Assembly (NCBI RefSeq): GCF_041381155.1
Contig: NC_091142.1
Coordinates: 42,940,747-43,004,746 of the forward strand
DNA length: 64,000 nt
Source of the DNA: Argopecten irradians
Taxonomy: Eukaryota; Mollusca; Bivalvia; Pectinida; Pectinidae
Direction: 5' to 3'
Of the stretch, positions 1 through 64,000 are shown piece by piece. Below the pieces are notes generated by a model. The model was not told the origin of the DNA. It made no database searches and saw nothing but the letters and a program-made list of their open reading frames with translations. The stretch's first letter is position 1. Every line of letters starts with the position of its first letter. The position numbers and the translations under genes are program-made.

Positions 1-840
1 TATTGTCTGGTCCAAGAAATATTTTTACTTTTTTTTTCCTCAATGTTTCTGTCGACTTGCATATTATTGCTGTTGTTTACTTGTTGGTATCTTGTCCGGG
101 GCCACAGACTCTGTATACCACTACACATCACAGTTATCTACCCTTGGTAATGAATTGGTTTATATCATGGTTGATATCTGATTATGCTCGGGACTGTAAT
201 GCCTGAAGGTGTGGCTTGGTTGTGTACTTGTATATGGAGTCTGGTGGTGACATGACTAAAATGTTTTTGTTAGTTCTTGTTGATTTGCCTTTTCAGGAGC
301 TGTGGAGATGAAGAGATTGTTATGTGGTACAATTGTACACATGGACACTATAAGTCACTACTAGTGCTGGTGGCTCTATTTATATCTATATGTAAGACAT
401 GTGAACGTGTCTCTGTGACTTTTGTAACGATGAAATGGATTTTTGGCAGGTGGAGTGGTATTAGAATGATCTGCCAAATAAATTCTGCTATATTTTATTG
501 TTTTGCTGTTTGTTGTTTGTACTAGTGATATCTTATTGCCTAATTATCATGTGAATCAATACGGTACACCATGACCGACGTTTGGTGGTTAATAGGTCCT
601 CATATCAACACAAGTCTCCATGTGACTCTGGGTTTTGAGATTCACGAAACACTGGGACAGAGTAATGACTAGGCCAGTGGTTTTACTCAGGATATTCCAG
701 TCTAAATCTGGCACTCCCTTAAATGACACTGACTGGTAATAATTAAACAAATCAAACCAAAATAAGAGCAAAAATTTATCAACAAATTTTGATTTTCTGC
801 TTCATAATTCTGCTACTGCGGTATTCTACCTTGAATTTGC
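1..840. other. Unassigned sequence left of the first array
   Basis: No protein family was recognised here. A pyrimidine-rich stretch ending in CAG near 296, followed by about 230 bases open in one frame and an AATAAA at about 478-483, could be the terminal exon and 3' end of a plus-strand gene beginning outside the window. The open frame is AT-rich and has no recognisable motif, so this is only a possibility. The rest looks like ordinary AT-rich intron or intergenic sequence. Confidence 0.3.
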
Positions 841-3800
841 GATTCCATAGTTCTTTGTGTTTACATCTCAGTGGTACAACACCATAGTAACACAAAGTGA
901 CACATATAATATATCATTTGGTGATTCCATAGTTCTTTGTGTTTACATCTCAGTGGTACAACACCATAGTAACACCAAAGTGACACATATAATATATCAT
1001 TTGGAGATTCCATAGTTCTTTGTGTCTACATCTCAGTGGTACAACACCATAGTAACACAAAGTGACACATATAATATATCATTTGGAGATTCCATAGTTC
1101 TTTGTGTTTACATCTCAGTGGTACAACACCATAGTAACACAAAGTGACACATATAATATATCATTTGGAGATTCCATAGTTCTTTGTGTCTACATCTCAG
1201 TGGTACAACACCATAGTAACACAAAGTGACACATATAATATATCATTTGGAGATTCCATAGTTCTTTGTGTTCTACATCTCAGTGGTACAACACCATAGT
1301 AACACAAAGTGACACATATATAATATATCATTTGGAGATTCCATAGTTCTTTGTGTCTACATCTCAGTGGTACAACACCATAGTAACACCAAAGTGACAC
1401 ATATAATATATCATTTGGAGATTCCATAGTTCTTTGTGTCTACATCTCAGTGGCACAACACCATAGTAACACAAAGTGACACATATAATATATCATTTGG
1501 AGATTCCATAGTTCTTTGTGTTTACATCTCAGTGGTACAACACCATAGTAACACAAAGTGACACATATAATATATCATTTGGAGATTCCATAGTTCTTTG
1601 TGTCTACATCTCAGTGGTACAACACCATAGTAACACAAAGTGACACATATAATATATCATTTGGAGATTCCATAGTTCTTTGTGTCTACATCTCAGTGGT
1701 ACAACACCATAGTAACACAAAGTGACACATATAATATATCATTTGGAGATTCCATAGTTCTTTGTGTCTACATCTCAGTGGTACAACACCATAGTAACAC
1801 AAAGTGACACATATAATATATCATTTGGAGATTCCATAGTTCTTTGTGTCTACATCTCAGTGGTACAACACCATAGTAACACCAAAGTGACACATATAAT
1901 ATATCATTTGGAGATTCCATAGTTCTTTGTGTCTACATCTCAGTGATACAACACCATAGTAACACAAAGTGACACATATAATATATATCATTTGGAGATT
2001 CCATAGTTCTTTGTGTCTACATCTCAGTGGTACAACACCATAGTAACACAAAGTGACACATATAATATATCATTTGGAGATTCCATAGTTCTTTGTGTCT
2101 ACATCTCAGTGTGATACAACACCATAGTAACACCAAAGTGACACATATAATATATCATTTGGAGATTCCATAGTTCTTTGTGTCTACATCTCAGTGGTAC
2201 AACACCATAGTAACACAAAGTGACACATATAATATATCATTTGGAGATTCCATAGTTCTTTGTGTCTACATCTCAGTGGTACAACACCATAGTAACACAA
2301 AGTGACACATATATCATTTGGAGATTCCATAGTTCTTTGTGTTTACATCTCAGTGGTACAACACCATAGTAACACAAAGTGACACATATAATATATCATT
2401 TGGAGATTCCATAGTTCTTTGTGTCTACATCTCAGTGGTACAACACCATAGTAACACCAAAGTGACACATATAATATATCATTTGGAGATTCCATAGTTC
2501 TTTGTGTCTACATCTCAGTGGTACAACACCATAGTAACACAAAGTGACACATATAATATATCATTTGGAGATTCCATAGTTCTTTGTGTCTACATCTCAG
2601 TGGTACAACACCATAGTAACACAAAGTGACACATATAATATATCATTTGGAGATTCCATAGTTCTTTGTGTTTACATCTCAGTGGTACAACACCATAGTA
2701 ACACAAAGTGACACATATAATATATATCATTTGGAGATTCCATAGTTCTTTGTGTCTACATCTCAGTGGTACAACACCATAGTAACACACAAAGTGACAC
2801 ATATAAATATATCATTTGGAGATTCCATATTTCATTTTTGTGTCTACATCTCAGTGGTACAACACCATAGTAACACAAAGTGACACATATAATATATCAT
2901 TTGGAGATTCCATAGTTCTTTGTGTCTACATCTCAGTGATACAACACCATAGTAACACAAAGTGACACATATAATATATCATTTGGAGATTCCATAGTTC
3001 TTTGTGTTTACATCTCAGTGGTACAACACCATAGTAACACCAAAGTGACACATATAATATATCATTTGGAGATTCCATAGTTCTTTGTGTTTACATCTCA
3101 GTGGTACAACACCATAGTAACACAAAGTGACACATATAATATATCATTTGGAGATTCCATAGTTCTTTGTGTCTACATCTCAGTGATACAACACCATAGT
3201 AACACCAAAGTGACACATATAATATATCATTTGGAGATTCCATAGTTCTTTGTTTACATCTCAGTGGTACAACACCATAGTAACACAAAGTGACACATAT
3301 AATATATCATTTGGAGATTCCATAGTTCTTTGTGTTTACATCTCAGTGATACAACACCATAGTAACACAAAGTGACACATATAATATATCATTTGGAGAT
3401 TCCATAGTTCTTTGTGTCTACATCTCAGTGGTACAACACCATAGTAACACAAAGTGACACATATAAATATATCATTTGGAGATTCCATAGTTCTTTGTGT
3501 CTACATCTCAGTGGTACAACACCATAGTAACACAAAGTGACACATATAATATATCATTTGGAGATTCCATAGTTCTTTGTGTGTCTACATCTCAGTGGTA
3601 CAACACCATAGTAACACAAAGTGACACATATAATATATCATTTGGAGATTCCATAGTTCTTTGTGTGTTTACATCTCAGTGGTACAACACCATAGTAACA
3701 CAAAGTGACACATATAATATATCATTTGGAGATTCCATAGTTCTTTGTGTTTACATCTCAGTGGTACAACACCATAGTAACACAAAGTGACACATATAAT

Positions 3801-6525
3801 ATATCATTTGGAGATTCCATAGTTCTTTGTGTTTACATCTCAGTGGTACAACACCATAGTAACACAAAGTGACACATATAATATATCATTTGGAGATTCC
3901 ATAGTTCTTTGTGTTTACATCTCAGTGGTACAACACCATAGTAACACAAAGTGACACATATAATATATCATTTGGAGATTCCATAGTTCTTTGTGTCTAC
4001 ATCTCAGTGGTACAACACCATAGTAACACCAAAGTGACACATATAATATATCATTTGGAGATTCCATAGTTCTTTGTGTCTACATCTCAGTGGTACAACA
4101 CCATAGTAACACAAAGTGACACATATAATATATCATTTGGAGATTCCATAGTTCTTTGTGTTTACATCTCAGTGGTACAACACCATAGTAACACAAAGTG
4201 ACACATATAATATATCATTTGGAGATTCCATAGTTCTTTGTGTCTACATCTCAGTGGTACAACACCATAGTAACACCAAAGTGACACATATAATATATCA
4301 TTTGGAGATTCCATAGTTCTTTGTGTCTACATCTCAGTGGTACAACACCATAGTAACACAAAGTGACACATATAATATATCATTTGGAGATTCCATAGTT
4401 CTTTGTGTCTACATCTCAGTGGTACAACACCATAGTAACACAAAGTGACACATATAATATATCATTTGGAGATTCCATAGTTCTTTGTGTCTACATCTCA
4501 GTGGTACAACACCATAGTAACACAAAGTGACACATATAATATATCATTTGGAGATTCCATAGTTCTTTGTGTCTACATCTCAGTGGTACAACACCATAGT
4601 AACACCAAAGTGACACATATAATATATCATTTGGAGATTCCATAGTTCTTTGTGTCTAAATCTCAGTGATACAACACCATAGTAACACCAAAGTGACACA
4701 TATAATATATCATTTGGAGATTCCATAGTTCTTTGTGTCTACATCTCAGTGGTACAACACCATAGTAACACAAAGTGACACATATAATATATCATTTGGA
4801 GATTCCATAGTTCTTTGTGTCTACATCTCAGTGGTACAACACCATAGTAACACCAAAGTGACACATATAATATATCATTTGGAGATTCCATAGTTCTTTG
4901 TGTCTACATCTCATGGTACAACACCATAGTAACACCAAAGTGACACATATAATATATCATTTGGAGATTCCATAGTTCTTTGTGTTTACATCTCAGTGGT
5001 ACAACACCATAGTAACACAAAGTGACACATATAATATATCATTTGGAGATTCCATAGTTCTTTGTGTTTACATCTCAGTGGCACAACACCATAGTAACAC
5101 AAAGTGACACATATAATATATCATTTGGAGATTCCATAGTTCTTTGTGTCTACATCTCAGTGGTACAACACCATAGTAACACAAAGTGACACATATAATA
5201 TATCATTTGGAGATTCCATAGTTCTTTGTGTCTACATCTCAGTGGTACAACACCATAGTAACACACAAAGTGACACATATAATATATCATTTGGAGATTC
5301 CATAGTTCTTTGTGTCTACATCTCAGTGGTACAACACCATAGTAACACCAAAGTGACACATATAATATATCATTTGGAGATTCCATAGTTCTTTGTGTTT
5401 ACATCTCAGTGATACAACACCATAGTAACACAAAGTGACACATATAATATATCATTTGGAGATTCCATAGTTCTTTGTGTTTACATCTCAGTGGTACAAC
5501 ACCATAGTAACACAAAGTGACACATATAATATATCATTTGGAGATTCCATAGTTCTTAGTAACGACAAAGTGACATCTCCAGTGGTACAACACCATAGTA
5601 ACACCAAAGTGACACATATAATATATCATTTGGAGATTCCATAGTTCTTTGTGTCTACATCTCAGTGGTACAACACCATAGTAACACAAAGTGACACATA
5701 TAATATATCATTTGGAGATTCCATAGTTCTTTGTGTCTACATCTCAGTGGTACAACACCATAGTAACACAAAGTGACACATATAATATATCATTTGGAGA
5801 TTCCATAGTTCTTTGTGTCTACATCTCAGTGGTACAACACCATAGTAACACAAAGTGACACATATAATATATCATTTGGAGATTCCATAGTTCTTTGTGT
5901 CTACATCTCAATGGTACAACACCATAGTAACACCAAAGTGACACATATAATATATCATTTGGAGATTCCATAGTTCTTTGTGTTTACATCTCAGTGGATA
6001 CAACACCATAGTAACACAAAGTGACACATATAATATATCATTTGGAGATTCCATAGTTCTTTGTGTCTACATCTCAGTGGTACAACACCATAGTAACACC
6101 AAAGTGACACATATAATATATCATTTGGAGATTCCATAGTTCTTTGTGTCTACATCTCAGTGGTACAACACCATAGTAACACCAAAGTGACACATATAAT
6201 ATATCATTTGGAGATTCCATAGTTCTTTGTGTCTACATCTCAGTGGTACAACACCATAGTAACGACAAAGTGACACATATAATATATCATTTGGAGATTC
6301 CATAGTTCTTTGTGTCTACATCTCAGTGGTACAACACCATAGTAACACAAAGTGACACATATAATATATCATTTGGAGATTCCATAGTTCTTTGTGTCTA
6401 CATCTCAGTGGTACAACACCATAGTAACACAAAGTGACACATATAATATATCATTTGGAGATTCCATAGTTCTTTGTGTCTACATCTCAGTGATACAACA
6501 CCATAGTAGTAACACCAAAGTGACA
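841..6525. repeat. Tandem array, 82 bp unit, about 69 copies
   Basis: Near-identical 82 bp units run without a break. The main variation is CAAAG versus CCAAAG, GTCTACATC versus GTTTACATC, and 2-4 bp changes in the ATATAATATAT tract. Because 82 is not a multiple of 3, open frames inside last only about three units and are not genes. In plus orientation each unit has a pyrimidine-rich tract ending in ACATCTCAG before TGGTACAAC, which resembles a 3' splice site. No flanking exon was identified to show that it is one. One disturbed unit lies at about 5555-5585. Confidence 0.97.
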
Positions 6526-7512
6526 TTGTCATTTATGTATATTAAGTTACTTATTTCACATGGAAAAGTTTTGTGGCTTTCTTTGATACTTATTAGTGGA
6601 GAGGAATGTTCATATTATATCATGCAGATTGACCACAGATAGTGAAATTGAAACATCCTCGAATAGAAGTAACTATACATTACATCCACCAAACTCTGAG
6701 ACAGTACAAACACTCTAAGGTATACTGGGCTGTTTTCCTTATATGGTTTGACTGGTTGGACCCAGTCATTAGTTTGTGAGTTAGTGACAGACAGATCGGT
6801 TATTTTATATACATGTACCAGTAATTGTTTTCAGACAAACCCTGACAAAGCGCCCGTAGGCTCATATCAAAATCTACAGGTCTGTCAGCATTTTTATTTG
6901 AAATTATGATTTTAACATACGGTCCAACCGTATAATCTAAATGGTCCAAAAAGCCCTGGCTCTGATTTCTCGAAACAAAAGAGAAAACTTAAGTCAAAAC
7001 TTAAGCTTTTTTTCATATAAAACTTATATGAACAATTGTGACTTAAGTCAGTTTTTGATTGAAGTTTGTTTCGAGAAATCGGAGCCAAGTCATGCAGTTA
7101 GATATTAGGATGCTGAAGCATTAGCAACTAAACCAGAACAATAAAATCTTTTGTAGACATTTTATTATTTTTATCTCTTAGTATGTACAATAAATATGCA
7201 TATAATTTAATTTAAACAATGTCTTTTCTATCACAAAAGACTCAAGAATATCTTCTAACCAGCTGCGACCCATTTCCACAATCTAAACGATGAATGTGGT
7301 CTTTGCACATTACACAGTTATGTGCCTTGCAGGGAGGTATTGATTATTTTTTAGGGAAACTCTGGATGATTTCTTTGAAAATATAAATATTGCGCTCTCT
7401 AAAACATTACTTCACAATAAATACCTGTATCTGCAAGAGAAGATAACTCTAAAACTGTCCAAAGATAGAATAATATGTTGAGTATACATAAAGTCTTTGT
7501 GTAGTGACTAAA
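6526..7512. other. Spacer between arrays, contains a MITE-like hairpin
   Basis: AT-rich sequence with no gene recognised. It holds the hairpin element at 6957-7087, described separately. Confidence 0.5.
6957..7087. mobile_element. Palindromic MITE-like element (131 bp)
   Basis: The two ends are inverted copies over about 23 bp with a single mismatch; the left arm begins TGGCTCTGATTTCTCGAAAC. The inner part continues as an imperfect inverted repeat with ACTTAAGT-type segments, so the whole element folds as one hairpin. It has no coding capacity. Short foldback MITEs fit this structure. I could not identify a convincing target-site duplication. Confidence 0.7.
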
Positions 7513-8014
7513 TCACCAGACAGTGTATGGCTTTATCAACTTTGTGACAACATCTGGACAGGAGGTCAGGAGACATTCTAGCTATCACCAGACAGTGTAT
7601 GGCTTTATCAACTTTGTGACAACATCTGGACAGGAGGTCAGCAGACAATCTAGCTATCACCAGACAGTGTATGGCTTTATCAACTTTGTGACAACATCTG
7701 GACAGGAGGTCAGGAGACAATCTAGCTATCACCAGACAGTGTATGGCTTTATCAACTTTGTGACAACATCTGGACAGGAGGTCAGCAGACAATTCTAGCT
7801 ATCACCAGACAGTGTATGGCTTTATCAACTTTGTGACAACATCTGGACAGGAGGTCAGCAGACAATCTAGCTATCACCAGACAGTGTATGGCTTTATCAA
7901 CTTTGTGACAACATCTGGACAGGAGGTCAGGAGACAATCTAGCTATCACCAGACAGTGTATGGCTTTATCAACTTTGTGACAACATCTGGACAGGAGGTC
8001 AGGAGACAATCTAT
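7512..8014. repeat. Tandem array, 72 bp unit, about 7 copies
   Basis: There are seven units of 72 bp, with one single-base insertion near 7794. The unit is 24 codons long and open on both strands. In plus orientation it encodes a peptide containing VYGFINFVTTSGQE directly followed by AG/GTCAGC, which looks like a 5' splice site. VYGFINF resembles the RNP1 motif of RRM domains, but no neighbouring exon supports this, so the array is annotated only as a repeat. Confidence 0.95.
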
Positions 8015-8304
8015 CTAGTAACGAAAGGTTAATTGGTGTACATAAGCAGACGTAAAAACAAATGAACCTGTCAAGAGTTATCTGCCTTTGTATCTCATCC
8101 ATTCATTCATGAACATTAAAGTTTTAGTAAATGGCTGAATGAGTTTCTAGCAATACTCGGGTACCTTCATTACACTAAGTATCTATCTATAAATATTAAG
8201 TAATCTGATTTTGGAAGGGAAAAAATGTGAACTTCAATTAAAGGACTTCATCTGTAATATCAGTGAGGCTAAAGAAAAAGAGTTCAGCTATAAATAGCAC
8301 AGCA
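8015..8304. other. Unassigned spacer between arrays
   Basis: AT-rich spacer of about 290 bp. No gene, element or regulatory site was recognised. Confidence 0.4.
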
Positions 8305-9738
8305 TATAAGGATGTACACATCTACAGGCAGTGGCCAAGCAGCAGTCTCTACTGTCCTGTGTTTTGTCTCTCATCAGATAAGGATGTACATCTACAGGTA
8401 GTGGCCAAGCAGCAGTCTCTACTGTCCTGTGTTTTGTCTCTCATCAGATAAGGATGTACATCTACAGGTAGTGGCCAAGCAGCAGTCTCTACTGTCCTGT
8501 GTTTTGTCTCTCATCAGATAAGGATGTACATCTACAGGTAATGGCCAGCAGCAGTCAGTCCTCATCTACAATCAGAGTGGCAGCAGCAGTCTTACTGTTG
8601 TGTTTTGTCTCTCATCAGATAAGGATGTACATCTACAGGTAGTGGCCAGGCAGCAGTCTCTACTGTCCTGTGTTTTGTCTCTCATCAGATAAGGATGTAC
8701 ACATCTACAGGCAGTGGCCAAGCAGCAGTCTCTACTGTCCTGTGTTTTGTCTCTCATCAGATAAGGATGTACATCTACAGGTAGTGGCCAAGGCAGCAGT
8801 CTCTACTGTCCTGTGTTTTGTCTCTCATCAGATAAGGATGTACATCTACAGGTAGTGGCCAGCAGCAGTCTCTACTGTCCTGTGTTTTGTCTCTCATCAG
8901 ATAAGGATGTACATCTACAGGTAGTGGCCAAGCAGCAGTCTCTACTGTCCTGTGTTTTTGTCTCTCATCAGATAAGGATGTACATCTACAGGTAGTGGCC
9001 AAGCAGCAGTCTCTACTGTCCTGTGTTTTGTCTCTCATCAGATAAGGATGTACATCTACAGGTAGTGGCCAAGCAGCAGTCTCTACTGTCCTGTGTTTTG
9101 TCTCTCATCAGATAAGGATGTACATCTACAGGTAGTGGCCAAGCAGCAGTCTCTACTGTCCTGTGTTTTGTCTCTCATCAGATAAGGATGTACATCTACA
9201 GGTAGTGGCCAAGCAGCAGTCTCTACTGTCCTGTGTTTTGTCTCTCATCAGATAAGGATGTACATCTACAGGTAGTGGCCAAGCAGCAGTCTCTACTGTC
9301 CTGTGTTTTGTCTCTCATCAGATAAGGATGTACATCTACAGGTAATGGCCAGGCAGCAGTCTCTACTGTCCTGTGTTTTGTCTCTCATCAGATAAGGATG
9401 TACATCTACAGGTAGTGGCCAAGCAGCAGTCTCTACTGTCCTGTGTTTTGTCTCTCATCAGATAAGGATGTACATCTACAGGTAGTGGCCAAGCAGCAGT
9501 CTCTACTGTCCTGTGTTTTGTCTCTCATCAGATAAGGATGTACATCTACAGGTAGTGGCCAAGCAGCAGTCTCTACTGTCCTGTGTTTTGTCTCTCATCA
9601 GATAAGGATGTACATCTACAGGTAGTGGCCAGGCAGTAGTCTCTACTGTCCTGTGTTTTGTCTCTCATCAGATAAGGATGTACATCTACAGGTAGTGGCC
9701 AGGCAGCAGTCTCTACTGTCCTGTGTTTTGTCTCTCAG
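8305..9738. repeat. Tandem array, 70 bp unit, about 20 copies
   Basis: Units of 70 bp are almost identical from 8880 onward and more disturbed at 8520-8720. In plus orientation every unit contains a strong 3' splice-site-like tract (GTTTTGTCTCTCATCAG), then 20 bases, then CTACAG/GTAGTGG resembling a 5' splice site. Each unit therefore looks like a tiny exon with its own splice signals. No adjoining gene exon was identified on the plus strand. Confidence 0.96.
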
Positions 9739-10598
9739 TAGACTCCATCATAACATCACTATAACCATGGTTTATCTACTATTTATTCTGCTTATTAACA
9801 ATGAACAGTTAATTACAGAATTAATTTAAAATCCATGTTTACATCACTACTCAGTGTTTATCTACAACTTTACACATCCTATAGTCATTGAACAACTAAT
9901 TACATTATTGTTAATCACTTAATAAAGAAGATATGTGCTACAGCATTAGTAAGTAATTCTCTAGGGGAGACAACACCTGATCAACAAGTTAACTTAACTA
10001 ATATCGGCCCCTATTGTATTGCTGTCAGAGAACAGAAAAAATCACAGCTACATACATTTCTTATTTCACTACAGGTCATTTGATACAATGTTAAGCAGTT
10101 ATTAAAAGATTTCACTAACATATCAAACAACATGAAGTGACTTTCATACAAGAGGATGAGGACAGATTAAAACAATTAAAATCACGTACACAATCACATT
10201 CAAAACATTAGTATGGCCTCATCAGATAGAACAATGTCGGCAGAACTTAAGGTGTGATGGGAGACAAAAAGCTTACTACAACCACACCATCACAAAGACA
10301 TGAAATGTTGTATATGGTATGTTGGTAAGCTTTACATACATACATAGAATTCAGTCCTTAATTAACTACAAAGCTTCCTCTTGTATAGGAGATACTAGCT
10401 GTGTTGTCAGGGCATTGTATCAAGGAGAAACAGGTTCTTCAACTTGTTCAACAAGATTCACACCAATGAAAAGTATTCTATGCTAGACGTAGGTTTCTGC
10501 TGCCTTAGATCAGAGAGTTCACTGTAGAAACAGTAGGTCCTACTTTATGATATATATGTCATGGTGTAAAATAATAATATTATATACTCCATGTCAGG
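9739..10598 (-). other. Sequence 3' of TCHP stop, probable 3' UTR and flank
   Basis: About 860 bp follow the TCHP stop codon on the minus strand. No other gene was recognised. A minus-strand AATAAA lies at 9782-9787, just before the 70 bp array. It could be a polyadenylation signal for TCHP, but it is far from the stop and unsupported otherwise. Confidence 0.35.
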
Positions 10599-13500
10599 TT
10601 AGGTCCAGGCTTGTCTCCTTCCATGTTGCTACAAAAAAGAATTGTTATATTAGGTACTAACACACATGTATCATGCAGGTACTAAGAATACAGAATACAA
10701 ATTGCATATCTGTGATATAAGGTAGGAAGATTTATTAAATACAAAGTATTATCTATAATAAAAACTTCTTGTGGATATTAAGAAGGATATTATAAGATAT
10801 AAGAACAGGAACATCCGTTTGACCTACCCTAGGTGTCAGTCCTCGTATCACCCTTTTGACCTACCCTAGATGTCAGTCCCTGTATCCCTCTTTTGTCCTA
10901 CCCTAGGTGTCAGTCCCGGCCTGTACCCCCTTTTAACCTACCCTAGGTGTCAGTCCCCGTATCCCCCTTTTGACCTACCCTAGATGTCAACCCCTGTGAT
11001 AATTTTAAGTATATTTTAAATTTGCTTAATTTGTCTGCTATTTTAACTAACAAATGATATTATGTTTTACTAACAGGAGGACCATATGGTAGATAAGCCT
11101 TTGGCTTAACATGTAAATCCTTCCTCAATAAATAAAGTTTATTATTATTATCATTAGGTGTCAGTCCCTGTACCCCCCTTTTGACCTACCCTAGGTGTCA
11201 GTCCCTGTACCCCCTTTTGACCTACCCTAGGTGTCAGTCCCTGTACCCCCTTTTGACCTACCCTAGGTGTCAGTCCCTGTACCCCCTTTTGACCTACCCT
11301 AGGTGTCAGTCCCTGTACCCCCTTTTGACCTACCCTCGGTGTCAGTCCCTGTATCCTCCTTTAGACCTAGCCTAGGTGTCAGTCCCTGAACCCCCTTTTG
11401 ACCTACCCTAGGTGTCAGTCCCTGTACCCCCTTTTGACCTACCCTAGGTGTCGGTTCCTGTAACCCCCTTGTGACCTAGCCTAGGTGTCAGTCCCTGTAC
11501 CCCCTTTTGACCTACCCTAGGTGTACGTCCCTGTACCCCCTTTTGACCTAGCCTAGGTGTCAGTCCCTGTATCCCCCTTTTGACCTAGCCTAGGTGTCAG
11601 TCCCTGTACCCCCTTTTGACCTACCCTAGGTGTCAGTCTCTGTACCCCCTTTTGACCTAGCCTAGGTGTCAGTCCCTGTACCCCCTTTTGACCTACCCTA
11701 GGTGTCAGTCCCTGTACCCCCCTTTTGACCTACCCTAGGTGTCAGTCTCTGTACCCCCTTTTGACCTACCCTAGGTGTCAGTCCCTGTACCCCCTTTTGA
11801 CCTACCCTAGGTGTCAGTCCCTGTATACCCCCTTTTGACCTACCCTAGGTGTCAGTCCCTGTACCCCCTTTTGACCTACCCTAGGTGTCAGTCCCTGTAC
11901 CCCCTTTTGACCTACCCTAGGTGTCAGTCCCTGTACCCCCTTTTGACCTACCCTAGGTGTCAGTCCCTGTACCCCCTTTTGACCTACCCTAGGTGTCAGT
12001 CCCTGTACCCCCTTTTGACCTACCCTAGGTGTCAGTCCCTGTACCCCCTTTTGACCTACCCTAGGTGTCAGTCCCTGTACCCCCTTTTGACCTACCCTAG
12101 GTGTCAGTCCCTGTACCCCCTTTTGACCTACCCTAGGTGTCAGTCCCTGTACCCCCTTTTGACCTACCCTAGGTGTCAGTCCCTGTACCCCCTTTTGACC
12201 TACCCTAGGTGTCAGTCCCTGTACCCCCTTTTGACCTACCCTCGGTGTCAGTCCTGTATCCCCCTTTAGACCTAACCTAGGTGTCAGTCCCTGTACCCCC
12301 TTTTGACCTAGCCTAGGTGTCAGTCCCTGTATCCCCCCTTTGACCTACCCTAGGTGTCAGTCCCTGAACCCCCTTTTGACCTACCCTAGGTGTCAGTCCC
12401 TGTACCCCCTTTTGACCTACCCTAGGTGTCAGTCCCTGTACCCCCTTTTGACCTACCCTAGGTGTCAGTCCCTGTACCCCCTTTTGACCTACCCTAGGTG
12501 TCAGTCCCTGTACCCCCTTTTGACCTACCCTATGTGTCAGTCCCTGTACCCCCTTTTGACCTACCCTAGGTGTCAGTCCCTGTACCCCCTTTAGACCTAC
12601 CCTAGGTGTCAGTCCCTGTACCCCCTTTTGACCTAGCCTAGGTGTCAGTCCCTGTATCCCCCCTTTGACCTACCCAAGGTGTCAGTTCCTGTACCCCCTT
12701 TTGACCTACCCTAGGTGTCAGTCCCTGTACCCCCTTTTGACCTACCCTAGGTGTCAGTCCCTGTACCCCCTTTTGACCTACCCTAGGTGTCAGTCCCTGT
12801 ACCCCCCTTTTGACCTACCCTAGGTGTCAGTCCCTGTATACCCCCCTTTGACCTAGCCTAGGTGTCAGTCCCTGTATTCCCCTTTTGACCTACCCTAGGT
12901 GTCAGTCCCTGTACCCCCTTTTGACCTACCCTAGGTGTCAGTCTCTGTACCCCCTTTAGACCTACCCTAGGTGTCAGTCCCTGTACCCCCTTTTGACCTA
13001 CCCTAGGTGTCAGTCCCTGTACCCCCTTTTGACCTACCCTATGTGTCAGTCCCTGTTCCCCTTTTGACCTACCCTAGGTGTCAGTCCCTGTACCCCCTTT
13101 AGACCTACCCTAGGTGTCAGTCCCTGTACCCCCTTTTGACCTAGCCTAGGTGTCAGTCCCTGTATCCCCCCTTTGACCTACCCAAGGTGTCAGTTCCTGT
13201 ACCCCCTTTTGACCTACCCTAGGTGTCAGTCCCTGTACCCCCTTTTGACCTACCCTAGGTGTCAGTCCCTGTACCCCCTTTTGACCTACCCTAGGTGTCA
13301 GTCCCTGTACCCCCTTTTGACCTACCCTAGGTGTCAGTCCCTGTATACCCCCTTTGACCTAGCCTAGGTGTCAGTCCCTGTATCCCCCTTTTGACCTACC
13401 CTAGGTGTCAGTCCCTGTACCCCCTTTTGACCTACCCTAGGTGTCAGTCTCTGTACCCCCTTTAGACCTACCCTAGGTGTCAGTCCCTGTATCCCCCCTT

Positions 13501-16500
13501 TGACCTACCCTAGGTGTCAGTCCCTGTACCCCGTTTTGACCTACCCTAGGTGTCAGTCCCTGTATCCCCCCTTTGACCTACCCTAGGTGTCAGTCCCTGT
13601 ACCCCGTTTTGACCTACCCTAGGTGTCAGTCCCTGAACCCCCTTTTGACCTACTCTAGGTGTCAGTCCCTGTACCCCCTTTTGACCTACCCTAGGTGTCA
13701 GTCCCTGTACCCCCTTTTGACCTACCCTAGGTGTCAGTCCCTGTACCCCTTTTTGACCTACCCTAGGTGTCAGTCCCTGTACCCCCTTTTGACCTACCCT
13801 AGGTGTCAGTCCCTGTACCCCCTTTTGACCTACCCTAGGTGTCAGTCCCTGTAACCCTCCTTTTGACCTACCCTAGGTGTCAGTCCCTGCATCCCCCCTT
13901 TGACCTAGCCTAGGTGTCAGTCCCTGAACCCCCTTTTGACCTACCCTAGGTGTCAGTCCCTGTACCCCCTTTTGACCTACCCTAGGTGTCAGTCCCTGTA
14001 CCCCCTTTTGACCTACCCTAGGTGTCAGTCCCTGTACCCCGTTTTGACCTACCCTAGGTGTCAGTCCCTGTACCCCGTTTTGACCTACCCTAGGTGTCAG
14101 TCCCTGAACCCCCTTTTGACCTACCCTAGGTGTCAGTCCCTGAACCCCCTTTTGACCTACCCTAGGTGTCAGTCCCTGTACCCCCTTTTGACCTACCCTA
14201 GGTGTCAGTCCCTGTATCCCCTTTTGACCTACCCTAGGTGTCAGTCCCTGTATCCCCTTTTGACCTACCCTAGGTGTCAGTCCCGTACCCCCTTTTGACC
14301 TACCCTAGGTGTCAGTCCCTGTACCCCCTTTTGACCTACCCTAGGTGTCAGTCCCTGTACCCCCTTTTGACCTACCCTAGGTGTCAGTCCCTGTACCCCC
14401 TTTTGACCTACCCTAGGTGTCAGTCCCTGTATCCCCCTTTTGACCTACCCTAGGTGTCAGTCCCTGTACCCCCTTTGACCTACCCTAGGTGTCAGTCCCT
14501 GTACCCCCTTTTGACCTACCCTAGGTGTTGGTCCTTGTATCCTCATGCGTTCCGTCTCCTGTCGTAAGAATTCTGTGTACTCTTCATTGTCAGCCTGCTC
14601 ACGTTGGGCTTCCTCATCTTCTCTCTGTCGTGCAATCTCTTCACGTTCTTTCTGTGAAAATATCTGTAAAAACAACGTGAAGATGAAGATGCATCTGATA
14701 TGAAGCTACCAAGTCAGCACATTACCAGAATGGGGCCATGTAGTCATCCAATACATATAGTTACATATACAAATTTCTCAATCTTCAAACATTGTAAAAT
14801 TAAAACACAGTAACACAATGATTAAGCACCCACCTGTTCCTGTAAGTCCAGTTTGACCGCCTCTTTTTGAGCCTCGGCCAGTTTCTTGTCTCTGTGAGTC
14901 ATTTGATTGGCTACTTCCATTTCGCGTAGTAACTGTTCTCTGTGCTTTAGTGATAATTCTTGTTGTTCTCTGTTCTCCTCTATTCTCAACTCGATCTGCT
15001 GCTGACGATCATCCAAAACCTAAAACAAGTACAACCACTTCTGTTTAATCATGTTACAACTTTAGTGTTTTAAACACCAGACACAGTGGAGTTGTCTGTT
15101 CTCATTGTGTACGTGTGAATACCAGGTGTGTTTGGTATCCTTTGTTAGTACACATTGGAGTTGTCTGTCCTCATTGTGTACGTCTGGTTAGCAGGTGTGT
15201 TTGGTATCCTTTGTTAGTACACAGTGGAGTTGTCTGTCCTCATTGTGTACGTCTGGCTAGCAGGTGTGTTTGGTATCCTTTGTTAGTACACATTGGAGTT
15301 GTCTGTCCTCATTGTGTACGTCTGGTTAGCAGGTGTGTTTGGTATCCTTTGCTAGTACACAGTGGAGTTGTCTGTCCTCATTGTGTACGTCTGGTTAGCA
15401 GGTGTGTTTGGTATCCTTTGTTAGTACACAGTGGAGTTGTCTGTCCTCATTGTGTACGTCTGGCTAGCAGGTGTGTTTGGTATCCTTTGTTAGTACACAG
15501 TGGAGTTGTCTGTCCTCATTGTGTACGTCTGGTTAGCAGGTGTGTTTGGTATCCTTTGTTAGTACACAGTGGAGTTGTCTGTCCTCATTGTGTACGTCTG
15601 GTTAGCAGGTGTGTTTGGTATCCTTTGTTAGTACACAGTGGAGTTGTCTGTCCTCATTGTGTACGTCTGGTTAGCAGGTGTGTTTGGTATCCTTTGTTAG
15701 TACACAGTGGAGTTGTCTGTCCTCATTGTGTACGTCTGGTTAGCAGGTGTGTTGGGTATTCTTTGTTAGTACACAGTGGAGTTGTCTGTCCTCATTGTGT
15801 ACGTCTGGTTAGCAGGTGTGTTTGGTATCCTTTGTTAGTACACAGTGGAGTTGTCTGTCCTCATTGTGTACGTCTGGCTAGCAGGTGTGTTTGGTATCCT
15901 TTGTTAGTACACAGTGGAGTTGTCTGTCCTCATTGTGTACGTCTGGTTAGCAGGTGTGTTTGGTATCCTTTGTTAGTACACAGTGGAGTTGTCTGTCCTC
16001 ATTGTGTACGTCTGGTTAGCAGGTGTGTTGGGTATTCTTCGTTAGTACACAGTGGAGTTGTCTGTCCTCATTGTGTATGTCTGGTTAGCAGGTGTGTTTG
16101 GTATCCTTTGTTTGTACACAGTGGAGTTGTCTGTCCTCATTGTGTACGTCTGGCTAGCAGGTGTGTTTGGTATCCTTTGTTAGTACACAATGGAGTTGTC
16201 TGTCCTCATTGTGTACGTCTGGCTAGCAGGTATGTTTGGTATCCTTTGTTAGTACACAGTGGAGTTGTCTGTCCTCATTGTGTACGTCTGGTTAGCAGGT
16301 GTGTTTGGTATCCTTTGTTAGTACACAGTGGAGTTGTCTGTCCTCATTGTGTACGTCTGGTTAGCAGGTGTGTTTGGTATCCTTTGTTAGTACACAGTGG
16401 AGTTGTCTGTCCTCATTGTGTACGTCTGGTTAGCAGGTGTGTTTGGTATCCTTTGTTAGTACACAGTGGAGTTGTCTGTCCTCATTGTGTACGTCTGGTT

Positions 16501-19500
16501 AGCAGGTGTGTTTGGTATCCTTTGTTAGTACACAGTGGAGTTGTCTGTCCTCATTGTGTACGTCTGGTTAGCAGGTGTGTTTGGTATCCTTTGTTAGTAC
16601 ACAGTGGAGTTGTCTGTCCTCATTGTGTACGTCTGGTTAGCAGGTGTGTTTGGTATCATTTGTTAGTACACAGTGGAGTTGTCTGTCCTCATTGTGTACG
16701 TCTGGTTTAGCAGGTGTGTTGGGTATTCTTTGTTAGTACACAGTGGAGTTGTCTGTCCTCATTGTGTACGTCTGGTTAGCAGGTGTGTTTGGTATCATTT
16801 GTTAGTACACAGTGGAGTTGTCTGTCCTCATTGTGTACGTCTGGTTTAGCAGGTGTGTTGGGTATCCTTTGTTAGTTCATACATTGTCTTGTGTGAGTAT
16901 GAGAAACCTAGTCTAACTTATTCTATTTTCTTATTTTAGTTATACATGTATATTATTAATACTAGCTGCTTTAGATATATTTATATATATCCATGTACTG
17001 TATTATACAATAATTTGGAGTCCTTTAAACTAAAATTATATTTACCTCCTGCATGAGACGTTCTCTGGCTTTCTTCTCTCGTTCCCATTCTGCGTCACGT
17101 TTCTGCCACATTCGTGCAGCCTCATCCCTGAAAAATAAATAGCAATTTGTTTGATGTATTTTTGTTGTGCAGAGTCAAATGCATGCAGATAACAGATAAG
17201 GATAGGTCAAACAAATGCATCAAATCATTCAGTAAAATTAAGAAAAGTTTTGTTATAAACCTAACATAGATTACTGACACCAATTCCATGTGACCAATGA
17301 ACCTTGTACTTTCATATTCATGCAACTCAAAGGCATTGTTGTATTTCATTTAATTTCAATTGTATTCTGATAAACTTCACATGATCCTTCGAACTCACTT
17401 AACTTAAATATCTTTGATAACTCACACTGCTCTGATGGTCTTGCAAACATTAGTTTGAACAGTAACTAATCAGCAACAAGGTGGACCTATACTTACTGAT
17501 ATAACATTTCCAGTTCTGCTTCCCTGGTTTTCTCCAGTCGAATCTGGTCTTCTATAACCTACACAAGACAACCATTCTAAATATTGTAACACTTGTACTT
17601 ACTCCTGGCTAATGTTCTGGCAATTAAATGTTGATTATCTTTATATAATAACGAAACTTTCATTTCACATATCTCTCTTTCAATACATATAGGGAGATAT
17701 TAAACCTGAAAGTTTATAATATTTTCATTAAGTTTTCTTTCAACAAGAAAAAGCTAAATTAATATCAAAATAACTAACACAGAAATCTTATTAAAAGACA
17801 AGAATAGTTATAGAATGACTTCAGCCTGATATGCAGAAATATCGTTAGAAAGCTTCGTTAAGGTAGCCAGATATTTGTGACCCTTGTAACCAACCTGTCT
17901 CATCCATTCTGCGTCTGCCTTAGCCTTCTCCCGTCGGGCCGTTTGTATGTGGTCCAACTCATGCTCCTGTTCTATCAGTGAATTAAGGATCTTCTTATCA
18001 AGTTCCTACAACATAGTCAAATTGTCTACAACACCTGGTACATACCGGTACATGTAAAGAGACAAGGTACTGAACCTACATTAGGTTTATTATTACATCA
18101 CTGATTTTTCAATTCCTTGTTAAAACACAGTAAAGTAAAATTGATAACAAAAACAAACCCTAGGTATAATGTATTTAAATGATATCATCAATAATAATAG
18201 GAAATACAGATATTTTATAAACCTTAAAATAAGTACAAAGTCATCATCTAGAAATGTTCAAAGTAAATTATGCTTCCCATAAACAACTTAACATACCAGT
18301 TCTTCTTGGATCTGTTTTGATCTACGCATCATTTGGGTTTTGTGTTGTCGTAGTAGTACACGTCTGAAATAACAAGTTATGATCATAAAAAATTTTGTGC
18401 TCAAAGAAAAATATATTTAACACTTTCGAACAAACAACAAATAGAAGTACTGCTGAAGAAGACAAAATTCAATCCATGCCAGTTGGTAACATTTAGGATT
18501 CTTTTGCCTAGTTGTTACTCTAGATGTTCTTGCTGATGACCAGCATTGGCCTGTTTGTCTCTCTCTATCAAACCAAGTTACCACTAACCTAATCATAGTG
18601 TGTTCTTCCCCACGGACAAGTTCTTTCTTCTTTCTTCCTCAATCCTTCCTAGTTACTACTTACCCATGTTCTCTCTGCTGACGAGCAAGCTCCACTCTCT
18701 TTCTCTCTTCGTCAATCCTTCCTAATCGCCATTGTTCTTGTTGTAATTCTTCCTCCTGTTTCTTCAGTCTTTCCGCCTGAAAATAACCTCAGTGTTGTAC
18801 GACCATTTCAGACCAATAGGATAGCTTACAATATCTTTATTGGGGATTGTCATGGTTTATTCAAGAAAAAAAAAGAGTCAAATTCAAACATAAACATACT
18901 GATGTCCAAACATAAACATACTGATGTCCAAACATAAACATACTGATGTCCACTGATGTCCAAACATAAACATACTGAGTACATACTGATGTCCAAACAA
19001 TACATACTGATGTCCAAACATATCATACTGATGTCCAAACATAACATACTGATGCAAACATAACATACTGATGTCCAAACATATACATACTGATGTCCAA
19101 ACATAAACATACTGATGTCCAAACATATACATACTGATGTCCACAAAACATACTGATGTCCAAACATATACATACTGATGTCCATATAAACTGATGTCCA
19201 ATATACATACTGATGTCCAAAATAAAAACTGATGTCAAACATATACATACTGATGTCAAACATATACATACTGATGTCCAAAATAACATACTGATGTCAA
19301 ACATAACATACTGATGTCCAAACATAAACATACTGATGTCAAACATAAACATACTGATGTCCAAACATAAACATACTGATGTCCAAACATATATACATAC
19401 TGATGTTCAAACATATACATACTGATGTCCAAACATAAACATACTGATGTCCAAACATAAACATACTGATGTCCAAACATATACATACTGATGTCCAAAC

Positions 19501-22500
19501 ATAAACATACTGATGTCCAAACATATACATACTGATGTCCAAACATAAACATACTGATGTCCAAACATAAACATACTGATGTCCAAACATATACATACTG
19601 ATGTCCAAACATAAACATACTGATGTCCAAACATAAACATACTGATGTCCAAACATATACATACTGATGTCCAAACATATATACATACTGATGTCCAAAC
19701 ATATACATACTGATGTTCAAACATATACATACTGATGTCCAAACATATACATACTGATGTCAGAAACAAAAACCTTATATATATGTTATACCATAGCTTA
19801 GCTTGATAGAATTCATAATCATCAATATCGCTATTACTACAATATACAAATCATGACAGAAAAAACACCGACAGACAACAAACCCTGTATAACAAATGTC
19901 ATACCTCATATTCTCTGTTTTTCAACTCGTCCATCTGTTCTACGAGTATGCGTTTCAATCGTTTTTCTTCATCCAATTTCTCTTCTACTTTCCTCCTATC
20001 TGAGTCGATGCCTGCCAATCTTTCTTCTTCCATCTCCAACTCTATCCGTTCTATTTCTTTCTTCTCTTGCTCTTTTCTCTGTGAATAAAAAAGCATAAAT
20101 ATAAAGGGGCTCAGACTACATTTATATTGAGATACGATACATTTTTCATAACCTAATGAATATTTGTTTAAATAGTGACGTCAATAATTTATATAATTAA
20201 TTTTTCAGACTACATTGTACTTATACAAAATATACAGTGTATTACGTTTCCATGTAGGATTTAATTAATCAATTTTCTTTTCTAGATCAATACAAAATGT
20301 CAATGTCTTTTTTGTGACGTCACAAAAACGTCAGTTTTTCTCTCATTACCTGATTTATTTTCCCTAGAGGTATGAAAATAGCAGGATTGGCCAATCAGAC
20401 AGTCAGATTATATTGAGATATGAGACTTTTTTAAAACTATTATTCGATATCAGATTTATGAGAAACTTACAGCTTTAGTTTCGTCTACTTGTCCGGCCCA
20501 GGAACCGACCACTTTCTCCTTCACTAGATCCTGCTCCACCTACAACATAGAATATCCTCCTCAATCTCTGACAAACAGCAAACAAACAAACTCCATCAAA
20601 ACACTACTAACACCTTGTTTGAGCAGAATTTGAGCAGAATAATATGTGTTTTTATAAGTATGTCACACTCACCCGTCTCAGGTCAGGGTTATTTTGTCTC
20701 CAATGCTCGTACAGTTTCTCTTCGGCTAACTGTAAGAAATTATTTAATTTGCTATTGATTTGAAGATACAAGATAGTACAATAATCACAATCACTGATGG
20801 AGTAATAAAGGCCCAGATAGACAATTTTTATTGTATACTAAATGTGTTTCCTTTGCACTACAGTTTTGATTTTTTATTTAATCAAGATTATAACTCGTAC
20901 ACTAAAATAGCAAATAAATTAATTCCTCTACGCCAATTAAAGTGATGCTGCTAGCCCATACTCTACTACATAAAATTGTTATACAGTCAAACCTCGATGT
21001 ATCGAAGTTCAAGGGACTGTCAGAAAAACTTCGAAACATCGAGACTTCGAATTATTCGTGGTTGAAATTAGACCGATGTTTTTTTTACCATGACCAACTG
21101 CGGTAGTTGTGTACATGTCGTTTCCGTTCCGTAAACTTTATAATCATTGCATTTACCACAAGCAAAACAAAATAAAAACTAAGTATGCATGCCGCTGGGT
21201 ATCGGCGAACACCTGATCTGTACAGGTATATTTTTATTCGAATCATCGAGTGTCAGTTACCTATGATTCTATAACAAATGGTCCATGAAAAAAGTTTGAT
21301 ACATCGAGAACTTCGATTCATAAAACTTCGATTCATACATGGGTTAGTTAGTAATGTTATATAGTGAAGAAATTCGGGACCAGACAAAAAGTTTGATGCA
21401 GCGAGAAATTTGATTCATCGAAGTTCAAATCATCGAGGTTTGACTGTAGTTTTAGTAATTAAGGATAGACAATGAGATAGAACAGTCTAACTAGAGGTCC
21501 AACACTCAAATCAAGTTTTCTTTAAGTTGCTAAATCATTCCTAAGTATTATTATAAAACTATATTAAATTATTAATCAGTAGTGACACGTTATTGGTCTG
21601 ATATTGTCTTACCCCTTTCCGCTTTTCTTCTCTAGCACTACGCAGTACATCTGCTCTGTCCCTCATGTCCTCAAGTCGGGAGTAGTTGGCCTTGGAGAAA
21701 CCTTTCAATTCCGCCTGTAAATTGTTTGTTTTATTGTTAATAATTCTATATTGTCCAGCTGCTGCCTTGATATATTGTAATGAGAATTATAACCTTTTAG
21801 CTCTGTCTGTGAAATTGATAATTAGTCACATGTATCGATCACTTAGTGATATGTTTATTCTTCTAATGTTGAAACCAAGCACTACTTTAACCAATCACTG
21901 TTCAACGTTTCTCCCTTGGAGAAATGATCATTGAGAGATGCAAGGAATGTGTATCAACTATCTGATAAAAGCTCAGAAATCAAAGATGTCTGCTGAACTT
22001 TCTATTTAATATAACCACATCTTTGCCTTTGTATATTTGCTTTATGTAAACCAAATAATGAGCTTGGTAGTCTGTTCCTACTATAGAATATTTTTAAGCA
22101 TAATATTGTTAAAGAGAATTTTGGAAAATATGTCAATAAAACTGACAATGATTATTAGAAAATCTGCATCCTTAATTTGATTACCTCATATTCACGTCGT
22201 TCCTTTTTCAGCATGTCAGCGAGTAAAAGTCTGCGACGTTGTAAGTTTATAGCCTTCAGGTTCTTCTCATTGTCAGATTTATATTTGTCCAAGCTGAGAT
22301 ATAAAACCAAACATTGTCAACATAGAATACACAGTGGTCTACTTGTATCTAAATCAAACATTGTCAACATAGAATACACAGTGGTCTACTTGTATCTATA
22401 TCTAACATTGTCAACATAGAATACACAGTGGTCTACTTGTATCTATATCAAACATTGTCAACATAGAATACACAGTGGTCTACTTGTATCTATATCAAAC

Positions 22501-25500
22501 ATTGTCAACATAGAATACACAGTGGTCTACTTGTATCTATATCAAACATTGTCAACATAGAATACACGGTGGTCTACTTGTATCTATATCAAACATTGTC
22601 AACATAGAATACACAGTGGTCTACTTGTATCTATATCAAACAGTGGCGTAGGAAGATGAAACGTAATGGGGGGGCAAAGGTCCTCAATATTTTGTAACCC
22701 CCCCCCCCCCCGCCGCACCTACAGGAGGAGATTAATTCAACACACAACCATATATACTTTATATACTTTTTTCATATATCATTAAATATAATCCTTGTAC
22801 ACATTTATAGACAGTGTGGTCGCTAAAAGGAAATTAACGAAAACTGGCCAAATTAGCGTGTGAGCGCCAAAGGCGCGAGATTTTGGGGTCTGGGGGTCGA
22901 CCCCGGGAAAAATATTACGATTTAGAATGGCTGAGATGAATTTTACAGTGTATTTTGATGATTTTGCGAGCGCCCGAAAGCGCGAGATTTTGGTGTTATG
23001 GGGGTTCGGGGGTCTTTCCCGGGAAAAAATATTACGATTTAGAATGGCTAAGATGAGTTTTACAATGCATTTTGATGAATTTGCGAGCGTCCGAAGGCGA
23101 GAGATTTTGGAGTTTGGGGGGTCCGGGGACAGTTGCCCCCCCGCTTCCTACGCCCCTGTCAAACATTGTCAACATAGAATACAGCGGTGGTCTACTTGTA
23201 TCTATATCTAACATAGAATACACAGTGGTCTACTTGTATCTATATCTAACATAGAATACACAGTGGTCCTACTGAAATACAGTGTGTCTACTTGTATCTA
23301 CTATATCTAACATAGAATACACAGTGGTCTACTTGTATCTATATCTAACATAGAATACACAGTGGTCTACTTGTATCTATATCTAACATAGAATACAGTG
23401 GTCTACTTGTATCTATATCTAACATAGAATACAGTGGTCTACTTGTATCTATATCTAACATAGAATACACAGTGGTCTACTTGTATCTATATCTAACATA
23501 GAATACACAGTGGTCTAGTTGTATCTACCGTATTTTCCCTATTAAGAGCGCCTCCTCTAATAAGGGCGCCCCCACGTTTTTTGCTGAAAAAAATCAGCTA
23601 ATTTCATACAATTTTTGTGCCAGATTGTGACGATTTGTCTTTGCAGACGCTAATAAAATACTGTTTCACATCAATCTGATGCTTAACAGATATCCGATCA
23701 GCTATAAATGTATTGCACTGGGTAACTTAGGACATCTTTGCCAAGTGTTTACACATAGAAACAGCGAGAATTCCATGTTCAAAACAAAACGTGTCACTTG
23801 AATGCCCCACACACGTGTATGGATGAAGACTAACTGGCAACAACATTTTAGCGATGTCTATACAGGTTTTATGAATACTTACTGTATGTCTATGATAAAG
23901 GTTACTAAATAACAGGCATGTTATCATTTTTAAGCATTTAATTGTGTGCTCTTGTCGGTATTTCCCATCTGCCACAAAACGAAAGTAGCGATCTAAAGCA
24001 CTGTCCGCCATTTTGTGTACGAATGGTAAACAAACAGGCTAGCATAAAATGCCAAAATTCCGTGAAACATACATATTTAACCAATGTTTAATACTTCTGG
24101 TGCAAACATTTCTTCATAATTATGTAATTTCAATACTTACTTGACTTCAAAACGTAATTTGGCTATAGTAAGTTTCAGAAAAATACGAAACTAAAAGCAA
24201 GATGACTATAGTCTGTTTCAGAAAAAAACATCTAAAAATGGTCTCAAATAACGGCGCCCCCCCTAGGCCATTTACCCGCGCCCGGCGCCCTCATTAGGGA
24301 AAATACGGTATATCTAACATAGAATACTTTTGGTTTATTTATTTTTACGTCCTATTAACAGCCAGGGTCATATAAGGACGTGCCAGGTTTGTTGGTGGGG
24401 GAAAGCCGGAGTACCCGGAGAAAAACCACCGACCAGCGGTCAGTACCTGGCAACTGCCCCACATGGGATTCGAACCCGCATCCCAGAGGTGGAGGGCTTG
24501 TGGTAATATGTCGGGACATCTTAACCACTCGGCCACAGCGGCCCCTCACATAGAATACACGGTGGTCTACTTGTATCTATATCTAACATAGAATACACGG
24601 TGGTCTACTTGTATCTATATCTAACATAGAATACACGGTGGTCTACTTGTATCTATATCTAACATAGAATACACGGTGGTCTACTTGTATCTATATCTAA
24701 CATAGAATACACGGTGGTCTACTTTTACTATATTTAAGTACAATTTCATCAACAGCTGTTACATATGGTTTTACCAATACAGTGTATTTAACAGCTATAA
24801 ATAACAACATAAAAACCTCTATTAGAGTACAACCTGTCTAAAATATCTACAGCTGTTGTTTGGTTGTCATTTAAAGACATTCTATAAATACATGGGACTT
24901 TGGTAGCAAGTTCAAAAACCATGCAGAATTAAGGTTGAAGGTCTTGAGATTTTTCTCACAGGATTTTTACTTTTTATTCATCATCAAATCTTGTAATTTG
25001 ATGTTAATCCTAAAGTTTTGGTAAAAAAACTACATGTACATCCCAAGTATCTTATAAATAGGTCTTCAAAAGGAAGTTTTCTATATGAATTTAACATATA
25101 CTTTATACGATAATTTTATGAAAGGCTAGTCCAAATTTGGTTTTATCATGCAGTCCCTTATTTTTTTCTATTTTTTGAGTGCCCTAGGTGCTTAGTTGTG
25201 GTTGACACATGGTTTTGACAGTACAGCTGAAAGGTGCCAAATTTTGGCGATTATGTTTACACTGAACATAAACTTAACCCTACATGACTAGATGGCTATT
25301 CATAGGAACAGCGTATCATTTCAACCATAATATTTAAGATATGGACATAGAGGCAACTCTGCGGCTGCATCCATCAACAAACTATAACAATAGGACGTTA
25401 ATAAATCAACCAAGTAATATAATGTATGGCATGGTGACATGGTGACATGGTGACATGGTGTGACATGGTGACACAATCATGTTTTTGGGAAAACTTACCT

Positions 25501-25689
25501 AGAACGCAGTGAAGCATCTGATTCCCAGGCATTCTGTTTATGTGTGGCTACATTGGACTTGTTCCAATACTCTGCATCTTTACTCCACCGTTCATGAAAG
25601 TCATTTTGATGATTACGCTGTTTAATTATCGCTTGTTCATAAATGTTTTTTCTTGATGTCCAATAGCGAGGCATGGTCGGTAGTGCCAT
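10599..25689 (-). CDS. TCHP: Trichoplein (TCHP), complete, 14 coding exons
   Basis: Coding exons in transcript order: 25499-25689, 22185-22293, 21613-21714, 20673-20729, 20471-20539, 19905-20078, 18664-18776, 18297-18363, 17896/17895-18005, 17497-17558, 17046-17127, 14834-15019, 14520-14651, 10599-10628. All junctions are GT-AG with matching phases and give 494 codons plus stop; human trichoplein has about 498. The start [10 protein letters not shown] matches vertebrate MALPTLPSYW, and segments such as [23 protein letters not shown] and [14 protein letters not shown] match the family closely. The C-terminus ends in AWT, where vertebrates end in AWN. The protein is almost wholly charged coiled coil with the trichohyalin/plectin-homology region in its second half. 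In vertebrates it is a centriolar/basal-body protein that restrains ciliogenesis with Aurora A and also binds keratin filaments. Exon 13 may begin 12 bases earlier (14663), adding four residues. Very large tandem arrays fill introns 1, 6, 11 and 13. Confidence 0.95.
10813..14519 (-). repeat. 36 bp array made from TCHP exon 13 5' splice site, ~99 copies
   Basis: The array occupies most of TCHP intron 13 and abuts the end of exon 13 exactly. Read on the minus strand, each unit contains GACACCTAGG/GTAGGTCAAAAG. The exon itself ends GACCAACACCTAGG/GTAGGTCAAAAG, so about 21 exon bases (roughly 17 of 21 identical), the 5' splice site and about 15 intron bases were duplicated together. The unit is 12 codons. 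A 161 bp insertion splits it at about 10995-11155. Units near 10813-10990 and those with CTAGCC instead of CTACCC are the most diverged. Confidence 0.95.
10995..11155 (+). mobile_element. Probable 3'-truncated non-LTR retrotransposon copy inside the 36 bp array
   Basis: About 160 bp of unique sequence interrupts the array, and array units resume on both sides. It ends in AATAAATAAAGTTTATTATT followed by ATTATCATT, a simple TTA-rich tail of the type seen at the 3' ends of several LINE clades and their SINE partners. No coding motif remains, so the family is not assigned. Confidence 0.5.
15075..16876. repeat. 69 bp array in TCHP intron 11, about 26 copies
   Basis: The 69 bp unit is 23 codons, so a plus-strand frame stays open for 531 codons (15115-16710) purely because of periodicity. 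The array lies between exons 12 and 11 of TCHP, at least 50 bases from either, and contains no exon bases. Variants (GGTTAG/GGCTAG, GTGTTTGG/GTGTTGGG) recur in blocks, which suggests multi-unit duplications. Confidence 0.96.
18893..19762. repeat. 22 bp array in TCHP intron 6, about 38 copies
   Basis: Units of about 22 bp (CATACTGATGTCCAAACATA plus AA or TA) show frequent 1-5 bp indels. The left half (18893-19330) is much more degraded than the right half. Overlapping minus-strand frames here are by-products of the repeat. The array does not reach either flanking exon. Confidence 0.95.
20984..21446. mobile_element. TA-flanked inverted-repeat DNA transposon (pogo/Tigger-like MITE, 463 bp)
   Basis: The terminal inverted repeats begin CAGTCAAACCTCGATG at both ends and are flanked by TA on each side, the target duplication of the Tc1/mariner-pogo group. 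The inner part carries degenerate repeats of an ATCGAAGTTC-like motif. No transposase frame remains, so it is non-autonomous. It lies in TCHP intron 3, between exons 4 and 3. Confidence 0.8.
22641..23158. mobile_element. Non-autonomous DNA transposon, TIR CAGTGGCGTAGGAAG (518 bp)
   Basis: The left end CAGTGGCGTAGGAAG and the inverted right end CAGGGGCGTAGGAAG match at 14 of 15 positions. It is flanked by TCAAA on both sides, consistent with a 5 bp target duplication. Inside are two tandem copies of a roughly 120 bp GC-rich segment (GCGAGCG...CGCGAGATTTTGG). No transposase is present. The superfamily is uncertain. Confidence 0.75.
23528..24308. mobile_element. TA-flanked inverted-repeat transposon, TIR CCGTATTTTCCCTA (781 bp)
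   Basis: The ends CCGTATTTTCCCTATTAAG and, inverted, CCGTATTTTCCCTAATGAG are near-identical over about 25 bp and flanked by TA. A minus-strand open frame of 94 codons (23727-24011, starting [10 protein letters not shown]) lies inside and may be a remnant, but I do not recognise it as transposase. It is probably a Tc1/mariner-group derivative. Confidence 0.75.
24328..24547 (-). mobile_element. tRNA-derived SINE
   Basis: On the minus strand the 5' part carries both RNA polymerase III boxes at tRNA-like spacing: box A TGGCCGAGTGG and box B GGTTCGAATCC. A conserved-looking body (CCGGGTACTCCGGCTTTCCC) follows, then a tail ending in AAATAAATAAACCAAAA. It is flanked by ACATAGAATAC on both sides, which equals the array sequence and would fit an 11 bp target duplication. 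The long variable region of the tRNA head suggests a Leu- or Ser-type origin. Confidence 0.88.
25427..25474. repeat. Short 9 bp repeat (TGACATGGT)
   Basis: About five copies of a 9 bp unit lie in TCHP intron 1, some 25 bases from the exon 1 donor. They contain no exon sequence. Confidence 0.85.
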
Positions 25690-28600
25690 CTGTTCAAAAG
25701 AGCATAAGTCAGAAATCAGTTAGATCTACTTCATGTTCATTTTTATCCAGATAACTATCAGGGCAGGCTATTCAGTATTGGTTATTAAATTGAAGTTATT
25801 CATTTCTTTAGAAAACAAGTGTTTTAAAATTACAATTACCGGTGAGTTTTCTGACGTGGAGGTTCATGTTGTATCAGTTCGTCATTTGATATACATGTAT
25901 TCGTTTGGTGTATCTGAGAACACATTAAACCTAATTAAACCTCTCATTGTAAAGATTATATGGCGTGTTTTGATTGTCATTCTTCTTTCTCTTGTTACAA
26001 TATTTGGGTAGACTACGTATGTTTACAAGTTAAGACTATGTAAATATAAAATAAAAATAGGTAAATGCCAAAATGAGTTTGGTATAGAACAAAAAGATTA
26101 CAGAGGACCGCGGCAATTTTAATTTCTAACAAGCAGAGCAAGTACATTCACGTTAGCTTCTGATGTTTGAATACAAATATTTTGAAATTTGTTCGTCCTA
26201 GATTCGAATTGGCTGTACAGATAAATAAAACGATTTATCAGAAATGCATTTACCTGGAGACTTTAAGGTTAAATGATCGTTTCGATAATATACTCACGCT
26301 TTTAAATTATTTCAGATTCGGAATTTTGTATCGAATGTCAACAGGAAGTCAAACATTGCTCGTTACGAAGCATGCGCAATAAAATTTTAGTGCACACGAG
26401 TAAGTCAAAGCTCACGGAACGAACCAAAAATGATAAGCTATAGGACGCTGTAGGCTAGTGCGTTACGAAAAATAAAAAGAGTAATATTTCAATGTTTTTT
26501 TTCCATAATTTTACAAACTTTAAACGTTTACACCTATATTATTGGTACTTAGGAACATTTTGGTTGTGTTATACTTCATGGACATAGAAGGACCGCCATT
26601 TTGTATTTCAAGATGGCCGCCAATTTTGCGAGCTATAATATCTTTATATATAATGCATTTAAATGGCAAAGCCCACTTTAAACAAATATAGTGAGAGTAC
26701 TTATATTTTTGTAGTGCTTGATACATGAAAAATTTGATTCTTATTTTAATTTCAAGATGACCGCCATTTTGAAATCCAAGATGACCGTTTTTCGTATTTC
26801 AATCTGTTGGTGATCGAGCAAAAATCAAGTTAACACTCTGAAAATGTTTATATAAATGACATGCCTTGACGATTGGATATAGTAAATTGATATAAAGAAT
26901 TATTTTACCATTATTCCAAATAAAGGCAGGTTTTAATCGGACCAAGATAAATATCCAAGAGGTCTAGATTGTGCTTTATATCTCAAATATAGGTCAATGA
27001 TTTCCATCCATCTGTCTATTCGCCTTTATTTCCATCCATCTGTCTGTTTGTGTCTGTCTATTCGCCTTTATTTTCATCCATCTTTCTGTCTGTCCATCCG
27101 CCTTTATTTCCATCCCTCTGTTAGACGAGTCTGTTCGCCTGCAGGTTGTCAGTCCTATAAACATGGCTGATATAATAGGCCGACTTCATTTCTTTGTAGA
27201 TCACTAAAACGTTCTAATTACTAATAATGACTGAGTCGGGATATTTACCAAAATGTAAAGCGTCAAAACATTTTGGACCAGTCACTTTCAGGGTCATGGG
27301 TCAAGGTTATAAGGTCATTTTCTATAATGAAAGTCTCGCCGATTCCGGGATACAAGAAACTGTTCTGGGTGGGAGGTAGAAAACGTTGATTTGGTCATGT
27401 AACCGCGAAAAATTTAGGGCACATTTTTCCGTCATGGCGGTGACACTTATAGGCAGTGAATACCAATGTCCGGGTAAAGGTCATAGTCGGTAATACTTGC
27501 TCGATAACGGAACTAAGATAAACCGTTATGTTTTGTGTTTCTTATTTGTTATTGATTTTTGGGAAAATGCACCAAGGTAAGTTATGAAATATTTGTGAGT
27601 GAGACATCAGATACCACTGATTTCCAACTGCTAGGCGACAGCTCCATTTGATGCCGTAATTTACATGTCATTTCCTTATGAAGTGTCTAAATTCAATTTT
27701 CGTGCATATTTAGATTAAATTTAATACAATATGTTCCGATAATTAATGTTAATTGTTCTATCATGATATGTAATTTTCCACCAGTGTTCAATCATTACAT
27801 CTGCCACCAGGCATTTTGTTTCAAATGTGCCCTAAATTAAGTCACGTGGTGATGAAAGTCACATGACTAAACTGACTGAATGTTGTATCAAATCGGCCTC
27901 AACACCAACTTACCTTTGTTACCCGTTGGTGCTCGAAGCAGTGAAATATATGGTTTTACATGCAGGTATGGATCACAAGTGAATAGCCGGGCAAAGAAAA
28001 CCAGTCTAAATGCGTTCATTGGCCTTCCAAAAGTTTTCACATATTAATACGACGGTCAAGTTCTGCTTAGTTTCCCAGTTCTGACCATAAAAGTAAAGAA
28101 AAGTTGAAAGCATTGAAAGCGAGGCTGTGTGGAAATGTAACCACGGACATAGTGAGCCGGGAGGACGTTTTAGAATTCCCATACTTTAAATTAATTTCTT
28201 CGTACGCAGACAGATTTTGACGAGAGATTTTATTTTTCCATTTCATAAGAAATTATACTGGATACATTCACACCATTTTTACCGACTTTAGCCATCCTTG
28301 CCCGACTGTTCACTTTAAAATGTTCAACATATATTTCTTCATATGACTCTTGGCTGTAAGGGAACTAAACACATAATGTACATTTGTATATCATATTGCT
28401 TTTCTCCAAATGGAACAAGTTCTTATTTCCTAAAATAATATCATGGCTTTCAGAGTGAGTCTATTGAGCCCCACCTACACCTGACCCACAGTTTTTATAA
28501 TGCTACAGAGAAAATATGTATATATACCAAATTTGTTCATTTTTACAGAAGAAGGATTTGAATGAATTATTCCATCATTGGGCTTTGTTGTTCCGACCAC

Positions 28601-30048
28601 TTCTTGTTCTAGACACACAAATTATATAAAATTGATTCCTCTGCACCTAAGTATGCTTCAGACTAAATTTGGTTGCAATCCATTACATTGTATAATACAA
28701 AAGGTTGACTGATATTGAACCTAGCAAACTCTTTCAACAAAGAAAATACATACACTAAGATAAACTAACATTAGCTTCTGACTAATGCACTTAAAATAAA
28801 CACAGACACCGAAGATTGGTACAAGATCAATTTATTTAGTTATCATTTAATTAAACAAAATATATAAATACTATCTGTTAAACAGTAATGTATATTGTAT
28901 ACTGCAAACAGACTGCTCCAGTATTTTTATTATTATAACTAGTTTTCACCATGAGAATTTCAGGTGAATGTTGAAGGAAATAAAAGACACCACTAGTATT
29001 TTTATGTTTTCACACGAAAACTACAATTTCACTTACTAAATAAATGCAATGATTTCAAATCAAGATTACTTAGGTACCTTATTTAGAAACATCACAAAAT
29101 TATAAAAAGCACTATTAACTATCATTATACCATAAACTTTATTCTGATGTGTAGAGATACAATATGCTGCGTACATCACCAGTGAAGTCAACCAAGGCCC
29201 AGATACAATAGACACATGATTTATCTGAAATAGCTTAAAAATCTGGTCTACACACCAAAATAACAATGCAAAAAGTGCAATAATTAGTTAAACACCTGGT
29301 AGGTATAATATGATATCTATAATTGATAATTACATAACCAAGTTAATGTAACAGTAAATGAACATACATATTTTAACTGCAGTATTAGCATACCCACCGT
29401 TAGCACTTTTCTATACAGATGAGTATGGTGAACAATCAACATGTATGTACCTCATTGCTAGTAATACATACACATATCCTGCAGTAAAGTATCGATACAT
29501 GTACAATGAATTTGTACAAGTATTAGTTTGCTTGGCATGATTATTTGCTAAATGACCCTTTGAATGAGAAATATATCCCTTAAATGACATTATGTATGTC
29601 AATGTCATGCCTTACATAACAAGAATACCATACGTGATGACTACATAAAGGAGAATACTCTATGAAAATCCAAGTGATAAGTATTAAATGTTGACATATT
29701 GTCTGTATTGATTGTACATAACAAAAAATTCATGTTCAATATTTTCTTTTAATTCTACACAATCCTAACACTCAGCATTATGTAACCAACTCGTCTGAAC
29801 ATTAGTCAATAAAAAAAAATCATATTAAATACAGAAACTTGTAAGAGAGACAAACACTCAGAATTTATGGTACATGATAAAGATGTTAAAAGTTATAATT
29901 GCACTGGTCCCCTATATCACACTAACAATCACATTCTCTTTCATCTCCGTACACAAACACATTTTACACATAATGGTACATAACATCAATTTTGTAATTA
30001 CAAAAAGGTGATTTCCATTTATACATCAAAAGTTATAAGTTTCATTAC

Positions 30049-30054
30049 TTTATT
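30049..30054 (-). terminator. Candidate polyadenylation signal AATAAA for TRAPPC11
   Basis: A minus-strand AATAAA lies about 440 bases past the TRAPPC11 stop codon. Its position is plausible for a 3' UTR end, but AATAAA is common in AT-rich DNA. Confidence 0.3.
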
Positions 30055-30294
30055 TCAGAAGAAATCTTTTGGAGAACACAATGCATATACTAGAATGTAT
30101 ATGATTTCTATGATTTTGTGTTTTACCTGCAGGTATTAGAATGGCGTTATTAACACAAAAACATACTCCAGATTATCATATAGAGATACAATAACATATA
30201 AACAGTACTATCACATGTAAATACTCAGTAAACAACTACACAATTATCTTAGTTCAAAAACACAACTGTTGCACTTCTTTGTGAAGGTAACTTT

Positions 30295-30415
30295 GTCCAA
30301 AACTGTCCACCGAATTGAAATTCTCCAAAACTGTCCACTGAATTGAAATTCTCCAAAACTGTCCACTTAATTGAAATCTCCAAAACTGTCCACTGAATTG
30401 ATATTCTCCAAAACT
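30295..30415. repeat. 30 bp repeat, about 4 copies, in probable TRAPPC11 3' UTR
   Basis: Four units contain CCAAAACTGTCCAC then an AATTGAAATTCT-like part. The repeat lies just past the TRAPPC11 stop codon and so is probably transcribed. Confidence 0.85.
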
Positions 30416-30490
30416 TTGAAAACATTGCATCACTTGACGAGTTGAATTTTATATTTCTATGTTAGATATTCCAGTTACAATCACCCTTGT

Positions 30491-33400
30491 TCATCCTGAG
30501 GAGTCCAGTGTCTTACCAGTGGGCTATGAGTAAAGATATAGATGTAATGATACAAACAGACAATCATAGGCAAACTGTATACTGTAGGACATGGAATAAT
30601 GTCGTGTAAATAGTACCGTTGTAATATTTCTGCTTTTATTTTGGAAATAAAAGAACCACAATTTGTTTTTTTCTCAATTGAACAGAGGAATCATCAGTTA
30701 CGTATCAGTTACATATACAGAGGTGAATCATAAAAATTTCTACCCATTCAATTATTGCAAAATTCCAAACCATGAAAGAATGTAAGACTTATACAGTGTT
30801 TTTATACTGAATGTTCAAATCTTAAACAGTTATTGTACATATCAGTAATCATGAATAAGATAACTGTTATCAATGTTAGTACATTATAGGTGTCCTGGAA
30901 TAAAAATAACGAAACTGTTATTGTATTACCTGTTATGTAGTAATACATGCTTTACAATTTTCCAAAATTATTTATATCTATTAAATGGTAATCAATCCTA
31001 CAGATCTGGCCTGTGAGATAATAGACATCTGTAAGATATTTATCTTCACTATAACAGACCTTGATAAAGACGTGTTATACCTACCAGTGAGATAATAGAC
31101 ATCTGTATGATATTTATTTTCACTATAACAAACCTTGATATACCTACCTTGATAAAGACGTGTTATACCAATAGACATCTGTATGATATTTATCTTTAAT
31201 ATAACAAACCTTGATATACCTACCTTGATAAAGACGTGTTATACCTACCAGTGAGATAATAGACATCTGTATGATATTTATCTTCACTATAACAAACCTT
31301 GATATACCTACCTTGATAAAGACGTGTTATACCTACCAGTGAGATAATAGACATCTGTATGATATTTATCTTCACTATAACAAACCTTGATATACCTACC
31401 TTGATAAAGACGTGTTATACCTACCAGTGAGATAATAGACATCTGTATGATATTTATCTTCACTATAACAAACCTTGATATACCTACCTTGATAAAGACG
31501 TGTTATACCTACCAGTGAGATAATAGACATCTGTATGATATTTATCTTCACTATAACAAACCTTGATATACCTACCTTGATAAAGACGTGAGTTGGGATC
31601 ATCTTCTGTGTGATGAGATCAATGTTACCTTGGTAACGCAGCATATTAACATGTAGTTTGGGTAATGCCACGTGACCGGCGACCAATGGAAACAGATTGT
31701 ATGTCAGGTTATAGGCCTTGCTGGGCAGGATCCGGAAATGAAACTACAATGTAAAATAACAGATTTTCATAAAGTTCGCAATGTCTGCAAGACAAAAGTG
31801 CACTGAAATGTCCCCACTTTTATCCATAGATCAAAAAGGGACAAGCCACAACAGAACAGAATAGACATAGATAACACCATTTCTACCACAATTTGTCGTG
31901 TTACTCCACTCTCAGGCCATTGTATAAATATGCTGGGGGTCAGATAGATATATTGATATTCCACTAGTGGAATATGACCTTTCAGTTGTCTCATTTTCAC
32001 GTCACAAATTGTTAATTCATCAATAGTTGAATGACGTCATGTTGATGTATTCCAATCTCTGCTCACAAAACAAACCGCTGTTGAAACCAAATGTGTGACA
32101 ACGTTGGAATCCCTCATGTTTTCCCATTTGTACCATAAACTATGGACTCAAAATTTATATATATATATCTTGCCATACGAGGACCCTGGGGGTGATTTAG
32201 ATAGAGTTAACAAACTAGGCCGGGGTTGAACTGAATTATTTTTAATAGCAGGAATTGAAATAGATGTTACACTCCCCTAAACATGCCCACATGTAGTTTG
32301 ACAACATTTAGTTTATTGTTCAAGTACCTATAGAAATCAACAAGAGATCCCAGAGGGATCTTGGCACCCACCAAAGAATTATCTACGTCTGACAATAATG
32401 GAAGGAGGGGTCTTTTCTCTGCTTTTCAAACTTTTACCACATACTACATTTGAAATATGAGAAAGATCCTTTCAGTTCTTTCTGAGATATATAGCAGTAA
32501 CAATATCTATATGGCAGCTTATCAGCCATCTTGTTGACCGATCAGTCCTAAAATGCATTATACACACCTAGACCCCTAGGGGAACCTGCACATGAAATTT
32601 GAGGCAGATCCCTTCAGTACTTATGAGAAAGAGTGGTAACAAACTTCAATTATCAAAATACAAGATGGCTGCCTGTTGGCCATCTTGTTCTCCGATCAGT
32701 CCTAAAATGTGATGTGCACAACTAGCTATATATAGAGTGCTAGGGAAACCAATATACAACTTGGGCCAGGTTGCTTCAGTACTTTCTGAGAAATAGCGGT
32801 AACAAAAGTTGTTAATGGATGGAAGGACGGACGGACTACGGACCACGGACGAAAAGCGATTTGAATATGATGATGGTGGGTTAAAAATATTAAAAAGACG
32901 CCTAGTGTTAAAGTAGGCATGCATAGAATATAGCGAAAATAATTTGTTATTAATATATATATATCTTTATGCAAATTTTTAATATGAATGGGTACCTATT
33001 TGCTTTGATGAAGACATCACTACACCTGAAATTATTTGCATAGCGTAAATTTTGATATTTTGGATGTGGTCATATTTTGGCTTATTTAGCGTGTGACATG
33101 AGAGCCCCAAAATTTAACATACATGTACCAAAATTTGCCTTGTTTGTATATAACATCTATACTACATGCCATTCATTAGGTATGTGTACACATACTCTAG
33201 GATAAATTGCTCAATCGCTACATAAACATACAATTAAGGTATGTACATGTGCTGTCAACATGAAAAATAATGTTTCCTGTGCTAGTCTTTATTTTGTGCA
33301 AACATGTATATAATTAGATGTGTGACTTAAATCACTTCTATCGAAGACCAATACTTCAAAGGGTTGTCTTTGTATCGATAAGGCTCTTTAAACCAATCAT

Positions 33401-36400
33401 GTTCGTTTTTCATTATAGTGGGATCTATGTGCATAAGCAAAGTAAATCTTTACAATGTTTTTCTTTTATCAAATAAACTTATGTGCTAAAATTTTACATG
33501 GCATAGAGAAACTCCAAATTAAAATGCACCAAAATTTAACCATCCTATTTTGATACAAAAACGCGAAATTTTCCCGAAGCCAAAATATCCCAATTTACGG
33601 TATGTCGGCAAATAATTAAGTCATGTCGTTGCAAATATTAAGTCATCGTTACCTGTTTGTTACCAGAGAAACATGAAGCCATCGTTACCTGTTTGTTACC
33701 AGAGAACATGAAGTCATCGTTACCTGTTTGTTACCAGAGAACATGAAGTCATCGTTACCTGTTTGTTACCAGAGAACATGAAGTCATCGTTACCTGTTTG
33801 TTACCAGATAACATGAAGCTATCGTTACCTGTTTGTTACCAGAGAACATGAAGTCATCGTTACCTGTTTGTTACCAGATAACATGAAGCTATCGTTACCT
33901 GTTTGTTACCTGAGAACATGAAGTCATCGTTACCTGTTTGTTACCAGATAACATGAAGCTATCGTTACCTGTTTGTTACCAGAGAACATGAAGTCATCGT
34001 TACCTGTTTGTTACCAGAGAACATGAAGCTATCGTTACCTGTTTGTTACCAGAGAACATGAAGCTATCGTTACCTGTTTGTTACCTGAGAACATGAAGTC
34101 ATCGTTACCTGTTTGTTACCTGAGAACATGAAGTCATCGTTACCTGTTTGTTACCAGAGAACATGAAGCTATCGTTACCTGTTTGTTACCAGAGAACATG
34201 AAGTCATCGTTACCTGTTTGTTACCAGATAACATGAAGCTATCGTTACCTGTTTGTTACCAGAGAACATGAAGTCATCGTTACCTGTTTGTTACCAGAGA
34301 ACATGAAGTCATCGTTACCTGTTTGTTACCAGAGAACATGAAGTCATCGTTACCTGTTTGTTACCAGAGAACATGAAGCTATCGTTACCTGTTTGTTACC
34401 AGAGAACATGAAGTCATCGTTACCTGTTTGTTACCAGAGAACATGAAGTCATCGTTACCTGTTTGTTACCAGAGAACATGAAGTCATCGTTACCTGTTTG
34501 TTACCAGAGAACATGAAGCATCGTTACCTGTTTGTTACCAGAGAACATGAAGCATCGTTACCTGTTTGTTACCAGAGAACATGAAGTCATCGTTACCTGT
34601 TTGTTACCAGAGAACATGAAGTCATCGTTACCTGTTTGTTACCAGAGAACATGAAGTCATCGTTACCTGTTTGTTACCAGAGAACATGAAGCTATCGTTA
34701 CCTGTTTGTTACCAGAGAACATGAAGTCATCGTTACCTGTTTGTTACCAGAGAACATGAAGCTATCGTTACCTGTTTGTTACCTGAGAACATGAAGTCAT
34801 CGTTACCTGTTTGTTACCAGAGAACATGAAGCTATCGTTACCTGTTTGTTACCAGAGAACATGAAGTCATCGTTACCTGTTTGTTACCAGAGAACATGAA
34901 GCTATCGTTACCTGTTTGTTACCAGAGAACATGAAGTCATCGTTACCTGTTTGTTACCAGAGAACATGAAGTCATCGTTACCTGTTTGTTACCAGAGAAC
35001 ATGAAGCTATCGTTACCTGTTTGTTACCAGAGAACATGAAGCTATCGTTACCTGTTTGTTACCAGATAACATGAAGTCATCGTTACCTGTTTGTTACCAG
35101 AGAACATGAAGTCATCGTTACCTGTTTGTTACCAGAGAACATGAAGCTATCGTTACCTGTTTGTTACCAGAGAACATGAAGCTATCGTTACCTGTTTGTT
35201 ACCAGATAACATGAAGCTATCGTTACCTGTTTGTTACCAGAGAACATGAAGCTATCGTTACCTGTTTGTTACCAGAGAACATGAAGTCATCGTTACCTGT
35301 TTGTTACCTGTTTGTTACCAGATAACATGAAGTCATCGTTACCTGTTTGTTACCAGAGAACATGAAGTCATCGTTACCTGTTTGTTACCAGAGAACATGA
35401 AGTCATCGTTACCTGTTTGTTACCAGAGAACATGAAGTCATCGTTACCTGTTTGTTACCAGAGAACATGAAGCTATCGTTACCTGTTTGTTACCAGAGAA
35501 CATGAAGCTATCGTTACCTGTTTGTTACCAGAGAACATGAAGTCATCGTTACCTGTTTGTTACCAGAGAACATGAAGCATCGTTACCTGTTTGTTACCAG
35601 AGAACATGAAGTCATCGTTACCTGTTTGTTACCAGAGAACATGAAGTCATCGTTACCTGTTTGTTACCAGAGAACATGAAGTCATCGTTACCTGTTTGTT
35701 ACCAGAGAACATGAAGTCATCGTTACCTGTTTGTTACCAGAGAACATGAAGTCATCGTTACCTGTTTGTTACCAGAGAACATGAAGTCATCGTTACCTGT
35801 TTGTTACCAGAGAACATGAACATGTTACCTGTTTGTTACCTGAGAACATCATCGTTACCTGTTTGTTACCAGAGAACATGAAGTCATCGTTACCTGTTTG
35901 TTACCAGAGAACATGAAGTCATCGTTACCTGTTTGTTACCAGAGAACATGAAGCTATCGTTACCTGTTTGTTACCAGAGAACATGAAGTCATCGTTACCT
36001 GTTTGTTACCAGATAACATGAAGCTATCGTTACCTGTTTGTTACCAGAGAACATGAAGCTATCGTTACCTGTTTGTTACCAGAGAACATGAAGCTATCGT
36101 TACCTGTTTGTTACCAGAGAACATGAAGTCATCGTTACCTGCTTGTTACCAGAGAACATGAAGCTATCGTTACCTGTTTGTTACCAGAGAACATGAAGCA
36201 TCGTTACCTGTTTGTTACCAGAGAACATGAAGCTATCGTTACCTGTTTGTTACCTGAGAACATGAAGCTATCGTTACCTGTTTGTTACCAGAGAACATGA
36301 AGTCATCGTTACCTGTTTGTTACCAGAGAACATGAAGCCATCGTTACCTGTTTGTTACCAGAGAACATGAAGCTATCGTTACCTGTTTGTTACCAGAGAA

Positions 36401-39400
36401 CATGAAGTCATCGTTACCTGTTTGTTACCTGAGAACATGAAGTCATCGTTACCTGTTTGTTACCAGAGAACATGAAGTTATCGTTACCTGTTTGTTACCA
36501 GAGAACATGAAGTCATCGTTACCTGTTTGTTACCAGAGAACATGAAGCTATCGTTACCTGTTTGTTACCAGAGAACATGAAGTCATCGTTACCTGTTTGT
36601 TACCAGAGAACATGAAGCTATCGTTACCTGTTTGTTACCAGAGAACATGAAGTCATCGTTACCTGTTTGTTACCAGAGAACATGAAGTCATCGTTACCTG
36701 TTTGTTACCAGAGAACATGAAGCTATCGTTACCTGTTTGTTACCAGAGAACATGAAGCCATCGTTACCTGTTTGTTACCAGAGAACATGAAGCTATCGTT
36801 ACCTGTTTGTTACCAGATAACATGAAGCTATCGTTACCTGTTTGTTACCAGAGAACATGAAGTCATCGTTACCTGTTTGTTACCAGATAACATGAAGCTA
36901 TCGTTACCTGTTTGTTACCTGAGAACATGAAGTCATCGTTACCTGTTTGTTACCAGAGAACATGAAGTCATCGTTACCTGTTTGTTACCAGATAACATGA
37001 AGCTATCGTTACCTGTTTGTTACCAGAGAACATGAAGCTATCGTTACCTGTTTGTTACCAGAGAACATGAAGCTATCGTTACCTGTTTGTTACCAGAGAA
37101 CATGAAGTCATCGTTACCTGTTTGTTACCAGAGAACATGAAGTCATCGTTACCTGTTTGTTACCAGAGAACATGAAGTCATCGTTACCTGTTTGTTACCA
37201 GAGAACATGAAGCTATCGTTACCTGTTTGTTACCAGAGAACATGAAGTCATCGTTACCTGTTTGTTACCAGAGAACATGAAGTCATCGTTACCTGTTTGT
37301 TACCAGATAACATGAAGCTATCGTTACCTGTTTGTTACCAGAGAACATGAAGTCATCGTTACCTGTTTGTTACCAGAGAACATGAAGTCATCGTTACCTG
37401 TTTGTTACCAGAGAACATGAAGTCATCGTTACCTGTTTGTTACCAGAGAACATGAAGTCATCGTTACCTGTTTGTTACCAGAGAACATGAAGTCATCGTT
37501 ACCTGTTTGTTACCAGAGAACATGAAGCTCATCGTTACCTGTTTGTTACCATGAGAACATGAAGTCATGTTACCTGTTTGTTACCAGAGAACATGAAGTC
37601 ATCGTTACCTGTTTGTTACCAGAGAACATGAAGTCATCGTTACCTGTTTGTTACCAGAGAACATGAAGTCATCGTTACCTGTTTGTTACCAGAGAACATG
37701 AAGCCATCGTTACCTGTTTGTTACCAGAGAACATGAAGTCATCGTTACCTGTTTGTTACCAGAGAACATGAAGCTATCGTTACCTGTTTGTTACCAGAGA
37801 ACATGAAGTCATCGTTACCTGTTTGTTACCAGAGAACATGAAGTCATCGTTACCTGTTTGTTACCAGAGAACATGAAGTCATCGTTACCTGTTTGTTACC
37901 AGAGAACATGAAGTCATCGTTACCTGTTTGTTACCAGAGAACATGAAGCCATCGTTACCTGATTGTTACCTGAGAACATGAAGTCATCGTTACCTGTTTG
38001 TTACCAGAGAACATGAAGTCATCGTTACCTGTTTGTTACCAGAGAACATGAAGCTATCGTTACCTGTTTGTTACCAGAGAACATGAAGTCATCGTTACCT
38101 GTTTGTTACCAGAGAACATGAAGTCATCGTTACCTGTTTGTTACCAGAGAACATGAAGCTATCGTTACCTGTTTGTTACCAGATAACATGAAGTCATCGT
38201 TACCTGTTTGTTACCAGAGAACATGAAGCTATCGTTACCTGTTTGTTACCTGAGAACATGAAGCTATCGTTACCTGTTTGTTACCAGATAACATGAAGCT
38301 ATCGTTACCTGTTTGTTACCAGAGAACATGAAGTCATCGTTACCTGTTTGTTACCAGAGAACATGAAGCTATCGTTACCTGTTTGTTACCTGAGAACATG
38401 AAGCTATCGTTACCTGTTTGTTACCAGAGAACATGAAGTCATCGTTACCTGTTTGTTACCAGAGAACATGAAGTCATCGTTACCTGTTTGTTACCAGAGA
38501 ACATGAAGTCATCGTTACCTGTTTGTTACCAGAGAACATGAAGTCATCGTTACCTGTTTGTTACCAGAGAACATGAAGTCATCGTTACCTGTTTGTTACC
38601 AGAGAACATGAAGTCATCGTTACCTGTTTGTTACCAGAGAACATGAAGTATCGTTACCTGTTTGTTACAGAGAACATGAAGCTATCGTTACCTGTTTGTT
38701 ACCAGAGAACATGAAGTCATCGTTACCTGTTTGTTACCAGATAACATGAAGCTATCGTTACCTGTTTGTTACCAGATAACATGAAGCTATCGTTACCTGT
38801 TTGTTACCAGAAACATGAAGCTATCGTTACCTGTTTGTTACCTGAGAACATGAAGTCATCGTTACCTGTTTGTTACCAGGAACAGATAACATGAAGCTAT
38901 CGTTACCTGTTTGTTACCTGAGAACATGAAGTCATCGTTACCTGTTTGTTACCAGAGAACATGAAGTCATCGTTACCTGTTTGTTACCAGAGAACATGAA
39001 GTCATCGTTACCTGCTTGTTACCAGAGAACATGAAGCTATCGTTACCTGTTTGTTACCAGAGAACATGAAGCTATCATTAGCCTCCATGGTAACCTCCAT
39101 CTCCTGTGGATACGGCGTGCGGTTGTTAATGATGTAAGAGAGTGGGAGTAGGTTCTTTACACTTCCGTACGCTGGGAGACGCAAATCCATGGAGATCGGA
39201 ATGTGTTCCGTGGTTACAATGGGTAAGGGGAAAGATGTAGTAACAAAGGGTAAATCTTTACTCTCCTCTGTATGTCTGAAATAAAATGTTCTAAATTCAA
39301 CAAACACCCCAGGTGCAGTTATAATTGGTTAGTGAAAAGATGTGGATTACTTAATTAGGAGAGATCATATAATCTCTTCACTATATCTAAAAGACATTGA

Positions 39401-42400
39401 ACAAATTAACAAAGTTATAATTATTGATATGAAGTACTACGGAAGTAAAGTAGAATATTTTGGATATGGTTCTTATAGCATTCATTGATATCATTATCTC
39501 AAGGTTTTCTATATTGAATCTCCCCTCTCTGACTAATAAATGAATTATATTTTCTAAATTTATGTCAAAACCAAACCTGTCCAGTTCTTATAGGTTATAT
39601 GTTACTGGTCTACCACCTATCTGACTGCCCCTATTACTGGGTTGCCATGAGGATACAATCTGATACAGGGACAAGACTGATGCAGAAAATCATAATAAAA
39701 GAAAATGTCCTCAGCAATTGGGAAATAAAAGATTGCTTAACCCCAAATAGTTTGATCCTTGATTATATACAACACTTAACCTTAACCACAAATAGTTTGA
39801 TCCTTGATTGTATACAACACACTTTGCTCTATGAGAACTATTTATGATATCAAAGAGGAATCCTCGGTAGGAACGATGTGTACCTTCTCCAGTATACTGT
39901 GTACGTTCCCAGGGAAATAGACGGCTGGAGACAGTGGACTGTCTGCAGACAAATACACTCAGCGGCACACTCGGACTTCTTCAGACACACTAAAACACAG
40001 ATTGTAATTGATCATACACTTTTAATTGGTTAATTGTTCTTTGTTATCAAATGTATAAATACTATTAGACACAGCATATATAATATTAAAAGTAGAACCT
40101 GTTTAGAGAACACCTGCTTATACAACTATTAATTAGGACCACTTTCTGAGGGTCTCAAAATTTAATACAATTTGATCTCAGTATAAAGAGCACTTTGCTA
40201 TTAGGTACCTCTTTGCCCTTGTCCATGGGTGGTCTTTATAGACAAAGTTTTACTAAAATGTTTATTATGAAATTTTGCGAATATGGATAAATTTAGTTAA
40301 ATTAAACCTCCACATATATTATTAACTACACTCAGGTAAGTGACACCTACCTCCTTGTAGTTGTGATGGAGCATCCTCATCAGCACTGTGTACAAAGGGA
40401 GACTGGAGAAGTGAAGAGACCAGAATTAGTGTAAATTTCTACATAATTATGTGTACAGTGAGAGACTGGAGAAGTGAAGACACCAGAATTATAGTGTCAA
40501 TTTCTACATAATTATGTGTACAGTGGGAGACTGGAGAAGTGAAGAGACCAGAATTAGTGTAAATTTCTACATAATCATGTGTACAGTGAAGAGATCAGAA
40601 TTAGTGTAAATTTCTACCCTACAATTATGTATACAGTGGGAGACTGGAGAAGTGAAGAGATCAGAATTAGTGTAAATTTCTACATAATTATGTGTACAGT
40701 GAGAGACTGGAGAAGTGAAGAGACCAGAATTAGTGTAAATTTCTACATAATTATGTATACAGTGGGAGACTGGAGAAGTGAAGAGACCAGAATATAGTGT
40801 AAATTTCTACATAATTATGTGTACAGTGGGAGACTGGAGAAGTGAAGAGACCAGAATTAGTGTAAATTTCTACATAATTATGTGTACAGTGAGAGACTGG
40901 AGAAGTGAAGAGACCAGAATTAGTGTAAATTTCTACATAATTATGTATACAGTGGGAGACTGGAGAAGTGAAGAGACCAGAATTAGTGTAAATTTCTACA
41001 TAATTATGTATACAGTGGGAGACTGGAGAAGTGAAGAGACCAGAATTAGTGTAAATTTCTAACATAATTATGTGTACAGTGGGAGACTGGAGAAGTGAAG
41101 ACACCAGAATTAGTGTAAATTTCTACACTTATTATGATACAGTGTATACAAAGGGAGGACTGGAGAGAGTGAAAGAGACCAGAATTAGTGTAAAATTTCT
41201 ATACATAATTATGTATACAGTGGGAGACTGGAGAAGTGAAGAGACCAGAATTAGTGTAAATTTCTACATAATTATGTGTACAGTGGGAGACTGGAGAAGT
41301 GAAGAGACCAGAATTAGTGTAAATTTCTACATAATTATGTGTACAGTGGGAGACTGGAGAAGTGAAGAGACCAGAATTAGTGTAAATTTCTACATAATTA
41401 TGTATACAGTGGGAGACTGGAGAAGTGAAGAGACCAGAATTAGTGTAAATTTCTACATAATTATGTATTACAGTGGGAGACTGGAGAAGTGAAGAGATCA
41501 GAATTAGTGTAAATTTCTACATAATTATGTGTACAGTGGGAGACTGGAGAAGTGAAGAGACCAGAATTAGTGTAAATTTCTACATATAATTATGTGTACA
41601 GTGAGAGACTGGAGAAGTGAAAGAGATCAGAATTAGTGTAAATTTCTACATAATTATGTATACAGTGGGAGACTGGAGAAGTGAAGAGACCAGAATTAGT
41701 GTAAAATTTCTACATAATTATGTGTACAGTGAGAGACTGGAGAAGTGAAGAGACCAGAATTAGTGTAATTTCTACATAATTATGTATACAGTGGGAGACT
41801 GGAGAAGTGAAGAGATCAGAATTAGTGTAAATTTCTACATAATTATGTGTACAGTGGGAGACTGGAGAAGCTGAAGAGATCAGACATAAATTAGTGTAAA
41901 TTTCTACATAATTATGTGTACTTGACTGGAGACTGGAGAAGTGAAGAGACCAGAATTAGTGTAAATTTCTACATAATTTATGTGATACATTGGGAGACTT
42001 GAGAAGTGAAGAGAGTTCACGTACCATTGTAAACTGACTTGACTGTAGTTCTATGATAAATTTCTACATAATTATGTGTACTACTGGAGTGAGAGACTTA
42101 CCATTTGTAACTGACTTTGACTAGTAGTTCTATGATACGTACCATTTGTAACTGACTTGACTGTAAGTTTCTATGATACGTACATTTGTAACTGACTTGA
42201 CTGTAGTTCTATGATACTTACCATTTGTAACTGACTTGACTGTAGTTCTATGATACGTACCATTTGTAACTGACTTGACTGTAGTTCTATGATACGTACC
42301 ATTTGTAACTGACTTGACTGTAGTTCTATGATACGTACCATTTGTAAACTGACTTGACTGTAGTTCTATGATACGTACCATTTGTAACTGACTTGACTGT

Positions 42401-45400
42401 AGTTCTATGATACATACCATTTGTAACTGACTTGACTGTAGTTCTATGATACGTACCATTTGTAACTGACTTTGTAGACTATGATACGTACATTTGTACT
42501 GACTTGACTAGTTCTATGATACGTACCATTTGTAACTGACTTGACTGTAGTTCTATGATACGTACCATTTGTAAACTGACTCTGACTGTAGTTCTATGAT
42601 ACGTACCATTTGTAACTGACTTGACTGTAGTTCTATGATACGTACCATTTGTAACTGACTTGACTGTAGTTCTATGATACGTACCATTTGTAACTGACTT
42701 GACTGTAGTTCTATGATACGTACCATTTGTAACTGACTTGACTGTAGTTCTATGATACGTACCATTTGTAACTGACTTGACTGTAGTTCTATGATACGTA
42801 CCATTTGTAACTGACTTGACTGTAGTTCTATGATACGTACCATTTGCTTAACTGACCTTGACTGTAGTATTTTCTATGACTGTACTATGATACTACCATT
42901 TGTAACTGACTTGACTGTAGTTCTATGATACGTACCATTTGTAACTGACTTGACTGTAGTTCTATGATACGTACCATTTGTAACTGACTTGACTGTAGTT
43001 CTATGATACGTACCATTTGTAACTGACTTGACTAGTTCTATGATACGTACCATTTGTAACTGACTTGACTGTAGTTCTATGATACGTACCATTTGTAAAC
43101 TGACTGACTGTAGTTCTATGATAGCGTACCATTTGTAACTGACTTGACTGTAGTTCTATGATACGTACCATTTGTAACTGACTTGACTGTAGTTCTATGA
43201 TACGTACCATTTGTAACTGACTTGACTGTAGTTCTATGATACGTACCATTTGTAACTGACTTGACTGTAGTTCTATGATACGTACCATTTGTAACTGACT
43301 TGACTGTAGTTCTATGATACGTACCATTTGTAACTGACTTGACTGTAGTTCTATGATACTGTACCATTGTGTAACTGACTTGACTGTAGTTCTATGATAC
43401 GTACCATTTGTAACTGACACTTGACTGTAGTTCTATGATACGTACCATTTGTAACTGACTTGACTGTAGTTCTATGATACGTACCATTTGTAACTGACTT
43501 GACTGTAGTTCTATGATACGTACCATTTGTAACTGACTTGACTGTAGTTCTATGATACGTACCATTTGTAACTGACTTGACTGTAGTTCTATGATACGTA
43601 CCATTTGTAACTGACTTGACTGTAGTTCTATGATACGTACCATTTGTAACTGACTTGACTGTAGTTCTATGATACGTACCATTTGTACTGACTTGACTGT
43701 AGTTCTATGATACGTACCATTTGTAACTGACTTGACTGTAGTTCTATGATACGTACCATTTGTAACTGACTTGACTGTAGTTCTATGATACGTACCATTT
43801 GTAACTGACTTGACTGTAGTTCTATGATACATACCATTTGTAACTGACTTGACTGTAGTTCTATGATACGTACCATTTGTAACTGACTTGACTGTAGTTC
43901 TATGATACGTACCATTTGTAACTGACTTGACTGTAGGTTCTATGATACGTACCATTTGTAACTGACTTGACTGTAGTTCTATGATACGTACCATTTGTAA
44001 CTGACTTGACTGTAGTTCTATGATACGTACCATTTGTAACTGACTTGACTGTAGTTCTATGATACGTACCATTTGTAACTGACTTGACTGTAGTTCTATG
44101 ATACGTACCATTTGTAACTGACTTGACTGTAGTTCTATGATACGTACCATTTGTAACTGACCTGACTGTAGTTCTATGATACGTACCATTTGTAACTGAC
44201 TTGACTGTAGTTCTATGATACGTACCATTTGTAACTGACTTGACTGTAGTTCTATGATACGTACCATTTGTAACTGACTTGACTGTAGTTCTATGATACG
44301 TACCATTTGTAACTGACTTGACTGTAGTTCTATGATACGTACCATTTGTAACTGACTTGACTGTAGTTCTATGATACATACCATTTGTAGCTGACTTGAC
44401 TGTAGTTCTATGATACGTACCATTTGTAACTGACTTGACTGTAGTTCTATGATACGTACCATTTGTAACTGACTTGACTGTAGTTCTATGATACGTACCA
44501 TTTGTAACTGACTTGACTGTAGTTCTATGATACGTACCATTTGTAACTGACTTGACTGTAGTTCTATGATACGTACCATTTGTAACTGACTTGACTGTAG
44601 TTCTATGATACGTACCATTTGTAACTGACTTGACTGTAGTTCTATGATACGTACCATTTGTAACTGACTTGACTGTAGTTCTATGATACGTACCATTTGT
44701 AACTGACTTGACTGTAGTTCTATGATACGTACCATTTGTAACTGACTTGACTGTAGTTCTATGATACATACCATTTGTAACTGACTTGACTGTAGTTCTA
44801 TGATACGTACCATTTGTAACTGACTTGACTGTAGTTCTATGATACGTACCATTTGTAACTGACTTGACTGTTAGTTCTATGATACGTACCATTTGTAACT
44901 GACTTGACTGTAGTTCTATGATACGTACCATTTGTAACTGACTTGACTGTAGTTCTATGATACGTACCATTTGTAACTGACTTGACTGTAGTTCTATGAT
45001 ACGTACCATTTGTAACTGACTTGACTGTAGTTCTATGATACGTACCATTTGTAACTGACTTGACTGTAGTTCTATGATACGTACCATTTGTAACTGACTT
45101 GACTGTAGTTCTATGATACGTACCATTTGTAACTGACTTGACTGTAGTTCTATGATACGTACCATTTGTAACTGACTTGACTGTAGTTCTATGATACGTA
45201 CCATTTGTAACTGACTTGACTGTTGTTCTATGATACGGACCTGACTGTAGTTCTATGACGGACCTGACTGTAGTTCTATGATACATACCATTTGTAACTG
45301 ACTTGACTGTAGTTCTATGATACGTACCATTTGTAACTGACTTGACTGTAGTTCTATGATACGTACCATTTGTAACTGACTTGACTGTAGTTCTATGATA

Positions 45401-48400
45401 CGTACCATTTGTAACTGACTTGACTGTAGTTCTATGATACTCCATTTTACGATACGTACATACCATTTGTAACTGACTTGACTGTAGTTCTATGATACGT
45501 ACCATTTGTAACTGACTTGACTGTAGTTCTATGATTACCATTTGTACGTAGTTCTATGATACTACCATTTGTAACTGACTTGACTGTAGTTCTATGATAC
45601 GTACCATTTGTAACTGACTTGACTGTAGTTCTATGATACGTACCATTTGTAACTGACTTGACTGTATAGTTCTATGATACGTACCATTTGTAACTGACTT
45701 GACTGTAGTTCTATGATACGTACCATTTGTAACTGACTTGACTGTAGTTCTATGATACGTACCATTTGTAACTGACTTGACTGTAGTTCTATGATTCATT
45801 TGTAACTGATACTATGATACGTACCATTTGTAACTGACTTGACTGTAGTTCTATGATACGTACCATTTGTAACTGACTTGACTGTAGTTCTATGATACAT
45901 ACCATTTGTAACTGACTTGACTGTAGTTCTATGATACGTACCATTTGTAACTGACTTGACTGTAGTTCTATGATACATACCATTTGTAACTGACTTGACT
46001 GTAGTTCTATGATACGTACCATTTGTAACTGACTTGACTGTAGTTCTATGATACGTACCATTTGTAACTGACTTGACTGTAGTTCTATGATACGTACCAT
46101 TTGTAACTGACTTGACTGTAGTTCTATGATACGTACCATTTGTAACTGACTTGATTTCTTTACGTACATTGTAACTGACTGTAGTTCTATGATACGTACC
46201 ATTTGTAACTGACCTGACTGTAGTTCTATGATACGTACCATTTGTAACTGACTTGACTGTAGTTCTATGATACGTACCATTTGTAACTGACTTGACTGTA
46301 GTTCTATGATACATACCATTTGTAACTGACCTGACTGTAGTTCTATGATACGTACCATTTGTAACTGACTTGACTGTAGTTCTATGATACGTACCATTTG
46401 TAACTGACTTGACTGTAGTTCTATGATACGTACCATTTGTAACTGACTTGACTGTAGTTCTATGATACATACCATTTGTAACTGACCTGACTGTAGTTCT
46501 GTTCTATGATACGGACCTGACTGTAGTTCTATGATACGTACCATTTGTAACTGACCTGACTGTAGTTCTATGATATGTACCATTTGTAACAGACTTGACT
46601 GTAGTTCTATGATACGTACCATTTGTAACTGACTTGACTGTAGTTCTACTGGCCATGGTGAAGTACATTTGAGTTCAGGCAGCAGAAGGAAAGGTTCCTC
46701 AATCTGAATAGCTTCTACCTGTTCAAACTAAAAAGAACCAACAAGTATCTGTAATTCTCATAGAAGACATTTAAAGAGCATGCTTTATTGATAAAAACTA
46801 AGAATCTTTGTAAATTTACTTTTATGAAAGGGAAGCTGATGCTCCAGTAAATTATAATCTTTTAAAATGTTAATGAAAACTAAACAAACTAATGTTAATA
46901 TTTATGTTATTTTACTGAAGTTGAATTGAATAGAACAATTTGTCTATGGAAAGGTTATAATGTTGCAGAAAACTACAGAACAAAAGAAATAAAAGTCCTA
47001 TTTTAACACAATATTTTGTTTTTTAGTCATACTGGAAGCTAACTATAATGTCAGGTTCGATTTTATATCTTTACAAGTCCTACCTTTAATGAGTTAAGTT
47101 TTACGGACACCTCGAAAGGTGTGACTGTTGTCAAGGTGATTGTCTCCTCCTGTTCACAGGTACACGTGATAACATGCTGGTTCTTAGTCACGGCTACAGT
47201 ATACACCACCTGTAAACAAGTTAATGTTACCATTATCACTGTAAACAAGAACCACAAACTTTTACAGCCACCAGATACGTACATATCAATATCATCCCAG
47301 CAAGTTCTAGTTTTATTTCATGAGAGAAGTCAAACTATGACTGGCAACAGAATCAGTTTTCTGATATATCATCGTGAGTAAGAGCATTGATAAGACTATA
47401 ATTAATTCAAACCATTAAAAAATGAATACCTTTACAAATAGGACCTTCACCCCAGTCTGCATGTTCTTGACAAATAGACGCCGAGAGAGCTGTAATAAAT
47501 AAAATCATAAAATACATGCATGTTTCAAAACTGAGTTTATTTACTGTATTTGCCGTAATTATCACTCCTCACCTGGAGCAGGAGTTAAAGGTAAAATACA
47601 TTAATTATCTGTACAATTTATACAAAATTATGGCTTTCTATGATATTGTTGCTTTGTAATTGACAAAAAAAAGTACCCGATTTTTTCCAATGAATACCTA
47701 ACGAGTTTACTCTAATTGCTAATACTACATCTTTCAGCAGTTCATTCCAAATAGTTACAGTTCTGATCAGGAAATAGTTCTTTCTGAGTGACAGAGCTAT
47801 GTGACACTTATAACATTGGCATTGTCTCCCATATCACATGAAGTTAAATTGGAAGTCTTTCACATGTGAATCACTGAGTAATAATGTGCTGTGACAGAAT
47901 AATGTGCCATGAGTAAAGAAAGAGATAAAATAGTTGATTTTTTCTAGACGTTTTTTTTTTGTCCAGAACTTACATTTAGTTTTCCTAATAAGCGCCCTCC
48001 TTTGCTATGATTTTTAGGCATCCTGGGCGCCAATTATGTCTAATACTGTGTTTTAAATCATCCACACAACCATTCTTATCGTGTACAAATAAAACAAGTC
48101 TTTGATAAAAAAAATAGCACTATCACTGTAATAACAATAACATACCTGTTTGCTTTTCTCAAGTTTATCGAGAGCGACATCATTTTTGCGATACTCAACC
48201 ACACTGTCAAATTCCGGAGTCTCCAAACACACGTGAGCTGTCATAGGAAACAGACATTAGAGAGACTTTCATGGTGGCGATATAAAGAGTGAACAATATA
48301 TCCAGTCTACACTATGTTATAGGGCTGGGCTGATAAAATCAGATTGTTTTCATGTATTGTACATGTATTCCTAATGTCTGGTGAATGTAATGATTGATTC

Positions 48401-51400
48401 ATAGAATGAAGAATACCAAATAAAATATCAAAAGCATTTTTTCATTTAATTATTAAAATTCTCACCTACAAGTCTAGAAACAGTAAAGAATAACAATAAA
48501 TAATGACATACACGACTGCTCTGAATCCCTGGCTGTCTCGTCTCCTTGGATACCAAACGACAATCTGTCAATGATTAAATTGTATGAATTGTTACTGACA
48601 ATCTGTCAATGATAAAACTGTATAAATTGTTACTGACAATCTGTCAATGATAAAACTGTATGAATTGTTACTGACAATGATAAAACTGTATGAATTGTTA
48701 CTGACAATGATAAAACTGTATGAATTGTTACTGACAAACTGACAATGATAAAACTGTATGAATTGTTACTGACAATGATAAAACTGTATGAATTGTTACT
48801 GACAATGATAAAACTGTATGAATTGTTACTGACAATGATAAAACTGTATGAATTGTTACTGACAATGATAAAACTGTATGAATTGTTACTGACAATGATA
48901 AAATTGTATAAATTGTTACTGACAATCTGTCAATGATAAAATTGTATGAATTGTTACTGACAATCTGTCAATGATAAAATTGTATAAATTGTTACTGACA
49001 ATCTGTCAATGATAAAATTGTATAAATTGTTACTGACAATCTGTCAATGATAAAATTGTATGAATTGTTACTGACAATCTGTCAATGATAAAATTGTATA
49101 AATTGTTACTGACAATCTGTCAATGATAAAATTGTATAAATTGTTACTGACAATCTGTCAATGATAAAACTGTATGAATTGTTACTGACAAACTGTCAAT
49201 GATAAAATTGTATAAATTGTTACTGACTATCTGTCAATGAGCTGTATACCATGTTTCTATATAACATCAAATTCAGCACTAGGCTCAGTGTAACAAGAAA
49301 AATACAATAAATCAACATTAGCTTCTGAATCTGCTGTAACTGTTGAAGAAAAATTACCTACCTTATTAAATCTTCTTTTTTTTTAATATAAAGGTGAAAG
49401 TTATGGATTTTATAGGTAATCATTTTTAAAATATCAAATAAATCATCAATACTGGAGTCCATAATGGGCAGTAAATTGATATACATGTAATACCATTTGT
49501 AGAAATATATTGTAATACTTTTAGAGGAGAGTTATCTCCCTTGGCATATAGATGAGAAGTTAATCATAATACATGTTCAGGTACTCATAACTTCATAGTT
49601 TCATTCTCTTTACAATACATAACGAGTGCCTATATAATATAGTTACCTGATGTCCTCTATGTCCATGTCCTCTTTGTTAGTCATCTCCAGCCTCAGTAGG
49701 TAGAACTCGTTCAGTAGACAAGGTGGCTCATGTTGGATCACAACGTCTAGTTTGGCCTTGCGGGGAACAATTCTAAAACAGTCAAGGTTATAGTCATTTG
49801 AGCCAACCTCCAGTCCATTACTTCAGCATGCCAACTGTTAGATAGCTGAGTCTTTAGAAATTAGGCCCAATAAGCATGAATAAAGTTATCATTCAACTGC
49901 CTAATTCATTATATACAGGTACTTGCCCACAATAAAATATAAGGATACCTGATTGTCAAAACAATTGGAAAATTCGATATTGATTCATAACAAGCAAATA
50001 TGGAGAAATGATCATGTGGTTTCAATATTTTTTACTGCTTAGATAACCTTGGTGATTTGGTATGTATGAACCGTGAGGTAACCTTGGTGATTTGGTATGT
50101 ATGAACCGTGAGGTAACCTTGGTGATTTGGTATGTATGAACCGTGAGGTAACCTTGGTGATTTGGTATGTATGAACCATGAGGTAACCTTGGTGATTTGG
50201 TATGTATGAACCATGAGGTAACCTTGGTGATTTGGTATGTATGAACCATGAGGTAACCTTGGTGATTTGGTATGTATGAACTGTGAGGTAACCTTGGTGA
50301 TTTGGTATGTATGAACTATGAGGTAACCTTGGTGATTTGGTATGTATGAACTGTGAGGTAACCTCGGTGATTTGGTATGTATGAACTATGAGGTAACCTT
50401 GGTGATTTGGTATGTATGAACTATGAGGTAACCTTGGTGATTTGGTATGTTTGTACCATGAGGTAACCTTGGTGATTTGGTATGTATGAACTGTGAGGTA
50501 ACCTCGGTGATTTGGTATGTATGAACTATGAGGTAACCTTGGTGATTTGGTATGTATGAACCATGAGGTAACCTTGGTGATTTGGTATGTATGAACTGTG
50601 AGGTAACCTCGGTGATTTGGTATGTATGAACTATGAGGTAACCTTGGTGATTTGGTATGTATGAACTATGAGGTAACCTTGGTGATTTGGTATGTTTGTA
50701 CCATGAGGTAACCTTGGTGATTTGGTATGTATGAACTATGAGGTAACCTTGGTGATTTGGTATGTATGAACCGTGAGGTAACCTTGGTGATTTGGTATGT
50801 ATGAACTATGAGGTAACCTTGGTGATTTGGTATGTATGAACCATGAGGTAACCTTGGTGATTTGGTATGTATGAACTGTGAGGTAACCTTGGTGATTTGG
50901 TATGTATGAACTATGAGGTAACCTTGGTGATTTGGTATGTATGAACCATGAGGTAACCTTGGTGATTTGGTATGTATGAACCTTGAGGTAACCTTGGTGA
51001 TTTGGTATGTATGTACTTTGAGGTAACCTTGGTGATTTGGTATGTATGAACTGTGAGGTAACTTTGGTGATTTGGTATGTGTGAACCATGAGGTAACCTT
51101 GGTGATTTGGTATGTATGAACCATGAGGTAACCTTGGTGATTTGGTATGTATGAACCGTGAGGTAACCTTGGTGATTTGGTATGTAAGAACTATGAGGTA
51201 AACTTGGTGATTTGGTATGTATGAACCGTGAGGTAACCTTGGTGATTTGGTATGTAAGAACTATGAGGTAACCTTGGTGATTTGGTATGTATGAACCGTG
51301 AGATAACCTTGGTGATTTGGTATGAATTATGATGAACTAACCTGGTACTATTTGGTATGAGTTATGATGAACTAACCTGGTCCCATTTGGTATGAATTTT

Positions 51401-54400
51401 GATGAACTAACCTGGTACTATTGGTCTGAATTATGATGAACTAACCTGGTACTATTGGTCTGAATTATGATGAACTAACCTGGTACTATTGGTATGAATT
51501 ATGATGAAATAACCTGGTACTATTGGTGTGAATTATGATGAACTAACCCGGTACTATTTGTTATGAATTATGATGAACTAACCTTGTACTATTTGGTATG
51601 AATTATGATGAACTAACCTGGTACTATTGGTGTGAATTATAATGAACTAACCTGGTACTATTGGTATGAATTATGATGAACTAACCTGGTACTATTTGGT
51701 ATGAATTATGATGAACTAACCTGGTACTATTGGTATGAATTATGATGAACTAACCTGGTACTATTGGTCTGAATTATGATGAACTAACCTGGTACTATTT
51801 GGTATGAATTATGATGAACTAACCTGGTACTATTGGTATGAGTTATGATGAACTAACCTGGTACTATTGGTATGAATTATGATGAACTAAACTGGTACTA
51901 TTGGTATGAATTATGATGAACTAACCTGGTACTATTGGTATGAATTATGATGAACTAACCAGGTACTATTGGTATGAATTATGATGAAATAACCTGGTAC
52001 TATTGGTATGAATTATGATGAACTAACCTGGTACCATTTGGTATGAATTATGATGAAATAACCTGGTAATATTGGTATGAATTATAATGAACTAACCTGG
52101 TACTATTAGTATGAATTATGATGAACTAACCTGGTACTACCCTGTACATCCACAGCATTCCAGTCGATAGGACTTCCCGGCTCGGCTGGTTTCCGTGGTA
52201 ACAGTGACTGAGCTGTTTGTACAGGAGATACGGCTGGTCCTCCTGCTCCCATCCATTGTAACATGGCACATCGTCCCGACTCTGATCCTAGCTCCAGGAC
52301 CAAGGAAGAAATCTACTCAAAAACAGCACTTACATTATTCTTACTGGAGTTATATAATGATTGTGAAAACAAATTAAATGAAAATCAATTACAGCACTAA
52401 GATACAGCAATTTAATTTCACTTAAGATTGCTAGAAAATCACCATTTATTGGGTAAAGAATGGATCCAGAATAACAAGAATAAGGCACCTCATTATCCTA
52501 CACAATTTGTACAAAAACATGGTCACTGAAATTTCCTAAATAAACTGATCATGAGCTAACAAATTCAGGATGAAGCTAACAAATTCAGGATGTAGCTAAC
52601 CAATTCAGGGTGTAGCTAACAAATAAAGGGAGTAGCTAACAAATTCAGGATGTAGCTAACAAATTCCGGGTGTAGCTAACAAATTCAGGGTGTAGCTAAC
52701 AAATTCCGGGTGTAGCTAACAAATTCAGGGTGTAGCTAACAAATTCAGGGTGTAGCTAACAAATTCAGGATGTAGCTAACAAATTCAGGGTGTAGCTAAC
52801 AAATTCAGGGTGTAGATAACAGCTAACACTTAGCCTTTACCTCGAGCAATGTGTCAACATCGTCCTTGACAGGGAGGAAGTTGAAGGTGTAAAGCCTCGT
52901 TTGGCCTGGTATGAGGTAGAGATCCCCGCCCCTGGGGTCACTGTCCGACCCCGTGGATACATCATGGTTGTCTATTACCTGACAGTACTGGTTATAAGGC
53001 TAGAAAGTCAAAGACAATATTAATAGAAAAACATTTAAATACACAATTCATATAGAGCAATACACATAATACCATACCAAAGGTGAGCACAAAGGGGCAA
53101 ACCAAGTCTTAGTTAGATCAATATATCTACCAGTAGGTATACCAACTATATATCACCCCAAATCATTGATGCATACAAACTGGCACAGACGACCATGATC
53201 ACATCTTGTGGGTTAATTAATCCACTGTTGATTACTTAGTTTATAGTTTATTCTAGTTTTAACACTATACAGGGTGTCTTCATAATAACAGGTGTATATA
53301 CAGCGTGTTATAACATATTAAACGTGAGGTTTAGTAAAGATTTTAGTGTCAATATTCAGGATACAGGTTTTGTATAAGTCTATCATCACTGTTGTTTAAG
53401 AAGCCTAAGAGATATTGACAACAGGTAACCGACATGTGATATTTACCTGCTGTCAGTGATAGATAATATCTACCTGTAATCTTATAACACCTGCAATGAC
53501 TTATCAGTTTGTAATATGTACTTGGCAATGACCTCAAATAACACTTAATGAATAGCACAATGTATCTTCATTTCCTTTCACACTAAAATTCTCTTCTTTC
53601 TTATCATGACTAATCTTTCCAAACTCAAAGTACAGTCAAACAAGGAAATGAGGGAAAATGGTCTTTATAGCCAGGTGGTCTTTATACACAGGTTGATTTG
53701 TGTTAAATTTGGTCTTATTAAGCAGGTGGTCTTTATACAGAGGTGGTCAGTAAGGCAGGTTTCACTGTATATATATGTTAAAGTTTTTGAGTGAACCTAG
53801 GCTTACAAAACAATTTTAAATCTGTGTCTTGTTATCATTGTGATATATACATGATGTTATCACTAAACTTTTATCTAAATCCTAAAGTCACATGGTGTCA
53901 GCTCCATACACAGTCCTAAGTAACATCGGGACACAGCTGTATAGGTTAGAATCAATACTGAAATGGAATCGCTACACAAACCGATTCCTGTCAGGGTTAA
54001 AGGTCAAGTGACATGTGTACATCACCAGAGAAAGAAACTAAAGTTGTTTTGTGTGTCATGTGATGAGCTGATTTGCTCTAAATGTTGTTCTAGTGTACAT
54101 GAAGGACATGACACCTGTGATCTGAGTGACGTCGTACAGGACAGGAAGACAAAGCTCCAGAACTTTGTGGGTGAGTTTGGGAAATATAAGAATGTCATCA
54201 GGAAGGAAAGGACAACTGCTGACAAAGAACAGGAAGACAACTCAGAAACATTTGTAAAACAGATGAAAAAAATGAAATACCAAGGGGAGAAACTAAAAGA
54301 AGCAACAGACAAATTGACAGAGAAATATAAAAGTCAGTACCAACAACTGTTAGAGGAAAATAAGGAGATGATGACAACTTACACCAAGGCATTACAAACT

Positions 54401-57400
54401 GGCAAAGTTAAAATCCTGTTATAAAGAATGTAAAATCCTTCTGCAGGAAGAAGGACAAGATATCCTGATATTTGACATGGAGAGGGAAGTTCAGACCAAC
54501 ATTAGAGAAATGCCTGTTAAGCCTACACTGAACACTGCATCAAGTTTCAAAGTGAATAAATATCCACAAGTGGAGGTGGAGAAACTGTTCGGGACGAGCA
54601 ACACGACTGGAGATGTTCAACAAAGTAACGTACCCAATGATACGACAGATAGAAAGTCGTTTAGCTCAGATTCACCAACGTAAGGCATCAAACCTGATTC
54701 TTTTAAACTGTCAGAATCTGTAGAGGAACAGATGTCTAATCTGACTGATGAGTTTGTGTCTCCTCCATGTGAGGTAGTAGCAGAGATTCAATGTCTGTGT
54801 GAGATCAGCAGCCTTTGTCCTGTCCCCAGGGGCTGGGGCGAGTGGGTCCGTCACCCACAGGGTAGTAGTGAGCAGATACTTTCCTCTTGGGTTGGGGTCC
54901 AGCAGATCTCTGCCCCCGGGGCTGTCTGGGTGTCTGATGTACTCAGTAACACGGTCACCTTGTTAGACCAAACCGGCGTGATACAACACAGTATTGAGTA
55001 CCCGTCGGGTGTGAGAGACATCAGTGTGTCTCCTGTTACTGACACAGTGTGGATGTGTTCTGACTTCAGTGTCTCACAATACACTAGATCCTGCATGGAG
55101 CCTGTGGTAAGATTCCACACCAAGAACAAACCGAACTGTCTCTGTGTCGCAAAGGATGGACATATCATCGTCGGAATGAAACAAAATGTCACAAAATTCA
55201 CTTCAGATGGTGAAATCGTCCAAACAACTAACCTTTTCCAATCTGAGTCAGTTCACACTCCGTACAGAATCACTGAGTGTGGTATTACTGGGAATATTGC
55301 TGTGGTCGACTGGGATTTGTCAGAGGATGGCGGGGACGATAATGGCCATGTGCTGGTAATGGATAAAAACTTCACCAAAATAATCTTTTACAGCGGTGAT
55401 AATGAAGAAGAATTAACGGCAACTCGTATATTCCCTTTCAGTCCCATCGCGGCCCAGTATGACAGTCAAGGCAACCTTGTGATTGGTGACTGTATGAACA
55501 GTCAGTTACACCTACTTAACAGTCGTGGCCGATTCCTGAAGATCATCCACACAGACAGTATGGAGATATGGGCACTAGGTATGGGACATGAGGATAGTGT
55601 ATGGGTGGTATACAGACAGTTGACAGGTCGCAGTCAAGTTTTACGGTATATCTAATGAACCAATAGCTACTAAATATATAATAGCATATTTTAAATTCTT
55701 TTTCGTATTTATAAATTTGGTTCAGTTGAATGACTAATGTGTGTGCTTATCCAAGCATGACATTTACTGATATGTTGGTGAGGAACACTTACTTGATTGT
55801 TCAGGAATACAGACAGCTTACTGAACCTTACAGGGAAAGGACAGTTCACTCTGTAATAAAACAGAACCAGATTGATACAAGGCAAAATCAAATTGATATA
55901 TGTACGTTTATACTTATGTGTGTCTCAGCATGTTTTCAGTATACCTTAATCTGAAATACTTCCAGTTAAACTTCATTCTGTATCAGTATGTAACAGGCAA
56001 ACCTATAAATTCAATTCTTTCCTTGAATATACAGTGGGACTCGGTTAATATGAACTTGAAGGGACTGAGATAAAACTTTGAGTTATCCGAGTGTTCAAAT
56101 TAAGCGAGTTCTCAATCGACAATCTCTATACTTGGAAACAGATCTTCTTTTTCCGTGTCGTAAAAGGATATGAGAAAGAAAGATATCAAAATCGTCGATG
56201 GTGGTTGCAAAATTATAACAATAAAACCGAAATAAATCCAAAATATTGATTCATGAACCGTAATCACAACAAATTTTTCACGCACATAAATAACAGACAT
56301 TACTGACCTAATTGAGACACATGTGGTCATAGGAAATTATGTAGAACGTAATTCTGCACAACTTATGATCAAACGATGGTGGCTGGTGAACGGTGCAAAG
56401 TGTATTTTGTCGAGTAAAAAGTACAAAGCACTAACATTGTTCATAGTACCTAAATAATTGTAGCATCGCTCTATAAAAACAGTTTTCATGTACAACTCCA
56501 AGTTGTGATTGCATTTGGAAGACAGTGCCAGGTGGCTAGAGATAAGTTCCGCTCGAGTGATTATAACATGCATGTGACAGGCGGCCGAGAGCACCTGTTT
56601 TGTATCATGTCGCCATTTCAGTCGGGGTAATGTTTATGTAAGTAATTAACATTTACTGCAGCTTCACAATTGATTATCGCTGATAATTGTTGATAAATAT
56701 AACTTAAGTTCATTACTAAACATGAAACAGTTTTTCCATGTTTTTGTAGTTGTAAGCGGCTTTTGAAATGCTGTTTTACGGCATTTGTATGAAAAAGAAA
56801 TCGGCATTTTCGGCAATCTTGTTGTCCAAAAAATCTCCATGCGAGTTATACAAACTATTTATGTATGTTTTTTGTCATTCGGACTAAAAATTCACTTCGT
56901 ATTATCCGAGTTTTTCGAGTTTTCCTAATTCAAATTTTCCAAATTTGTTAAACAAAGATAAAGAAGGAATTTGGCCAGGACAGCAAAGTACTTCGTGTTA
57001 AGCCAGGTTGTCGAATTATCCGAGTTTGTATCAAGCAAGTTCCACTGTATATATATATATATATATGGTATGTTCAACTCCACATAACTTCTGTCTGTGT
57101 CAGTATGTTTTCAGTATACCTACCTTATGTATACCTCCAGCTGAACTTCTGTGTCAGCAGCAACTGTTTCTGTACTGAAGCAGGCCTTACACTCAACTGT
57201 CATAAAACACAGCATTATTGATAGTTGTAATGAATCTTTATAAAGCCAATATATCTTCTATCCCAAAGATATCAGTTTACCAGAAAATCTAACCATTTCA
57301 AGGTACAATGTTTCGTGATATGTGTTTTGAGATTGACTTGTTTCAAAATGTTTTACAACTGAAGGTTTATCAATCAATGGAGTATAGTGTTCATTCTTTA

Positions 57401-58781
57401 GTTGAGTTTGTATCTTATATCACTTACCAAATGGTACAATATTCTGCATGTCTATACTGAACACAGAGGGCACAGTAGTCTCTGAGGAGCTGCTCATCCA
57501 AAGGCGCTTAGCATTGTCTACACATGTAGGGTCAAGGCCTGGCTCAGGCTCTGGGGCGTCATTCTATATACAACAGATTCAAGTTACAATATCTATACAG
57601 GTAGGGTCAAGGCCTGGCTCAGGCTCTGGGGTGTCATTCTATATACAACAGATTCAAGTTACAATATCTATACAGGTAGGGTCAAGGCCTGGCTCAGGCT
57701 CTGGGGCGTCATTCTATATACAACAGATTCAAGTTACAATATCTATACAGGTAGGGTCAAGGCCTGGCTCAGGCTCTGGGGTGTCATTCTATATACAACA
57801 GATTCAAGTTACAATATCTATACAGGTAGTGTCAAGGCCTGGCTCAGGCTCTGGGGTGTCATTCTATATACAACAGATTCAAGTTACAATATCTATACAA
57901 GTAGGGTCAAGGCCTGGCTCAGGCTCCGGGGCGTCATTCTATATACAACAGATTCAAGTTACAATATCTATACAGGTAGGGTCAAGGCCTGGCTCAGGCT
58001 CTGGGGTGTCATTCTATATACAACAGATTCAAGTATAACAAACTAAATTCATCCAAAAACATTGACAGCATTATCAATAGCTGATGATTAAGGCTTCTTT
58101 CATCCTCAGTACTCTAGGGGTTACTATCACTGAACTATGTCATAGTAATCAAAGCTCTGTGTGCAATCAGATGTAAGGTGTGACAAGGTACATTGGTCCT
58201 CTGATGTACATCAATAACAGTAAACTGAATTAGCTTTGAAGTTACATTGTAGCTTCGGTGTCGTTCCTTTGTAAGAAGGTCTGTGATTGGTCAGTTTACG
58301 ACATAGCTCAGTCAAATATAACAGCGATCATTTTCAGCCTATCCCAAATAGGGAAAGACCATCTTCACTAGCCAAGGCTTCTGATTACTTAACGCTTCAT
58401 GAAGTGTAACATAGCCTTGGCAAGCAAAAGTGGGGATAGGAATAGATCGAAACTGATGTCAATAATGATTAGTATTTTTTCTTATATGGTCAATTATTGA
58501 ACAGAAGCATTAACACTCTTGACAAGTCAATGTCCTATTGTTAGCTTTGTAGTCACTTTTGCTGCATTTGTATCATGAACTTCCTAAATTTGTCACTGTT
58601 TTTATTAATTTAATTACATGTAAATAGATAATTAGCCCCCTTAGAGATGTACAGGCTGTACTTACAGATATAACTCGTATCAGATTCATCTGTATCCTCG
58701 TTTTTTCCTCGGGTGACCGCATGCTGTCTAATTGTGGGTCAAGGTCAACAAAAAATATCGTCCATGGCAACATTAGACTTG
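30491..58781 (-). CDS. TRAPPC11: TRAPPC11 (TRAPP III subunit), C-terminal 17 exons, 5' part outside window
   Basis: Exons in transcript order: 58666-58781, 57428-57563, 57124-57196, 55793-55850, 52841-52999, 52131-52312, 49647-49772, 48512-48564, 48146-48237, 47430-47489, 47084-47209, 46620-46718, 40351-40402, 39884-39989, 39047-39275, 31576-31743, 30491-30523. Phases agree at every junction. Peptides match human TRAPPC11 in order, for example CPFPVRFSKLSVFLNNQ, YNQYC, ESGRCAMLQW, CTCEQEETITL, DSFMFSGNKQ, LFPLVAGH and PTHVFIKPTGK. About 620 of roughly 1,130 residues are present: the end of the foie-gras region and the gryzun-type beta-rich C-terminus. TRAPPC11 acts in TRAPP III, in ER-Golgi traffic, autophagy and glycosylation. 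The reading of the first listed exon before VDLDPQLDS is uncertain because of a run of six T. Most introns are filled by tandem arrays, and seven of these arrays include copies of the adjacent splice site. Confidence 0.95.
30995..31575 (-). repeat. 88 bp array carrying the 5' splice site of TRAPPC11 exon 31576-31743
   Basis: About six or seven units start directly at the exon end. On the minus strand each contains CACGTCTTTATCAAG/GTAGGTATA, identical to the last 15 exon bases plus donor. The left-most units are truncated. The unit is not a multiple of 3. Confidence 0.93.
31744..33640. other. Unique part of TRAPPC11 penultimate-side intron with dispersed repeat
   Basis: No exon was recognised. 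Between about 32340 and 32880 there are two or three diverged copies of a roughly 200 bp segment, marked by CCATCTTGTT, CGATCAGTCCTAAAATG and CTTTCTGAGA, ending in a GGACGGACGGACTACGGACC run. I take this as an interspersed repeat of unknown class. The remainder is AT-rich and featureless. Confidence 0.5.
33645..39046 (-). repeat. 35 bp array made from end of TRAPPC11 exon 39047-39275, ~155 copies
   Basis: This is the longest gene-internal array. On the minus strand the unit reads GTAACGATGACTTCATG then TTCTCTGGTAACAAACAG. The exon ends with AATGATAGCTTCATG then TTCTCTGGTAACAAACAG, so the 35 bp unit is almost entirely a copy of the last 30-33 coding bases plus the GT of the donor. Two sub-types alternate (GATGACTTC and GATAGCTTC); the exon itself has the second. 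Since 35 is not a multiple of 3, only every third copy of the donor would keep frame. Confidence 0.97.
40098..40265. mobile_element. Degraded MITE-like remnant
   Basis: It carries AACCTG...GAACACCTGCTTATAC and GGTGGTCTTTATAGAC motifs that resemble the small TA-flanked element at 53633-53767, but clear termini and target duplication are missing. Confidence 0.3.
40403..42010 (-). repeat. 63 bp array carrying the 3' splice site of TRAPPC11 exon 40351-40402, ~26 copies
   Basis: On the minus strand each unit contains CTCTTCACTTCTCCAG/TCTC followed by CCACTGTACACA, nearly identical to the acceptor and first 15 bases of the adjoining exon (TCTCCCTTTGTACACA). The polypyrimidine tract and AG are therefore copied with every unit. 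The unit is a multiple of 3, but the exon frame meets a TAG within each unit. Confidence 0.95.
42011..46619 (-). repeat. 39 bp array made from end of TRAPPC11 exon 46620-46718, ~118 copies
   Basis: On the minus strand each unit reads GAACTACAGTCAAGTCAG, TTACAAATG/GTACGTATCATA. The exon ends with the same 27 bases and the same donor, so 27 coding bases plus 12 intron bases form the 39 bp unit. The unit is 13 codons (VRIIELQSSQLQM) with no stop in the exon frame. The frame is open from the exon to about 45789, and elsewhere over stretches of up to 486 codons. Indels create several breaks, concentrated at 42015-42130, 42470-42900, 45230-45560 and 46150-46190. Confidence 0.97.
48565..49240 (-). 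repeat. 30/38 bp array carrying the 3' splice site of TRAPPC11 exon 48512-48564, ~20 copies
   Basis: On the minus strand the 38 bp form ends TTTTATCATTGACAG/ATTGTC. The exon acceptor is TTTAATCATTGACAG/ATTGTC, so the acceptor and the first six exon bases are repeated. A block of 30 bp units (about 48670-48900) lacks an 8 bp segment but still ends in a CAG. It is flanked on both sides by 38 bp units. Confidence 0.9.
50036..51318 (-). repeat. 35 bp array in TRAPPC11 intron 49773-52130, ~36 copies
   Basis: The unit on the plus strand is GTAACCTTGGTGATTTGGTA then TGTATGAACCATGAG. It aligns, with small gaps, to the 34 bp unit of the adjoining array, including the minus-strand CCAAG/GTTA step, so it is probably a diverged relative of the same splice-site-derived family. 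The main variation is at the ACC[A/G]TGAG end. Confidence 0.93.
51319..52130 (-). repeat. 34 bp array carrying the 5' splice site of TRAPPC11 exon 52131-52312, ~24 copies
   Basis: The array abuts the exon. On the minus strand each unit contains TAGTACCAG/GTTAGTTCATC. The exon ends TAGTACCAG with the same donor, so nine exon bases, the donor and about 25 intron bases are copied. Units alternate between 34 and 35 bp (TATTGG versus TATTTGG). Confidence 0.92.
52557..52822. repeat. 20 bp array, about 13 copies, next to TRAPPC11 exon 52841-52999
   Basis: The unit is TGTAGCTAACAAATTCAGGG. It begins about 18 bases inside the intron and does not include the donor or exon bases, unlike several neighbouring arrays. 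Confidence 0.93.
53633..53767. mobile_element. Small TA-flanked MITE (135 bp)
   Basis: The termini CAGTCAAAC and, inverted, CAGTGAAAC are flanked by TA on both sides. Three GGTCTTTATA motifs lie inside. It sits just upstream of the TRIM-like gene, in a TRAPPC11 intron. Confidence 0.6.
53963..55655 (+). pseudogene. B-box/TRIM-like gene with NHL-type C-terminus, frameshifted, nested antisense in TRAPPC11
   Basis: The first frame (53963-54421) has a B-box 2 zinc finger with C18, H21, C30, C33, C38, C41, H46 and H49, then a charged coiled coil. There is no RING domain. Near 54420 the frame changes (KECKILLQEEG continues in another frame), and an in-frame TAA follows at 54681-54683. The same frame then resumes as GIKPDSFKLSESVEEQ and runs to 55655. 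The last 300 residues look like a beta-propeller (GAVWVSD, GNIAVVDWD, GNLVIGDCMNSQLHLLNSRG), as in TRIM2/3/56/71-like proteins. It has no introns and lies on the strand opposite the host gene. Two defects in otherwise well-kept sequence suggest a recent pseudogene or assembly errors. RING-less TRIM-like genes of this form are expanded in bivalves. Confidence 0.8.
56032..57047. mobile_element. TA-flanked inverted-repeat transposon (pogo/Tigger-like, 1016 bp)
   Basis: The left end CAGTGGGACTCGGTTAATA and inverted right end CAGTGGAACTTGCTTGATA agree at 15 of 19 positions and are flanked by TA. Sub-terminal segments also repeat an ATTATCCGAGTTTG-like motif. No intact transposase frame was seen. 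An AT dinucleotide run follows the right end. It lies in a TRAPPC11 intron. Confidence 0.75.
57535..58035 (-). repeat. 75 bp array copying acceptor and start of TRAPPC11 exon 57428-57563, 7 copies
   Basis: On the minus strand each unit has an intronic part ending TCTGTTGTATATAG, then AATGACGCCCCAGAGCCTGA and the following bases of the exon. The functional exon is the left-most copy. Exon similarity extends about 55 bases into the exon, with the last 17 diverged (exon CTACATGTGTAGACAATG versus unit CTACCTGTATAGATATTG). The unit is a multiple of 3, and the plus strand is open for 196 codons as a side effect. On the minus strand a TGA closes each extra copy. Confidence 0.93.
58036..58665. other. 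TRAPPC11 intron, unique part
   Basis: AT-rich intron sequence of about 630 bp. No exon, element or array was recognised. Confidence 0.5.
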
Positions 58782-59194
58782 CTAAATATAAAATGTAAAA
58801 TCTAAAACAAGGCCCTTGCTTTACAGTCTAACCTTGAGGAGTCACAGCGACCATGATGAACCTTTTTGATATAATTTAAACAGTACCAATGTTTGTTTTT
58901 TTTTACAAATTTCCGGCCTCTTTGCCATCTTCAGATACATAAAACAAAAACCAGTTATGTAAAATATATCTTCAACTTCTTGATATGATGCCGTATGATC
59001 GTTTGAAAATTTATCTGTGATATAGTTAAAATGAGTGCCATAATAACAAATCATGATTCGTATTTCACAAATAATAGATTTTTTATCACTGACTGGAACA
59101 AAACAGTAATAACTTCAAATTCAGCAAAGTGTTTGGCTATTTATATTTGATTCACCTTTAATTCTAGCATTATTCATAGATGGTAGGACTATTA
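58782..59194. other. Start of TRAPPC11 intron upstream of the first visible exon
   Basis: About 410 bp of AT-rich sequence lie between the acceptor of exon 58666-58781 and the terminal array. Nothing was recognised. Confidence 0.5.
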
Positions 59195-62100
59195 GAACAG
59201 TTCTAGTTCAAATGAATATAGGACCACTAAAACCGTTCTAGTTCCAGTCAATGTAGGACCACTAGAACGGTTCTAGTTCAAGTCAATGTAGGACCACTAG
59301 AACAGTTCTAGTTCAAGTAAATATAGGACCACTAGAACGGTTCTAGTTCCAGTCAATGTAGGACCACTAGAACAGTTCTAGTTCCAGTCAATGTAGGATC
59401 ACTAGAACAGTTCCAGTCAATGTAGGACCACTAGAACAGTTCTAGTTCCAGTCAATGTAGGACCACTAGAACGGCTCTAGTTCCAGTCAATGTAAGACCA
59501 CTAGAACATTTCTAGTTCCAGTCAATGTAGGACCACTAGAACAGTTCTAGTTCCAGTCAATGTAGGATCACTAGAACAGTTCCAGTCAATGTAGGACCAC
59601 TAGAACAGTTCTAGTTCCAGTCAATGTAGGACCACTAGAACGGCTCTAGTTCCAGTCAATGTAAGACCACTAGAACATTTCTAGTTCCAGTCAATGTAGG
59701 ACCACTAGAACGGTTCTAGTTCCAGTCAATGTAGGACCACTAGAACGGTTCTAGTTCTAGTCAATGTAGGACCACTAGAACGGTTCTAGTTCGAGTCAAT
59801 GTAGGATCACTAGAACAGTTCCAAATCCAGTCAATGTAGGACCACTAGAACAGTTCTAGTTCTAGTCAATGTAGGACCACTAGAACGGTTCTAGTTCGAG
59901 TCAATGTAGGACCACTAGAACAGTTCTAGTTCCAGTCAATGTAGGAACACTAGAACAGTTCCAGTTCCAGTCAATGTAGGACTACTAGAACGGTTCTAGT
60001 TCCAGTCAATGTAGGACCACTAGAACAGCTCTAGTTCAAGTCAATGTAGAAACAATAGAACAGTTCTATTTCCAGTCAATGTAGGACCACTAGAACAGTT
60101 CTAGTACCAGTCAATGTAGGAACACTAGAACAGTTCTAGTTCCAGTCAATGTAGGACCACTAGAACGGCTCTAGTTCCAGTCAATGTAGGACCACTAGAA
60201 CAGTTCTAGTTCCAGTCAATGTAGGACCACTAGAACGGTTCTAGTTCCAGTCAATGTAGGACCACTAGAACATTTCTAGTTCCAGTCAATGTAGGACCAC
60301 TAGAACAGTTCTAGTTCCAGTCAATGTAGGACCACTAGAACGGTTCTAGTTCCAGTCAATGTAGGACCACTAGAACATTTCTAGTTCCAGTCAATGTAGG
60401 ACCACTAGAACAGTTCTAGTTCCAGTCAATGTAGGATCACTAGAACGGTTCTAGTTCGAGTCAATGTAGGACCACTAGGACAGTTCTATTTCCAGTCAAT
60501 GTAGGACCACTAGAACATTTCTAGTACCAGTCAATGTAGGACCACTAGAACGGCTCTAGTTCAAGTCAATGTAGGACCACTAGAACGGTTCTAGTTCCAG
60601 TCAATGTAGGATCACTAGAACAGTTCTAGTTCCAGTCAATGTAGGACCACTAGAACATTTCTAGTTCCAGTCAATGTAGGACCACTAGAACATTTCTAGT
60701 TCCAGTCAATGTAGGACCACTAGAACAGTTCTAGTTCCAGTCAATGTAGGATCACTAGAACAGTTCCAGTCAATGTAGGACCACTAGAACGGTTCTATTT
60801 CTAGTCAATGTAGGACCACTAGAACGGTTCTAGTTCGAGTCAATGTAGGATCACTAGAACAGTTCCAAATCCAGTCAATGTAGAACCACTAGAACAGTTC
60901 TAGTTCCAGTCAATGTAGGACCACTAGAACAGTTCTAGTTCTAGTCAATGTAGGACCACTAGAACGGTTCTAGTTCGAGTCAATGTAGGACCACTAGAAC
61001 AGTTCTAGTTCCAGTCAATGTAGGAACACTAGAACAGTTCCAGTTCCAGTCAATGTAGGACTACTAGAACAATTCTAGTTCCAGTCAATGTAGGACTACT
61101 AGAACAGCTCTAGTTCAAGTCAATGTAGGACCAATAGAACAGTTCTATTTCCAGTCAATGTAGGACCACTAGAACAGTTCTAGTACCAGTCAATGTAGGA
61201 ACACTAGAACAGTACTAGTTCCAGTCAATGTAGGACCACTAGAACGGTTCTAGTTCCAGTCAATGTAGGACCACTAGAACATTTCTAGTTCCAGTCAATG
61301 TAGGACCACTAGAACAGTTCTAGTTCCAGTCAATGTAGGATCACTAGAACGGTTCTAGTTCAAGTCAATGTAGGACCACTAGAACAGTTCTAGTTCAAGT
61401 AAATATAGGACCACTAGAACGGTTCTAGTTCCAGTCAATGTAGGACCACTAGAACAGTTCTAGTTCCAGTCAATGTAGGACCACTAGAACAGTTCTAGTT
61501 CCAGTCAATGTAGGACCACTAGAACAGTTCTAGTTCCAGTCAATGTAGGATCACTAGAACAGTTCCAGTTCCAGTCAATGTAGGACCACTAGAACAGTTC
61601 TAGTTCCAGTCAATGTAGGACCACTAGAACGGTTCTAGTTCCAGTCAATGTAGGACCACTAGAACATTTCTAGTTCCAGTCAATGTAGGACCACTAGAAC
61701 AGTTCTAGTTCCAGTCAATGTAGGATCACTAGAACAGTTCCAGTCAATGTAGGACAACTAGAACGGTTCTAGTTCTAGTCAATGTAGGACCACTAGAACG
61801 GTTCTAGTTCGAGTCAATGTAGGATCACTAGAACAGTTCCAAATCCAGTCAATGTAGGACCACTAGAACAGTTCTAGTTCTAGTCAATGTAGGACCACTA
61901 GAACAGTTTAAGTTCTAGTCAATGTAGGACCACTAGAACAGTTCTAGTTCCAGTCAATGTAGGAACACTAGAACAGTTCCAGTTCCAGTCAATGTAGGAC
62001 TACTAGAACGGTTCTAGTTCCAGTCAATGTAGGACCACTAGAACGGTTCTAGTACCAGTCAATGTAGGACCAATAGAACAGTTATATTTCCAGTCAATGT

Positions 62101-64000
62101 AGGACCACTAGAACGGTTCTAGTACCAGTCAATGTAGGACCACTAGAACAGTTCTAGTTCCAGTCAATGTAGGACCACTAGAACAGCTCTAGTTCAAGTC
62201 AATGTAGGACCACTAGAACATTTCTAGTTCCAGTCAATGTAGGACCACAAGAACATTTCTAGTTCCAGTCAATGTAGGACCTCTAGAACAGTTCTAGTTC
62301 CAGTCAATGTAGGACCACTAGAACGTTCTAGTACCAGTCAATGTAGCAACACTAGAACCGTTCTAGTTCCAGTCAATGTAGGACCACTAGAACAGTTCTA
62401 GTTCCAGTCAATGTAGGACCACTAGAACAGTTCTAGTTAAAGTAAATATAGGACCACTAGAATGGCTCTAGTTCCAGTCAATGTAGGACCACTAGAACAT
62501 TTCTAGTTCCAGTCAATGTAGGACCACTAGAACAGTTCTAGTTTCAGTCAATGTAGGATCACTAGAACAGTTCCAGTTCCAGTCAATGTAGGACCACTAG
62601 AACGGTTCTTGTTTCAGTCAATGTAGGACCACTAGAACGGTTCTAGTACCAGTCAATGTAGGACCACTAGAACGGCTCTAGTTCAAGTCAATGTAGGACC
62701 ACTAGAACGGTTCTAGTTCCAGTCAATGTAGGATCACTAGAACAGTTCTAGTTCCAGTCAATGTAGGACCAATAGAACAGTTCTATTTCCAGTCAATGTA
62801 GGACCACTAGAACAGTTCTAGTACCAGTCAATGTAGGACCACTAGAACAGTTCTAGTACCAGTCAATGTAGGAACACTAGAACAGTTCTAGTTCCAGTCA
62901 ATGTAGGACCACTAGAACAGCTCTAGTTCAAGTCAATGTAGGACCACTAGAACATTTCTAGTTCCAGTCAATGTAGGACCACAAGAACATTTCTAGTTCC
63001 AGTCAATGTAGGACCACTAGAACAGTTCTAGTTCCAGTCAATGTAGGACCACTAGAACAGTTCTAGTTCCAGTCAATGTAGGACCACTAGAACAGTTCTA
63101 GTTCAAGTCAATGTAGGACCACTAGAACAGTTCTAGTTCCAGTCAATGTAGGACCACTAGAACAGTTCTAGTTCCAGTCAATGTAGGACCACTAGAACAG
63201 TTCTAGTTCCAGTCAATGTAGGACCACTAGAACGTTCTAGTACCAGTCAATGTAGCAAAACTAGAACAGTTCTAGTTCCAGTCAATGTAGGACCACTAGA
63301 ACGGTTCTAGTTCAAGTCAATGTAGGACCACTAAAACGTTTCTAGTTCCAGTCAATGTAGGACCACTAGAACAGTTCTAGTTCCAGTCAATGTAGGACCA
63401 CTAGAACAGTTCTAGTTCTAGTCAATGTAGGACCACTAGAACGGTTCTAGTACCAGTCAATGTAGGATCACTAGAACAGTTCTAGTTCCAGTCAATGTAG
63501 GACCACTAGAACAGTTCTAGTTCAAGTCAATGTAGGACCACTAGAACGGCTCTAGTTCCAGTCATTGTAGGAACACTAGAACAGTTCTAGTTCCAGTCAA
63601 TATAGGACTACTAGAACATTTCTAGTTCCAGTCAATGTAGGATTACTAGAACAGTTCTAGTTCAAGTCAATGTAGGATTACTAGAACATTTCTAGTTCCA
63701 GTCAATGTAGGACCACTAGACTGGCTCTAGTTCAAGTCAATGTAGGACCACTAGAACATTTCTAGTTCCAGTCAATGTAGGACCACTAGAACAGTTCTAG
63801 TTCCAGTCAATGTAGGACCACTAGAACAGTTCTAGTTCCAGTCAATGTAGGACCACTAGAACAGTTCTAGTTCCAGTCAATGTAGGACCACTAGAACAGT
63901 TTTAGTTCAAGTCAATGAAGGACCACTGGAACAGGTCTAGTTCAAGTCAATGTAGGACCACTAGAACAGTTTTAGTTCCAGTCAATGTAGGACCATCAGA
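59195..64000. repeat. 35 bp palindrome-containing array, ~137 copies, runs off window
   Basis: Every unit carries a near-perfect palindrome CTAGAACNGTTCTAG joined by TCCAGTCAATGTAGGACCA. Variation is concentrated at a few positions: AACAGTT, AACGGTT, AACATTT and AACGGCT at the palindrome centre, and TTCCAG, TTCAAG, TTCGAG or TACCAG after it. Some units lack CTAGTT. Ordered blocks of variant units recur (for example near 59390-59520 and 59565-59700), so multi-unit duplication has taken place. It probably lies in a TRAPPC11 intron whose upstream exon is outside the window. Confidence 0.97.

Follow-up and report, generated by a model that had tools for sequence, protein, structure and literature searches.

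Why should introns of two genes in one stretch of the Argopecten irradians genome carry long tandem arrays whose repeat unit contains the very splice site that the array adjoins, and does this happen elsewhere in the genome more often than random placement would give? The window, by which we mean the whole stretch of 64,000 nucleotides that was analysed (C9:42940747-43004746, in an assembly of 845.8 Mb), holds a TCHP-like and a TRAPPC11-like gene, both on its minus strand (Table 1). The initial annotation had described eight such arrays in these two genes, and their presence was borne out by TRF, by the spliced open frames, by Pfam and by the overlap of the arrays with exons. TRF recovered all eight with the periods given there, and in each the unit continues from the intron into the neighboring exon by 6 to 47 bases. 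The smallest share is the 6 exon bases at 48564, and by TRF overlap the largest is the 47 at 57563.

When the 13 exons of the TCHP-like gene were joined they gave an open frame running from ATG to GPTPR (489 aa), and the 16 exons of the TRAPPC11-like gene gave one open frame of 596 aa. A Pfam search placed a TPH domain in the former product and a Gryzun domain in the latter, the Gryzun match (residues 459-573) running across the 39047/31743 junction. Six of the eight junctions have frame-continuous exons on both sides. After 14520 (from 10628) and after 31576 (from 31011) the terminal exon is a candidate without homology support. These two junctions therefore count as donors on three grounds, namely the consensus, the reading frame that leads up to them and the array itself. 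A PDB search for TRAPPC11 relatives, intended to test the last exon, found none. Starting a TRAPPC11-like exon at 57550 in place of 57563 broke the frame, and 57563 stands. Nested in a TRAPPC11-like intron on the opposite strand is an apparently intronless B-box (TRIM-like) gene (PF00643; 53945-55655, plus strand).

Table 1. Gene models and tandem arrays of the window (positions counted from the first base of the window).
Feature	Position	Strand	Description	Evidence
TCHP-like gene	14520..25689	-	13 coding exons; open frame	Pfam TPH
TCHP-like exons 1-7	25689-25499, 22293-22185, 21714-21613, 20729-20673, 20539-20471, 20078-19905, 18776-18664	-		
TCHP-like exons 8-13	18363-18297, 18005-17895, 17558-17497, 17127-17046, 15019-14834, 14663-14520	-		
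TRAPPC11-like gene	31576..58727	-	16 exons in window; single open frame	Pfam Gryzun
TRAPPC11-like exons 1-8	58727-58666, 57563-57428, 57196-57124, 55850-55793, 52999-52841, 52312-52131, 49772-49647, 48564-48512	-		
TRAPPC11-like exons 9-16	48237-48146, 47489-47430, 47209-47084, 46727-46620, 40402-40351, 39989-39884, 39275-39047, 31743-31576	-		
TCHP donor array	11155..14539	-	36-bp unit; 5' splice site 14520; 20 exon bases	TRF, gene model, exon copy aligned to consensus
TCHP donor array, second block	10818..10989	-	about 165 bp from main block	TRF; homology to junction 14520
88-bp array, about 6 copies	31013..31590	-	5' splice site 31576; 15 exon bases	two overlapping TRF rows
35-bp array, 155 copies	33640..39071	-	5' splice site 39047; 25 exon bases	TRF
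63-bp array, 26 copies	40387..42014	-	3' splice site 40402; 16 exon bases	TRF
Mosaic seam	42015..42098	-	5'-type and 3'-type units alternate once	direct reading
39-bp array, 116 copies	42099..46648	-	5' splice site 46620; 18 exon bases by TRF overlap, 29 by alignment	
30/38-bp array	48559..49240	-	3' splice site 48564; only 6 exon bases	TRF
35-bp array, 37 copies	50044..51324	-	abuts 34-bp array; spans no junction	TRF
34-bp array, 24 copies	51317..52139	-	5' splice site 52131; 9 exon bases	TRF
75-bp array, 6.9 copies	57517..58034	-	3' splice site 57563; 47 exon bases	TRF, alignment

The eight introns said to be filled by these arrays are eight junctions but seven introns, as one intron runs from 46620 to 40402. 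That intron, of 6.2 kb, is occupied throughout, its 5' end being repeated in the 39-bp array and its 3' end in the 63-bp array, but by coordinates the array takes up only about 62% of the intron at 48564 and about 43% of that at 57563. The 88-bp array may span the last TRAPPC11-like intron, after 31576, from end to end. Other large arrays lie in the window as well. In the intron that precedes the TRAPPC11-like exon at 58727, positions 59183-63995 hold 138 copies of a 35-bp unit with an inverted-repeat core, reaching the window edge. Past the 3' end of the TCHP-like gene, 69 copies of an 82-bp unit occupy 841-6508. A third array (8306-9737) has a 70-bp unit resembling an acceptor, a 20-base mini-exon and a donor on the plus strand (CTCTCATCAG / ATAAGGATGTACATCTACAG / GTAGTGG), and no gene evidence was found for it.

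The proposal that the arrays arose independently is supported. A genome search with the TCHP unit returned 42 matches, all of them at C9:42951561-42955446, which is its own array and the second block, among the best candidates scored; the other window units differ from one another by inspection. Introner elements and dispersed repeats were set aside on the same grounds. Microhomology was also set aside as a requirement for the founding event, for 4-5 shared bases could be seen by eye at some arrays and none at others. The arrays are junction-born minisatellites, with a unit made of a contiguous exon end and intron edge and with the exon-side copy intact and in frame, and they recur in unrelated genes.

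An established way in which tandem duplication can involve splice signals is the AGGT type of intron gain, where the new intron is made of duplicated exon and the same segment stands at both of its ends. Most of the donors considered here do have exon AG or GG before the GT, and some units are mostly exon, as in L092, an array at a mitofusin exon, where exon accounts for 36 of 42 bp. The units of the window, however, carry intron sequence and one boundary only, and the 46620 and 40402 ends carry different units, the intron after 31576 being a possible exception. We therefore regard intron gain of this type as a very unlikely origin of the arrays.

Copies of the splice sites are present as sequence in large numbers, as had been claimed. 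In 11 of 13 arrays at least 95.8% of the copies keep their GT or AG, the loss being at most 4.2%. The other two are the 48564 array, with units of two lengths, and the TCHP array, in which the G is variable. At 39047 the real donor is followed by about 154 near-identical ones, and no loss of GT was seen among the copies of that array. The mean divergence of copies from the consensus of their array is 1.0-6.5% in 12 of the 13 arrays, and the exon copy differs from that consensus at anything from no site to several (5 of 31 in TCHP). Since copies stay near their own consensus while exon copies differ from it, the arrays appear to be self-homogenizing. Long tandem arrays are hard to assemble, and an artefact of assembly has to be considered for this reason; yet the copies differ by varied substitutions and indels, the arrays lie on several contigs and the coding frames are intact, which makes such an artefact most improbable.

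Use of a decoy is predicted to bring in a stop in frame within about two units at seven of the eight window junctions. In view of these stops most decoys must be ignored by splicing if the genes are to work as modelled, and we infer that splicing does ignore most of them. The 39-bp array at 46620 is the exception; its frame stays open over 828 nt (21 units), so that it could add a 13-residue repeat. It could be argued from this array, and from the retention of GT or AG, that the copies have a selected function, whether in binding U1 or other factors, in buffering the true site or in adding repeat peptides. The stops at the other seven junctions speak against it, as does the finding that splice-site positions are on average conserved no better than the rest of the unit. 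A selected function, which would be compatible with the explanation preferred below, is accordingly considered improbable.

The initial annotation had also claimed that arrays meet junctions more often than chance would allow, and in the window this is the case. Each array was collapsed to one unit, and a unit of the same length was placed at random, though not wholly inside an exon; a placement was taken as junction-spanning if the unit held at least 6 exon and at least 6 intron bases. Of the 15 window arrays that reach five copies, eight span a junction, against 1.51 expected (P 2.3e-5). As the window was picked for its striking looks, independent loci must weigh more.

Such loci were obtained by Pfam searches of the same genome, which led to exons of myosin, kinesin and dynein genes in 30 + 30 loci and 19 regions. 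Further exons were added by homology, exon ends were refined and each match was inspected, giving 226 exons in the final test; as the exons come from three protein families and their homologues only, the exon annotation outside the window is partial. The homology script recovered six of the eight window junctions; 46620 and 48564 were missed, as was L082, and all three were kept on direct reading. The overlapping loci L015, L056, L062, L033 and L066 were dropped from the final test, while a few partial overlaps and the haplotig L080 remained in it. Four candidates (L084, L014 at 2261, L027 and L071) were not accepted as junction arrays, since either the match by profile or homology overran the true exon end or the repeat was weak.

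Among the arrays with at least five copies in these loci, 5 of 24 span a junction contiguously, two at acceptors (L078, L035) and three at donors (L082, L063, L068), against 1.73 expected (P 0.024). Two more, L059 and L052, were added from homology; they copy the adjacent junction but are detached from it by up to 160 bp, and with them the count becomes 7 of 24 against the same 1.73 (P 0.001), under a null that does not model detached arrays. Repeats of fewer than five copies gave a different result, with only 3 of 62 spanning a junction (L019, L034 and L014 at 3146) against 4.68 expected, and therefore no excess; inclusion of L068 at 754 (2.8 copies), left out as the second block of an array already counted (L068) and likewise matching the junction by homology, would give 4 of 62. 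Large and small arrays differ by Fisher's test (0.004, or 0.036 with the strict count). Before inspection, with loci merged and L080 out, the corresponding counts were 7 of 25 for large arrays (1.83 expected) and 4 of 64 for small ones (4.77 expected). When a 30-bp zone was taken for each junction, array density outside the window was 3.7 per 10 kb on the junction (five arrays), 1.8 at 1-25 bp (two arrays) and 0.8-1.4 at distances beyond 50 bp, with no array at 26-50 bp, all on small counts.

Two observations were made in passing at these loci. A distinct 39-bp array lies about 17 bp before the acceptor of the myosin exon whose donor is spanned by the small repeat in L014 (3146-3240; 22 bp, 4.3 copies). 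By its matching exon hits, contig C669 looks like another haplotype of a dynein heavy-chain region located on C3 (L079 and L080); TRF found no array in either locus, and the pair would be useful for comparing alleles.

A larger, if cruder, sample was provided by counts over the whole genome. The perfect donor CAGGTAAGT occurs 19404 times, compared with 5409 for its reversed control, and is found in doublets 4017 times against 152 and three in a row, at 24-54 bp spacing, 3100 times against 91. Put as proportions, 16.0% of its occurrences start a tandem triple (1.7% in the control) and 25.4% lie inside tandem runs (3.9%), an excess of about 5-fold by runs and 9.5-fold by triples. These counts are weighted by copy and one array may give several runs, so the excess at the level of arrays is smaller than 5-fold. 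The control 9-mer, moreover, need not be genic, and the ratio could be inflated if genes are rich in arrays; the density test within loci guards against this but is small. For a second donor, AAGGTAAGT, triples numbered 1282 against 233, not normalized, with one 6-kb array supplying most places among the matches listed. At G000:C1:487315-493480, AAGGTAAGT repeats spaced roughly 48 bp apart extend over about 6 kb.

Acceptors behaved differently. A strong acceptor 12-mer occurs 4655 times against 3726 for its control, and its doublets number 30 against 12 at one spacing and 18 against 12 at another, most places among the matches listed falling in one array. No convincing genome-wide excess of tandem arrays of this 12-mer was found, in a test that is weak because the 12-mer itself is only about a quarter above its control. 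The largest array of the strong acceptor motif among the matches listed has a 30-bp spacing (G000:C4:30262114-30263908).

Five donor arrays at the start of contig C1, among the matches listed, were read directly. L090 ends in a guanylate cyclase exon and L092 in the mitofusin exon, both coding and Pfam-matched, and L091 ends in a probable exon; no adjoining exon was found on reading at L088 and L089. The observation made in the window is confirmed as real and as recurring outside it, and the suggestion of a genome-wide process is upheld as far as recurrence in myosin, kinesin, dynein, guanylate cyclase and mitofusin exons and the donor counts go. Single 3' arrays are real, but the acceptor test over the genome is not convincing.

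Could chance alone account for this? In a genome crowded with minisatellites and with short introns, some founder duplications would span junctions with none being favored. Tandem repeats are very abundant in some animal genomes, the available part of one report giving 21.7%, apparently of the assembly, for a scallop (PMC10225492), which suggests that genomes of this kind may be good places to look, and small duplications do match junctions at about the expected rate. Large arrays, on the other hand, exceed random placement both in the window and outside it, and the donor 9-mers in tandem exceed their control several-fold. Chance as the whole explanation is thus rather unlikely.

Equally doubtful, in our opinion, is that arrays are born preferentially at junctions, where polymerase pausing, R-loops, nucleosome edges or the binding of splicing factors could raise the rate of duplication. 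The peak of density on the junctions themselves and the lack of large arrays at 26-50 bp, albeit on small counts, and the strong donor 9-mer signal would agree with such targeting. Direct seeding should nevertheless give a junction excess below five copies as well, which was not seen, and the acceptor consensus is without the signal. As the excess is found only in arrays of many copies, growth or survival is favored over targeted birth, and of the earlier wording, by which the process "seeds or retains" duplications at junctions, it is retention, with growth, toward which the results lean.

We consider it somewhat probable, then, that tandem duplications spanning a junction are not aimed at it, but are unusually successful at growing or persisting, the gene being kept in working order by the copy on the exon side. 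The founding event would be a local tandem duplication that by chance crosses a splice junction, as such duplications presumably arise throughout introns. With the exon copy left intact the gene would still work and the intron would merely lengthen. Growth of the array could proceed by slippage or unequal exchange, with copies homogenizing one another, while the true splice site would be kept by the exon-side copy, and exon definition, in which sites are paired across the exon, may cause the intronic copies to be mostly ignored. Junction-spanning duplications would on this account expand or persist more than those in the interior of introns. A possible contributor is that the exon anchors one edge of the array, so that deletions running past the array on that side would be removed by selection, though anchoring would probably account for no more than part of the excess. 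That an active process specific to junctions is at work is plausible, on modest counts and with mainly donor-side support. More tentatively, the splice site itself might drive amplification, through expansion coupled to transcription or splicing or through selection, and so enlarge introns genome-wide from their own boundaries.

The arrays suggest a route of intron growth separate from transposons. They also offer natural test objects for an old question, that of the choice the spliceosome makes when many identical sites are on offer, and point to a source of decoy splice sites to be reckoned with in gene annotation and in the interpretation of variants. Should the junction excess of large arrays hold genome-wide, a link between splicing signals and repeat instability would be directly testable; should amplification driven by the splice site be true, introns are being enlarged from their own boundaries, with about a quarter of the perfect CAGGTAAGT 9-mers already in runs.

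Among the titles and abstract beginnings listed in the open-access literature, from which subscription papers are mostly absent, recurrent, high-copy junction arrays on a genome-wide scale were not found. A 2007 study by Zhuo and colleagues reportedly, going by its title, treats tandem arrays as an origin of alternatively spliced human introns; compared by title only, its likeness to our case is the linking of introns with tandem arrays. The accessible portion of an intron review (PMC3488318) has nothing on junction arrays. Expansion of existing junctions into arrays had been thought undescribed, which holds for recurrence at genome scale as far as that search went, but human arrays at exon-intron boundaries are in print (PMC2812944; PMC4526556, both as excerpted). 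De Grassi and Ciccarelli (2009; PMC2812944) reported, in the sections available, internal tandem repeats at exon-intron boundaries in human segmental duplications, with 27 intron modifications. The likeness lies in minisatellite expansion across exon-intron boundaries that changes introns; their repeats vary between recent paralogues and can form novel introns, whereas here existing introns grow, in genes that are not known to be recent duplicates.

Intron gain by AGGT tandem duplication (Rogers 1989; Hellsten 2011; with a multi-copy case in fission yeast, PMC4974935, as given in its available text) shares with our arrays a tandem duplication that involves splice signals. On those partial accounts it makes an intron out of exon, while here the unit spans one existing boundary and the intron only lengthens. 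A close likeness is to human IFI6 (6-16), whose minisatellite supplies several splice donors, downstream repeats being reported as used (Turri et al. 1995, as cited in the accessible part of PMC4526556). As in IFI6, the tandem unit of these arrays joins an exon end to a donor site. IFI6, however, is a single gene with used donors, and the present arrays, known from sequence alone, occur in several genes, reach 155 copies and involve both 5' and 3' splice sites. Single junction minisatellites such as that of IFI6 were thus already known, and it is the scale, together with an excess confined to large arrays, that looks new.
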